From Euborellia annulipes (taxonomy: Eukaryota; Arthropoda; Insecta; Dermaptera; Anisolabididae): DNA of 64,000 nucleotides. This document shows, one piece after another, positions 1 through 64,000 of this stretch. A model generated the notes under the pieces. That model was not told the DNA's origin. It did no database searches and worked only from the letters and a program-made list of their open reading frames with translations. The position numbers and the translations under genes were made by a program. The DNA is taken from positions 124,001 to 188,000 of the forward strand of contig JAKCPI010010606.1 of NCBI GenBank assembly GCA_023213315.1, read 5' to 3'. Within the stretch, counting starts at the first letter, position 1; each line of letters opens with the position of its first letter.

Positions 1-707
1 CTTACCTGCTTTCTATTTCTCTCTCTACTTTCCAATGTAATTAATATACAATACAAGTTTACCATTTAAGTTTATTGTTTTGTTGCGTTATGTAAAAAAA
101 AAAAAAAAAAAATATTAACCAATATTTATTGAATAAATAAATTTTAAAAAGTTGCCAATTTCGCCGCTATTAGTTCCATTGAAAAATTGTTTTTGAATCA
201 TGCATACTAATATCGTACGTTGATATGATTTGTCGGAGCCTTGCGGTCCGATGAGTCCCACAGTCAGGACTAATTGCAGTATTAAGATTTTCTCAATTAA
301 TCTACGGCCAGGAATTCAACTCGAGACATCGCATTTGCCTTAGAAAGCCTTGTTTGGTTAATTGGTTCGAGACTGATTACTCCAACCCTAAGCGAACAAG
401 ACAGCCGTGTTATTTCATGTAAAGTAAATTATTCTTGCTTCTATTTCCTCTCTAAAGCTCCTCAACCTTTTTGCCAACTTTAATTATTAGTAAAATATTT
501 CAACACTTCTTAAAGGCTTCTTACCATTTTCTAATAATATAAATATTAACTTATACGACAGTCCAGAATTTACATCTTTTTGTTACTTCGTTTTACTTTA
601 TATTTACTACCACCAACCCAAGAACACTAAAATATTCTCTTTTTAATAAATCTCCTTTTAATAAAACTTTGTGCTTCATTTAGGGTCTATAAAAAAATTG
701 TAAATCT

Positions 708-738
<31 letters not shown>

Positions 739-1876
739 ACAATATAAGGTGAAAATAAAAAGTGGATCATCGCCAACAAAAAGTAAGACCCCTCCTCCCC
801 TTCCACTTTGACATTGTCAAGATTGGGTCTGAATGAGAAAAAAATTTCACTCACAACATGATAAGTTCAACTGCAAAAAACTTCCAATTTTTTTCCGGTT
901 TGAAATTTTATTATCTTTTTCCCTGTTTCATTTTGAAACGCTCTCTACTGGCAACCCTTTTACAATCTAAAACATAAGAAATGATTTTAAAGTTCACAAT
1001 CAGACTCCAAAGAAATAATATTTATACGATTTATCGTATTTTCATGTAGAATGTAAATATTTTATTTATCCTCTTTTCAGCTAAATTTTTTAAATTTTTA
1101 TTTATTTAGATAGAATCTTTCAACATGTCTTGTTTTCTCATTAAGTAATTGATATAAAGATAAATCTGATATTATTTTACCAACTAGAAAACTCATTAAG
1201 TTAATTAGATAAACAAAAACATAAACTGTCTTTTTGATTTCGTTTTCATTCCACGTGGATGGATTTTACCTGAACTCTGATAAACAACCTTTCAATTGAG
1301 ATATTGTAAAAATCTGCCCGTGTTATGACGGAAGAGACCTCAGAAAATGAAAGAAAGAGCATTTCTTTTTTATAGAAAGGCAAAATGCGGTAAATTGCTT
1401 CTTTTTTTTTTTAAATAATCGATAATTTTTTTTTTTTTCATTTCTTGCTTGGTTCACCAAAAAATAATCCCAATTTCTATCTTCCAGTGTTTTTTTTTTC
1501 TTTGTATAGAAATTTTAGTCTGACAAGGACGCAGCTGAGAAAGCCTTGAAATAAACTTTACTGTATTGTGCCCTTCAATTGTCTATTTGTAGTTTCTATT
1601 TCGTTGAGTTCATCACTCAGTACTACTAAAGTTATCTTGCTTACTTTCTTGTGACAGTTTATTTTTTATTTTATTTTCTAAATAAGTTTAAACTCGGACA
1701 AGCTTAAACAAGAATAGTTTTCATTGTTTATTCGCCGGTAAAGAAATATTGGGAAACGGTGAATTACCTATATATGACACATGGGTTGACGGGAGGATAC
1801 CTTATTTAAATATAAAATTACAATTTACTGAGCTCATTTATCATAATAACATTTTTAAGTAAAAATAAATTTTGTT
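1..1876. other. AT-rich stretch, no gene seen
   Basis: No coding frame, RNA gene or bounded element was recognised. There are poly(A) runs near 92-112 and 709-730 and poly(T) runs near 1400-1500. The stretch at 230-440 is less AT-rich and has a weak tRNA-like B-box on the minus strand (about 310-325) with a poor A-box upstream. It could be a decayed SINE but is not supported well enough to call. Confidence 0.5.
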
Positions 1877-2097
1877 TTAAGGTGCGCGTCTCGAAAAACC
1901 GTTAGAAGACGATTCAGTAGCTAGTTACTCTAGGCCGCAAGAGATGGCGTTAGTTTTTCCCATAATGAAACAAGGGATTTATTCCATTTTTGTCGACATT
2001 TTAAATAGCTTTAATTAAAAAAAAATTGAGGTCGATAACTTCAAAATTGTGGCCGCTGGAACCTCCCAAAATTAGAACCCCGAGACGCGCACCTTAA
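1877..2097. mobile_element. TTAA-site MITE, short copy (family T)
   Basis: The element is bounded by TTAA at 1877-1880 and 2094-2097. Its 13-bp perfect terminal inverted repeats read GGTGCGCGTCTCG inward from each end. There is no coding capacity. Two longer relatives, at 43399-43801 and 60240-60647, share the ends and the internal segment that includes a CAGTAGCTAGTTACTCTAGG-like stretch, so this copy is internally deleted by about 180 bp. TTAA duplication is the known hallmark of piggyBac-type transposases, so a piggyBac-mobilised non-autonomous element is the likely identity. The family name would need a database match. Confidence 0.85.
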
Positions 2098-3085
2098 ACT
2101 GTAAAATAGTTCAAGAACATTATATTGTTACAAAATACTACTGTGACATGTAAAAAATATCTATTTCAAAGGCGTTGAATTAATAGTCCGTGAAATTTTA
2201 GTTTTCCGCAATATCTAAAAGGTTACCGACCCAATTTTCAAACATAAATATCAAATTTTCACGGCAACAATAAACAAAATAAACTACTATAAGGTAGATG
2301 ATGGCATTGAGTCGATGGCCACCCTAAACTTACTTTTTTACGAGATGACCGGCTACTCAATGTATATTGGCAATGGACCTATAGTATAAATAAATAATAC
2401 TAAACGGGCTATACCTTTGAATATTAAAGTTGGATGGGAAACCGTCAAAGCACTTGGAGCTTTGTATTTATAATATAAAAGTATTTATTTTCCCGGGGCG
2501 TTTTATTATAACACCATGAATTTTATTATCCGTAATAAAGTTGACTTTAGTCCTCTAATTCATTGGGACTCGTAAATGGTTTCTTAAAATAAAACTCGGT
2601 TACTAGGGTTTCTAAAACAGCTGATTCGTTAATATTATCACCAAAGAAATAAACTTCCTCTAAACTCTCTTACAAAGAAAGGATGCATGCACCTTTCCCC
2701 TAAGAAAGTAAATGTTATCTGTGTCAAATTCTCTCTTCCTTACCAAAGAAAAAGTATTCCTTACAAGTTTTATCTTTAGTGATATTATACAGTATTACAA
2801 TACCCATCAAAAACTTTTCTTTTTAAATATTATTATTATTATTATTAAAAATAAATAATTTCCTTCATAAATATTAAATTAAAATAATAATAGAATTTTA
2901 GTTTGGACATATTAGTCCCTAAATTACCCCTTTAGCTGGTCAAAGATCAACCTGAATTACTAATAGCATTTAGTCCGCTTATCAGTCTGTGCATACACAA
3001 GTTTAAAGCATTTCCTCTAAAGCTCTAATTTCGAATTTGTGTAGACATATCAGAGTAATATAGATATTTAAAATTTTTTTTAAAC
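2098..3085. other. AT-rich stretch, no gene seen
   Basis: Nothing recognisable beyond AT-rich sequence and an ATT microsatellite near 2827-2847. Confidence 0.5.
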
Positions 3086-3089
3086 AAAA

Positions 3090-3430
3090 ATCACTTGTCA
3101 AGTCCGAATCCAGATATTCATTTAATATTAATATCAATATCTTAATTCATATATATATATATATTTATATATATAGATCTCGAAAACAATTTAACTATAA
3201 TCCTTTGGACTCTGCTTACAGTAAGGTGTTAGAGCAGACCAAGATGTCTGGTTTAAAAAACATCTGTCAAGCGAGATATTATTCTTTAAAGATTTATCAT
3301 TTCAATTCTCTTGTTAGTAAATTTCATTGCCAGCTTGGATATATATACTGGTGCAAAGGTACCTGTCCCGGAAAGCCTGGAGATCCTGGGTTTGATTCCC
3401 GGAGGCCTTGGGAGGTTTAGCCTACAAACA
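3090..3430 (+). repeat. tRNA-headed SINE-like repeat, relative of the arms at 37.9-38.6 kb
   Basis: Two parts match the fold-back at 37879-38574. Bases 3095-3190 (CAAGTCCGAATC through AGATCTCGAAAA) correspond to 38510-38572. Bases 3366-3425 (TCCCGGAAAGCCTGGAGATC, then a B-box-like GGGTTTGATTCCCGG at about 3389) correspond to 38345-38450. An A-box-like TGGTGCAAAGGTACC lies near 3350. The open frame over it does not resemble a protein. The sequence between the two parts is unrelated to the other copy, so this may be two separate pieces. I see no clear target-site duplication. Confidence 0.5.
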
Positions 3431-3639
3431 AAAAAACACACACAAAATAATGAAATTTATAGATTTATTAAAAACCTATATTGTTTATTCAATCCTTTAC
3501 GAAAACAAATAAAATCCAATATTCAAACAACAATGAAAATGAGAAAATGAATTGGATTAATAGAAAGTTTTTGGAATTATTTTTTTTTTTAATAAAACCT
3601 TTATTGACTTGAAATTTCTATCATTGTCCGAATATTTTC

Positions 3640-3778
3640 CACGTAATTTGCGGGACCCACTTTTTTGAACTCAGGGTACCTCAAAACATTATTATTCATC
3701 AAAATCTCGACATCGAATTTTTGACAATACTTTCTCTGTCTATACCTGTATATTTTATATATAGGGTAAGAGAAAGTA
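3640..3778 (+). repeat. R1 fragment (3' end)
   Basis: Carries the R1 segment ATCAAAATCTCGACATCGAA, then AATACTTTCTC, an AT-rich spacer and the terminal GGTAAGAGAAAGT followed by an A-run. The 5' part of the family is missing. Confidence 0.75.
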
Positions 3779-3789
3779 AAATAATTGTG

Positions 3790-5210
3790 TGGTTTTATGA
3801 AACCACGATGTAAGTGAAACTTTTTTTTCGAATCGTAGGCGTTTAACTGAAAATTATTCGATTAAGAGTATTAAAATCGCGTTTTAACAAAAGTATTAAA
3901 ATAAAATATAGGTAATTAAAATTAAAAATTGAATAATTAAATCTCACAATTTTATAATTTGACATATATATTAAATTTCAACTTTCCTATTTTTGTCATT
4001 TATATGGATAGAAATGAAATATAAATGTCAAGAAGCCTGATGTGAGTGGTCGGTGACGTCACGACTTGTGACGCCATGAAGGCTTGTAGCGTAACGCGAC
4101 ATGCTGATAGAAGGGCGAAAAATTTGAGGCCATCAAATAAAAGTTTCACTTTAAAAAACAAAAAAAAAGAAACATTGGGTATAATAAAGATGAGAGGGAT
4201 AGTTCTGTAACTTTATGGCTTATTATTTTTTTATTAGTTAAAAAATAATAATTCCGCTCTTCTGATTACATTTGAAAATTTCAATAGAAACTTCTGACTT
4301 AATACATAGGCCTACTAAACTTTGGTATACTGCAAAATCATACAGAAAATCAAGCTTACAAATAAACATTATCCTCTCTTTGGAAATATGATTGTCTGAA
4401 ATTCCAACCTGTTTACTCAAGCATTTTGATTTAACTATTAATAAACCTTTTGGTAAAACAGAAACAGAAGGGTAAACACTCCGAAATTTTTAACAGCTCT
4501 CTCTTTAGTCATTTTCCTGTTATCAAAGGCTTCTAAGATAAACCAGCGAATACCTAAAATAATTAAAATGATCCATTCAAAACATGCATCTCAATGAAAC
4601 AAAGCATTTGAATGTATTGCGTCATTGCCTCTCTAAGGATTTCACTCACACATTATTGATCTTTTTCATAGTCCAATAAGAGATAAGATAATAATTATCG
4701 GTTTTTCTTAATTTATCAGATCCCATTACATAAAATCCATATTTCATAAGATGTTTATTTATTAAACGTTGAATTAATTAATTGGTTCCTCAAACTCAAA
4801 GTCATTATTTACAAATTTTAAGAAAAATTAAATAATCTTATTATTATTATTACACTTATCTTCGAAATTTGTATATAAAATTTATAAATAATTTATATTG
4901 AAAATTGCAATAATATTTAATTTTGATTAATTTCGGAAGAAAGAAACGCATAAATTATTTACTCTCTTTCTTTCAGAGATCATAAATTATTCATAAGTGC
5001 TTATATTGATTTTTTTTTTTTATTAATTAATAGTCATGGCGGGTCTCACACTTCGCCATTTGGTGAAATTTCCCTTTCCTTTGGCATGATAATAAAAACT
5101 TCAATGTAGTATATCATCTTTTGTAACATGTTTTACGTATAAAGTTCTTTATCGTATTCCAAATTCACATTTAGAGATTTCTTATATTTCACAGACGCAT
5201 CAAATTCAGA
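3790..5210. other. AT-rich stretch, no gene seen
   Basis: No bounded repeat or plausible exon was recognised. The short minus-strand open frame at 4238-4420 looks like random AT-rich sequence. Confidence 0.5.
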
Positions 5211-5214
5211 GATA

Positions 5215-5585
5215 TATTATATATATGAACATTTATTTTAAAAATTCTGGTGTTGTTGGTAGCACAAGACACAACTTTCAATTACCGAAGGTAATTTCTG
5301 TGCTTTCTTTTGATTTTTTTGTGTCAGCATAAGACCCTATTTAGATTCCTGCAGTCAATAGAATTCAACATGTGAAATTTATAAACAAAATATATTTACA
5401 TTTTGTTATCATGGCAACCATTTCTTCTAGTGGTGTGCTTCACACAATTTTGAGGGCAAAATGAGAGTATGCATTTTAAAGAGCATCTAAAAAATAATTG
5501 ATCTATGAATTCTAATCAAAATCATACATCCAATTTTGAAAAAACTGAAAAAGTACATCTGTAAAGTGCTAGTGTTTTTGGATCC
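5215..5585 (+). repeat. R1 fragment (5' half)
   Basis: Starts with a diverged TCTGGTGT head and ACACAACTTTC near 5245-5285. It continues through the conserved stretch in which a 'CAACCATTTCTTCT' segment precedes 'AAAGAGCATCTAAAAAAT' and 'AATTTTAATCAAAATCG'-like sequence, ending at the 'AAAGTGCTAGT' motif near 5560. Confidence 0.7.
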
Positions 5586-5984
5586 CTTTTTAATCCTCGA
5601 AAAACCTACGAAATTAATAATTAGCTCAAGTATGAATATTGAATATCGTATGTTTTTTCGTTTTTGAGTAATTCCCTGAACCCACAATTTTTGATATTTC
5701 ACTTGAAATTTATTAAATTTATTGTTAAAAAATTCTAAATTCTTGGAAGCCCTCTTAAAATCTGTAAATATTTATCTTAATCTCTATGAAAGAGGTTTTT
5801 CTTGCTTTTGTTTGTTAAAATGCTTGTTTTATTGCTTTTCTTAAAATTGCTAATAAAAGACATGATTTCCCTATTAGCTTGAATTTTAATCTTTTTCACA
5901 ATAAATTTAATGTATTTCAAGTGAAATAACAAAAAATTTGGGTTAACGAAATAACCCAAAAAGGAAAAATCTCCCGACACTCAA

Positions 5985-6450
5985 ATTTTATACTTAAGTT
6001 CACTACTCATTCCATAGGGGGATTTTGAATTAAATCTCCCAAAAAGTACTAGTTCTTTATTAATGTACTTTTTTCGGTTTTCTCAAAATTTATTCTATCA
6101 ATTTTGATTCATATTCATAAATCATTTATTTTTTAGATACTCTTTAAAATTTATCTTATTATTTTTTTCTCAAAATTGTTTGAAGCAGACTCTTGTACTT
6201 CATAGGAAAGGTAGGAGAAATGGCTGCCATGGTGATAAAATATAAATTTTTTTCTAAGTTTATAAATTTTACATCATGAATTCTAGTATATCAGCAGAAA
6301 CTAAATAAATGTAGACAAAAAAAATCTGAACACAACTTTCAGGTAAGAGAAATTTATGTACTGTGCCACCACTCACCAGATTTTTTGAACTTCAAAACGT
6401 GTATTCCCATCAAAATCTCAACATCGAATTTTTGACAAATACTTTATATA
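5985..6450 (-). repeat. R1 copy, minus strand, with a short plus-strand tail
   Basis: Holds the R1 marker AAAAGTACTAGTtcttta at 6040, the GCTCTTTAAAAT-type segment at 6140, GTACTTCATAGGAAAGGTAG at 6195, the degenerate hairpin (ACACAACTTTC with AGGTAAGAGAAA) at 6330-6360, and CACCAGATTTTTT at 6373. It then switches into an ATCAAAATCTCAACATCGAA piece at 6409. The internal order suggests an inverted or composite copy. Confidence 0.65.
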
Positions 6451-7518
6451 TATCTTTACATATATGACCTTTTAATGGGGAAACAATATCGAGTTTTGAA
6501 AATATTAAATTTTTTGTTTAAATTTTTTTTTAGTTATATTTTTTTTTTGAATTTTTGGAAAAAAAAAAAAAAAAAAAAACAAAAAAAACAAAAAAAAATA
6601 TATCGTTAAGAGAAACTAAAAATTAAAATTTCCCCTTTATATTTATTTATTTTTCATTAATTCATAGCCGTTTTATATTAAAGTTAAGAAATATTCTTAA
6701 ATACAAAATAGTAAAATTTTTCAAAATTTATTTGATGGACTTACATATCAAATTTTTATTAGAGATTTTCATTTATTACACTAATATTACATTGATTGAT
6801 TTTCATTTAAACTCATGTGAGTACATGATTGGGGACCATGAGTTACCCGAGCTAAAAGTGGCATTTATCCTATTCACTTTACTGTACACCAGCCTTTCCC
6901 CCTCCACTCGATCAGATTTTCTCATTTATATCCCAACCTGGAGATTAATAACATGAAAAATTGATTTTAAAAATTTCTTAATCCTTTTGGCATTTTTAAT
7001 TTATTATCAATATTGAAACATTTAAGTATTCTTTTAATTATATATTTTCCTTTATTTATAATTCTAAACTTTCCACTAATTGTATTTTTTTTTTTTTTTT
7101 TTTTGCAAAATTTAATCTCATGTATTGTTCTCTGATCCAGGTGGATTTTACCATCAGAATGTTGTATTATACAATCAATCAATCCATCTTTTATTTCCCC
7201 CTCTTTTCAAATAATCATTTTTTATATAAATCTCCGTACTTGAATTACGTTTAGATCAAGTAAAATTATTGCTAATATATCAAAAAATATTCAAGTATAT
7301 TCAACAGGCTCAGTATGAAAAAAAATTCAATTCCCATGAAACGTTCCAAAGCCGCCGACGTAGCAGGCAAAAAAATCTAATCTTATCTCCAATTATATTA
7401 CCAACCACAAAATTTACTGGCGCCACTTTTTTTTCTTAAATTATAACTCTCTTTAATTCTAGTTTTTTTTTTTCAGGATTATTACATAGATTAAAGGGTA
7501 TTTTGTAATTAGAACAGG
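6451..7518. other. AT-rich stretch, no gene seen
   Basis: Poly(A) near 6558-6600 and poly(T) near 7086-7105. A short dispersed sequence related to positions 14155, 49435 and 58375 lies at about 6832-6960 and is listed separately. Nothing else was recognised. Confidence 0.5.
6832..6960 (+). repeat. Short dispersed repeat (family S), copy 1
   Basis: Contains GACCATGAGTTACCCGAGCTAA followed by a pyrimidine-rich tail. Related stretches lie at about 14160-14270 (GGCGACCACGAG), 49437-49530 (GGCGACCACGAG and GAGCTAA) and 58375-58450 (GACGAGTTATCCGAGCTAA). The shared core is about 30-40 bp. I could not define ends or a target duplication, and the family is unrecognised. Confidence 0.45.
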
Positions 7519-7800
7519 GCCGTCGAGAGCCTTGCCGGGCCCCGGGGCTGTTTACAAACGTGGGCCTGGGATGTTTATTAATTTAAAATCATTTATCATA
7601 TACAGTAGTTTCGATAAGAACAACCCTTTCACCCCCCTAAAAAAAATTGATTTAAAATCCTCTTAAAAGAGTAAAAAATATTTTTAAATAATTGAGTTGG
7701 AGCATCTCTTGAAAAAAAAAAAAAAAAAAAAATTGTTTTTTATGGTTGAAGGTCCGAGCCCTGGATATTTATCCTCCCCCAATCTGCTGCCCTGATAACA
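7519..7800. repeat. Possible hAT-like MITE remnant
   Basis: The left end CAGGGCCGTCGAGAGCC and the right end CTGCTGCCCTG resemble the CAGGGCCG ends of the clear hAT-like MITE at 30484-30665. No 8-bp duplication is visible, so the ends may belong to different elements. A segment at 7578-7630 recurs at about 10368-10415. Confidence 0.35.
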
Positions 7801-7896
7801 CAATAAAATTCCTAAAATTAAAAATAGTAACCAAATCATTTTGGGAATGAGAGTGGCGCCCTTCTTTAATTTTGACACCTCTTTTTTTAAACTTTA

Positions 7897-8667
7897 ATGC
7901 CGGGTTGCAAGAAAACAGTTCTATAAATATCTAAATGTCTGTTAGTAAACATCGTTTTGGCCGTTAAAATTATAGGCCGTTGCTAAAGCAACTTTAAAGG
8001 AACCGTTAACTATTCCCTACTTTTAAGATATATAGATAGATGCAAAACAATTGGGCCAGCGAAAATGACTGCTTTATATGTAGTTGGCCATTTGGCCGCA
8101 AGGGCGCATTGTCAATTTGTATTATTTATAATAGTACCAAAATTATAAAATAAATAAAAATAGTATATTAGTATTATTTGAATTTTAGTCGTTAATATTA
8201 GGTTAAAAAACAAAAAAAATGTTTAAATATTTAAATATCTTAAAATAAAAATAATAAATACGTTGGTAGCTCTGACTGTCAGATGTTTAATTATAAAGAA
8301 AATTTGGAATATACTATAACCTCACTTTTTCTTTTCTCTTCTCTTCGTCAGTAATAATTAATAATATCGCTTAATACATTTCAGAAACTAGAGAAAACTC
8401 AATAAAATTAATGTATTTATATATTACCTCTCTCCCGTGATAATAAAGTCACCAAATTCTTTTTTATTTCAATGAAACAAGTCAGGTTAGTGGATTCTTT
8501 ATAGTTTAAAGTTCAGAATTTCTACCTTTAGTTTAAAGACAGCTTTTACGAACCAATAACCTTTAAATACGTTCTTGCAATCCTAAATACGTTCTTGCAA
8601 TCCAAGGAAGGTTTAAAGCACCAAAAGCTTTTAACGAACCGCTAAATACGTTCTTGCAACCCGGCAT
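7897..8667. mobile_element. Terminal-inverted-repeat element, about 0.77 kb
   Basis: The left end ATGCCGGGTTGCAAGAA is the inverted complement of the right end TTCTTGCAACCCGGCAT. The right side also has extra internal copies of TAAATACGTTCTTGCAA (about 8564-8580, 8583-8600 and 8643-8660). No coding frame is present. The duplication at the ends cannot be separated from the inverted repeat, so the superfamily is undetermined. Confidence 0.6.
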
Positions 8668-9240
8668 GACTCCCAATAATTTCTAATAATGAACCTTTAC
8701 CTTGACCATTGTTTATTATATATATAGTATATAATTTCTCTAGCAAAACCAGATAATTTGAATATAAAAAAGAGATATAATATATAATTACTTATTGTTA
8801 TTGCTTATCTATTTCTCTGACTCACTATAGCATTTACATTCTATTAGACTTGAATATTTCTTCATTTTTCAATTGAATCAATTTACATTGAAACTAAAAG
8901 CAGATATCATATTCATAGAAATGGGACAATTTCAAAAATTCCGATAAAATAGAATTTGTAGCGCTTGAATATTTATCGAGTTATGATAAATAGATAATAT
9001 AGCGAGGGAAAAAAATTGAGACATTATATTCTTGCTCATTGCAAGTAGATACAATAAAAGCTGTAGCATATTTCCATTTTATTCATTCTAGGGAATTTAT
9101 GAATATTAGGATCACCTCATTACCACCAGCCAGTTGGTTTAAATATTGCAGAATAAAAAAAAAAAAAAATTTTAAATAAACATTTTATATTTTTTTGTGA
9201 AAAGTGCTTAATTAATAATAAAATAAAATAATTAATTTAA
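8668..9240. other. AT-rich stretch, no gene seen
   Basis: Only AT-rich sequence and short simple repeats. Confidence 0.5.
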
Positions 9241-9249
9241 TATCAATTT

Positions 9250-10014
9250 TAAAAAATCTGGTCGGACAGCTCTTACTTTCGCTAATCCAAAGCTGTGCTC
9301 AACACTGTTGACATATATTTATTGGTTTCCTTCTATATATTAGAATTCAAGACGTAAAATTTATAAACAGAAAAATATTTATATTTTCATGGAAATCATT
9401 TCTTCTATCTTTCATATGAAGCACAAGAGAAAAGTTTGCTTTAAATAATTTTGAAAGCAGAATGAGATTATACATTTTAAAGAGCATCTAAAAAATATCT
9501 AATCAAATTTTAATCAAAATCGTTAAAGCATATTTTGAGAAAATCGGAAAAAAAAAACAAACTATAAAAGTACTTCAGTAAAGTACAAGTAGTTTTTGGC
9601 CGATTTTGTTCAAAAGCTTATTTCCATGCCTCAGGGGCGGAGTTAACTTAAATATAAAATTTTAACTTTCTAGTTCTTTTTGTTCTTGAGATATTTTGCT
9701 CACAGACATACAGACAGACCGATATTTTGGTGGATATCTATCTGTCTGTTTCTGAGGTGTGTGTCAGTGAACAAAATACCTCAACAACGATGAGAGCTAC
9801 AAGGATGAAATTTTATATTTAAGTTAGGCACGCCTCATAGGCGTAAAAATAAAATTTTTAGCAAAATCGGACAAAACGTACTTAGTACTTTACTGATTTA
9901 TTTTTTCAGTTTTTTTTTTTTTTTTTTGATTTTCTCAAAATTTTTTGACATTAATGCAATACTTTTTCTTTTTCTATATATATATGTATATACATATGTA
10001 GGTAAAAGAAAGTA
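9250..10014. repeat. R1 copy arranged as an inverted pair
   Basis: Begins with an AATCTGGTCGGACAG head at 9256 and runs in plus orientation to about 9735 (CAGACATACAGACAGACCG). It then repeats the TAAATATAAAATTTTAACTTTC to TACTTTACTGA interval in the opposite orientation (9770-9930). It ends in GGTAAAAGAAAGT at about 10001 before an A-run. The near-palindromic layout suggests two R1 copies joined head to head or a template-switch product. Confidence 0.65.
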
Positions 10015-10015
10015 A

Positions 10016-10720
10016 AAAATGATAAATAAGACACTAAGTGAAATGTTTTAAGTTTTTATTGATGAGATATACTTATTTTCGTCATCTTCATCAGTGGAAT
10101 CACATATTTATTGATTCAACACTTGGTGTTTTTTTTTTTTTTTTTACATTCTGTGAATTTCGCTCCCACAATACTCAAGTGTCTAAATAATTCCCTCTTC
10201 AATTGACGATTTGTTTGCAAATAAATATATTTCGAACAAGAATCCCCCTTCCAATGTAAGGTAAATTACGAGAATTGTATTTAAATAAATAAAAAAAAAA
10301 ACGGTTGCCGACCAGATTTCAGACTTATGGATGGCCAACTGACCTTTAGTAATTGCTCGGGTTGTTTATTATTTTAAAATCATTTGTCATATATTTTCGA
10401 TAAGAACAATATTGGTATTTTATTATTTATCGATAGTTAATAAAATTTTCACTTTTGATATTTAAATGAAAAATAAATAAAAAAATTATTTATTTTTACG
10501 TGTAATTTATTTGATTATGATAATTTTTTTAACTGTTGTTGTTGTGGTTGTTGTTGTCTGTTGTCTGTTGTCGTTTGTAAGGCTGAAACTCTGGACGTTT
10601 TTGGAGTTTTTTTATGGGTAGGGAATTTTCGGGGGTGGTTTTGGCTCTTTCGAATTGGGGGCCCTTTTGGGGGTTTCATTCCCCTAGAAAGCATTGGAAA
10701 ACAGGATCTACTCCTTTACG
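10016..10720. other. AT-rich stretch, no gene seen
   Basis: Includes a GTT-type microsatellite near 10533-10570 and a G/T-rich stretch near 10600-10690. The open frame at 10561-10824 crosses simple sequence and runs into the satellite, so it is not a gene. Confidence 0.5.
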
Positions 10721-10723
10721 GAA

Positions 10724-12452
10724 AATATATTTATCAAATCTTTAAAATGAAAAATAAAAACTCTTCCTCCCCTAACAATTCGACTTTGAAAAGATTTTTC
10801 CGCTCTGCCCCCCCCCCCCTATAATTTTATTTTTTATTTTTCATTCGATTTTAATAAAATTTAAAATGTGGCTTTCTTAAGGTGTAAATAATTGAAAAAT
10901 GGTATTTTAGACTCAGAAAGTCCAATCACCCCCCTGCCCCCCTAAAATTTATTTTTCATTCGATTTTAATAAAATTTAAAATGTGGCTTTCTTAGGGTGT
11001 AAATAATTGAAAAATGGTATTTTAGACATCAGAAAGTTCAATCACCCCCCTGCCCCCCTAAAATTTATTTTTCATTCGATTTTAATAAAATTTAAAATTT
11101 GCTTTCTTAGGGTGTAAATAATTGAAAAATGGTATTTTAGACCTCAAAAGTCCAATCACCCCCCTGCCCCCCTAAAATTTATTTTTATTCGATTTTAATA
11201 AAATTTAAAATGTTGCTTTCTTAGGGTGTAAATAATTGAAAAATGGTATTTTAGACCTCAGAAAGTCCAATCACCCCCCTGCCCCCCTAAAATTTATTTT
11301 TCATTCGATTTTAATAAAATTTAAAATGTGGCTTTCTTAGGGTGTAAATAATTGAAAAATGGTATTTTAGACCTCAGAAAGTCCAATCACCCCCCTGCCC
11401 CCCTAAAATTTATTTTTTATTCGATTTTAATAAAATTTAAAATGACGCTTTCTTAGGGTGTAAATAATTGAAAAATGGTATTTTAGACATCAGAAAGTTC
11501 AATCACCCCCCTGACCCCCCTAAAATTTATTTTTCATTCGATTTTAATAAAATTTAAAATGTTGCTTTCTTAGGGTGTAAATAATTGAAAAATGGTATTT
11601 TAGACCTCAGAAAGTCCAATCACCCCCCTGCCCCCCTAAAATTTATTTTTTATTCGATTTTAATAAAATTTAAAATGACGCTTTCTTAGGGTGTAAATAA
11701 TTGAAAAATGGTATTTTAGACATCAGAAAGTTCAATCACCCCCCTGACCCCCCTAAAATTTATTTTTCATTCGATTTTAATAAAATTTAAAATGTTGCTT
11801 TCTTAGGGTGTAAATAATTGAAAAATGGTATTTTAGACCTCAGAAAGTCCAATCACCCCCCTGCCCCCCTAAAATTTATTTTTCATTCGATTTTAATAAA
11901 ATTTAAAATGTGGCTTTCTTAGGGTGTAAATAATTGAAAAATGGTATTTTAGACTTCAGAAAGTCCAATCACCCCCTGCCCCCCTAAAATTTATTTTTCA
12001 TTCGATTTTAATAAAATTTAAAATGTGGCTTTCTTAGGGTGTAAATAATTGAAAAATGGTATTTTAGACCTCAGAAAGTCCAATCACCCCCCTGCCCCCC
12101 TAAAATTTATTTTTCATTCGATTTTAATAAAATTTAAAATGTGGCTTTCTTAGGGTGTAAATAATTGAAAAATGGTATTTTAGACCTCAGAAAGTCCAAT
12201 CACCCCCCTGCCCCCCCTAAAATTTATTTTTCATTCGATTTTAATAAAATTTAAAATGTGGCTTTCTTAGGGTGTAAATAATTGAAAAATGGTATTTTAG
12301 ACCTCAGAAAGTCCAATCACCCCCCTGCCCCCCCTAAAATTTATTTTTCATTCGATTTTAATAAAATTTAAAATGACCTTTCTTAGGGTGTAAATAATTG
12401 AAAAATATATTAATCAAATATTTAAAATAAAAAATAAAAACTCTTCCTCATA
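10724..12452. repeat. Tandem array, about 14 units of about 116 bp, bracketed by a 45-bp direct repeat
   Basis: Each unit contains a C-rich block (CACCCCCCTGCCCCCC), the ATTCGATTTTAATAAAATTT segment, a CTTTCTTAGGGTGTAAATAA segment and AAAAATGGTATTTTAGAC. The GGTGTAAATAATTG marker recurs from about 10880 to about 12386 with mean spacing near 116 bp. Two consecutive unit variants (GACGCTTTC with CTGACCCCCC, then GTTGCTTTC) are repeated as a pair at about 11380-11610 and 11612-11843, showing a two-unit higher-order step. A shared sequence ending in AATAAAAACTCTTCCTC lies just outside both edges (about 10724-10770 and 12403-12450), as if the array expanded inside one copy of it. Confidence 0.92.
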
Positions 12453-12489
12453 ATTAATTAAAATACATTTATCTGGACAACTCTTAGTC

Positions 12490-12556
12490 ATATCCCGAGA
12501 CGCCGCCCGCCAGGGTAGCGGGGTAGGGTTGCCGAAGGCAACCCTACCGCAGCTAG
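12490..12556 (+). mobile_element. Helitron-like 3' terminus
   Basis: A perfect hairpin (12-bp arms GGTAGGGTTGCC and GGCAACCCTACC with a GAA loop, 12522-12548) is followed four bases later by CTAG (12553-12556) and then T. A GC-rich hairpin just before CTRR and a T is the known 3' signature of Helitrons. The matching 5' TC end was not found. The tandem array just upstream could lie inside the same element, because Helitrons often carry tandem repeats, but that is inference. Confidence 0.6.
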
Positions 12557-12935
12557 TTTATTTTATAATCTATTAAATATTTTATATTGATCAAAATATA
12601 TTTTTTTTGTTTCCCATACATTCTTGATAATTAATTTTCTATTGTATTTGTCGAAATGTCATTTGACAATAATTAGTAAATAAAGGGTTTATCGGAACGT
12701 ATATATTTATATTGTAAAATTATTTTATCAACTTTAATGCAAATTTATAAAAAAAAAAAAAAATTCTAACATAATTATTTATTATTTAATCAATCTGGCA
12801 GTTTGATATTTTATTTAAATAATTAATAAGTCAAAATTAATTAAATTTCATATAAAGAATTTTTTCTTTTGCTTATATAATATATTGCACTCACCTGAAG
12901 GAAATATTTTTGGTGCTTTTATTTTAATTTCCGCA
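12557..12935. other. AT-rich stretch, no gene seen
   Basis: Only AT-rich sequence. Confidence 0.5.
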
Positions 12936-12944
12936 GCTATTGCA

Positions 12945-13475
12945 ATAGAACCTTGCTTAACGAGCACCTCTCATAATAAGTAATTCGCATAACGAGCAAA
13001 ACAAATTGTAAAAGAATGACTCGCTTAACTTTTCGCATAAAGTGTAGAGTGAGCGCCACAATTGAGTCCCCACCTGATAGCTTTAACCTTAAGTATATGG
13101 TATATAATATGGTAAATGGTGGAATAATTTCAAATTTTAAAAGGTAAAATAAAATCATCTGTACCAGATCTTACGTTTTACCTTTTCGGTCATTAAAATT
13201 ATTTCACTTTACACCATATACTATACCATTTACTTAAGGTTATCAAGTGGGGACTTAATTGTGGCACTCACTGTACATTAATTAATTGAATTAATTATTA
13301 AGAAGATAATCATGAAATAGATTTGTAATTTTTTATGTGAAAAGTTTATTAAACCCCGAAGAAAACAGTATTTTTACATCGAACACATTAAATCATATGA
13401 GAAAAATTGTTTCGCATAACGAGCGTTTCGTTTTACGAGTTTGATTCTGGAACGAATTATGCTCGTTAAGTGAAT
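12945..13475. mobile_element. Tigger/pogo-like relic with a MITE inside
   Basis: The left end has AGAACCTTGCTTAACGAGCA (12949) and the right end has GGAACGAATTATGCTCGTTA (about 13450), with internal CGCATAACGAGC repeats on both sides (about 12985 and 13413). Reverse-complementing the right end gives TTAACGAGCATAATTCG, an inverted partner of the left. CTCG-TTAACGAG ends resemble pogo/Tigger-type elements; that assignment is from memory of the family. There is no transposase frame. The TA-site MITE at 13045-13275 interrupts it. Confidence 0.5.
13045..13275. mobile_element. TA-site MITE (family M1)
   Basis: Flanked by TA at 13045-13046 and 13274-13275. The terminal inverted repeats start as GAGTGAGCGCCACAATTGAG on the left and CAGTGAGTGCCACAATTAAG (reverse complement) on the right. 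They continue with homology for most of the element, so it is almost a palindrome. There is no coding capacity. TA duplication with CAGTG ends is typical of Tc1/mariner-mobilised MITEs. A partial relative is at 44810-44945. Confidence 0.85.
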
Positions 13476-13479
13476 TTAT

Positions 13480-14100
13480 AATATAACTTTATAATTAATT
13501 GATATAAGAATTCTTTATTTAACAAATCATCATATAACATCATAACATAGATATGTCGGTAAATCAAAACAAACAATAGAAAACCTTGAAAAGCTATTCT
13601 CACTTTTAATTTTTTTTTACGCACAATCTCTGAGCTTGCATATTGAAAGGGATAAAAAAAAACAAAATGAGCTCTATGCACAAACCGAGAGTTAAATTTA
13701 ATGCTTGTTGCTGTCTGTCTGTTCGTGACACAAGAGATATAGAATACGATTGAAAAGCCGGAAGAGATAGATAGGGTCTCTAGCTGAAAGAAGTCAGCCA
13801 CCCTAGAGCCCTAGAGCCTTCAGTCGTTGTTCGTACTCTGTCCGATTCAAATACCAACAACAAACGCTTCTTTGCCTTTTCTTGACATGCTCCTTCTATT
13901 ACTAAGCTAAAGCAAAAGTGAACCAATTCAAAAAAATAAACAATTTTCTTATTTTGTCATTTTTGGATAGTTAATTATGGTAGTAATTAGGTGTAATAAT
14001 GAAGCATGTCCGAATTTCAATACTAATCCTGAAAATCTGAAAAAAATCTAAAAAATGTGTTCTTAGATAAAGTATAATTTAAGTTCTTAATGATTACTAA
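13480..14100. other. Stretch without recognisable features
   Basis: The minus-strand open frame at 13466-13801 (111 codons) is the longest in this part. It has no recognisable motif and crosses simple AT-rich sequence. The stretch near 13690-13900 is less AT-rich. I would not call a gene. Confidence 0.45.
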
Positions 14101-14159
14101 GATGTTAAATAGTTATTGTATACATTTTTTCAAGCTCAGGGGCCCACATCTCGTGGGTA

Positions 14160-14270
14160 CGTGGATGGCGACCACGAGCTGCCCTTAGCTGGGACTGGCA
14201 GTACTTCTGTTCTTTGCATGTCAGTCTCTTCCCTTCTATATTTTCAACATGCGTCAGACCGGCCTGATTG
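14160..14270 (+). repeat. Short dispersed repeat (family S), copy 2
   Basis: Contains GGATGGCGACCACGAGCTGC and TTAGCTGGGACTGGCA, matching the core shared with positions 6832, 49437 and 58375. The ends are not defined. Confidence 0.45.
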
Positions 14271-14361
14271 ATTTACGATAAAACAATTAAAATATCTCTA
14301 ATTTTTCTTTCCCTATGGCTAACACAGGCATTAGAGCTAAAGGGCAGTTCTTCCTTATATT

Positions 14362-14727
14362 AATCTTAAGGAAGATATAACTGCAGCCAGGAGAATAAAA
14401 AACTCTTTTAATTTCTTTTGGGACGCCAATCGCATCCTTCTTCGGGACCTAAGATTGTTAAAAAAAACACACATATTGTGGAATATATAAAATATTTGAA
14501 CAATATTGACAAAGACATATTTTTGTGTAAGAGAAGCGCTCTCTGTGCGTAATTTTTCCAATATTGTTTAAATATTTTATATATTCCACAATAAAATCCA
14601 TGTGTGTTTTTTAACACTCTTTGGTCCGGAAGAAAGACGCAATTGGCGTCCGAAACGTCGACCAAAAGAAATTAAAATAGTTTTTTACTCTCCTTGCTGC
14701 AGATCTACCTTCCTTAAGATTAATAAA
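14362..14727. repeat. Imperfect inverted duplication with a hairpin/GAAACG head
   Basis: The left arm (from ATTAATCTTAAGGAAG) is mirrored by the right arm (to CTTCCTTAAGATTAAT), meeting near 14520-14560. The arms share a CTGCAG-AGGAGA segment, a TTTAATTTCTTTT block and a CACACAT-GTGGAATATATAAAAT block. The right arm carries a hairpin GACGC-AATTG-GCGTC followed by CGAAACGTCG (about 14636-14660), like the heads of the 13-bp-TSD fold-backs. No 13-bp duplication was found, so membership is unproven. The open frames across it are not genes. Confidence 0.65.
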
Positions 14728-14739
14728 TAACAGCCATTT

Positions 14740-15080
14740 TACACTTTTATTAAGACTTCCTAATATTGTATTCCAATTCGATTCTTCCCTCGAGTTTCCT
14801 GCAATTCCAAAGAATGTGATTCATTCATTACAATTAATCCTCTTCAGATGAGCCGGAAAATGGCCATGATTAAGCCTCATCCATGTCAACATAGTGAAGA
14901 ATCTCCTGGAACCCTTCATCCCTAAGGACCAGGTTCTTAGATGGCTTAATATTAAACAAGTGGCTGTCCTTACTCTATACAGACTCCTTCTATCTATTAT
15001 TCCACTAATTCAATACCTCTCTTGTAAATAAATCGGGAATGACTTCCCAAAACTTTCTCGAATAAGAGAAAGTTGTATTT
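14740..15080. other. Stretch without recognisable features
   Basis: Less AT-rich than its surroundings at 14840-15000, but there is no convincing frame or motif. Confidence 0.45.
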
Positions 15081-15084
15081 TTAC

Positions 15085-17272
15085 TTTCTCGTAGAGAGAA
15101 AGTATTGTAATCGTAAAAAAATTCGACTTCGAGATTTTGATGTTTCTTCACGTTTTAGACCTCCCTGAGTCCAAAAATACCATTTTGGGCATTATGTCTG
15201 TGTGTGTGTGTGTGTGTATGTGTGAACACGATTGCTTAAAAATCAAAGCAGCTAGATGGATAAAATTTGGTATAAGCTCCTTACACTAAAAATGTAGATT
15301 TCTATCAACTTTTGGAGTAAATACATCACTTGGAAGTAGTACTTTACCTAATAAGTTTTTTAAGAAATTTCGAAATTTTCAATTCTTTGTTATATTATGA
15401 TAAAATACTCAATTTTAAAAAGTTTTTATACTTTGATATTTTTACTAAAATTAAATAGTTTTTGAAATAATCAACGAAGAAAACGACATTTTTCGTAAAT
15501 TTTGGAAAGAAAAATCCAAACAAAATAATACAGGTGTCATTAAAAGACACGTAAATATAAACAAATGAATTTGTATAATATTATTATTATATATATAAAT
15601 GAATCCGTGTATGTTTAAGTAAAATCGTTTGGTAGGTATTCTTAAAACAAAATTCTGCAACAAGAATTTGATTTAAATAAATAATTGTTTAAAAAAAAAT
15701 TGAAAAATTTTATTATTTTTTTTTATTTTAATAATTTTTATCTTCTCTTAGACTTCCGCGGCCCAGTTTCAATCAGCCCGCGACCCACGGGTTGGGAACC
15801 GCTGCTCTATATATATTAACATATATAGAGGTAAGAGAAAGAAAAATCTATATTTATAATAGCGGAGTGTCCGTCTGTCCGTCTGTCACCAACTTGCCGT
15901 AATTTTGCCGTCTTATAGAGGACGTTATGGAGAGTCCAGGAAAAAGACTCGGGTCCGCAATTTCTCGAAAGGGCAGACGCAAAAAAATTCTAGAATTTGC
16001 CAATTGGATAGCATTGAGTTGATTGTCTTGCCTTATGAAAAATTAAAGCCAATTAATTAAAATAATTAAATAATTAAATCTCTCTGAAAAAATAATAATA
16101 ATTGTTACGTATATAATTAAATATTTCTTTGTTTTTTTTCTTTAGGGACGCGAATTGAATAAAGACAGACAGCCTTGCAAGCGAATGGTGTGCAAAATTA
16201 CAAGGCGCCGCCGGCAAGTGCTGCCTCTGGTGTCCTTTCTATAAACCCTTTTGTTAAAAAGAAATTAATCTTATTTAATCAAACAAATTTCATAAAATTA
16301 ACATAAATATCACGAAGGGGCCAACCTAAAGGAGGAGGGGGAGGGGAGGGAGGCGCCCCCCTCCTCGAAAAAGCAAAAATTCAAACATTGTGGTATATAA
16401 GAGGCTTTGGAATGGCATTTGAATAGAAAGAGAGCGAAGGTAATGAGTGCGAGTGAGATGGAGAGAGTCGCTTAAAGATGCTGAGTCACCGTCCTTGGTG
16501 CACATGCACCGGATCCAAACAATGCGCGTGACGTCATCTTTTCTAAGAAAAGACATAAATAAAAAAAAGTAATAAAACTATTTGTTTTTTGTTTTTTTTA
16601 TATTCATCAAATTAGAAGAAAAAAACAAATTAAATATTTTAAAAAAATGAATATGAAAAAATTATTTTAATAAAGGAAATAAATATATTCTAACTTTTGA
16701 TTGATTATTGAGGTGGGATTTATTTATTTTTCTTCCTGAGACGGGTGTTAAAGTTAATTGTATTTTCAATTTATATTTCGGCCTCTAAGATCATTTGACT
16801 TTTGGGAAATTAAATAAAATGGCTTCCAGCAGGTGAGAGACTCAACACTCAGCGGGTCACCTATCCACGGTCCAGCTGTTCTTAGCCTTGCTTAACCCGA
16901 ATTTTCTCGATTTTTTCCTGCCTTTTCTTAGAAGCTAATAAATTTAAAAAAGTTATTTTTTTATACTCAACATTAAAAAAAAAAAAATATCAAGCAATTA
17001 AAAAAATTATTTTAAAAATTACCTTCGATAACTAAAAATCTATTCAGTTTTTGAAAAAATGTCAAAGAATAAAAAGTTTTTAAAATAGAGTAATTTATCA
17101 CAATATGATAAAAAAATTGAAAATTTCGAAATTTCTGAAAAAACTTATTAGGTAAAGTACTACTTCCAAGTGACGTATTTACTCCAAAAGTTGATAGAAA
17201 TCTATAATTTTAGTGTAAGGAGCATGTACCAAATTTCATCCATCTAGCTGCTTTGATTTTTAAGCAATCGTG

Positions 17273-17308
<36 letters not shown>

Positions 17309-17345
17309 AAAAGTAATTCCAAAAGAATATACGAGAAAGTCTCGG
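15085..17345 (+). mobile_element. Long-inverted-repeat element, block A
   Basis: This 2.26-kb block is homologous, in inverted orientation, to block B at 54715-57760. Within block A, 15225-15480 and 17030-17290 are inverted copies of each other (ATTGCTTAAAAATCAAAGCA through ACTTGGAAGTAGTACTTTAC), giving terminal repeats of about 250 bp. TG and CA microsatellites sit at the outer edges. The interior has no credible coding frame. Block A holds the empty sites of two insertions present in B: TTAAATAGTTTTT at 15451-15463 and the A8 run at 16561-16568. It also has an insert at about 15745-15975 that B lacks. The class is unknown; it is a non-autonomous long-TIR element by structure. Confidence 0.8.
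15745..15975. mobile_element. Composite insert in block A: hAT-like end plus R1 tail
   Basis: Block B lacks this interval. It contains GGTTGGGAACCGCTG (about 15788), which reversed reads CAGCGGTTCCCAACC and resembles many hAT ends. Next come an R1-like AGGTAAGAGAAAG (15830) and a GTCCGTCTGTCCGTCTGTC stretch (about 15867). The second hAT end and a duplication are not seen. Confidence 0.45.
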
Positions 17346-17349
17346 GTAA

Positions 17350-18020
17350 GTCATTCCCCATATTTTTCTTAAATTTTCAAATGTTTAGACATTTTCTGAG
17401 ATTCAGTATTGATACTCGATAAAAGCATTCACTCCATCCTAATGTATAATTAGAAACCTAAATATCACATTTAGTTAATAAAACAATAAAAAATGTTAGT
17501 ATACGTGTATTTATATCTAGATAGGAAATGGAATGACACAACTCTTGCGTACGCTGTTATCAGAACATTTATAATTTTCTCTCTACTTCATTCTTCTCCT
17601 GATTGATCATTCTGCTCCTTTGTCCTTGTTTCTAGAGAGATGCTTTTGCATTCCCGGCTGTGTCCAGGAATGAAGACTGAGCGTGGGGAGGGCATTCTTA
17701 GATGAAATATTATTTAAGAGATAAGACTCAAGCTAGTCTAAAATAAAAAAAAAGATATATAAGTTTGCAAAAGAAAAATAAAACATAACATATACATTGT
17801 TAAAGTGTAAATGAAATCGCGTTTCTCTTTTGAATGTAATGATCAAGAGTTACAGAGCTAAGGGTTTGCCATCTACGTATTTTAAAAAGAAAATGGAATA
17901 AATGAAAAAATAAATTATACGAAAACAGATTGTAATAAGTTGTTTATAAATTATAGACTGATAAAACGTGATTCTCTCTAGAGGAACAATTAATCGTGAC
18001 ATCTACTGTATTCCTGTTGA
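17350..18020. other. AT-rich stretch, no gene seen
   Basis: No bounded repeat or plausible exon was recognised. Confidence 0.5.
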
Positions 18021-18024
18021 TTGT

Positions 18025-18090
18025 ACCCCAAAACGTGTATATCCATCAAAATCTCAACATGGAAATTTTGACATGTATCCAAAACTTCCC

Positions 18091-18129
<39 letters not shown>

Positions 18130-18130
18130 A
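18025..18130 (+). repeat. R1 fragment with CT/TA microsatellite
   Basis: Matches the R1 stretch AAAACGTGTATATCCATCAA and ATCTCAACATGGAA, followed by a CT-dinucleotide run (18088-18111) and a TA run. The terminal GAGAAAGT end is absent. Confidence 0.65.
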
Positions 18131-18639
18131 TACTAGGTTTTTTGGTATTTTTTAAAAATAAAATTTATTTGGGGCCTTTGATTACTAGCATTTCAAACTC
18201 TCGGCCCATTTAGTAATTTTTTGCAGAGAAAAGAAAACTGTTAATGATCTGATCTTGCTTGAATTTTTTTTTTTTTATTTCGCCTGGAGGCTCTCTCGCC
18301 CTCTCGAAATTTTATTCTACCTTATTTTACGATATATAGAAATTTCTGGTTGCAGAATCTCAAAGGAATATTCACTTGAGTCCCAGGGGGACAAGCGCTC
18401 AAAAGCGAAATATATAAAAAAAAAAATATGAACACGAAATTTCATTTAAAACAAAAAAAATTGTAGATGGAAAAAAATTTCAATAAAGACTAATTGCAAA
18501 AAAAAAAAACAGCAAATGATATTTTCTCCTTCTTCAAGTATCAGATTGTTTAAAACAGGTTCCATCTTTGTATATCTTATAATTCCACATAATATTTTTT
18601 ATGTTTATTAAAGCTTTTGTGGCTTCTATTATTATAATT

Positions 18640-19085
18640 ATTATTATTATGAGAGCTTTTAATTAAAGTCCACATTTGTATGAATTATTTATTAAAAATT
18701 TAAATAGTGTTCTACGTTTCGACTGCTTATTCTACAGAGATTTTTAAATACTGTGCACTTCCTTCTACTCAAGCGCCATCTACAGTCATTCTCATGAAGC
18801 TAGACACAAACATCATCGCCATGATTTCCGTGAAGTTAGATACAATGATCAAAGCAAGTGTATACATAAAAAGCATGATGTTTTTTGAATTTGATTTTTT
18901 AATAAATATGGTACCAAAAATTTTAAAATAAAATGCACGTAACGGTTCACTTGAGTAGGAGCAAGTGCACAGTACTTGAAAACGAGTGCAGAATAAGCAG
19001 TTGTACAGTATTTATATTTTTAATAAATAATTACAAATGTGGTTTGTAATTAAATACTCCCATATTAATGTATTTTAATTAGCAT
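18640..19085. repeat. Inverted duplication, GTCGAAACGT head (family related to 32.4-33.1 kb)
   Basis: The left arm (18660-18800) is mirrored by the right arm (18930-19075): ACGTTTCGACTGCTTATTCT matches AGAATAAGCAGTTG, and the tails carry CACATTTGTA and ACAAATGTGG. The arms share the TACAGTATTTATATTTTTAA tail with the palindrome at 32440-33115, so both belong to one subfamily. The head forms CTGC/GCAG before TCGAAACG in the other copy. No exact duplication could be fixed at the borders. The open frame at 18707-18931 crosses the arms and is not a gene. Confidence 0.65.
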
Positions 19086-19289
19086 AATTTTTTTCGAGTC
19101 ACCTTTCAATTTCAAAACTCATGTTTTATTGTAAAAGATGATTCCAATCCGAATCCTAGAGGGCTCCTTACTCATTATGTAATAGCATTTTTATAAGTTT
19201 TTAAGAAACATGTTTCCTACACAAATACCGTACTAATATTTTTTAAAGTCTAATTAATTATAAATTTGGTTTGTTGAAAAAATCCATTT

Positions 19290-19460
19290 GCTGGAGACCC
19301 AGCTCAGAGGTAAAGTGGCGCACAAGCCGCCATGTTTCTCTTCTATCCAGAATTGACTCGATTTGGATTAACGACTTGGGGGCTCCACTCTAAGTGCCTC
19401 TTCCTGCCTTAGAGACGCTTTTCTGGAAATCTCTTCTCGTCCCTTATTATTATATACTTG
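19290..19460 (+). repeat. Possible tRNA-derived SINE remnant
   Basis: GACCCAGCTCAGAGGTAAAG at about 19296 resembles a tRNA A-box region. A B-box is not clear. It is a GC-richer island with no frame worth calling. Confidence 0.3.
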
Positions 19461-20145
19461 GGATTCTATCTGCAGACGATCCTGCTAGAAAAGTACCATC
19501 GCTCCAGGATTTCATTAATCTCAAAAGCTATTTTAATCAATAAAATAAATTAAGTTAGTTTTTTGATTAGAAATAAAATGAATTGTATAAAATAAAACTA
19601 TTCTATTTTTATATTAATTTCAAATAACTTTAATATTATTAATCTCTAAAGCTTCCCTTTTTTTTTTTTTAATTTCAAAAGAGAATTATTATTCCCTTTA
19701 ACTCAGTTTTATTTATTATCACACATTATCAATCAGAATTGCGAACATAACGGATTATAATGGCCTCGCTAAAGTTATAACTCTTTTGATCGATGTCTTT
19801 TTATTTGTATATATAAAACTCGTATATACTAATGTTGACATTTTTAATTTATTCATTATTAATAGATTAACCAAAATGGTGCGGGTGCGTCATTCATATG
19901 CTAAATACGTTATTTTATATTATTATTAAAAGTCGGTTGCTTCGCTTCTAGGCAACTAGCAAACTTATTCGACAGATAGCAAATCATCGATATAGTAAAC
20001 AAGGACATGCTTAAACTTCGAGTTAGTCTTTTCACATATAATATAGCTATTTAAGGTATAAGGAAAGTTTTGTGAAGTTAACAACTTTATCAAGGAATTA
20101 TTTATAAAAACTATTAAAAATTAAAATTAATTAAAATCTTATCTT
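19461..20145. other. AT-rich stretch, no gene seen
   Basis: Only AT-rich sequence. Confidence 0.5.
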
Positions 20146-20762
20146 ATACTATTAAACGAGCAATGTATGTTTGTTTGTAAGCATATCAGTTCTCAAAAAC
20201 CGCTCTAACGATTTTTTTCAAATTTTAAAAATACACTATTTCCGGTACCAATATGAAATTACGCTAAATTCCACCTCTGGGAAAATCTGGGTACTAGTAC
20301 TTTACTAATGTACATTTTTAGTTTTTTCCACTTTTCTCAAAATTCCCTTTAACGATTTCTTTCAAAATTTAAATATTTCCTAATTGCGGTATAGAAAATA
20401 AATTGCGCTAGGAATCGTCTTTGGGAAACATTGAGTACTGGTACTTTACTGATGTACTTTTTTAGTTTTTTCCAATTTTCTCGAAATTCTCTTTAATGAT
20501 TTATTCCGAATTTTAAATATTTACTATTTACGGTATAAAAAATGATTTCCGTTTGATATCGTTTTTAGAAAACTTCGAGTACTAGTACTTTACTGATGTA
20601 CTTTTTTAGTTTTTTCCAATTTTCTCGAAATCCGTTTGATATAGTTTCGAGTTCTAGTATTTTACTGATGTTCTTTTTTAGTTTTTTACAATTTTCTCAA
20701 AAAAAAAAAAATAAATAAAATAAATAAATAAATAAAAACGAGCTCCAGCTCGGTCAACCTGG
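20146..20762 (+). mobile_element. Helitron/DINE-like element with four diverged tandem units
   Basis: Begins near a TC followed by ATACTATTAAACGAGCAATG and GTTTGTTTG, a layout I associate with Helitron-derived 5' ends. The body has about four diverged units of 100-160 bp, each with a GAGTACTAGTACTTTACTGATG-like sequence (about 20290, 20434, 20577 and 20650) and a TTCTCAAAAT-type segment shared with R1. The 3' side has a small hairpin GAGCT-CC-AGCTC followed ten bases later by CTGG (20759-20762), compatible with CTRR, although the next base is A rather than T. No helicase frame is visible. Confidence 0.5.
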
Positions 20763-20840
20763 AAATAAAATAAATATATATTAGGCCGATAATAATTATA
20801 TAAAACTAATTAATATTTTAACAAATTTAAAAATAGAAGA

Positions 20841-20862
20841 ATGTGGAAGTGCACTTCCACAT
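20841..20862. repeat. Perfect 22-bp palindrome
   Basis: ATGTGGAAGTG is followed directly by its complement CACTTCCACAT with no spacer. It lies at the outer edge of a single-arm GAAACG-head element (20863-20950). Confidence 0.85.
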
Positions 20863-20950
20863 GCAGGCAGCCAAAAATAAAAACACTCAATTCTCTTTGA
20901 ATGTTCAGACGTTTCGGTTTAAATTTATTCCGCCCTCCTCAGTGAACAAT
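20863..20950 (-). repeat. Single-arm element with CTGAGGA...GAAACGTC head
   Basis: On the minus strand, CACTGAGGAGGGCGG leads through a loop to AACCGAAACGTCTGAAC, followed by an AT-rich tail and GGCTGCCTGC (20867-20876). The same GGCAGCC tail sequence occurs in the fold-backs at 28921-29531 and 57234-57382. No inverted partner arm was seen. Confidence 0.55.
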
Positions 20951-20959
20951 TCTATTGAT

Positions 20960-21507
20960 AAGTCACTATAATTATACATAGTTGGTCTTTTATTCTACTA
21001 CGTAATATTTTTATTTAATATTAAAAAAAAATTGGTTTAATAATTTCAATTCGGACGATTCTCTTTGATAATTTTTAAAATGTTACAGCTCATGTTTTAT
21101 TAAAAAAAAAAAAAAAAAAAAAAAAAATATTAAATATACCGATATTCTTCTAATTAGATTCCAATTATCCAATTTAAAAATATCGATAAAGATAAACAAA
21201 ATTAGATTATCGATGCTTCTACGAGCCAACAATTTATTTTAATACAATTAAATTGATCATATTAATTGCAAACATAAAATTTTATTTTATTTGAAAGATA
21301 TAAAAAAAAAAAATATAAATAATAAATATCAACGTTAATTAAAATAAAATTTATTTTAAATGCAAATATCATACGAATATTTTTATTTATTTATTTTTTT
21401 TTTTTCACTTAGAAAAAAAATTGAACGTAAATTTTTATTTACTCGTTAACTTAAGAATCGAAGCCATCCATATGTTGCAATTGAACTGAATTGGCACAAT
21501 TCTTTTC

Positions 21508-21539
<32 letters not shown>

Positions 21540-21860
21540 GCTATTTGTCGAACATGTTTTCTCCGTTTTTTGAAATAAAAACGGAGATTATGAGTAATAG
21601 TTGTAGAAATGTTAAGTAGAGTGAGTGAAGATTTGTATAATCTTCAGGGTGTGATTAAGGAGAGAGAAACTTTACTTGGGATGCTAAGCCGAGTATGATG
21701 TGTAAGAGGAAGTTTTCGATAGGAAGAAGATAGAATTAAAAATTCAACACTGCGAAAATTTAATACGTAAAAAAAATAAATTCCATTTAAGAACAAAAAT
21801 TGTTAAAAAAGAAAAATAATAATTCTTATGCCTCCTGTTCGACGATTCTATAATATAAAA
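20960..21860. other. AT-rich stretch, no gene seen
   Basis: Poly(A) at 21100-21127 and an ATT microsatellite at 21512-21540. The stretch at 21600-21730 is less AT-rich but shows no motif. Confidence 0.5.
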
Positions 21861-21864
21861 ATAA

Positions 21865-22790
21865 ATTTAAAAAATCTGGTGTGATTTAACTTTTGAAAGT
21901 TGTGCACTGTGCTGTCACACCAGATTGTTTTGTATCATAGCACCTTAGTTCCAAACTTGACCACTTTGCATTAGATAAGTCAAAAAAGTCTAGTGATTCA
22001 AAATTTCCATAGGCTCTATGTGTTTTAAATGTTGACTGCTTGAAATAAACTCTGGTTATTTTTCAAAATTTTAATCTCATATTTGGATATTTTATACACA
22101 ATAGAGAATCCTAAATAAGTACAAAATTTCATAAGAATTGGAAAAAAATGTTTAAAAAGTTCCAAAGAGGACCCCCTTTTGAATCGAAATTAACATGCAA
22201 ATCCCCATAGCGATTGAACAATGGCTCTATGGAAGGAAGTCTGAAAATAAATTTGAAAAAGTAAAAATCTGAAATACATTAGTAAAGTATGCTTCAAACA
22301 ATTTTCACGAAAAAATAACCTATATACTTTTTAAATAGCATCGAAGAAATAGTTGATTTATGAATTTTAATCAAAATCGCTACAGCTAATTTTGAGAAAA
22401 TCGAAAAAAAAAAAAATGAAAAAGTACTTCAGTAAAGTGATAGTACTTTTTGGCCGATTTTGTTCAAAAATTTATTTTAACTCTCCGGGTGGCAAAGGGG
22501 CGGGAAAAATGAGAGGAAAAAATTTTTCCGTAGGGTGAAAAAGCGGAAAAAATTTCGTATTGCTAGCGAAAAGAAAAAAAAAAAAAAAAAAAAAAAGGTT
22601 AAATGATATGAATTTTCTATAGGAAATATAAGTTTCGGTTACTGTTTCGGCCGAAACTAAGATTGAGGCCGAAATTCGGTTTCGGTTGAAAATGTTATTT
22701 CGGAAGGACCCTACTTAATCAAATCCATCAAATCTGAAAATCGAATTTTTGACATATTGCTATTCTTTTTCATTATATATTATATATATA
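21865..22790 (+). repeat. Long R1 copy with an internal insertion
   Basis: Starts with the terminal palindrome (AAAATCTGGTGTG to CACACCAGATTG, 21868-21930). It follows the same order as the copy at 38700-39425 (TTCCAAACTTGACCAC, AGGCTCTATGTG, ATACACAATAGAGAATCCTA) and ends with AAATCGAATTTTTGACATAT near 22740. A CGGAAA/TTTCGG-rich segment at about 22490-22725 interrupts it. Confidence 0.75.
22490..22725. mobile_element. TTTCGG-rich insert, MITE-like
   Basis: Contains repeated TTTCGG/CCGAAA words (22632-22700) like those at 29097-29160. A stretch ending AAATGATATGAATTTT at about 22588 also occurs in the hAT-like MITE at 30565. The ends are uncertain. Confidence 0.4.
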
Positions 22791-22799
22791 AAGTAATAA

Positions 22800-23590
22800 T
22801 TCTTATATGCCTTCTATTCGTCAATTGTACATTTGAAAAATAAGTTTTTCTAATAATACTAAATACAAATAATGAAATGGGATCAATTAGGAAAAACGAA
22901 AATGGTTTGTGAAATTATTGAAACGATAAATATTATTAAGTAATATTAAAGGTTCACTTGGGACCGATGCTACTACATTTGTACTCAATTTATTATTATT
23001 ATTTAACGATTCATTATTTATCTCTATAATTCGAATTCAGACTTTAAAATTAAAGCACTATCAGTCTTTAAAATATTTTCATATAATAATTAAAATATTG
23101 TAATTTATTACTATAATATTAATTTTTTTTTTTTAATAATTGTTATATAAATATAATTTCAGTTTATTTGAAATTATCATAAACCTAAATGAAAACAACA
23201 GTTAGCAAGTTTTAGTCAAACAAAAGGATTAAATAATTTGGCTACATTTAAATCATTGCCTCGATCCTATTTTAAATAAACTCAATTATTTATCACTATT
23301 CTCGTTGTTAATCTAATCTTTTTGGAGTTTTATTGATAAACTGTTAACAATATTGTTCAGCGTGTTATTGTAATGATTTTGAATAAAGGAAGGGAATTTG
23401 AAATAGACAGATAACTAAAATTCATAAAATTCACCTAATTTACACTCTATTTGGGCAACATCCCATTGGAAATTCGAAACCAAATTTTATATGCTTCAAG
23501 ATCTTGCAGTGATTACAGGAAAATTATTTTAGTCCTGAAATTCCTATAACTTTTTTTGAAAATAAATTTATGTATTCTTTGCAATATTAG
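22800..23590. other. AT-rich stretch, no gene seen
   Basis: Only AT-rich sequence and short homopolymers. Confidence 0.5.
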
Positions 23591-23594
23591 TGAA

Positions 23595-23770
23595 TTTTTT
23601 TTTTATTTTTTTATTTTTTATTTGTTTATTTGTTTCGGCATCCCTATTTATTTCAATTGATTGGTATCCAATTCAATTGGAATAAATTTCTTAGCCTGGG
23701 ACGGGATGCGAACTTTCGACCTTTGGAACTAGAAACTAATGTTCTACATCTGACCCATAGGTCAAATAGG
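23595..23770 (-). repeat. tRNA-derived SINE (family N), copy 1
   Basis: The minus strand reads a degraded A-box (CTATGGGTCAGATGTAGAAC), then a B-box (AAGTTCGCATCCCG), a GGGACGG/CCTGGGACGGG joint, a body with AATTGAATTGGATACCAATC, and an A-rich tail seen as T-runs at 23595-23632. The better preserved copy is at 61984-62170. The A-box to B-box order and spacing are as in tRNA genes. The target duplication is not resolved. Confidence 0.8.
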
Positions 23771-23774
23771 CCAA

Positions 23775-24580
23775 TTAAATGTTTTTTTTTTTTTCATGTT
23801 TAATAATTTAAAAAATAAAAACATTATATTCTCTCTTAATAATAATATTTTTAATATTAGTATTTACTTTTATTTCTTTTTAAATGAGATATTTAATTAT
23901 TCTTTGCAATTATCAGTGTCGTGATATTAGCAATGAGAAGACATTCCCGTATTCTTTGCATTGTCAGTGAATGCTAATGAAAAGCTCTTGTCATTCTCAT
24001 ATTAAAATATTTCAATTTAATAATTAAATCTTATTATTTACCAGTATATTAAGGTTAGTTTAAAATTATTTTCATATTTGATTATCTTTGCAAAACTTAA
24101 GTGTGTTCGCATCTTATAAATACTCTCAATATATTAATGTATAAATAATAAAAAGTTTCTCCTCCAGGGAGGACTCCTAAAAGAATAAAGTTGAATTCTA
24201 AGAATGCTGCTGGAGAGAGAAAGTAAAGGCAACGTTCTTGAGAATGGCAACACTAATCAACGCCGAATTCTTTTTGATAGGATAGATAGAAGCATAATTA
24301 TAATTTAACTCGGTCCTATTTGTTAGATTGCTTTTCTGAGTCTCAAAGGGAGCTTTCTCTACTCTTATCTAGGCATGGAAAGAAAAATGATTCCGAGTTC
24401 CTATGATAATTATTGAGAGGGGGTTGAGATTGAATGAACTCATCTGAATGTTGATTGAGCCTGTGGTTAAAAGCATTTCCGTTTCGGATCCCTTCTTAAT
24501 ATAGAATTTCCGATGGGAGTGAAATTTGGTTAAGCTTAATCACGGAGATGATTTGGATATGAGGAAAACGTTGGCTGCCT
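23775..24580. other. AT-rich stretch, no gene seen
   Basis: No repeat or exon was recognised. Confidence 0.5.
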
Positions 24581-24589
24581 CTTTTCTTT

Positions 24590-24800
24590 CTCTCGTTTCT
24601 CTTTCTCCTTGGTCTCTCTAATCGAATCATCGGATCGAAATGGTCCCTCACCCCTGGCGGTTTGCCCGTTTCCGGATCCGGGTAATTCCTGTGGGATCGA
24701 CGTCGATCCCTTTGCTGGCCGCAGGCTCCTCTCCTCCTGGACCCCCTTTCCAACTTGTTCTTTCCGTGACTTCGCACGTGACAGCCAAACTTGCCACTTA
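24590..24800 (-). other. GC-richer island, possible exon (not recognised)
   Basis: This island stands out from the AT-rich background and contains a perfect GGGATCGACGTCGATCCC palindrome (24692-24709). Both strands have open frames. On the minus strand one frame is Arg-rich and reaches PDPETGKPPG, after which GTGAGG could act as a splice donor. A second minus-strand frame is Gly/Ala/Lys-rich. None starts at an ATG and I recognise no family. It could be a host exon, a promoter island or a unique remnant. Confidence 0.2.
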
Positions 24801-25267
24801 AATATCTAAATTAGCCCGTTGGGTGTTCTATTGCGTTCCCGGCTTTCTCACGTGCTTATTTTCTATAGGGTTTAACAAATTGCCACTCTTTTCAATATAC
24901 TCTGATTTTATTTAAGGCTTGTAACTTCGCAATTACATTTTGTCCAGGGAACTGTGACTAATGCTCTTACAATCTTGAAAACTTTCTTTGTTCTTATTTA
25001 AATACTAATCAACTTTTGTGGCTCAAAGTCTTAAGGTATTAAACAAACCAAAAACTAAAAAAATCCTTTAATACAATTTTTGTTTTAAATATCTTAAGAG
25101 GAAATAAACAAAAAAAATATTTAAGATAGCAAGTTTACGAGATATGTTTGTGCTTAAGATTGGTGGATGATCATTCTCACTAAACAAGTCATTGAGCGAC
25201 TCACCCATAAACAGAATACATAATAAATATATTGTGCCCTTTTGACAACTCCGGGACAAATGCAATT

Positions 25268-25312
25268 TGAAAGACTGATGATGGGAGAATAAAGTTTTCC
25301 CGAAACGTCTCA
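25268..25312 (+). repeat. Single-arm CTGATGA...GAAACGTC hairpin motif
   Basis: CTGATGA (25275-25281), then T, stem GGGA (25283-25286), a loop, TCCC (25298-25301) and GAAAC (25302-25306). This matches the head motif of the fold-back elements. No inverted second arm was found, so it may be a solo copy. The minus-strand frame at 25068-25406 across it is not recognisable. Confidence 0.6.
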
Positions 25313-25377
25313 GTAATTGTAGTAAAATCGGAGGCTTTGATTTTTGACTGCTCCTGCTCCCTTCCTTGTGTCCTTGT

Positions 25378-25545
25378 CTATAGATTTCGGTACGAAGTAT
25401 CATCATCAGGTCCGCCGAAAATGTGAAATAGCGGACCTAATACTTTGTACCAAAATCGATAGTCCATCATCAAATCCTCTGAAACTGTGAAATAGCCGAC
25501 TTGATGATAGAACTTCGTACCTAAATCGATAATTCAGAGAATGAT
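25378..25545. repeat. Nested dyad-symmetry cluster
   Basis: CTATAGATTTCGGTACGAAG (25378) is inverted at about 25446-25468 (ATACTTTGTACCAAAATCGA). An inner stem AGGTCCGC/GCGGACCT lies at about 25408-25439. A second related unit follows with GAAACTGTGAAATAGC (about 25481) and CTTCGTACCTAAATCGATAA (about 25516). This forms at least two cruciform-capable units in tandem. Function unknown. Confidence 0.7.
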
Positions 25546-25549
25546 TAAT

Positions 25550-27420
25550 TTCCAATTAATTATAATAAATTAACGAAAAATGGAGGGCCTCATCAAGAAT
25601 ATGTAGTTACACTATTTAAGAAAAAAATTGGTATACTCATTACGATATCAACTGCATGCATGAATCGCTAAGTAAACAAATCTATTTGTAAGTATGTCAA
25701 ATTAGGCAAACGTGCTGACCTATTATTAATTTAAGCCAACTGGTTATTTTATGCAATTTTCTTGCAAAAGTTTATCTAAATCTATTGTTCTTATAGGATA
25801 GATACGTATTTCATGCTTTCCTGTTTGCATGTTACCACGCATAGCTTCTCCATTCATGTCAATGTTTAGGAACTGAAAAGGAAAATATTTGCTTAAAATT
25901 ATGAGAGAATAAACTTAAATAAACAACAAAAATAAAAATTGAATTGATAATTAGACGTACATTTTGAAAACTTTTGAGAATCTATAAATATTTATTTACA
26001 AGACAATTTTTAAATTTTTCAAGGAATATTGTATTGTAGGATTTTATATTCAAGGAAATATTATAACAATCAGTGGCGAAGCCCGCCGGCGAGCAGATGT
26101 TTTAAATTTCCCTCTCTGACTCCGCTTCCTCTCTGGCTAATCATAGAGAGAGAGTGGTAAACAGTTACATACATTGGAAGTGAGTGGCTAGCGCTTTATT
26201 CTCTATATAATAATAGTAATGATAAGTAGCAAATACAATTAAAATAATGTATTTGAATATAAAGGTGTTAATGATTACATAAATATATTTCTCAGGTTAT
26301 GCGACGGGCCGGTCCGGGTTACTTCCTCGTCTCTATCGATCGCATCTATTTTTATTCCCACTCTAAACAATAGATATAAAAATTTATATTTCAATATTGA
26401 TCTTCGGAGAATCGTCTTAGGAGATGGTGGGCGAACCAAGTCGCGGCGTAGATAGATCTATTTGCGCCTTATGGCCTTTAGGGTTTTGTGTTTTAGGAAA
26501 GGGTTATTGTGTCAGCGCCATAGTCTTGGTTGGAGAGTGGCTCGTAATGAATATACAGCCGTCGGCGTCCCTTAGGAACCCCGGGATATGCAAGTTAATC
26601 TGATACAGCTAACACTCGAGAGGCATAACACACTCTTCCGGCTTCCACAGCTATATCTATATATTCAATTTGCTAAACTAACCTTATTCCTTGCTCCTAC
26701 TACTCTCGATTCCCTAAACTAATTTGTTTCATTTACGAAAAGAGCCGCTCCCGAAATTTACATTCAACTCCTCCCACCCCCACAACCATCCTTACCGCCC
26801 CTCTCTGCCCTCTCGACCTAAATTATAATGGTCTGATTTAACTTATTAAATTACCAAATTTAACTTCTTAACTTTTTAGTTGTAATTGCTATTATAGGCT
26901 TCCATATGCTGGGGGAGGGGGGCGTGAATAAGAAGAGTGGTCTAAAATTTAGAGATGCATAAAAACTCTTAATGTCGAATGGCTTGTAGTAGGGGGCGGG
27001 AATCTGTTCACGAGAATATGATATGGTAACATGAACATCGTGATATTGACAAAAACTTACGTTTATCTATAATGATGACATATCCATATTAATGATAATT
27101 TGGAGGGAATTATTTTTGGTTTTGTTTTAGGCTCACCTCATTCTCATTAAATATTTTACCTGGTATATTAATATTATTTGTAAATTACAAAAAAAAAAAA
27201 ATGCCTTTTTTTATTGAATAAATTTAATTTCTCACTTTCTTCTTGATACCATGTGACCAGTGACCACGACTGTTGGGCATTATACCCTTCCATTTTGATA
27301 ATTAATTTGTTTAATTCTTGTTGGGTTCTTCTCCCTCATTTGCCATTCAGCTGAGAAAAGAATATATGGTGTGACTGGTCGCATACATTCGATAATTGAA
27401 TGTTGTATTCTGTGCTATTT
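25550..27420. other. Stretch without recognisable genes
   Basis: A CAGTGGCGAAGC word at 26072 resembles a hAT end but has no partner. The interval 26300-26640 is GC-richer (GCGACGGGCCGG at 26300 also occurs at 53425) without a usable frame. A polypyrimidine stretch lies near 26765-26820. Confidence 0.4.
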
Positions 27421-27424
27421 GTTG

Positions 27425-27870
27425 TGGCGACATATATTTAATTTCCGACCGTAGGGTACATTATAAATCAAGATTGGAAATTTATAATTAAAAGAAAATA
27501 TTTATATTGTCTTCGCTTTCTTCTATGAAGTACAAGAGTAAAGTGTGCTTCAAACAATTATGAGGATAAAATGAGAATATACATCTAAAAAATGATTAAT
27601 TTATGAATTTTATTCAAAATCTTAAAAGCGAATTTCTGAAAATCGAAAAAAAAAGTGAAAAAGTACATCAGTAAAATACTAATACTCTTTGATCTATTTC
27701 TTCGAGATTCGTCACAGAGAGGTATCTAATTTAAAAATAAAATTTCCACTGCCTTTGGCTCTTTTGGTTCTTGAGATATTTTATTCACATATTATTTTGC
27801 GGAATCCACTTTTTTGGACCTCAAAACGTGTATTTCCATCAAAATCTCAACATCGAAATTTTATTTAAAC
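27425..27870 (+). repeat. R1 copy lacking both termini
   Basis: Contains the R1 order: ACATATATTTAATTTCCG, CTATGAAGTACAAGAGTAAA, AAAATGAGAATATAC, AAAAAGTACATCAGTAAAAT, and AATCTCAACATCGAA at 27844. It then changes into a solo copy of the TTTAAACTTTC...AGTTGAAACAT leader found in the fold-backs at 45415 and 58864. Confidence 0.75.
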
Positions 27871-28510
27871 TTTCCGGCCGTAGGCTCTAGTTGAAACATA
27901 TGATTTATTATTTGCCTGTGTAATTATTTTCTCGTTTTTACATCAAATTGAAGTAAATTTAATTTTTTTGCTTTTCTAAATGAGGGATGTTTTTATTTTA
28001 TTTTTCTCTAAAAGCAAAGAGGTTCATTTGGGTCATATAATTCAATTTCGAAATGTTTTTTATTTAAATAACAATAAAAAACATTATTTATTTACATAAA
28101 ACTTTTCTTTACTTTTTCAATAGTCTTAAGTGGATGGTGTTTTCAAAAGCTGAATTGATTTTAATAAAAACTTTTTTTTTTCAAGATTACAATTTAAATA
28201 CAAATATTTTTTAATTATTCCGAACAAAAAAGTCATATATAAAAATTTGAATTTATTGACAGTAAAAATTTATTTTTTATTATATATTCAGGATAGCATT
28301 CGAGGAGGCGAAGGAGATTTATGAGACACACCCTAGAAGTGTAAATGCGTGAAACCAAAATTCTCCCTTGACCTTTAGCACTCTCCATTTTAACCATAAG
28401 TTTCTCCTATCTACTCGAGCTTTAGGAAAATCCTCCCTAAATCTGAGATAAACTAAAAGGTAATTTTTTTAAAGGTAGAATTATAGTTAGACATAAACGA
28501 ACGGGAATTA
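27871..28510. other. Leader-type repeat, then AT-rich stretch
   Basis: Bases 27866-27900 match the non-palindromic leader of the fold-backs at 45415 and 58864 (GGCTCTAGTTGAAACAT). Nothing else was recognised. Confidence 0.5.
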
Positions 28511-28523
28511 ATTGATAATTTCT

Positions 28524-28901
28524 AAATAAGAACTTAAATATATAAAATTTAAGATATTATATACATCACGTATGTAAGCCGGGAGAGATATTTATATAAT
28601 TCCAATATTTATTAATTCAAATACCCAAAAAAATGCCACCGGGAATTGAACCACGGATCCATCAATTTGTACTCGATGTGCCCTTACCACTAGACCACAG
28701 CACGGCATTCGGATATATGAATTCACTCAGAAAGAAATTTTATTTATCAGGAGAAATGGACCCAAATTCTGCTCCACAAATGCCGTGCTGTGGTCTAGTG
28801 GTAAGGGCACACCGAGTACAAATTGGTGGATCAGTGGTTCAACTCCCAGCGGCACACCCTTACTTTTATCGGGCATTTGAATTAATAAATATTGGAATTA
28901 T
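28524..28901. mobile_element. Fold-back element E1: tRNA-headed inverted dimer, exact 13-bp TSD
   Basis: Flanked by ATTGATAATTTCT at 28511-28523 and 28902-28914; the bases just outside differ, so the duplication is exactly 13 bp. The left arm reads on the minus strand, the right arm on the plus strand. Both carry a tRNA-like head with an A-box (GTGGTCTAGTGGTAAGG) and a B-box (GTGGTTCAAYTCCC), then a tail TTGAATTAATAAATATTGGA. The left tail is longer (to 28524) and includes ACGTATGTAAGCCGGGAG. The heads face each other across a centre near 28690-28780. The open frame at 28633-28932 just runs through the arms. Interpretation: two SINE copies in head-to-head inversion, inserted in one event. Confidence 0.9.
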
Positions 28902-28920
28902 ATTGATAATTTCTTATTTA

Positions 28921-29531
28921 AACAATAGGTGACATGAGCAGGCAGCCAGGTTATTAGTCTCCAAGAAATAAAACTCTGTTTAGGAAACAGTTTCGGCTTT
29001 AATGAAATATCTCCATCTTCAGTCCCACAATCTAAAGTATGAACTCAAATGACAGAGCCTTGAGAGTTGTCAATTAGTGTGTATTATTATTAGGAACCGA
29101 CCGAATATTCGGTTTCTGTTACGGTTTCGGCCGTAGTTTCGGTTTCGGCCAAAAAGTAGCCGGAATCTGAGTCTGAAAAGATGGGATGAGACTCGCATGC
29201 AAAAAAAAAGTTAAAATAATTTGCAAAAGCTTTATTTCCAATAAAGTTTTTCATTTTCTTTTATAAAAACAATGAAATAATCACACGTAGAAAACGCATG
29301 GGTGGGACTTAATATTGACCCTCACTGTACAAACAATTTATGTATAATAATACACACTTCTCAAGGCTCTGTTATTTGAGTTCATACTCTCGATTATGCG
29401 ACTGAAGATGGCGATATTTCATTAAAGCCGAAACTGTTTCCTAAACAGAGAGTTTTATTTCGTGGAGACTAATAACCTAGCTGCCTGCTCCTGTCACCTA
29501 TTTTTCAAATACAACAGCATTTTAACCATTC
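28921..29531. mobile_element. Fold-back element E2, exact 13-bp TSD, with a nested insert
   Basis: Flanked by AATTTCTTATTTA at 28908-28920 and 29532-29544, exactly 13 bp. The left duplication overlaps the right duplication of E1, so E2 landed at E1's edge. The arms 28921-29085 and 29345-29515 are inverted copies (GCAGGCAGCC, AATAAAACTCTGTTTAGGAA, TTCATACT, AAGGCTCTGT). Each arm has the head CTGAAGAT followed by a GGC..GCC stem and GAAAC (plus strand 29402-29434; minus strand 28990-29022). The centre, 29090-29335, holds other repeats. Confidence 0.9.
29090..29335. mobile_element. Composite insert inside E2: TTTCGG-rich segment and M2 MITE end
   Basis: Bases 29097-29160 are rich in TTTCGG/CCGAAA words like 22632-22700. 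Bases 29236-29331 match the right half of MITE M2 (59205-59417), ending GGACTTAATATTGACCCTCA then CTGTA. The left half of M2 is missing. Boundaries are approximate. Confidence 0.6.
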
Positions 29532-29544
29532 AATTTCTTATTTA

Positions 29545-30470
29545 TAAAATTATTTTTATTTAGTCCAAACAAGTGAAGAATGAATGATGGTTGTTTTAAT
29601 GAAAACATCCAAGCGCTTGTTCTCAGATCCAAATGTTGCTCGCCTCCATCTTGGCTTGTTTTAATAAAAATTTGAATAAAAGATCTCCCGTCAAAAGGGT
29701 GATTTCAGTTAATATTCCTTTTTTAGAGGCAGTTCCGGGGAAATCGGAAGTGACATCGCCTCCACTCTGGTTTCTTTAATAGCATATAAACTTTTTACTC
29801 CTCTTTTCTAGCTTATTTCTCTTTGGAAGTAATAACTCGAGTTTGGATATTAAGTCAAACTATTCGTTAAATTTAAATTGTAAAAAGTTTTATTTTTTTT
29901 TTCTTGTTTGTCATCTAATTGTTTTCATGTGTCTGCTTGCATATCTGTAATTTTAAATGCTTTAAAGGTATTAAATCAAAGTCAAAACCATGAATCTGAG
30001 CCGGCTGTTTCTGACTCATTGACTGATACTGATTGATTGATTGATAGAAATTCCAGGATGTGAGAAACTTAAAATATGTTTTCGAATCAGTCTACGTTTC
30101 ACGATTAACATTTTTCTTTTAAAAGAAGAAAAAAAAAAGAAGAATTTCCTAAATTTTAGTTAATTTGCTCCATCGAGCAACATATATTTTCTTTGATTTA
30201 ACATTATAAAGTAAATAAAAATTATATTTTTATTCACTTGTAAAAAACATTCAAGTGTAAAACAAATGAAATTTATAATTTTAGAATAAAAATATTTAGA
30301 ACATCGTAAAAAAAAATATATCTTAATATCCATTTAGGCTTTTTAAAAATCTTAGGACAAATTCACTCTTTTGCATGGGCGTATCCAGCTCAAAACGGAA
30401 GAGGGGGAGGGGGAGTTTTCTAATATAAATTTTATTATTGTATTAAATGTCAGCCACCCGAACTAGAGAT
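29545..30470. other. AT-rich stretch, no gene seen
   Basis: No bounded element or exon was recognised. Confidence 0.5.
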
Positions 30471-30483
30471 AGCGGATGGCGTC

Positions 30484-30665
30484 CAGGGCCGAATCTAGGG
30501 GGACGGGCAGTGGGTGGCATGTGCCCTGGGCGGCAATTAAATAAAGATTTACTAAAAAAAAAAAAAGGTAAAATGATATGAATTTTGCATGGAAAATTTT
30601 AAGGAGGGGGCGGCAAATTAAATTAAGCCCCCTAAAAAATAAAAAATCTCCTAGTTCCGGCCCTG
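30484..30665. mobile_element. hAT-like MITE, 182 bp
   Basis: A perfect 8-bp target duplication ATGGCGTC lies at 30476-30483 and 30666-30673. The ends are CAGGGCCGAATC and (reversed) CAGGGCCGGAAC. Eight-base duplications with CAGGG ends are characteristic of hAT transposons. There is no coding capacity; the minus-strand open frame across it is chance. Confidence 0.92.
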
Positions 30666-30679
30666 ATGGCGTCACACAT

Positions 30680-32430
30680 AGTTTTTATCCTCCTAAAGGA
30701 TGGCGCGAATTTTTCAGTTTTATTTATATTTTTTGTTTATTTTTATTTCAAGTTTAGAAGAGGGTCAGTTGCCCCCCTTGCCCCTCCTCCTGGATAGTTT
30801 TTATGGAATTTTTTACCTTGTAATTTTTTTATTTATCAAACAGAGGCCTATTAATTATACTGTAATCTCTAGCCACTTAAGAAAGTTTTAAATTTTAAAA
30901 ATTCTGGAGGTGCCCAATTTTCTAAATTCTCTGGGCCACTTAGGATGAAGACTATTTCATTCAGGGATGGACGAAATTCTATTAGGGATGCCTATATTTA
31001 AAAAAAAAAAAAACTGAAAAAAAATTCGATTTTTCTACACTTTTAATTTGCACCACTAAATCACTTACGATTGGGCTGAAAATTTATATTTTAGGTATTT
31101 AATATTTAAGGGAAAATTCAAAATAGGAGCTGATTTAGAGCACATTTTCTATTAAAATTTAATTTTTTCTAGGGGAATCTATCTATTGATGGTATTTTTG
31201 AAATCAGGGCTGCCCAGTAATAGCTCTAAATTTCAAAGTATCAAAAAAAAAAAATGTTGGTTTGTGTAATTACAGATGTTCAAATTTTATAAATAAGAAT
31301 ATACTTTCTTTTATAATTACTATACTTGTTTTTCTTATATTTATTATTTAAAAGTACCGAAATATTCAAATTGAACTCATTTTAAATAATTTTATTTCGC
31401 GAAAAAGTTTTTTTTTTTTTAATATTAATAAATGATATGCATATTATCTTCATAATTAAAAATTTAATGGTTCATAAGTAAAACTTGAAACAAAGTTTCA
31501 TCTTAATTAGTTCTACCATTTTTACGCCATCTGCAAGCAACACACACACACACAGAGAGATAGACATCACTTAATGTTAACACGTTGGGGGAGGGGGTGG
31601 CGTGTTGCCTACAATAACTGTCTGTGTTGAGGGGTGGGAGACACACACACACACTTACTGTAGGCATCGTCCCAATTTTTATAACAATTGATCTATAATT
31701 TATCCCCTCTCTCTGTTTGTTTCAATTTTATTTATATTCATTTGAAATTCAAAAATTATTGACACGCGAGCCATAGTTTTGACAAAATGTTGTTAAAAAT
31801 AAAAAAAAAATAACAAAACCCTTTTCTTTTGAATATACACACAAATTAATCTCGTTTAATTGCCACCAATTTCTGTTATATACGAACATTTGTGATCCCC
31901 TTCATAATCACCATCATCTAAATCATCAATGATTTGTATTACTACATTCAATGATTTTATTTAGGGATTAATTTACCCCCACCTCCTAGCTCTATTGCAA
32001 ATCCTCTAATTGATTTTCTGCCATTTTTATTTGTGTCCAATGCATTAGTTTTATGCGTTTTCGCAGTCCCTCCCCCTTCACCCCCCCCCTGCATGTTTCC
32101 AATCTGAGAGAAGCCAATACCCTTTTTGTTGATTTCGTGAATCATTTTAGGACTCGTTTCTGAAGGTAAACCATTTCTCGTAAAAGGTTTACGACTATAC
32201 ACCCACGACATTTAACTTTGATTTTATGACTTTTGTAGCTCGTTCTCCAAAAAGCTCTTTTAGTTTTGAGACTCTCACTCGAAACTCTCCCAAAAACAAT
32301 ACAATAGATAGAATCTTTCTGTTTATTCTCAAATAAAAAAAAAAAAAACCTTTAATAATTCATCAGTCAATTAAAAAAAAGAGAAAAATATTTTTTTTTC
32401 TTTATAAAAACCTTTTGTGTTTTGTATTAT
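30680..32430. other. Stretch without recognisable genes
   Basis: CA microsatellites at about 31541-31553 and 31641-31652 bracket a G-rich stretch (31585-31640). A C-rich run lies at 32078-32090. Open frames here are short and featureless. Confidence 0.45.
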
Positions 32431-32439
32431 TGTAGGAGT

Positions 32440-33115
32440 TTTTAATTATTTTGTATTAATTATTTATTGGAAATATAAATACTGTACAACGTTTCGACTA
32501 CTTCTTCTGCAATCGTTCTCAAGCACGCTTGCCCCGATTCAAACTAAAGAATATTTACGTGAAGTTAGTAGCATTTTATAATCCATAACGTTACCAACAT
32601 AACATCATCCCCATGAAGTTAGACACCATTATCACAGCAAGTTCTTACTTAAAAATCATGATTGTTACAATAAGTTTTTTAAAAATGATTTTTACTAAGT
32701 TTGTAAAAAATACTATTACTAAATTATTCCATTAATATAATATAATAATCAAACCCTAAACTGTCATAAATATTAAGATTTTATATTAATTGAATAATTT
32801 ACTAATAGTATTTTGTATCATCTTTGTTAAATTTAAAAATTAAAATAAAAACTCATTGTAACAATCATTCTTTTTATGTAAGTACTTAGTATGATTATGA
32901 TGTTTAACTTCATGAGGATAATGCTCTATGTTGCTAAGTTCATTACATATAAAAATGCTACTCATTTCACTTAAGTGTCCCTTAGAGGTTAGATCGTTAA
33001 AGTCGGAGCAAGCGCGACTGCAGAAGAAGTAGTCGAAACGTTATACAGTATTTATATTTTTATTAAATGATTAACACAAAATGTGATTTAATAAATAAAA
33101 ACTCCCATAATACAT
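32440..33115. repeat. Large imperfect inverted duplication, GTCGAAACGTT head
   Basis: The left arm (GTATTATTGTAGGAGTTTTT to about 32640) mirrors the right arm (to AAAACTCCCATAATAC). Shared words include TAAATACTGTACAACGTTTCGACTAC versus GTAGTCGAAACGTTATACAG and the CATCATCCCCATGAAGTTAG stretch. The head is a CTGCAGAAGAAGTAGTCGAAACG segment (33019-33041). It is related to 18640-19085. The central 32690-32870 is itself AT-rich and partly symmetric. The borders show no certain duplication. Confidence 0.7.
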
Positions 33116-33119
33116 TTTT

Positions 33120-33652
33120 TCTATTTTCTCTCAGATAAGAAAATTGTTTAAGTATAAAAATTGTGAAGGAAACTTAATTTTAAAAATTGAAAATAATTTT
33201 CATATAAACTTATTGTATTTAATAAATTTCTAAAATGATTGATTATTAGCTACCCTCTTTTTTTAACGTAACACTCTGAAATCCCGAGTCGCTATTAATA
33301 AAGTAATATTTTGCATTTGCACCTCCATTTTGTTCTCTCTCATGGGGCTAATTTGCGAGCCTCCAGCGGATAATGGACCCGGCTGTTGGTTGACACCTTT
33401 CGGGAAATAAATTTCACTAACACTCTTCAACTGTGATGTGGATTTTACTTTATCTAATGGTGGAATTAATCTCATGCAATTATCTTCATTTATCTTAAAT
33501 ATATCATTATCAATGTAATTTTTTATTTATTCTTCTTTAATCGATTAATGTAAATGCCATCATCAATGAGAAATATAAATTTCTGCTCATTTAATAATAA
33601 GGGTAGTGAGTTATTTCTTTAGATATTTCTCATTCTTTCAAGATTTCCTCAT
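33120..33652. other. AT-rich stretch, no gene seen
   Basis: The minus-strand open frame at 33263-33475 lacks recognisable motifs. Confidence 0.45.
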
Positions 33653-33688
33653 TTATTTTTACTTTCTCTTGCCTATATATGTAATATA

Positions 33689-34218
33689 CGAGGGTAGGTC
33701 AATATATCCGTGACTTTTTGAATGAAACAGAGTTTTTTGATAAAAAATTATTTTATTTTTCAACGTAGTCTCCTTTGAGCACTATACACTTTGTCCAACG
33801 TTTCTCCAATTTTTTTTTTCTTCCAAAAATAAGATTTGTCGAGGACATCAAAATAGGTATTTGTTTGTGAGATTTCATCGTTGAAGTCAAATTTCTTTCC
33901 GCCGAGCCATTTTTTCAGTTTTGGAAACAAGAAATAGTCACTCAGGGCTAAAGACGGAGATTAGGGTGGATGAGGGAGCAATTCGTATTCCAATTCATGG
34001 ATTTTCGCCATGGAAACTGCATGTGTGCACTCTTGCATTGTCTTCTCAAATCACGAGGTAGTATGCTATTAATGGATGTCAAACAAAAACTAAAAGACCC
34101 AGCTGGTTCAAATTTCGACAGAAGTCAGCTGATAGTTGCCTGCTGACAGGAGCAGTGTTGCCATTTCAGTTAAGAGGCGGGAAATTAAAAAAATCATGGA
34201 CTTATTGACCTGCCCTCA
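33689..34218 (-). mobile_element. Mariner element, internally deleted, TA target
   Basis: Flanked by TA at 33687-33688 and 34219-34220. The ends are CGAGGGTAGGTCAATA and, reversed from the right, TGAGGGCAGGTCAATA. At 530 bp it is far shorter than the roughly 1.3 kb of complete mariners. It keeps the C-terminal part of a transposase on the minus strand and has lost the front. It lies inside an R1 copy and is therefore younger than it. Confidence 0.92.
33753..34050 (-). pseudogene. Mariner transposase C-terminal relic
   Basis: Translation of the minus strand gives a mariner-type C-terminus: ELLPHPP, an in-frame stop at 33961-33963, then SPSLALSDYFLFPKLKKWLG, GKKFDFNDEI, and a final LEKRWTKCIVLKGDYVEK ending at a natural stop (33753-33755). 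In mariners the SPDLAPSDY motif supplies the last residue of the catalytic DDD triad. Here that Asp position reads Ser and the preceding Tyr codon is a stop. The first two catalytic Asp and the DNA-binding domain are absent. It cannot make active enzyme. Confidence 0.93.
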
Positions 34219-34709
34219 TATATATAGAAAGAAATAGGTATTTCATTCATGTTCAAAATTCGATGTTGAGATTTTGACGGAAATACAAGTTTTGAGGTCC
34301 CCTGACTCCCGCAAAATGGTCTGTGATTAATTTTTTATTTATTTACTTGATAAAACTCCCAACAGGAGATTCCTAAAATAAAGTATGTAGGAAATGAGTC
34401 ACGAGGTTGAAATTTTATATTTAAGTTAGATACCTCACTGAGGCGCGAAAATATGCTTTTAAATAAAATCGGCCCAAAGAGTACTAGTACTTTACTGATG
34501 TACTTTTTTTCAGTTTTTTTTTTGATTTTCTCAAAATTCGCTCCAATGATTTTGATGAAAATTCATAAATCAATAATTTTTTAGATGCTCTTTAAAATGT
34601 ATATTCTTATTTTTTCGTGAAAATTGTTTGAAGCACACTTTACTCTTGTACTTCATAGAAAAGAGAAGAGAAATAATTGCTTTTTTAATTTAATTTATAA
34701 AATTTACAG

Positions 34710-35570
34710 ATTCTGAATTTACAGAAAATTTACATAAATTTTTCATTACTTATAAATTTCTTCTAAACTTCTATGGTATAAAATTCTTTAGTTTTAAAAT
34801 TAGAAATTCTTTCTTTTTTTTAATTCTTAATCGTCACTGTAAGATGATTTATTATATAAACAATAAAAATTTTAAAGACCACTCATTTGGCTTTCCTATG
34901 TAAACTTAAATAAAAAAAAATGACCAAATTATAAGAGATTGAAATCTTCATTTAGAAATGATAAACGCAAAATACACAAAAGAAAGAAAATTGAATTTAG
35001 TTCATTTTATTATGCATGAGTCAAATAAATGTTTGCTCTATTAACATTCTTTTTCTTTTGTTTCAGGTATGTTGGACGTCATCAATTTTTTTCTTTTTAC
35101 TTCTCTCTTTTTGAAGGTATTTATTTTGTCATTTTTAAATTAATTCTTTCATCTATATATTAGACATTCATTCAATGTTCCTTCGTTATATTTCTAAAAA
35201 AAAAAAAAATTTCAACATAATACGGTATGAATTTTCATTTACAAAAATTATCTTTGTTTTTACTTAATTGTTTCCAAGTTTGCAAAAGGATCATTCCATG
35301 TCAAATCATCTCAGATTTGGATGAGATTTTTTTCCTTTGTTGCTTGTACCATCCTTAGTAAGAATCCAAATTTATATTACAATATTCCTAATACTTTTTG
35401 AGAAAAAAAAAATCTTAAAAAAATGAGCTTGAGAAGCCTTTCCAAGACTCCTAGTTGAAGTGATATTTTTTAAAAAATAAATCATAACTCCCTTTGTTTT
35501 CAACATATCAACCTGAAATTTGCACTGAAATATTCAGGAAGAGATGCAGATTTAGAAAGAAAAATAAATT
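34710..35570. other. AT-rich stretch, no gene seen
   Basis: No bounded element or exon was recognised. Confidence 0.5.
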
Positions 35571-35587
35571 AATCATTAATTTTTATA

Positions 35588-35754
35588 GTTTGGAGGGAAA
35601 GTGGTGTAGGTTTTCCGTGAAACATATTTAGTTGTAAATGAATGAAATATTGAATTTCTAACTCGATATATTTCGGGCATATCGAGTTAGAAATTGAATA
35701 TTTCTTTCATTTACAACTTAGTGAAACCTCACATATCCTAAATAATTTTTACTT
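35588..35754. mobile_element. Fold-back element E3, exact 13-bp TSD
   Basis: Flanked by ATTAATTTTTATA at 35575-35587 and 35755-35767; neighbouring bases differ. The arms meet near 35678: TTTCTAACTCGATAT on the left and ATATCGAGTTAGAAA on the right, extending through GAATATT, TTCATTTACAACT and a CCTCACATATCCTAAATAAT tail. The left tail carries the start GTTTGGAGGGAAAGTGGTGT. The head is truncated at GCCCGAAATAT, so the CTGAAGAT half of the motif present in the sister element at 37902-38335 is missing. At 167 bp it is one of the smallest members. Confidence 0.9.
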
Positions 35755-36043
35755 ATTAATTTTTATATTAACTACCCTAAAAAACTACCCAAAATCAGTT
35801 TTTATCAAAGTTTTTGCATCAATGTTCAAATCTACTTTTAGGTCAAAGTCGATGTAGATAAGTAGGTCATTTTCTTTTTTTTTTAAATTACTCAGTAAGA
35901 TATGAATTTTAAGAATGTCAAATCAAAACAGTGGTTTTTTGAGGGATTATATATTAATTTTAGCCAAAACTATATTAATTCATTTAAACAAAGTAAATAC
36001 TTTGTAAAAGCATTAAAAGAACATAAATAAATGGTCATTTTAT

Positions 36044-36263
36044 AATGAAGAATTGGAGATATCAACCAAATTGGGATATCTATGTAAATAAAACTCCCAG
36101 AATAAAACGTTTCTGTCTGAATTTATTGGGCCATCTTCATTTATTGGGATTCAGGCCGAAACGTCTTATTCTGGGAGTTTTATTAACCTAGATAATCCCA
36201 ATTTGGGTGATATCTCCAATTCTCCATTATAATCTCATCACAGCCACAACCTCAAAAGCAACT
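36044..36263. mobile_element. Fold-back element E4, exact 13-bp TSD
   Basis: Flanked by ATGGTCATTTTAT at 36031-36043 and 36264-36276; flanking bases differ. The arms are inverted copies: GGAGATATCAACCAAATTGGGA on the left, TCCCAATTTGGGTGATATCTCC on the right, plus AATAAAACTCCCAGAATAA. The minus-strand head has GAAGATGGCC..(loop)..GACAGAAACG, and the plus arm keeps only the GGCCGAAACGTC half. The right arm has an extra tail TCATCACAGCCACAACCTC. Confidence 0.9.
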
Positions 36264-36379
36264 ATGGTCATTTTATGTTTCTCCAGATCCAACAGATCCT
36301 TAATTAATACTGGGTGTGGGGCTGACAGTGGCGTAGCTAGGAGGATGGGCGGAAGGAAGGTGCTCCGGAAAGTGCTACG

Positions 36380-36800
36380 AGGTTGAAATTTTATATTTAA
36401 GTTAGGTACTCCTTTTGGAATGTAACTTGAAGCATTTGAACAAAATCGGCCAAAAATACTAGTACTTTACTAATGTACTTTTTTAATTTTTTTCGATTTT
36501 CTCAAAATTGGCTCTGTCGATTTTGATTAGAATTCATAAATAAACTATTTTTTAAATGCTCGTTATATTGTATATTCTCATTTTCCCCTAAAAGCTGTCT
36601 GAAGGACACTTTACTCTTGTACTTCATAGAAAAAAAATATAAATATTTTTATGTTTAAAAATTTTATCTAAACATTTTATAAATATATTTCTATGTTTAT
36701 AAATTTTATTTAAATTCTAATATACTGCCGGAAACTAAATAAATCCAAAAATCTTGTGTGAAAGTACAGAACACAACTTTCATTTACCGAGTGTAAGAAA
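36380..36800 (-). repeat. R1 copy, minus strand
   Basis: Contains GGTTGAAATTTTATATTTAAG (36381), ACTAGTACTTTACTAATGTAC (36457), TACTTCATAGAA, and CGGAAACTAAATAAATCC (36729), with a degraded terminal hairpin ACACAACTTTCATTTACCGA (36769). A CAGTGGCGTAGCTAGG word at 36329 looks like a hAT end without a partner. Confidence 0.75.
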
Positions 36801-36884
36801 AAGTTGCGTACTTTATTTATTTTAAATCTAAAATAGCTCAAAACAATTTTCATTAATAAAATGCTTTTATTGTAATGAATTCTC

Positions 36885-36915
<31 letters not shown>

Positions 36916-37862
36916 GATTTAGTGTTTACGTGATAGGCCGATGGAAGATGCCATTAACCAAAAGGGCCTCATTGGAATCGAACCTGGGATTGTAAATTAC
37001 AATAGGAGAGATAGTCGGGGGAGGGAGGGAGGGGGAGGTGAAGTCCAAATGGTCGAATGGTGTGCCACCAACACCCCTAATTGAACTTTCATTCAGATTT
37101 ATATCCGTTTGTTCACCTAATGATATAAATATTATCAAAAATATGCAACCCTCAATTAAGATGCCAGGCCGAATTCGGATAATCAAGATAGTCTCGCTTT
37201 TAAAATTATTAATTAATTTTGTCGTGTTATACTCATGTACAATTTTAATGAAATAACTTGTTGTTTTAACCTTAGTGTAAATATATAAAACACAGACAAA
37301 GGTAAAAAAATCTCATTTATTTTAAATAATTTTTTATGGCATTTCGTGTTTTAATTAACTGTGGATTTATTTAACTATGTATATAAATAAATAAAAATAA
37401 ATGAATACTAATTTTCTTAAAAAAAAGGTACAATAAACATTTTCATCGATTAGATATTTGTTACAAATGTTTTATCATCAATTACATTGGGTTAATGATT
37501 AATTAAAGTCAGACGTTTTTATTAAACTTGATTTCATGAATATAAATTTCGAATTTGTTTGTTATTAAGTTCATTTTTTTACCTTATGCATAACTTGAGA
37601 TATAAATAAATATAAGCATAAGGAATTATTTTTTTTTTTTATTCAATAAAAATATAATTATCTTCTAACACAGTTTCCCCCTTGGTCTAAAGATTCTATC
37701 TATCTTCTAAAATTGAATCATCTTCGAAGGTTTTTTTTCTCCACAACTCAACCATGACAAGATGAAAAAGGAGCTCCTGAAAAGACGAATATTGGTTTAT
37801 TAGATAGGATCTTCGCCGTAATTTTTAATTTAATACGCGCATTATAATACTTATTGTTGATG
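36801..37862. other. AT-rich stretch, no gene seen
   Basis: Poly(A) at 36886-36913. A G-rich stretch lies at 37014-37040. The two opposed open frames at 36926-37256 overlap it and have no recognisable motif. Confidence 0.45.
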
Positions 37863-37878
37863 AACAATTAAGTATTTA

Positions 37879-38574
37879 ACAAGACTGAGTTTTTTTTTAT
37901 AGTTTGGAGGGAAAGTGGTGTAGGTTTTCCGTGAAACATATTTATAAGTAAAATTATTTAGTATATGTGAGGTTTCCCTAAGTTATAAATGAAAGAAATA
38001 TTGAATTTCTAACTCGATATATTACGGGCTATTAACCATTCTTCAGGAGTACATGTGACAGAAGTGAATAAAAGAGAATAGATGCTACCAGGCAGGCTTA
38101 GATTATTAAAGTCCTTCCTAGAAGAGGCAACCCCTCCATAAGCAACCCTAGTCTCAAGCAAACATTCATAAATTTTCCCAACTCCTATCTAACCCTGCCT
38201 GGTAGCATCTATTCTCTTTTATTCGCTCAGTACTCCTGAAGATGGGTTAATAGCCCGAAATATATCGAGTTAGAAATTCAATATTTATTTCATTTATAAC
38301 TTAGTGAAACCTCACATATACTAAATAATTTTACTTTTTTTTTATTTTATTGGCGAGGCCAAACATCCCATGGCCCCCGGGAATCGAACCCAGAATTTCC
38401 AGGCTTTCCGGGACATATCCTGGGTTGGATTCCCGGGGACCATAGGATGTTTGGCTTCGCCAATAAAAATAACACTCACAGTCTTGTTAAATATATCTAT
38501 GACTTGTTAAGTCCGAATCGAGGTATTTTGAATACTATTATCTTATTCAAATATATAGATCTCGAAAAATATTT
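37879..38574. mobile_element. Fold-back element E5: tRNA-like inverted dimer, 16-bp flanking repeat, with E6 inside
   Basis: AACAATTAAGTATTTA occurs at 37863-37878 and 38575-38590. The arms: ACAAGACTGAG...TTTTATTGGCGAGGCC on the left mirrors GGCTTCGCCAATAAAAATAA and ACTCACAGTCTTGTTAA on the right. The heads carry a B-box-like CTGGGTTGGATTCCCGGGG (38421) and its inverted partner CCCCGGGAATCGAACCCAG. Only the right arm has the further tail AAGTCCGAATCGAGG...GATCTCGAAAA, shared with 3095-3190. The left arm is split by E6. The 16 identical bases could be 13 plus chance. Confidence 0.85.
37902..38335. mobile_element. Fold-back element E6, nested in E5
   Basis: Same subfamily as E3: it starts GTTTGGAGGGAAAGTGGTGT and ends TACTAAATAATTTTAC. 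The arms mirror across a centre near 38150: GGCTATTAACC-TTCTTCAGGAGTAC versus GTACTCCTGAAGATGGGTTAATAGCC, and AGAGAATAGATGCTACCAGG versus CCTGGTAGCATCTATTCTCT. The plus head is CTGAAGA (38236-38242), T, GGG, a loop, CCC, GAAAT. The target was a T-run, so the duplication (about T9-A-T on both sides) cannot be sized exactly. Confidence 0.85.
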
Positions 38575-38699
38575 AACAATTAAGTATTTATGGTTTAGGT
38601 GTTTAGATTGCTGGCGTATTATTTATATTTGATTTAATTCTACAATATTTAAATTTTACAATTTGTCAATGTGATTTTAAAAATAATTTAAAAAACTGT

Positions 38700-39425
38700 T
38701 ATCACAACACACAATATTGTCTTACCTTTGGTAATTGTAAATTGTGTACTGTGCTGTCACACCAGATTTTTTTATTTCGAGATATATTTAGTTTCCCTTA
38801 GTTCCAAACTTGACCACTTGCGTTTCATAAGTAAAAAGTAAAAAAGTCAATTAATTCAAAATTTCCATAGGCTCTGTGTATTTTAAATGTTGGCTGCTTG
38901 AAACAAACTATGGTTATTTTTCAAAATTTTAATCTCATATTTGGATATTATATACACAATAGAGAATCCTAAATAAATATAAAATTTCATAAGAATTGGA
39001 AAAAAATTTAATGTGTCAAATGTTCCATATGGAAGGAAGAGCCGAAAAATGAATTTGAAAAAACTGTAATACTTCAAACAATTTTCACGAAAAACTTTAC
39101 TGATATACTTTTTAAATAGCATCTAAAAAATAGCTAATTTATGAATTTTAATCAAAATCGTTAAACCCAATTTTGAGAAAATCGATAAAAACTGAAAAAT
39201 TACTTCAGTAAAGTACTAGTACTTTTTGACCAATTTTTTAAAAATGCTTCGGGTTACTTCACAGGAGGGTACCTCACTTAAATATCAAATTTCAACCTCC
39301 TTCTTGAGATATTTTGTTCACACTTTGTACTCAGGGACTTCAAAACTTTCAAAATATATACATCAAATTTTTGACATGAAACCAATACTTTCGTCTTATA
39401 TTAATATATAGGTGAGAGAAAATAA
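38700..39425 (+). repeat. R1 long copy
   Basis: Starts with the right half of the terminal palindrome (TGTGTACTGTGCTGTCACAC then CAGATTTTTTT). It proceeds through TTCCAAACTTGACCACTTGC, AGGCTCTGTGTA, CACAATAGAGAATCCTAAAT, AGTACTAGTACTTTTTGACC and AATATATAGGTGAGAGAAAA before an A-rich flank. It is colinear with 21865-22790. Confidence 0.8.
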
Positions 39426-39975
39426 AACAAATTGCGAACGAATATTTAGAAATTTTATGTCAAATGTTAAATGCAAATTTAATTTTTCTCTAAGTTGATT
39501 TTTTTTTTTTTTTGTTTTAGCATTTTAATTAAATGAGTTCTAGAAAACAATATGAAAAGCTCAAGCAGAATACATAAACGGTAGAAGTCATAGTAGCTAT
39601 ATAAATTATGGGGGTAGCAAGGGGTGGGCGTGCGGGGGAGGGTGAGCCAAGCCTTTCAAGTCAGAGAGATAGGAAAAGTAAATTTAATTGCAGAGAAATC
39701 TATTTAACTTTATGGACTCTGGGTGAATCAAATGATTTGTGTTCTTTCACCTTGATTTAAAATTAATAAATAAAATCGTGAAATTTTTTATTATTCTTTT
39801 AAGAAGAAAATTAAAAAAAGTAAAAATAATAAATTTCTGTCCCTGTGTGTTGTAAATTTTTATTGGATTTAATAGAAATGGAGATTCAGGGGAGCAACTG
39901 GGTGATTAAAATTTAAAAAAAAAATCCTTCATCTTCACTACTTAGAAAATTTTATAACAATTTTGTAGATGAGCA
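39426..39975. other. AT-rich stretch, no gene seen
   Basis: A short G-rich island lies at 39608-39650. No frame or motif. Confidence 0.5.
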
Positions 39976-39979
39976 TGTT

Positions 39980-40125
39980 CGGTTTTTTATTTTCTCTTAC
40001 CTCTATGTATGTAAATATACCTGGTATATAGAGAGAAATTGGTTTCATGTCAAAAAATCTATGTCGAGATTTTGATGGATATACACGTTTTGAGGTCCCC
40101 TGAATCCAAAAATTTATAAATTTTG
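39980..40125 (-). repeat. R1 terminal fragment, minus strand
   Basis: TTTTCTCTTACC (39990) then AT-rich sequence, GTTTCATGTCAAAAAATC, GTCGAGATTTTGATGGATAT and GTTTTGAGGTCCCCTGAATC. Confidence 0.7.
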
Positions 40126-40407
40126 AGTCTAGTCGGGACGACAGCCGCCATTTTCTTGTTCCTAAATGTAATTGCATAACAAATTCCATATTTTTCGAAC
40201 TCTGTTTACCCAACTTGCTTAATCGAATTGGAGGATGCAGCGTTTCGTTACAAATCCGTATTTAAAGAAGTTTCACTTCAAAAATAAATCAAATTCACAT
40301 CTATCATCTCAAATGTTAAAATCATTAGAGGCGTTATTTCTATTCAATCGCATCCCATTTGCCCTCGATGCAAGCTAAGATCAGCCAGCTGAATATTCTA
40401 AAATTTA

Positions 40408-40630
40408 TATAATTCCAATTTTTATTAATTCATATAGCCGAAAAAAGTGACGCCGGGAGTTGAACCACGGATCCTCCAATTTGTACTCGGAGTGGTCCGT
40501 GGATCAACTCCCTGCGGCACTTTTCTCGGCTATATGAATTAATAAATATTGGAATTATATAAATTTCCTTCGCGGCTTACATACGCGATGTATATAATAT
40601 CTTAAATATTATATATGTAATTTCTTATTT
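40408..40630. mobile_element. Fold-back element E7: tRNA-headed inverted dimer, sister of E1
   Basis: The arms mirror each other: TATAATTCCAATTTTTATTA versus AATAAATATTGGAATTATAT, and CGGGAGTTGAACCACGGATC versus GATCAACTCCCTGC. The heads are truncated before the A-box and meet near 40490. The right arm alone has the long tail with CGGCTTACATACGCGATG, as E1's left arm does. A possible 13-base duplication has two mismatches (ATTCTAAAATTTA at 40395, ATTCAAAAATTTT at 40631), so this copy may be older. Confidence 0.8.
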
Positions 40631-41019
40631 ATTCAAAAATTTTTAATTAAATCGTAATTTATATTCTTTGTTTGTTCTGTTGTGTATCATCTAGTCTAAT
40701 TATAAGTTCTTATGAAATGTATTAAATTTTATAACGGTGTCCAGTTGTGTTCCATGACAGTTTTACTCTCCCCCTGCCCACTCTCATTTTATTTTAATTA
40801 TCAAATATTTTAATTAAGGTTTTATAGACTTTAAAAGAGATGTAGCTGTCCAATTATTAATGAAGTTGATAATTCTCATAAAAAAAAAAAGATTTTGTTT
40901 AATTTACTAGAACATAAGCGGGCTTACAATTGAATACAATAGAGTAATTTTATAAAATTTGATCCGATTAGCATAAAGATGTATATATGGCTAATCAGGA
41001 AAAGCCCCGTCGATGATAA

Positions 41020-41208
41020 ATGGTCAAGCGACGCCCCGGCGACAGCCTTGCAAACACACTAATAGCCAACGCGAATAAATCTTCGTTGGATGATTTTTTT
41101 ACCATTCGGGGCTTTTTGGGATGTTGGATTGTGGAAGGGAGGATTCTCCTTCAAGCCAACATGACAAATAACTGGATTAATCCCAACGAAACTGTTCTTT
41201 GCGGGTAA
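41020..41208 (+). other. Possible short exon, unrecognised
   Basis: An ATG opens a 62-codon frame, MVKRRPGDSLANTLIANA..., with less AT-rich codons than its surroundings. It ends NNWINPNETVLCG with a stop inside GGGTAAAAC, whose GTAAAA could be a splice donor. Two N-glycosylation-type motifs (NMT, NET) lie near the end. No family is recognised, and the region just upstream has no clear promoter. It may equally be a chance frame. Confidence 0.22.
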
Positions 41209-41309
41209 AACTTATTATCACATAGGATCATATTTATTCTTTTCTTTTCCTCGTTTTTTTTTTTTTTTTTTTTTTTAACGATAATTAATTCAGTTGTGAT
41301 TTTATTGTT

Positions 41310-41400
41310 CAGTGGCGTAGCGAGCTTAACTCGCGCCCGGGGCACAATACCTTTTTAGCGCCCCCCCTCCCCTTCCCCCCATTCGAAAACCATATAATAT
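41310..41400 (+). repeat. Orphan hAT-like end
   Basis: CAGTGGCGTAGCGAGC at 41313 followed by CGCCCGGGGC and C-rich sequence is typical of hAT termini. No opposite end or duplication was found. Confidence 0.4.
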
Positions 41401-41449
41401 GTAAAATTACCTTTTTTCTTTCTCAAATGTTAAAACCAACATTTCCTAT

Positions 41450-42500
41450 TTAAATATTTATTCTAGGCCAAATTACCTTAAAACTTACTTTTATTTTAGA
41501 AAATATATAGCGCTACGAATTTCGTTTTTCAGTATTATTTATTGTATAATAGTAAAATCTGTGGAATATAATAATTTTGAAATCTTGTATTTAATTTAAG
41601 AAAAAAAAAATATTTTTGAAGATAACAAATGTATTTATTAATATAATCAATCAATGGAATGTAATTATTAATATATTTTTTATTCTTCATACGTTTTAAT
41701 TTTATTTTTTAATAAATTTAATTGAATAAAAAATATGTTTTTGTAACAAGAGTGAACAGGAGAATAGAATAGTAGAGGAGTGTGTTGGCGCCAAAAAAAA
41801 AATAACCTCCTCTCTGTTTTTAATCTCCGGGCATTATCATTGGATATTTATCATATAAATTATATATTGTGTAGAGAAAGAAAATCTTTATAATTGAATA
41901 AAATATCTGATTTGTGCTGCACTCTTGTGGAAACTTTAAAAATTATACTTATAATTCTAAAAGTCTCCACAGGGTCGCAGCACTAATCAGCCTGAGATAT
42001 CCTCTTAATTTATATGATAAATTAGCAAAGAAAATACCCGGAGATTAAAAACAGAGAGGAGGTTATTTTTCTTTTCGCGCCAACACACTCCTTTACTATT
42101 CTATTCTCCTGGTCACTCCTGTTAGAAAAACCATATTTTTAATACAAGTTTATTAAAAAATAAAATTAAAAATTATGAAGAATTAATAATTAATTATTAA
42201 TCATTATATAAATATTAACAATTAATTAATTTAATTTGTTATATATAGTCTTATAGTCAAAATACATTAAAAAAATATTATATTTTCTAAATTAAGTACA
42301 AATTTCAAGATCAATTACTCCACAGATTACTACTATTATTTATTTAAAAGAACTGTTGGCATTAGGCCACCAGCCATTTTTGCCACCGCTACAAATACTA
42401 CTATTATAATACTGAAAAACGAAATTCGTAGCGCCGTAATCATCTCAAAAATTTTATATTTTCTAAAGTAAAATTAAGTTTCAAGGAATTGACAATCTGA
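41450..42500. repeat. Imperfect palindrome of about 1 kb
   Basis: The arms run outward from a centre near 41955. Inner words: GTGCTGCACTCTTGTGGA versus TCCACAGGGTCGCAGCAC. Middle: GAGGAGTGTGTTGGCGCC versus CGCGCCAACACACTCC. Outer: AGCGCTACGAATTTCGTTTTTCAG versus CTGAAAAACGAAATTCGTAGCGC, and ATTTTAGAAAATATA. The identity is lower at the outer ends. The right arm carries a 56-bp insertion (42340-42395). No coding frame and no duplication were found at the borders. Confidence 0.8.
42340..42395. mobile_element. 56-bp mini-insertion with a 12-bp repeat
   Basis: TACTACTATTAT occurs at 42328-42339 and 42396-42407. The corresponding place in the left arm of the palindrome (about 41540) has only one related copy. 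The insert contains TTGGCATTAGGCCACCAGCC and TTTTTGCCACC. Its short size and 12-base flanks resemble a small retroposed fragment. The origin is unknown. Confidence 0.6.
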
Positions 42501-42518
42501 AACTAAATACGCCTATAT

Positions 42519-42765
42519 CAAGGGCGGATACAAGGGGGGGGGAGTAAAGGAGGTAATTACCCCCCCTCCCCCGAGATTTGAGAAAAATATATTTTTTGGG
42601 AATTAAATTTTATTTTGAGTATAAAATTTTAAAAATTAATACTTAAAAATTTGATTTGTATATATATTCTGGTAAACAAGCACCGAATCAAAATAAGACA
42701 AAAATTGTGTGCTGTTCGACCAGTCCCCCCCCCCCCCCCGAGAAACTCCTTTGGATCCGCTCTTG
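42519..42765. mobile_element. hAT-like MITE (family H2), copy 1
   Basis: The ends CAAGGGCGGATACAAGG and (reversed) CAAGAGCGGATCCAAAGG are flanked by GCCTATAT (42511-42518) and ACCTATAT (42766-42773), an 8-bp duplication with one mismatch. It contains G and C homopolymers near each end. It is related to 61310-61524. Confidence 0.85.
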
Positions 42766-42774
42766 ACCTATATC

Positions 42775-43100
42775 ATTTTGTCATCTAAAAAAAAAAGAAT
42801 TTATAGGTAGGTTAAAATGACTTTGTAAAAGAAAATTTTTATCAAGATGATTTATTTATAGGGATAAAGTAGAAATATCTTCTGATTTTTCCTCCTGATC
42901 CATATTGGTTTCATTAGTTTTTGGATTTTACGGCTGGATGCCCTTACTGCTATCAACCTTTCCCATTTTATCGACTCTTGGCAAATATTTTTTTTAGCTC
43001 TAGTCGAAGAGAATAGCATTGCCACTAACATTGTTGTTGTTGTTTTGAATAAAAGCTTTTCGACTAGTTAACGAATTTTAATATCATTTCATTTTTACTT
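42775..43100. other. AT-rich stretch, no gene seen
   Basis: A GTT microsatellite lies at 43031-43043. Nothing else was recognised. Confidence 0.5.
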
Positions 43101-43104
43101 GACT

Positions 43105-43262
43105 CAAAAAAAACAAACATATTTGTAGCCATGGTTACAAAATATAAATAAATACTGTATTTTTCCACATCTTGAATTCCAATATATCGACGGAATCTAA
43201 TTCACAAAAAGTATGGTGTAATAAGCACAGAAAACAACTTTCAATCAGCTGTGCAACTAGTT
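43105..43262 (-). repeat. R1 5' fragment, minus strand
   Basis: GCCATGGTTACAAAATATAA, ATCTTGAATTCCAATATATC, a GGAATCTAATTC piece and a decayed terminal hairpin (GTGTAATAAGCACAG, ACAACTTTC). Confidence 0.65.
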
Positions 43263-43398
43263 ACATCGTATTTTTTTTAACATTTATAATTAATTCCACA
43301 ATCTAATAACTTTATAAGTGACTACACCGAAAGCAATTTAAACAAGATTTTGTATTTTAAATTATTACGAAATTATGTCCCTATTGAAAATTAAATAG

Positions 43399-43801
43399 TT
43401 AAGGTGCGCGTCTCGAAAAGCTATTAGAAGACGATTCAGTAGCTAGTTACTCTAGGCGACAAGATATGGCGTTAGTTTTTCCCATAGGGATACAAGGGAT
43501 TTATTTCAAATCATTTGAAAGATTCCAGCTAATTAATTAATGGTAAAAAATTAACTATTTTTTAACACAATGATTACTAATTTAATTATCTATAAGATAT
43601 AGAGCGAATTTTTTAAAAATATCTTTTATTTAATGCGTTTAATCTAAAAAAAAATGTATTTTTTTGAAAATCAAAAAATGGGCTTGTATAAGTTGTAGAT
43701 AATTTAAACAGCTTTAATTTAAAAAAAATTTGATGTCGATAGCTTCAAAATTGTGGCCGCTGTAATCTCCCGAAATTAGCACCCCGAGACGGGCACCTTA
43801 A
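43399..43801. mobile_element. TTAA-site MITE, long copy (family T)
   Basis: TTAA lies at 43399-43402 and 43798-43801. The ends are GGTGCGCGTCTCG and (reversed) GGTGCCCGTCTCG, with one mismatch. It contains the CAGTAGCTAGTTACTCTAGG segment and a GGCGTTAGTTTTTCCCATAG stretch shared with the copies at 1877 and 60240. No coding frame. Confidence 0.9.
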
Positions 43802-44809
43802 AAATTAAATAAGTTTTTTATACAGTTACCAGAATATTTAAATAATTTTCAACTAAAAAAATACTTATTTAACGATTAAATAATATGAATAGATGTGTAT
43901 TTTTTCTTCTTTTAATTTTTAGAAAGCTAATTAAATTTTTTTTCAACTCTTAATTAAAAATTTTGTTCGTGGGATTTATATATATTGAATTAACTTTTTA
44001 AGTTAACTAATATCATTACAAACTAAATTGCTGTTCTATCTTTTTATAATAATTAGAACATTTAATAAATGCTAGAAATAATTAGATGAGCTATGTTCTA
44101 ACGTAAATAAGTTTTTATTTGGAATTATATTATTATAAGAAGTTTTTAAACTCCACTTCAACTTGGTCGTAAACTTGCTAAATCTTATTAAATCTCTACT
44201 TATAATTATAAGTTTAAAAGGATTTTAATTCGTCATTCAAATGCTGGCCGACTAGTTCATTCCATGTTGTGATAAATACTTGCAGTTTGATAGTGTATTG
44301 CTGGCCTGTAGTTGGAGAAGTCCACTCCGAATATTGCACTTGGCTCTAATCCGGGATTACAAGGGTCGTGTGTGTATGTTTGCGTCTGTGTGAGGGTTGC
44401 CTGCAGTGACAAAGGGCTTGATGCCAAGGAGACAAGTTCTGCTCAAGGCTCAGGCTAAATTTCCACTTTTTACCTCGATCGTGATACGCCGCCTGGCTTT
44501 TGCTCCCAGGACTCAGACGTTCGGAATTAACAAAAAAACCCCCCCCGGCTATCTTATATAAATGAAGGAGACTTTCTTACACATTTTTTTTTTTCTTAAA
44601 TCCACATAAAAAAAGTATTCCGATTTACCTAAAATGGATTTACTCAGCATGGTTATGTGATTGGTAACCACTAGCTGTTCGATTCATTTATATTAAGGTT
44701 TATAGACTTCTTATCAATCTTAAAACGGTAAGAAAAAAATAAGATCTAAAGCTGTTCGACTATTATTCCTAAGAGATGGCGTTGAAATCGTAAAATGGAA
44801 ATTTGAATG
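43802..44809. other. Stretch without recognisable genes
   Basis: AT-rich to 44220. The interval 44230-44540 is GC-richer and apparently unique, but no reading frame or RNA signature was recognised. Confidence 0.45.
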
Positions 44810-44945
44810 TACAGTGAGCGCCACATTTAAATCCCCTCCTGGTATCTAGACCCTTTAGTATATAGTGAAATAATTTTACTGACCGAAAAGGTAAAATAAA
44901 ATCTGGTACAGATGATTTTATTTTAACTTTTTAAAATTGTTTCAA
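44810..44945. mobile_element. TA-site MITE M1, truncated copy
   Basis: Starts TACAGTGAGCGCCACA and continues with TAGTATATAGTGAAATAATT, TGACCGAAAAGGTAAAATAA and CTGGTACAGATGATTTTATT, matching 13045-13275. The right terminal repeat is missing. Confidence 0.75.
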
Positions 44946-44979
44946 TGTTGGGTGTGCGAGGATGTATCCAAAGAGGTTT

Positions 44980-45040
44980 TGGACCAATGAAAATACCAAT
45001 TTCGGTGAAAATTTTATTTTGCCATCTTCAGTCGTTCAGG
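44980..45040 (-). repeat. Single-arm CTGAAGAT...GAAAT motif
   Basis: On the minus strand CTGAAGA (45031-45025), T, then GGC, a long loop, CACC and GAAATTGG. It fits the head motif of the fold-backs, with no mirrored arm seen. Confidence 0.5.
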
Positions 45041-45130
45041 AATTTTCATGTTTATATTTAATATGAACATGTGTCATTTGGCCAAGTCGGTTAAAAAAAA
45101 AAAATCAATTTTGAGAGCAATGGCTCAGAG

Positions 45131-45393
45131 CAGTGGTTCCCAACCGGTGTGCCCCGGCACCCAAGGGTGCCGCGAGAACGCCTAAGGGGTGCCGCGAGAT
45201 ATTTAGAATAATAAAAAAATAAATAAATAATCAAATAAAGAGATAGAAAAAATTTTTTGCTTAAAAAAGGTAAAATGATTTTCACTTTTCACGGGAGGGA
45301 AAAATTTTCTGCAGGGAGGGTGCCCCTAGTGTGTTATGTCATTACCAACGCCCCTTTGGGGTGCCGTGAACTTCAAAAGGTTGGGAAACACTG
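45131..45393. mobile_element. hAT-like MITE, 263 bp
   Basis: A perfect 8-bp duplication GCTCAGAG lies at 45123-45130 and 45394-45401. The ends are CAGTGGTTCCCAACCGG and (reversed) CAGTGTTTCCCAACC, typical of hAT elements. Subterminal GGGTGCCGCGAG and GGGGTGCCGTGAA are also inverted partners. The minus-strand open frame across it is chance. Confidence 0.93.
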
Positions 45394-45414
45394 GCTCAGA
45401 GAGATAAATAAATA

Positions 45415-45700
45415 AGATTTAAACTTTCGACCGTTGGTTCTCGTTGAAACATTTTGTAAATTAAAATTAAATATACAAATTAAACACTAGGTTATTTGTT
45501 TCAAAGGTTTTATTAATTAAAAATTAACACTTGATACGTATTTCGACAATTTCTTGTCATCATCAGAAGTGATTACATTCTAATACGTATACGTAATACG
45601 TAATACGTATACGAAATACGTATCAAGTGTTAATTTTTAATTAATAAAACCTTTGAAACAAATAACCTAGTGTTTAATTTGTATATTTAATTTTAATTTA
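45415..45700. mobile_element. Fold-back element E8, 13-14-bp TSD
   Basis: Flanked by AGATAAATAAATA at 45402-45414 and 45701-45713; a 14th base also matches. A non-palindromic leader (45415-45456; ATTTAAACTTTCGACCG and GTTGAAACATTTTG) is followed by arms of about 90 bp: TTAAACACTAGGTTATTTGT versus ACAAATAACCTAGTGTTTAA. The minus head is CTGATGA (around 45565), T, GACAA, a loop, TTGTC, GAAATACG. The plus arm keeps only CGAAATACG. The centre has TACGTATACGTAATACG repeats. Its left target abuts the hAT MITE's right duplication. Confidence 0.9.
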
Positions 45701-45713
45701 AGATAAATAAATA

Positions 45714-46400
45714 ACACGAGGTTAAGTTTCCAAAGGATTTTATTTGAGCTTATGCTCTAATTAGATGATAATTTAATTAAATTTAATTGTCAACGGTAAA
45801 TTCTTTTCATCTTTTTTTATTTTTTTAATTTCTCCAATTTGTGAATAACTCCAATTATATAGAGACATTGGCAATATTTGAAAATTTTCACGACAAGTGG
45901 GATTTGAACTCGAATTGTGTAGCAACTGTTATCCGATTAGCCATGAGGCTCATTTCTATATTTCTAATGGAAAAATTCTTTAAAATGTCTAATTTTATTG
46001 GCCGCTCGCTCCTAATTACCCTTAAAGGGAAATAAGTTAATGTTTTGTGACAAACTCAGGCGAAGATAGATTTCAACTCATCTCTCGAAATCTATTAATA
46101 AATTTTATTAATAATAATGAAACATTTATACATTTGTTATTTTAAAAATTAAAAAAAAAAAAATCTTATAATTTTGATTATAAAATTGAACATTTTCCAA
46201 ATGCTTGACATTTTTATAAGGAAATTTGAATGCATTTACGTTGATGTCAATTTTAAAAGGACCTATAAAAATGTCTATATTTGTGAAATTTCCGAAAGTT
46301 TCAGCTTTTATCTTGGAGTATCAAACAAAATAATTTTTACCAAAAATTCTTTTTATTTAATAACTATTACTTTTTTTTTTCATTCAGAAATATGATAAAT
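45714..46400. other. AT-rich stretch, no gene seen
   Basis: The open frames at 45841-46035 and 46174-46395 have AT-driven composition and no motif. Confidence 0.45.
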
Positions 46401-46403
46401 TAT

Positions 46404-46665
46404 CAGGGGCGTATATAGAAATTTTTTTGGGGGGGGGGCCCAAAAAATTTTTTTTGGGAAAATTTTTTTTTTTAAAAAAAAATTTTTTTTTCTCAAAAAA
46501 ATTTTTGTGGTGAAGATTTTTTTTTTAGGGAACAAACCAGTCCGTCCATCGTAAAGATTGTGTTGTTGTGGTGTTTTCTTTTTTTTCTTATATATGTGTG
46601 TGGGTTGGGGGGGGGGGGGCCCCGCCCCCCCCCCCCCCCCCCCCCTTACCCCCCCCCTAAATTAT
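46404..46665. repeat. Homopolymer-rich segment with a hAT-like left end
   Basis: CAGGGGCGTATATAG at 46405 is followed by long G, A/T, G and C homopolymers, including a C-run of about 22 bases near 46627-46648. A reversed CGTACCGAGAAAG-like end sits at 47608-47632 (GGTACGCCCTTG). The flanks do not match as a duplication, so a single element is not proven. Confidence 0.5.
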
Positions 46666-46669
46666 AATA

Positions 46670-48280
46670 TCTCAATCTTCTTTTTAATAATTTCCGGCTG
46701 AACATTTAAATTTTTTTTTTTTTTTTTTAATATGAGTATAAAATATCTTTTGAAATAACCCTAGAAAAAGTCACTTTTCATTTTCTTCCAATCTAAGGAT
46801 CATTAAGAGATAAATTCATTTTGAGCAACTCGCACCCTTAAACTTGAGAATTTTTTTCCCTCTCTCTCTCTCAAATTCTCACCATAAAAAGGGATTTTTG
46901 GCAAATGTTCAAAAACTTGGCCAGATCCGATTGCTGGAACGTTTTATCTTTCAAATCAAATAAACATTTTAAATTTATATTAATTTATTTTTATTGTATC
47001 ACAGTGGCTTTGGAAACTAGGCCTACATCCAAATTGGATTTTCTTTCTAACCAAGAAAAAAAAAAAATCCTTGTTTTTAGATGTGTCAAAAATTTTATTC
47101 ACAAGCATACAAATAATGGGGAACCAAAAAGAACAGTTCTTCTGGATTTGAGATGTTCAAATAAAAATCTATCAATTATATTTGTTTGGGAGGTCGTTGA
47201 GTAGGAAAGAAAATAAAACTTGAGTACATTTTCTTTTTTTGTGCATCTCTGGTTGCCTAACCGTAAGGCGTTCCCATTCAATAGAAATCCCATTGAAACA
47301 GGGAATTAAGATTAAATAATTGTTCTTGTCGGAATATAAATAAAAGAAATAATATTTTGAATTATTTTGCTAGAATTTTTCATTTGAATTAGATATTAAT
47401 ATTCAATATATCCCCTTGAATATACAACCTTTTAGCAGAAAAAGACTTGGAATTATTTATATAAATATAAATTAATTCTTTTGTTTTAACCTCCTACGTA
47501 AAAACAAAAGACGATTTTAAAAGGAACGTAAAAAACCTTTTGAGGAGGGTTAGGGGGGGGATTAAATATTGGCCTACACCTCTTCTAGTGACGCCCCAGG
47601 CCCCCAACTTTCTCGGTACGCCCTTGATTAAAAAGCTTGTATATGGGAGTTTTTACTCCTTTTGACCAGATACAGTATATACAATTTAAAAAAATGGGGA
47701 TTAAATATTTTACGATCATAATACTTCTTCAATATAATAGTGTGAGGTGAGAGAGTATAAAATAATAAAAAATATTTCTAATAATATATTTTATTAAAAA
47801 AATGAAATTTTTTTTTAAATTTGTCACATTAAATTTATTTTTTATAAGTGGTGAAAAAATATCATGATTCTGTATTTTCTGTATTTTTAATTTATCGTTG
47901 GTTTTTTTTTTTCAACCGGAAGGAAGGCATTCGGTTTTTGTCGAACAATAACTGTTGAAAAGGACTCGCTTATTTTTGGTCCATTCATTCATTAGGGAGG
48001 GAAATCTGTCTACTTAGAATTGCAGCCGTTTTATTGGGAGCAACTTTGAATGGGGAAAGCGACTTTTATCTCTTTTGGAATTTCAGTGGTGAGGACGTTT
48101 ACGGGATTGGATTAGAGTTTAGTCCTGGAATGATCCAGGCTCATTCAGGGCTGTTTTTTCCTTTCCGTCTACGGCATCTCAAAAAACACACACAAAGGAG
48201 CTGACATCCTTCGAGTTGGCTTTGAATTACACATGTAGCTTAGTTTTTTTTTTTTATTTCTTATCCGGGGAGAATATTCA
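46670..48280. other. Stretch without recognisable genes
   Basis: The open frames at 46905-47204 and 47099-47293 overlap on opposite strands without motifs. The interval 47990-48190 is less AT-rich. Nothing was recognised. Confidence 0.45.
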
Positions 48281-48284
48281 TTAA

Positions 48285-48475
48285 TTATTAACACCAGATT
48301 TATTGTTTCTACATATATTTAATTTCCGCCGGTTAATTCAAAATATAAAATTTATTGACATAGAAAAATATTTTTTATAATTACGGCAACCATTTCTTCT
48401 AACTTTTCAACGAAATACAAGAGTAAAGCGTGTTTCAAACAATTTTGAAGGGAAAATGAGAATATATGGATTTTT
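48285..48475 (+). repeat. R1 fragment
   Basis: ACACCAGATTTATTG, ATATATTTAATTTCCGCCGG, CAACCATTTCTTCTAAC, TACAAGAGTAAAGCGTG and AAAATGAGAATATA. Confidence 0.7.
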
Positions 48476-48479
48476 AAAT

Positions 48480-49430
48480 AAATATAATCTCTTTTTCTCT
48501 TGCTTCAAATTACTTCACGGTTTGTCAATGTTTGAAGTGTGAAGGTGAATTAACGATTCTTGCTACTTCTTTTTGGAACGAAGTTCTTTAACACGTCTTA
48601 CGCGGAAGAAAATGCAACGTAACAAAAAAGCGTTCCAAACAAAAATGCGTTCCCAGCGCCCGAGCGACGGCGGAGAAAGGCGAGATTAGCCGAAGTCTTG
48701 GCAAGGCCACGCCCAATTATCCTTCTCTTTATTTCCTTCTATCCAACGGGTGCAGCTCCCTGGCTAGACGGAAGGTGGGCTTTCCTTCTATTTAAATAAT
48801 ATTCATATTAAATTATATTCGTGAGGAACTTCGTTCCTGCCGGGGGACATACGACCCCCACGTTAGCTTTTTTTTCCATCGGTCTAATTTTCCCTTGAGT
48901 TTTCAAGCAATAATGATAAATTTTTACATATTCAAATGATCAAGCATTTAGAAATTAAGAAATTTACACTTTTTTTTAGAACTTTCTTAATGATACTTGC
49001 AATTGATTTGTCTATTTAATTAAAGTATAAAAAAATCTCATTAATAATTTTAAAAGCCATCTCCCAATTATTGATAATTTAAACTTTTCATTGAGTTTCA
49101 TAAGCTAAAAAATCGGATGTAAAAACAAAGATATTTACTTTTTTATTTATACATGAGATTGATTTAACGTTAAAAGGTTATTTATTCATCACATTTTATT
49201 TAATAAAAACCAAAGCTAAAAAGATATTAAATTTAAATGGACATATTCTATTAAATTATAAATAATTTAATTATAAATTTAGTGAATGAACTATGAAAAA
49301 TGAAATTTATGTTATTGATTTTCTAAGTCCAGGCATTCATAAAACCTTTTGATAAAATGTGCAATAAAACGAAATATTTAATTCAATTATCTAATTTTTT
49401 AAGCTACACTCAAAGACTTACACTTTGTGA
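48480..49430. other. Stretch without recognisable genes
   Basis: The interval 48590-48860 is GC-richer, with GAACTTCGTTCC-type words (48570 and 48830). No frame or RNA signature is clear. The rest is AT-rich. Confidence 0.4.
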
Positions 49431-49436
49431 GTAAAT

Positions 49437-49530
49437 GAATGGCGACCACGAGATCTCTGAGCTAATATTGGCACTTTTGTGGCTTTCCCTTCAAGCGTTA
49501 AGCATCTCTCTTTATTCAAATCGCATCGTC
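49437..49530 (+). repeat. Short dispersed repeat (family S), copy 3
   Basis: AATGGCGACCACGAGATC, then GAGCTAATATTGGCAC and a pyrimidine-rich tail, as in copies 1, 2 and 4. Confidence 0.45.
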
Positions 49531-49624
49531 TCTAAACATTATTCAAAATTACTAGTCCAAACATTTTATTTACGTTACTTTTATTGAATTTCACCTGAAT
49601 AAAATAAGAACCCTTTAAATCAGT

Positions 49625-50085
49625 TTATTGGGTTTGATTAATTAAGACTTCCAAGTGCTAATTCTGCAGCCGTCATCAGTTAGATGCATTAAATTTTAAC
49701 AATGAACACTAACTGATGCTGACCTTGGTGTTATCTACATGAGTGGCTATCTTCGCCTCGGTTACATTCATAGCCAAATTCATTTCATTCACATGCATTG
49801 CTCACTTCACATTACCAAAACAATAGAATCTTAGATTACTAAAATTGACAAATTTATTTTATTAATTAATTGTTAATTATGTGTTATTTATTATTATTTC
49901 TAATTATTAATTGTGAGCAATGCATGTAAACTAAGTGAAATTATCTATGAATGTAACCGAAGCGAAGTTAGCCACGCTAACACCAACGTCACCACCTAAC
50001 CCTTAGTGTTCATTGTTCAAAGTGAATGTATCGACCTGATCAGGGCTGCATAAATTAGCAACCGAAAAGTTGTAATTTATTGAAA
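49625..50085. repeat. Imperfect inverted duplication with CTGATGA...GAAA head
   Basis: AATGAACACTAACTGATG-type sequence (49700) mirrors TTAGTGTTCATT (50004). GGTTACATTCATAG mirrors CTATGAATGTAACC, and ACATGCATTGCTCAC mirrors GTGAGCAATGCATGT. The motif occurs at both outer ends: minus-strand CTGATGA (49679-49673) with GGCTGC/GCACTT, and plus-strand CTGATCA (50036) with GGCTGC/GCAACC then GAAA. The motifs sit outside the mirrored arms, unlike the 13-bp elements. No duplication was resolved. Confidence 0.65.
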
Positions 50086-50099
50086 TTAATAACACGTTT

Positions 50100-50880
50100 T
50101 GTATTATTCATTACTAAATAAACTACTGTTTATTTCTTATTTATTCGTTTTCTTATTAATATTTTTAAAAATCCATGCATTTATTATTAATGTCATAAGT
50201 ACATTAGTACATTTATGTAACAAATGAGTAGTTAATGAAATTATCGGATGAACGAAGAAACAAAGAGCCAAGTCGCATACAGAATATCAAATTGGCAATG
50301 TTTATTCGCCAAGGTCCAAGTTGTGTCGGCAACTGGAATTGGGATGGGATGCTGGCTTGCCAATGTATACGCGAGCCTTTTTCCACTTGATCCATTTAAT
50401 TGAGCCCCTAATTTTTACCCAGCTTGGGTAGGCCTTGGTCGTAACGAACCCTGAGGGATGGGCTCTTTTGCCCTTTTGTCCCGCCAATAAAAATGGCCGT
50501 TACTTAACGAATCGGTGATCCGTGCTGGAGCCGGGACTCTCCGGCTTAACGAAGTGGCCCCTCAATAGAGAAAAAGCAATTGCTCCATTTTATTTATTTA
50601 CTCCCTCCTCTGAATTCCAGTTAATTCACCTGAAATATAGTTGCAATAATTAAGCTCACATTCTTAGGCCGAAGAAGCAATAATTTTTATTTAAACCACT
50701 AAATGAATATATTATAGATTTTCTATCTGGATTAAGAATATTAATCTTAAGAACAAAACTTTTTTCAAAAAAAAAAAAAAAAAAACTCAAGTTGGTTTTT
50801 TAGATATTTATGGGCAAGTACTGTAAAAGTGCCTCTAAATTTGTATCTTAAATAACTTAAGCATTTTAAAAATTCTTCGA
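50100..50880. other. Stretch without recognisable genes
   Basis: The interval 50260-50570 is GC-richer and apparently unique. Two minus-strand open frames (50213-50395, 50302-50487) cross it in different frames without a recognisable motif. A hidden exon cannot be excluded. Confidence 0.35.
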
Positions 50881-50884
50881 TGCT

Positions 50885-51150
50885 GTTTTTTTACTTCTCT
50901 TATCCTATATATATAGAAAGTATTGCGATCATGTCAAAAATTCGATTTCGAGATTTTGATGAATATAGGTTTTGAAAAAAAAAAAGTAGGTCCCGCAAAT
51001 TAGTCTGTCTGTGAACAAAATAGCTCAGGAACTAGAAGAGTTACAAGGTTGAAATTTTATATTAAAGTTAGGCACCCCTTCCCCACAGGGGTGAAAATAA
51101 GATTTTAAACAAAATCGGCCAAAAAGTACTGATGTACTTTTTATTTTTTA
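50885..51150 (-). repeat. R1 fragment, minus strand
   Basis: TTACTTCTCTTATCC, TCATGTCAAAAATTCGATTT, GAGATTTTGATGAATATAGG, GGTTGAAATTTTATATTAAAG and AAAAGTACTGATGTACTTTT. Confidence 0.75.
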
Positions 51151-51257
51151 TTAAATTCATTAGAACTTTTCTTAAGAAAAATATTTTCACTAAATAACAA
51201 TTTAATAAAATTAAAAATCCATAAAAATTTTAAATCTAAAAATGAAAAAATCAAAAA

Positions 51258-51553
51258 TCTGGTGTGACTGTCGCACAGCACACAACTTCTCTTAGTTAGT
51301 TCGTGTCACTTGCCTAATTTAAATATAAAATTTCATCTCCTAGCTCTTTTCGTTCTTGAGATATTTTGTTCACAGACACACACACACACACCCACCACCA
51401 GACAGACAGACAGACCCTGTCGCGAAAACCACTTTTTTGTATTCAGAGGACCTCAAAACGTGTATATCCATCAAAATCTCGACATCGAATTTTTGGCATG
51501 AATCCAATACTTTCTCTCTCTATATATTAACATATATAAAGCTAAGAGAAAGT
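51258..51553 (+). mobile_element. R1 short copy with both termini
   Basis: Starts TCTGGTGTGACTGTCGCACA at 51258 and ends AAGAGAAAGT at 51553, flanked by AAAAA on each side. The subterminal CTTCTCTTAG near the left and CTAAGAGAAAG at the right are inverted partners. The interior has CA and CAGA microsatellites (51376-51410), ATATCCATCAAAATCTCGAC and an AT-rich spacer. At 296 bp it is internally deleted compared with 55377-56380. The open frames across it are not genes. Confidence 0.85.
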
Positions 51554-51559
51554 AAAAAT

Positions 51560-52550
51560 TATAAAAAAATAAATAAAAATAAATTGTGGACAAGGCTGAC
51601 AAGCTTTCCAATTGGCACGATTTTAACGCCATCTCTTAGCAATCATAAATGAAAAGCTTTAGCTCTTAGATCTCCTTAAATATTGATATCTTATTTTCTC
51701 AAACAAAGATTTTTTTATTATTTTTTATGAAATCAAATAAAATAGAGATGAATAAATTCGAGATTCTAGTTAAAAAAAAAAAAAAAATTTGACAACGAAA
51801 TTTCATATTTGATTTAAAATTGTTTTTATTTTTATTTATTTTTTTTTAAGGGTGGAATATATTTGAATTGAAATCCACAATCAGTCGAATAAATTTTATT
51901 TTAACCTAAATACATAAAAAATTTTATTTTACAATAAATTCTGAACAATATAAGAAAAACTTTATTGATAAAATAGAGATGTTTTAAATAATTATCGAGA
52001 TCAACTATTTAATTAAGATTCCTTTTAAATAAAAAAAAAAAATAATAATAATAATAATAAAGCTTCCGGCGGAAACTTTTATTACTATGTTTTATTACAA
52101 AACATGTCTAAGACATTTTCTTTTATTTTTCTAAACAGATGAGCAACATCTTTCAGTAAACTTTTATTGAAAAACAAAGATAGAAATTTTCTTACAACTT
52201 TGTTGCCATATTGATATTAAAAAAAAAAAAAAAAATGTAATTGATTTGAATTAATATATACTAGTTGGTTTGCTTTTAAACTTTGCCCACAATTAAAATA
52301 GCTCTCTGTTTTGGTAATCTGATTGATATTTGTTTGTATACAAACTTTTGCATTAACGCCCTATGTGCGCCTCAGGCTTTTTTTTTTTATCTAATTATAA
52401 CTTGTGTTTCGGTTCGTGGATCACCTCTCATTTTATCAGCAATGTTCGTATTTTTATTCTTTGTAGAGGACTTTTTCAATTTTATAAATAAAATCAAAAA
52501 AGCCGTTTTTCATTACGAATACTAATTAAATATTCAATAAATAACCAATA
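51560..52550. other. AT-rich stretch, no gene seen
   Basis: AAT microsatellite at 52040-52062. The open frame at 52283-52525 is hydrophobic and AT-driven, with no recognisable motif. Confidence 0.45.
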
Positions 52551-52556
52551 TAGACA

Positions 52557-53627
52557 ATATTTACTTTCTCTTACCTATACATATATATAAACATATATAA
52601 ATATAAAATTTCATAATTGGACATTTTTTTTATTTTTCAAAGGGGACTTTGACCCCCTTTTGAATCGAAAATTACATGTAAATTCCTATAGGGATTTAAC
52701 ATTGGCCCAATGGAAGGAAGAGCCGGAAAATGAATTTGAAAAATCTGAAATACTACTACAATAAAGTGTACTTCAAACAATCTTCAGGATAAAATGAGAA
52801 TATATTAATACTTTTTAAAGATCTAAAAAAATAATTGATTTATGGATTTTAATCAAAATCGTTAAAGTCAATTTTTAAAAAATGAAAAAAAAACTGAAAA
52901 AGTACATCAGTAAAGTGTGCTTTAAACAATTTTCAAGAAAAACTTTACTGATATTCTTTTTAAAAAGCGTGTAAAAAATAATTGATTTTTGAATTTAATC
53001 AAAATTCTTACAACCGATTTTTTTTTTTTGTATGGGTGCATAAGGTCCTAAGACTTATAATGACCAGTGGTCACATGCACCCAGGAAGAATAAAGCTTAA
53101 AATAAATAAAGGAGAAGCATAAAAGGGGAACTCAACTGAGGGAACTGAGAAGATGTCTGTTGAGATTAGACTTGAAAGTCTGAAGATTGTAGGTTTTGGG
53201 GAAGATAGACGCATGGGGCTTATTCCAATCGCGGGAGGTCAAGAGGACAAAGGAAGAATGGAATTAATTTTGAGAAGTACATCAGTAAAGTGCTAGTACT
53301 TTTTATCCGATTTTGTTCATAAACTTCGGGTTACGTCTCAGAGGTGTATCTAATTTAAATATCAAATCTCAACCTCCTGGCTCTTTTCTTTCTTGTCTGT
53401 CTCTTTCTTCCTCTCTTCAACAGGCGACGGGCCGGCCTGTTCTATTTCTTTCGGTCGCAAAACGCATGATAGGGTTGGAGGGAAAGAGTGAGGTCCGCCG
53501 ACCCCGCTTCGCGGGAATAAGGCGAAGAGAGAAGAAGATCAATCAAAATCTCGACATCGAATTTTTGACATCATCGCAATACTTTCTATCTATATATTAC
53601 ATATATAGGTAAGAGAAAGTAAAAAAT
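52557..53627 (+). repeat. R1 long copy with an internal insertion
   Basis: Begins with an inverted TTTACTTTCTCTTACC terminus at 52560, then runs in plus orientation (CCCCTTTTGAATCGAAAATT, AAAAAGTACATCAGTAAAGT, AAAGTGCTAGTACTTTTTAT). It ends AGGTAAGAGAAAGT at 53621 before an A-run. Bases 53028-53275 (GTATGGGTGCATAAGGTCC to CAAGAGGACAAAGG) are foreign to the family. A GC-rich stretch at 53425-53530 replaces the usual CAGA microsatellite. Confidence 0.75.
53028..53275. mobile_element. Unidentified insert in R1
   Basis: It contains GGGTGCATAAGG, an inverted-looking ATGCACCCAGGAAG at 53073, and TCGCGGGAGGTCAAGAGG at 53231. It interrupts R1 between ATTCTTACAACCGATTT and TTGAGAAGTACATCAG. Ends and class are unresolved. 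Confidence 0.4.
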
Positions 53628-53629
53628 AG

Positions 53630-54710
53630 TTTTTATTGTAATTATTTATTCTTTTTTTTTTAGGGTTATTTCTTTTTAGATATGTTAAGTCAAACTCAAA
53701 TTTCTTATCATTGTTTGTATTTGTATAACTGACCAGCTTCGAATTATTCTAAATAATTTATTTTAAAAATTCTTGCAAATTCATTCATTAAATATCAAAA
53801 GGGCAAATTTCACCTAGTCCGGATTCAGGATCAGGATCGGGTTTTGGTCTTTTCTCGATGTTGGATGTGCTTCATCTCCCGTGCTCCTTTGTGCCTTAAG
53901 GCTCGGAATGTGCTACATGCCTCACTGCGTTTCTCTACGCACCATCGTTTCTCTCGTTTAATAGCTGACAACTATTCCAACCCTCTCTCTGATTCTCACA
54001 GAGCGCTACTTTAGACAATTTTACATTATCAACTGAAACAAATTCTTTGAAAAGTTTAATTGAAATATTTAATTCGTTTGTAGTTGAATATTATTGGTCA
54101 TGTTACCAGTTTGTTATAATATTTCGATTCAAGTTTATTGCCAATTTAGGATATTTCTTGTTGCAATGCAAGTGTTAAGTTGTTAAGAAAGGATCTTGAA
54201 TTCAAGCGAGGTGAGGCTACCGACTGGGAACAGCACAAAAGGGTCTGTTTATGACTGTTTGAATGGTCAGATGGTCAGTCTTTTGCATGCTCTCTTCTTT
54301 TTTCAACTGCTTCGGAGCTCCCCCCACAGCGGCTAGCCGTACAACCAGAAAGCTGTTTCACAGAGCACAAATGACGCTCTCTAATTTCTTGCCAACTTGT
54401 AGATTTTGTGTTCCCATTTGAAGAAATTTGATTATAATTAGTTTTCCAAAATATTTAAGAGATCCAAATTATTACTACGTTACTGGCAGAGCCATGTACT
54501 TACTATAAGTGTACTTAATTTCAAATAGATTCATTGAAAATTGTGGATTTCTATAGAACATATACATACATTTTTCCATTTCTTTTATATAGATGTGACC
54601 TGCCTATTTTTTCACTTTTATCACATTTTATTGAGTAAAATTGTGTTTCGGTGGTTACTGAAAGCCTTCATCATCCACGATCGCTTAGGAAAAGAATTAT
54701 CAATGGCCAA
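53630..54710. other. Stretch without recognisable genes
   Basis: The interval 53810-54010 is GC-richer and apparently unique. No frame with motifs was seen. Confidence 0.4.
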
Positions 54711-55376
54711 TTCATGCTCCTTAGACTAAAATTATAGATTTCTATCAACTTTTGGAGTAAATACGTCACTTGGAAGTAGTACTTTACCTAATAAGTTTTT
54801 TCAGAAATTTCGAAATTTTCAATTTTTTTATCATATTGTGATAAATTACTCTATTTTAAAAAAATTTTATTCTTTGACATTTTTTCAAAAACTAAATAGA
54901 TTTTTAGTTATCGAAGGTAATTTTTAAAATATTTTATTTTAATTGCTTGATATTTTTTTTTTTTAATGTTGAGTATAAAAAAATAACTTTTTTAAATTTA
55001 ATAGCTTCTGAAAAAAGGCAGGAAAAAATCGAGAAAATTCGGGTTAAGCAAGGCTAAGAACAGCTGGACCGTGGATAGGTGACCCGCTGAGTGTTGAGTC
55101 TTTCACCTGCTGGAAGCCATTTTATTTAATTTCCCAAAAGTCAAATGATCTTAGAGGCCGAAAAATAAATTGAAAATACAATTAACTTTAACACCCGTCT
55201 CAGGAAGAAAAATAAATAAATCCCACCTCAATAATCAATCAAAAGTTAGAATATATTTATTTCCTTTATTAAAATAATTTTTTCATATTCATTTTTTTTA
55301 AATATTTAATTTGTTTTTTTCTTCTAATTTGATGAATATAAAAAAAAACAAAAAACAAATAGTTTTATTACTTTTT

Positions 55377-55532
55377 ACTTTCTCGTACCCTTATATGAAA
55401 TATATAGAGAGAGAAAGTATTGGTTTCATGTCAAAAATTCGATGTCGAGATTTTGATGGATCTTCACGTTTTGAGGTCCCCTGAATCCAAAAAGTGGTTT
55501 TCGCGACATGGTCTGTCTGTCTGTCTGTCTGT

Positions 55533-55564
<32 letters not shown>

Positions 55565-56380
55565 TCAATTTTAAGCATGAAGGAATTGAGCTAGGAGGCT
55601 GAAATTTTATATTTAAGTTAAATACCCCCGGGACCGACAAAATAAGCTTTTAATCAAAATCGGCCAAAAAGTACTAGTACTTTACTGATGTACTTTTTCA
55701 GTTTTTTTCGATTTTCTCAAAATTCGCTCTAACGATTTTGATTAAAATTCAAAAATCAATTATTTTTTAGATGCTCTTTCAAATGTATATTCTCATTTTG
55801 CCCTCAAAATTGTTTGAAGCACACTTTACTCTTGTGCTTCATAGGAAAGATAGGAGAAATAAATGGTTGCCATGGTAACCGAATTTAAATCTTTTTCTTT
55901 TTATTAGATTAAAAATCAATTATTATTTAAACGCCCATTTTTTTTTTCGGAGAAAACATATCTCTCTCTCTCACAAAACTATCTTCTCTCTTTCTACGCG
56001 TTTTAAATTTTTCTACCTTATCTTCGCATTTGACCAATGTTAATTTCCTATAGGAATTTGTATGTTAATTTCGATTCAAAAGGGGTCCCCTTTGGAACTT
56101 TTTACGCATTTAAAATTTTTTTTTCCAATTCTTATGAAATTTTGTATTTATTTACGAATCTATATTGTGTATAAAATGTCCAAATATGAGATTAAAATTT
56201 TGAAAAATAACCATAGTTTATTTCAAGCAATCAACATTTAAAATGCAAGTTTGAAACTAAGGTGCTATGGAAAACTAAATATATCTCGACACAAAAAATC
56301 TGGTGTGACCAGCACAGTGCACAACTTTCTCTTACCGAAGGGTAAGAGAAAGTTGTGTGCTGTGCGCCAGTCACACCAGA
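55377..56380 (-). mobile_element. R1 copy with both ends and a readable empty site
   Basis: Inserted in block B where block A has an A8 run (16561-16568). On the minus strand it starts TCTGGTGTGACTGGCGCACA and ends ACGAGAAAGT, flanked by T8 (56381-56388) and T5 (55372-55376) on the plus strand. The first 90 bp are a near-perfect palindrome (TCTGGTGTGAC..ACTTTCTCTTACC and its inverse, 56298-56380). The body has the 'AGTACTAGTACTTTACTGATG' marker (55671) and GTCT and GT microsatellites (55515-55564). Subterminal inverted repeats in an A/T-run target recall Helentron/DINE-type elements. No coding frame. Confidence 0.88.
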
Positions 56381-57233
56381 TTTTTTTTATTTATGTCTTT
56401 TCTTAGAAAAGATGACGTCACGCGCATTGTTTGTGCACCAAGGACGGAGACTGAGCATCTTTAAGCGACTCTCTCCATCTCACTCGCACTCATTACCTTC
56501 GCTCTCTTTCTATTCAAATGCCATTCCAAAGCCTCTTATATACCACAATGTTTGAATTTTTGCTTTTTCGAGGAGGGGGGCGCCTCCCTCCCCCTCCCCC
56601 TCCCCCTTTAGGTTGGCCCCTTCGTGATATTTATGTTAATTTTATGAAATTTGTTTGATTAAATAAGATTAATTTCTTTTTAACAAAAGGGTTTATAGAA
56701 AGGACACCAGAGGCAGCACTTGCCGGCGGCGCCTTGTAATTTTGCACACATTCGCTTGCAAGGCTGTCTGTCTTTATTCAATTCGCGTCGCTAATAAAGA
56801 AAAATTTAATTATATACGTAACAATTTTTATTATTTTTTTCAGAGAGATTTAATTATTTAATTATTTAAATTAATTGGCTTTAATTTTTCATAAGGCAAG
56901 ACAATCAACTCTATCCAATTGGCAAATTGGATAAAAATTATTAAAATAAAAAAAATAATAAAATTTTTCAATTTTTTTTTAAACAATTATTTATTTAAAT
57001 CAAATCCTTGTTGCACAGTTTTGTTTTAAGAATACCTACCAAACGATTTTACTTAAACATAGGGCATACACGCATTCATTTATGTATATATGCGCTAAAA
57101 TAATATTATACAAATTCATTTGTTTATATTTACGTGTTTTTTAATGACACCTGTGTGATTTTGTTTGGATTTTTCTTTCCAAAATTTACGAAAAATGTCG
57201 TTTTCTTCGTTGATTATTTCAAAAACTATTTAA

Positions 57234-57382
57234 AAGAAATTAATGGCTGAGTGATAATAAACAGGAACAGGTAGATGAAGGCAGCCAGCAAAGAACAAAA
57301 ACTTTATTTAAATATCATCTTGACGATATTTAAATAAAGTTTTTGTTCTTTGCTGGCTGCCTTCATCTACCTGTTCCTGTTT
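57234..57382. mobile_element. Fold-back element E9, exact 13-bp TSD, empty site known
   Basis: Flanked by AAAAACTATTTAA at 57221-57233 and 57383-57395. Block A has a single copy (TTAAATAGTTTTT, 15451-15463), proving insertion. A 25-base leader is followed by a perfect palindrome of two 58-bp arms (57259-57316, 57325-57382) and an 8-base loop ATCTTGAC. The arms contain GGCAGCCAGC, AACAAAAACTTTATTTAAAT and ACAGGAACAGGTAGATGAAG. The absence of mismatches between arms suggests a recent event. Confidence 0.95.
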
Positions 57383-57760
57383 AAAAACTATTTAATTTTA
57401 GTAAAAATATCAAAGAATAAAAACTTTTTAAAATTGAGTATTTTATCATAATATAACAAAGAAATTGAAAATTTCGAAATTTCTTAAAAAACTTATTAGG
57501 TAAAGTACTACTTCCAAGTGATGTATTTACTCCAAAAGTTGATAGAAATCTACATTTTTAGTGTAAGGAGCATATACCAAATTTTATCCATCTAGCTGCT
57601 TTGGTTTTTAAGCAATCGTGTTCACACACACACTCAGATATAATGCCCAAAATGGTATTTTTGGACTCAGGGAGGTCTAAAACGTGAAGAAACATCAAAA
57701 TCTCGAAGTCGAATTTTTTTACGATTACAATACTTTCTCTCTACGAGAAAGTAAAAAAAA

Positions 57761-58360
57761 GGTTAACTTAAAAGTTTTTTAGATTTATTTAGAGTAATCT
57801 CATGTAAAAAATTACACATCTCAAGTTTATTATGACGAAAATGTCACTTTTGTAGACACAACTAATTTTCGCGAATAGTTAAATAAAATGACATTTTAAA
57901 ATTCTTTTTATTTCCTGTATTTTTCCGCTCGCTTATAATCCATTAAAACACATACACACACAAATATAACAGAAATTGTAAATCTTTTTAATTAGGCAAA
58001 AAAAAAAAAAAAAATCAAAATGAAATAGCCCATTGAAATGAGGGAAATTTCCTTTTGTTTGGTCAAGGCTGGTTTACCATCACACGTCCCTTCCGCCATC
58101 ATGTCACTATTTAATGGCAATCAATAGCAGTTTCAATGGATTGCAACCAAATGCAGCCGAATTTGCAGTCCTTGGATTATATATAGTACATGAATTAATT
58201 AAAGATCAAACGACCTCTTGGCTGATATTCGTTGAAATTGATTCTACTGAATTGGTTTAAGGCGATTAAGGCCCAGCAGAAAGGGGCTTTCATGTAGAAG
58301 AGGAATATAAATAAAATGTATTTATCAAATGCGCTCACTCATTAAATAACAACTTTTCTA
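57761..58360. other. Stretch without recognisable genes
   Basis: Poly(A) at 57999-58013. The interval 58060-58300 is less AT-rich and apparently unique, with no recognised frame. Confidence 0.45.
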
Positions 58361-58374
58361 TTTTTGCGAATTCG

Positions 58375-58450
58375 ACGAGTTATCCGAGCTAAGGCTGGTT
58401 TAACACTCTCCTTTTCTCCATGTCTCATCAAGGGTCAGCTTGACCCCAAT
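58375..58450 (+). repeat. Short dispersed repeat (family S), copy 4
   Basis: GACGAGTTATCCGAGCTAAG, GCTGG and a CTCCTTTTCTCC pyrimidine tract, as in the other three copies. Confidence 0.45.
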
Positions 58451-58863
58451 TTACCTGATTAATGACGATGGAGGAAGAACTTTAGGTTTATGGAAATTAA
58501 CTTTTTACAAGGATTTCTGTATTTGACTATTATCTAAAAAAAAAATCAGGTGTGACTGATCGCACTGCAAACAACTTTCCCTCACCTATAGTTCTGTTCT
58601 GTACTTGTCACACCAGATTTTTTGTATCGAGATATATTTAGTTTTCGAAGGTAGATTTCAAGTTGTAAAATCATTAAACAGAAAAATATTTATATTTTAT
58701 TACAATATCCTATTCTTTACTATGAAGTGTGCTTCAAAGAATTTTGAGGACAAAATGAGAATATACATTTTAAAGAGCATCTAAAAAATATGAATTTTAA
58801 TCAAAATCGTTAGAGCTGATTTTAAGAAAAGAACTAAAAAAGTAGAGCAATAAAGTACTACTA

Positions 58864-59152
58864 TTTATTAATTTTAAACTGGTAACCCTTGGCTCTAGTT
58901 GAAACATTATGCTCTAATAGGAGAATTAAATTCACAAGGTTTTCTGTTTCAATAATATATTAATTTGATATTAACACTTGATGCGCATTTCTACACTATG
59001 TGTCATCTTCAGAAGCGAATTACATACTGAATTATACTGAAGTATGTAATTCGCTTCTGAAGATGACACATAGTGTCGAAATGCGCATCAAGTGTTAATA
59101 TCAAATTAATATATTATTGAAACAGAAAACCTTGTGAATTTAATTCTCCTAT
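58864..59152. mobile_element. Fold-back element E10, exact 13-bp TSD
   Basis: Flanked by TAAAGTACTACTA at 58851-58863 and 59153-59165; neighbouring bases differ. A leader of about 50 bp (TTTTAAACTGG, GGCTCTAGTTGAAACATTAT) related to E8's is followed by near-perfect arms of about 110 bp meeting near 59031. The arms carry GAATTTAATTCTCCTAT, AATATATTATTGAAACAG and GCGCATCAAGTG. The plus head is CTGAAGA (59060), T, GACAC, ATA, GTGTC, GAAATGCG. The minus arm has the same with one change at the GAAA. Confidence 0.95.
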
Positions 59153-59204
59153 TAAAGTACTACTACTTTTTGACTCATTTTGTTCAAAAGCTTCGTCTGG
59201 GAGG

Positions 59205-59417
59205 TACAGTGAGGGTCAATATTAAGTCCCACCCATGCATTTTCTACTTGTGATTGTTTCCTTGTTTTCAAAAAAAATATTATATATTTATTTTTTAATG
59301 GAAACTTTCATGGTTCAAACCTAGAAAATTTCCCATTTTCATTTTCTTTTATAAAAACAATGAAATAATCACAAGTAGAAAACACATGGGTGAGACTTAA
59401 TATTGTCCCTCTCTGTA
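59205..59417. mobile_element. TA-site MITE (family M2)
   Basis: TA at 59205-59206 and 59416-59417. The ends are CAGTGAGGGTCAATATTAAG and (reversed) CAGAGAGGGACAATATTAAG, and the inverted homology goes on through CATGCATTTTCTACTTGTGA. Typical of Tc1/mariner-type MITEs. A half copy lies at 29236-29331. Inserted in R1. Confidence 0.92.
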
Positions 59418-59600
59418 CATAACTTAAATATAAAATTTCATTCGTTTTTGAGATATTTTCTTCACAGAAAAACAGATTTTTTTTGAGGAACCTACTTTTT
59501 TTGGGAACTCAAAACGTGTGTTTCCATCAAATTCTCGACCTAAACCAATACTTTCTTTCTCTATATATTAACACATCAATATATAGGTAAGAGAAAATAG

Positions 59601-60239
59601 AAAGTCGAATATTAATCTTATTTTTGTTTCTGAATTGATTTAAAGGACAAAATGATCTAAATCCTAAAAGTGGACTTACATTTATATGAAAACCAATATT
59701 TTATATATAGGCCTATAAAAAGAAAATTGGGCCCGCTAACCCCCGTCTCCAACTTTACCAACCTGATACGATTAAAATACTATTAAAAATGTTTCTCCAG
59801 CCAAATAAATTATTAATAGCTGGGAAATCTAAATCTTTAACGACTAAATAAATAAAATAAAAGTAGTGAATTCCCAACGAGCCATTTTTTTTTTTTTATC
59901 TCCATTAATTCTTTTATCAAAAGGATACTCAATTAACATTATCTTCATTTATGCAAATTCATTATTTCACACATTCTTTTTTTTTTTTATTTTTCCTCAC
60001 CTGTTGTTTTAATAAATAACGATTTACAAAATAAATAAGGTGTTTCCAAATACTTTTCTGTTTATTTAAAATTTAACGTTAATAAAAATTAAACAACTTA
60101 AATAATAATTATTTTTTGAATAAATATAAAAAACAAAAATTATTTTAATTCAATATTTTGTGAAAATATCTTACCTATAGTAGGGCAATATCAAAAACTA
60201 TTTTGCATATTAATTTTTTTTTTATGCAAAAAATAAACC
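59601..60239. other. AT-rich stretch, no gene seen
   Basis: Only AT-rich sequence and poly(T) runs. Confidence 0.5.
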
Positions 60240-60647
60240 TTAAGGTGCGCGTCTCGGGGTGCTAATTTTGGGAGGTTCCAGCGGCCACAATTTGAAGCTA
60301 TCGACCTCAAATTTTTTTTTTAAATTAAAGCTATTTAAAATATCTACAACTTATAGAAGCCCTTTTTTTTGATTTTCGAAAAAATAAAATTTTTTTTTTA
60401 GATTAATCGCATTAAATAAAAGATTATTTTTAAAAAAGGAGCTCTATAACTTATAGATAATTAAATTAGTAATCATTGTGTTAAAAAATAATTAATTTTT
60501 TACCCTTAATTAAATAGCTGGAATCTTTCAAATGAAATGGAATAAATCCCTTGTATTCCTATGGGAAAAACTAACGTCATCTCTTGACGCCTAGAGTAAC
60601 TCTGTAGTCAATCGTGTCCTAACGGTTTTTCGAGACGCGCACCTTAA
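60240..60647. mobile_element. TTAA-site MITE, long copy (family T)
   Basis: TTAA at 60240-60243 and 60644-60647 with perfect GGTGCGCGTCTCG ends. It lies in the opposite orientation to the copy at 43399 and is colinear with it (CTATGGGAAAAACTAACGTC and CAGCGGCCACAATT). No coding frame. Confidence 0.93.
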
Positions 60648-60649
60648 AA

Positions 60650-61222
60650 AAATGTGTACTGAGAAAAGAAGAAAAAAATAAGAATCCTTAAAAAAATCTT
60701 TGCGGGAAAAATTCCTAATAAATAAAAATAAAATTAAATCTTGTAGATGGAGTAAAGCAAGGGAATAGGGAACATATGAACATATCTAAAGGAAAAAATG
60801 TCTCCTGAGAGGAGTATGAGTATCACGAAGGTAGAAGGATAATGTTAGGCACCATCATAAAGAAATAGTAATAGAAGTAATGGGGGAAAAGCGTAGTAAA
60901 TGGAAAAAAATACTTGCTCATCTACCTGCAGCGATAAAGTTAATAGTTCAATAAACCATCTACATAGTTTATTTAATCTTGTTATATTACATATATTAAA
61001 GCAAGCTGAATTGGCTTAATGAGAATCTAAATTTATATTTAATTTAAAATTAAAATAAAGTTTTTTTTTTTTTTTAATTTCCAACAGAGTTGATTTTTAA
61101 TTCTATATTAATTAACTCTTTATTTATTTAATAAAAAAAAATTTGACTCATTATTTAATCAAAAACGAATTATTGCTAGAATAAAATTAAAAAAGAAAAA
61201 AAAATTAGTCTGTTAATATTTT
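60650..61222. other. AT-rich stretch, no gene seen
   Basis: Nothing was recognised. Confidence 0.5.
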
Positions 61223-61309
61223 TCACTAAATAAATAGATTAAAGGTTTCTGGATTTCTAGTAGTTTTTTTTTTCTTTTCAATTTATTTATTATTACTTAA
61301 TGTATTAGG

Positions 61310-61524
61310 CAAAGAGGGAAAGGGGTAATTATCCCCCCCCTCTCGAGATTAAAAAAAAAAATTTGGCAATTAATTTAAATTTAAAAATTAATACTTAAAA
61401 ATTTGATTTGCATATATATTCTGGTAAACAAGTACAGAATATAACTTAGAATGAAAAAAACATTGTGTGCGACCAATCACACCAGATTACCCTACCTCGA
61501 GAAACTGCTCTCCATCCGCTCTTG
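61310..61524. mobile_element. hAT-like MITE (family H2), copy 2, in E11's left arm
   Basis: Related throughout to 42519-42765 (AAAAATTAATACTTAAAAAT, ATATATTCTGGTAAACAAG, TCCGCTCTTG end). The flanks are GTATTAGG (61302-61309) and GTGCCAGG (61525-61532). The uninterrupted right arm of E11 reads GTGCCAGG here, confirming an 8-bp duplication that has decayed on the left. Confidence 0.85.
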
Positions 61525-61810
61525 GTGCCAGGGTCGACGTTTCGGTCGCTTATAGGACCATCCTCAAGGTCAAGGCATTGTAGATATTTTATCCTCTTGA
61601 TTGGTCATAATGGCATAAGACATTATAATAAATCCAATGACTAAATTCGATAGAGTGTAATATTTATCATGGACAGAGAAATTCTCTGTAGCCTATACAC
61701 TATTATTATTATTATACACACATTATTATATTAATATGTCTTATGCCATTATGACCAATGGAGGATCAAAATATTAACAATGGCTTGACTCTGAGGATGG
61801 TCCTATATGC

Positions 61811-62303
61811 CAGGGGTGGCCATGCTCCTTGATAATCCGAGCCATTTTTAAAATTTGAAATTTTTAGCGAGGTGCAATTAAATACATATTTAAAAGGTAT
61901 GAAAAAGGGATTAAATTTTTTTTTTACAGAAATATTGAAAACAAATAAAAGTACAAAATATGTGTATTGAATTTAATATTAAATTTTTTTTTTTATATTT
62001 ATTTAAGGGCTTTTTCGGCATCTGAAGCCATTTAGACCCCGTCCCTATTTATTTCATTTGATTGGTATCTAATTCAATTGAGATAAATTCTTGGCCTGGG
62101 ACGGGATGCCAACCCATGACCTATGGCACCAGAAGCTGATACTCTACCTCTGAGCCATAGCTCAAGGGCTATATTAAACATTTTAAACATTTATTTTACT
62201 TGTTTTGATAATTCTTTAAAATTTGGTGAAAACAGCACTTCTCAGTAACATTTACCGAGAGCCACAAATAATCCTTCAAAGAGCCGCAGGTTGGCCACCC
62301 CTG
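61811..62303. mobile_element. hAT-like MITE in E11's head loop
   Basis: A perfect 8-bp duplication CTATATGC lies at 61803-61810 and 62304-62311. The ends are CAGGGGTGGCCATG and (reversed) CAGGGGTGGCCAAC, with subterminal GAGCCATTTT and GAGAGCCAC-type words. It contains the SINE at 61984-62170. Without the SINE the length is about 300 bp. No coding frame. Confidence 0.95.
61984..62170 (-). repeat. tRNA-derived SINE (family N), copy 2
   Basis: The minus strand reads a 5' A-box (GAGCTATGGCTCAGAGGTAG), a B-box (GGGTTGGCATCCCG) about 45 bases on, CCCAGGCC, a body with ATTAGATACCAATCAAATGA, then an A-rich tail (T-run at 61984-61993). An 8-bp duplication ATATTAAA lies at 61976-61983 and 62171-62178. 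It shares head and body with 23595-23770. The parent tRNA was not identified. Confidence 0.92.
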
Positions 62304-62449
62304 CTATATGCGACCGAAAAGTCGGCCCTGGCACATTAAGTAATAATAAATAAATTGAAAAAATAACTACTAGCTGCTTAGCTCATTGGAGAAATCCAGA
62401 AACCTACATATTATCAGCTATACACCTCCACCAAACTAAATAAATAAAT

Positions 62450-63175
62450 ATTCTCTCGTAGAATATTTGAGAATATCTAGCTTGTTAAGAAAAAAATTTG
62501 CATAATGCCACAATGTCCCGGGGGCTGATTTTGATTTTATTATGCGCCTCGCTAATGTGAATTTGCAATTTATTCGAAATTACAATCGTCGCTTTTTCCT
62601 AACAATAATCCTATTAATATTAATAAAAATGATAGTAGTAAGAGTAATCAAAAGCAAAAAAAAAATAAATAAATAAAACATTTGGGTTAATTTTATTGTA
62701 TAATTGCATTTAAAAAAAAAAAAAAAAAAATTCAATTTGATCTGCCCTAAAATTGCGACAGGTTCGCTGAGTTCTCTATGTATTTTTCTAATAAACAATT
62801 AATAAATGTGTGTTTAGTTTTTAGTCAATTTGGAAATTAATTCTCGCAAATGGATGAAAACAACCTCATGGAATCATTTCATTTCCAATTAATTACATCG
62901 GCGACTGGCGGACCCACATTTCAAATTGAAGATTGCATTAATATACTATTTGTATTTCCAATATGATTTGTTAATTTAATTTCTAAATTTTTTGCCTTTC
63001 CGAATTTTCCGCTAATTAAATTTCTTTTAATTTTTGACCTTTTCACCTAATTTTGTTTTTTGTTTTTATTATTAATACTATACCAAAAAAGCATTTTCCA
63101 AATTACAAAATGTTTGTCTGTTAAGAATCTATTTTTTTTTTTTTTTTTTTTTAAATCAAACATAAATAAAGCGAA
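62450..63175. other. AT-rich stretch, no gene seen
   Basis: Poly(A) at 62712-62730 and poly(T) at 63132-63151. Nothing else was recognised. Confidence 0.5.
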
Positions 63176-63179
63176 ATTT

Positions 63180-63757
63180 GTCATTCATGGGATTCATGTC
63201 GATATTTTGATGGATATACACGTTTTGAGGTCACCTGAATCCAAAAAAGTGGTTTTCGCGACATGGTCTACTCTGTCTTTCTGGGTTCAATTTAAAGCAT
63301 TAAGGAATTGAGCTAGAAGGTTGAAATTTTATATTTAAGTTATGCACCCACCTAGGGCGTGAAAATAAGCTTTTAATCAAAATCGGCCCAAGAGTACTAG
63401 TACTTTACTGATGTACTTTTTCACTTTCTTTCGATTTTCTCAAAATTCGCTTCAACAATTTTGATTAAAATTCAAAAATCAATTATTTTTTAGATGCTCT
63501 TTAAAATGTATATTCTCATTTTGCCATTGAAATTATTTGAAGACCACTTTACTCTTGAACTTCATAAGAAGGATAGGAGAAATGGTTGCCATGGTAACAA
63601 AATATTCAAATACTTTCCCATTTACATCTTGAATTCTAATATATCGGCGGAAACTAAATATTTGTCGGCTCAAAAAATCTGGTGTGACAAGCACAGAACA
63701 CAACTAATACCGAAGATAAGACAAAGTTATGTGCTGTGCGACAGTCACACCAGATTT
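63180..63757 (-). repeat. R1 copy, minus strand, with the terminal palindrome
   Basis: CATGTCGATATTTTGATGGAT, CGTTTTGAGGTCACCTGAAT, GTTTTCGCGACATGGTC, AGTACTAGTACTTTACTGATG (63392), GTTGCCATGGTAACAAAAT (63582), CGGCGGAAACTAAATA, then the palindrome TCTGGTGTGAC..(63678) to GTCACACCAGA (63757). The GAGAAAGT end is missing. The open frames across it are not genes. Confidence 0.82.
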
Positions 63758-63759
63758 TT

Positions 63760-64000
63760 CAATTCAACATTTTAATATTTGTACTGTATTTCTTCCAAAA
63801 AGAAAACCAAATAAATTTATTCGCTAAAATAAATTACTATCATAAATACAATAATTTTCTCAATATATTTTATTCCATATAAAATTTTTACATAAATTAC
63901 ATGTGCTAAAAATAAAAAAAGTTTTTGTATTCTTTGAACTTTATTTTTTTTTTTTATAATAATATATACAAATACATCCCAATATTAATATTTAATAAAA
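63760..64000. other. AT-rich window edge
   Basis: No feature was recognised. Confidence 0.5.

Follow-up and report, generated by a model that had tools for sequence, protein, structure and literature searches.

The window analysed here, a stretch of 64,000 nucleotides from Euborellia annulipes (contig JAKCPI010010606.1), holds a set of short insertions built of two inverted copies placed head to head, of which twelve were studied. Nine of them look like short insertions of Penelope-like elements (PLEs), seven carrying a minimal hammerhead-like motif in their arms, one being a relative cut inside that motif and one being placed here by resemblance, and the others belong to two SINE families, one tRNA-derived and one tRNA-like. 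The features, in coordinates of the window, are as follows.

E14358, 14350..14767 (insert 14362-14755): older PLE-type element; 12-bp repeat with one mismatch; tail of 34 nt on the right copy only.
E28511, 28511..28914 (insert 28524-28901): tRNA-derived SINE1, two copies head to head; duplications 28511-28523 and 28902-28914, ATTGATAATTTCT, 13 bp exact; tail of 72 nt on the left copy only.
E28908, 28908..29544 (insert 28921-29531): PLE-type; duplications 28908/29532, AATTTCTTATTTA, 13 bp exact; motif in both copies; tail on the right copy only.
E35575, 35575..35767 (insert 35588-35754): PLE-type, of the family of E37890; duplications 35575/35755, ATTAATTTTTATA, 13 bp exact.
E36031, 36031..36276 (insert 36044-36263): PLE-type; duplications 36031/36264, ATGGTCATTTTAT, 13 bp exact; tail of 35 nt on the right copy only.
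E38345, 37864..38589 (core palindrome 38345-38468): tRNA-like SINE2, head to head; repeats 37864-37879 and 38574-38589; left arm split by E37890.
E37890, 37902..38338: PLE-type, head to head, nested in the left arm of E38345; motif CTGAAGATGGGTTAATAGCCCGAAA at 38237-38260; tail on the left copy; a T-run makes the duplication undecidable, and the edges were placed by hand.
E40401, 40394..40642 (insert 40407-40629): second SINE1, head to head; repeats 40394-40406 and 40630-40642 with one mismatch; tail of about 69 nt on the right copy only; arms truncated, ending inside the tRNA part.
E45402, 45402..45714 (insert about 45416-45700): PLE-type; 14-bp flanking repeat; arms 100% complementary across 89 nt; tail of 41 nt on the left copy only.
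E57221, 57221..57395 (insert 57234-57382): near-perfect palindrome; duplications 57221/57383, AAAAACTATTTAA, 13 bp exact; tail of 25 nt on the left copy only.
E58851, 58851..59165 (insert 58864-59152): PLE-type, relative of E45402; duplications 58851/59153, TAAAGTACTACTA, 13 bp exact; motif in both copies; tail of 53 nt on the left copy only.
E61225, 61224..62446 (insert 61237-62433): PLE-type, interrupted by later insertions; 13-bp duplications with the first base mismatched; tail on the right copy only.

A preliminary description of this DNA had claimed six flanking repeats of exactly 13 bp, and a letter-by-letter reading bore this out for all six (E28511, E28908, E35575, E36031, E57221, and E58851), with a mismatch directly before and directly after each. 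Three weaker cases in the same description fit less tightly: the repeat at 45402/45701 is exact across 14 bp, that at 61224/62434 has 13 bp with the mismatch at its first base, and that at 37864/38574 is exact across 16 bp and ambiguous, the arm homology of E38345 being compatible with any split between about 10 and 16, with 13 among the possible values. Two repeats absent from that list were found at 40394/40630 (E40401; 13 bp, one mismatch) and 14350/14756 (E14358; 12 bp, one mismatch). The duplications are 77-100% AT in nine rows, the row of E61225 being offset by two bases.

The inverted-repeat set of the window comprises 31 repeats, merged into 29 loci. With low-complexity matches excluded (for instance, 13 bp in a G-run at 46429/46610 and 11 bp in a T-run at 37890/38335), a flanking exact repeat of 13-14 bp was found at 7/29 loci and one of 9 bp at 4/29, and 18/29 had none of at least 9 bp; a stricter complexity filter, which also removed 35575, left 6/29 loci with at least 13 bp and 5/29 with exactly 13. 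When right flanks were drawn at random in 400 sets, the loci per set with at least 13 bp averaged 0.10 (maximum 2) and those with exactly 13 bp averaged 0.02 (maximum 1). The exact 13-bp repeats, present at six loci, are far above chance, and the shared length holds for the seven loci with 13-14 bp and fails for the remaining 22, so that not every palindrome here has it. Chance repeats in AT-rich DNA are rejected for the whole set, though not for E14358 alone, whose repeat is not significant by itself. The search that yielded the repeats of E40401 and E14358, run on 25 loci with two geometries each, places both near chance level, with 68 of 1389 random pairs scoring at least 9 (E40401) and 82 scoring at least 8.5 (E14358). 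At the edges of E40401, 12/13 flanking bases match, which was equalled by 5/20000 random place pairs with the same shift freedom, the edges for this test having been taken from the repeat itself.

In ten of the twelve elements, the arm alignment cleanly places the tail on exactly one copy; in E35575 the left copy reaches the distal (tail) end with an internal skip and the right copy stops at the proximal end, and in E38345 the tail was read by eye on the right copy. The outer ends of the two copies differ in eleven of the eleven aligned elements, E38345 lying outside the alignment. From the GAAA of the motif, the proximal outer end lies at 70, 74, 75, and about 80 nt, and the distal end at 102, 104, 106, 118, 128, and 129 nt; from the ATG, the distances are 90, 91, 95, and 96 nt for the proximal end and 124, 143, and 145 nt for the distal end. 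We infer that these two defined outer ends are the start sites of reverse transcription. The arms had been called unrelated between subfamilies, and to this there are exceptions, namely, the related pairs E35575/E37890, E45402/E58851, E28511/E40401, and E18643/E32448.

The motif, CTGAAGATGGC...GCCGAAAC or variants of it, is sense-oriented within the arms of E28908, E36031, E37890, E45402, E58851, and E61225, and also, lacking the ATG, in those of E14358, so that in six of the seven motif-bearing elements stem II begins with the ATG, as it does in the PLE of Anolis (PMC11167929). With its stem II, ATG, and GAAA, it reads as the minimal hammerhead-like motif of a PLE pLTR. E35575 is cut within the motif; in E57221, it cannot be made out with certainty, and the arms of this element, which is taken as PLE type by resemblance only, appear to end inside or past it. 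The motif search gave 17 matches, 8 of them in element arms, and the matches outside the arms are weak because 20 local shuffles alone yielded 1 to 8. No hammerhead family of Rfam was reported at E up to 5; PLE hammerheads are described as minimal versions (PMC6155905), which models of the Rfam type may miss. The best Rfam matches were miRNA families on hairpins, all below the gathering score and not taken as meaningful.

Across eleven tail regions, folding energies (z from -2.3 to +1.35) did not point consistently to added stability. A helix that brackets the proximal end gave, for eight PLE-type tails, a summed score above all 2000 shuffles, the positional box having been picked after inspecting the tail folding and the set including E45402 and E58851, which count as one family. 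Taken singly, four of these tails fall short of significance, the shuffles as good being 497 for E14358, 716 for E28908, 519 for E36031, and 172 for E37890, each of 2000, and in E14358 and E37890 the best-scoring helix differs from the one read by eye. Swapping bodies and tails between elements lowered the mean helix score from 14.4 for own pairs to 10.8, and some between-family swaps reach 16. Given the post hoc box, the four tails not significant alone, the one-family pair, and these swaps, the helix is a lead only.

SINE1 has a tRNA-like 5′ region with pol III boxes, and ARAGORN reports a tRNA-Cys(aca) on both arms of E28511, at 28631-28704(-) and 28784-28859(+), with Rfam tRNA scores of 25.1 and 23.8 bits that fall short of the gathering score of 29. 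E40401 and E28511 share their outer ends, the proximal one to within 2 bp and the distal one to within 1-2 bp, and carry the tail on opposite sides. In SINE2 (E38345), pol III box-like stretches were seen by eye, and neither ARAGORN nor Rfam reported a tRNA; divergent fragments of this family lie at about 3090-3444. The motif and helix searches found no hammerhead-like motif and no bracketing helix in either SINE family.

That Penelope-like elements are the nearest analogue, as was first suggested, is supported, with the motif in the arms of 7/12 elements, and so is the idea of a cutter with a fixed 13-bp offset that acts on several templates and leaves head-to-head copies. The accompanying statement that no named family has this combination was too strong. 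PLEs carry inverted pLTR copies head to head, with target-site duplications and, optionally, a short tail on one copy (PMC3846280), and the PLE protein of Anolis, acting at AT-rich sites, cuts the two strands and extends each of them from neighbouring positions in its RNA; the internal start of reverse transcription in the Anolis element lies mainly 111-118 nt into the ORF, and two adjacent sites bound the tail (PMC11167929). As far as these two accounts go, the insertions described here have in common with the GIY-YIG PLEs Pen of Adineta vaga (PMC3846280) and PAc of Anolis (PMC11167929) the head-to-head copies, the 5′ truncation, the hammerhead-like motif with an ATG at stem II, the optional one-copy tail, the AT-rich targets and, by inference here, two-strand cutting and priming. 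They differ from both in being short, with no coding region found in the window, and from the rotifer element in that their duplications cluster at 13 bp, whereas 8, 9, 10 bp, or none are given for the rotifer (PMC3846280). Two features go beyond published PLEs, the uniform length of 13 bp and the PLE geometry of the two tRNA-derived or tRNA-like families; among the listed open-licence literature matches, judged by their titles and abstract starts, none deals with PLE-driven movement of SINEs or with a PLE duplication of 13 bp.

A Pfam scan of longer ORFs of the window (10 of the 47 of at least 75 aa) detected neither a reverse transcriptase nor a GIY-YIG domain and gave three matches, all unrelated and below the cut-off; no ORF exceeds 128 aa. 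The copies are non-autonomous, and a partner element would lie outside the window. On the whole, we consider it likely that Penelope-like machinery made these short, 5′-truncated insertions and that it copied SINE RNAs as well. Such machinery would consist of a telomerase-type reverse transcriptase with a GIY-YIG nuclease, encoded elsewhere in the genome. Two subunits would nick both strands of AT-rich DNA 13 nt apart, leaving 3′ overhangs, and each 3′ end would prime reverse transcription inside the element RNA, one starting at the proximal site and the other at the distal, tail-including site; the two minus-strand cDNAs would halt at variable 5′ points and then be joined head to head, and fill-in of the overhangs would give the 13-bp duplication. 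Should every insertion carry its tail on just one copy, the subunits of the dimer would have to take different start sites, most simply on one RNA.

The two SINE families, which lack the motif and show PLE geometry (the best copies being those at 28511 and 40401), suggest PLE-driven SINE mobility, with their RNAs copied by the same PLE machinery. LINE-moved tRNA-derived SINEs have a tRNA-like head with A and B boxes and a short, non-coding body, and they are single-copy inserts with a LINE-like or A-rich 3′ end. The SINEs described here have the same tRNA-like head and short non-coding body, but each arm starts from a defined 3′ end, and the arms lie head to head. Animal (non-LTR) retrozymes and Sm-alpha of Schistosoma are likewise small and non-autonomous and carry hammerhead motifs of type I, and PLEs have been named a strong candidate mover of retrozymes; retrozymes are tandem repeats in these reports, in contrast to the head-to-head SINE pairs described here, which have no hammerhead motif (PMC7229834, PMC6155905). 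We hold it an even chance that the SINEs are PLE parasites, whose RNAs would be copied by priming from the two ends that a 13-nt staggered cut exposes, one starting at the proximal and the other at the distal site, to give obligate head-to-head pairs. No PLE carrying the SINE tails was seen within the window, and the SINE1 tail had 0 matches in viral contigs, where the genome records of the window itself may be absent.

It is possible, if doubtful, that the SINEs were moved by a non-PLE enzyme of similar geometry and that only the hammerhead-bearing members are PLE derivatives, a view that can hold alongside the PLE origin favoured above for the PLE-type members. SINE1 tails are indeed longer (69-72 nt) and lower in C than most PLE-type tails, and SINE1 has neither helix nor motif; against this, the two SINE1 copies agree with the PLE-type members in duplication length (13 bp), in head-to-head order, and in having a tail on one side only.

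Self-priming, suggested for rotifer PLEs from junction palindromes with an antisense template (PMC3846280), would need only one target-primed DNA end, the PLE template folding back at a palindrome and the second arm being copied from the first. Some junctions here are near-perfect palindromes, with 2 nt between the arms at 57258-57383 and 12 nt at 58912-59157. A simple fold-back, however, predicts the same outer end on both arms, which is contradicted by the eleven aligned elements, and at 177 and 271 nt some spacers are longer than one would expect of a fold-back loop, so we regard self-priming as unlikely.

In favour of a LINE-driven origin by twin priming, for the SINEs as well, LINEs are known for target duplications and for occasional 5′ inversions. 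In twin priming a single copy has its 5′ portion inverted, whereas here two overlapping copies both run from their 3′ ends, tails outward, and the aligned ends have no poly(A) tail (the T-run by E37890 is unassignable), which renders the LINE route very improbable. A characteristic duplication length is not unique to PLEs, as in one cell line human L1 left 15-bp and zebrafish ZfL2-1 5-bp duplications (PMC4245944). Fold-back or MITE-like DNA transposons, whose transposase would leave a fixed 13-bp duplication and inverted arms, and of which the hairpin repeats elsewhere in the window (56293, 59204) are reminiscent, are hardly tenable, for the tail means that the two insertion ends are not inverted copies of each other, an asymmetry that largely refutes them, the inner arm cut points vary, and the motif and tRNA parts mark RNA templates.

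For the Anolis PLE, the steps beyond first-strand synthesis are given as yet to be validated (PMC11167929), and the clean 13-bp duplications and single tails of these short insertions preserve the outcome of the completed reaction. Under the Penelope-like model, if it holds, the stagger, its 3′-overhang polarity, and the way in which the two start sites pair can all be read from the set. If the SINEs use the PLE route, SINE spread would be driven by PLEs as well as by LINEs, and the origin of similarly built hairpin-like repeats would be explained.

Other inverted-repeat loci of the window carry no flanking repeat, among them those at 5237, 9532, 13043, 18643, 32448, 41546, 49656, 56293, and 59204. 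By eye, the loci at 18643 and 32448 resemble older PLE copies, and the hairpin repeats at 56293 and 59204 have a MITE-like look.

The fixed 13-bp target-site duplication that the preliminary description had proposed for the head-to-head insertions (each designated E plus a number) was found again when both copies of the repeats were compared letter by letter, since the six repeats named there as exact are identical over exactly 13 bases, with the flanking base on either side differing, and its three weaker cases are also present, as 14 bases (45402/45701), 16 bases (37864/38574), and 13 bases with a first-base mismatch (61224/62434). Two further repeats, 40394/40630 (13 bp, one mismatch) and 14350/14756 (12 bp, one mismatch), came from a search presupposing one short and one long end. 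The uniform length of 13 bp is based on the six exact cases, on three that come close (14, and twice 13 with one mismatch), and on two uncertain ones (16, ambiguous, and 12 with one mismatch); in E37890 a T-run obscures the duplication. At window 28902-28920, the duplication on the right of E28511 shares 7 bp with the one on the left of E28908, so that one of these elements inserted at the border of the target used by the other.

For the flank-repeat counts, the window's 31 inverted repeats were merged into 29 loci and low-complexity matches, such as the 13-bp G-run match 46429/46610, were excluded; an exact flanking repeat of 13-14 bp was then found in 7 of the 29 loci, one of 9 bp in 4, and none of at least 9 bp in 18, and when flanks were paired across different loci, 6 of 783 mismatched pairings reached at least 13. 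With a stricter filter, six of the 29 loci reach at least 13, five of them exactly 13, and 400 random sets gave a mean of 0.10 loci at 13 or more (maximum 2) and of 0.02 at exactly 13 (maximum 1). The short-end/long-end search tried two geometries on each of 25 of these 31 repeats and was compared with 1389 random pairs, 3 of which score at least 13, 68 at least 9, and 82 at least 8.5; the repeats of E40401 (9.5) and E14358 (8.5) are therefore not significant in this search, and an unrelated G- and T-rich locus at 46440 likewise scores 9.5. The duplication of E40401 is also supported by its edges, which differ from those of E28511 by no more than 1-2 bp; matches of 12/13 at such edges, with shifts of up to 2, occurred in 5 of 20,000 random place pairs, in a test only partly independent because the repeat itself had served to place the E40401 edges.

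Each insertion consists of two copies of one sequence placed head to head, with their 3' ends outward, as an alignment between the right copy and the left copy's sense strand shows. In 10 of the 12 elements, one copy stops (proximal end) and the other continues for 25-72 nt as a tail (distal end), the longer copy being the left one in E28511, E37890 (edges placed by hand), E45402, E57221, and E58851, and the right one in E14358, E28908, E36031, E40401, and E61225. E35575 has the distal sequence on its left copy, which skips the region surrounding the proximal end, and the tail of E38345, on the right, was read by eye and not from a copy alignment, because E37890 sits in the left arm of E38345 and its copies could not be aligned. 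Under a free choice of end by each copy, one-sidedness in ten pairs out of ten would have a probability of no more than about one in a thousand; this one-sidedness was presupposed by the search that found the E14358 and E40401 duplications, and not for the six exact cases. Outward tails together with a duplication would imply, if both arms were target-primed, that the top-strand cut lay at the right-hand end of the 13 bases and the bottom-strand cut at their left-hand end, and both 3' ends, each with a 13-nt overhang, would prime after this staggered cut.

Nine elements look like insertions of the Penelope-like element (PLE) type. The minimal hammerhead-like motif of PLEs, CTGAAGATGGC-loop-GCCGAAAC or a variant, with the ATG, lies in the arms of six elements, a related stretch in E14358 lacks the ATG, E35575 belongs to the same family as E37890, and E57221 is tentatively included only for its overall resemblance. 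A search with the motif pattern gave 17 matches in the window, 8 of them in arms of the elements, with 20 local shuffles giving 1 to 8. The proximal end lies 70-80 nt and the distal end 102-129 nt downstream of GAAA, or 90-96 and 124-145 nt from the ATG, an E61225 copy with a nested insertion, for which the distance came to 305 nt, being kept out of these ranges. No coding PLE was seen within the 64-kb window. The available part of the Anolis PLE account (PMC11167929) describes an ORF starting at stem II of the hammerhead, a protein with which both strands are cut and extended, AT-rich targets, and an internal start of reverse transcription at two adjacent sites bounding the tail, most commonly 111-118 nt into the ORF; that on rotifer PLEs (PMC3846280, likewise in part) describes inverted pLTRs in a predominantly head-to-head order, one of which may carry a 31-bp tail, and duplications that measure 8, 9, or 10 bp or are absent.

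Eight PLE-type tails were tested for helices, and in these the proximal end is flanked on both sides by complementary strands.

Helices bracketing the proximal end
E45402 and E58851: TTGAAACA/TGTTTCAA
E57221: TGGCTG/CAGCCA
E61225: TAGCTG/CAGCTA
E36031: GTGAT/ATCAC
E28908: GCTG/CAGC

Their summed helix score exceeds all 2000 shuffles, in a positional box chosen after looking at the tail folding results; taken singly, four of the eight fall short of significance, two of the eight are one family, and some body/tail swaps between elements score as high as their own pairs. CAGC occurs in 5 of 8 tails. The helix is a possible structural detail of PLE-type tails, a lead and not a result.

Among the remaining elements, E28511 carries a tRNA-Cys on both arms, as reported by ARAGORN, and E40401 is a second copy of it (79-89% identity by segment), truncated within the tRNA part; these two (SINE1) agree at both ends, the proximal one being GGAATTAT, with an added AT in E40401, and the distal one CTTATT or CTTATTT, and their tails lie on opposite sides. 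Inspection by eye showed a B-box-like GGTTGGATTCCC in SINE2 (E38345) and stretches resembling A and B boxes in a related fragment at 3340-3440; neither ARAGORN nor Rfam reported SINE2 as a tRNA. The motif pattern search did not find the hammerhead-like motif in E28511, E40401, or E38345. Given that these tRNA-derived members share the geometry of the PLE-type insertions, we propose that PLE proteins may move them, a dependence that we infer, because no PLE sharing their tails was seen in the window.

Several other repeats were also observed in the window. The right copy of E61225 contains, within the hammerhead-like stem (window 61803-62311), a 493-bp insertion at 61811-62303 with terminal inverted repeats (CAGGGGTGGCCA, 12 bp, perfect) and a duplication of 8 bp (CTATATGC), from which we take it to be hAT-like; inside it lies a third tRNA-like SINE fragment (about 62042-62213, minus strand, boxes read by eye), with a relative of 78% identity at 23641-23808. 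Between the arms of E28908, 84 bp (29248-29331) are 94% identical to 59336-59419, part of a hairpin at 59204-59418, and E28908 therefore holds a foreign piece there. A short, near-perfect, MITE-like hairpin repeat family is represented at 56293-56386, without a 13-bp flanking repeat, with similar stretches by eye near 58536-58625 and 36760-36800. A lone match to the distal tail of E45402/E58851 lies at 27863-27899, outside any visible inverted pair.
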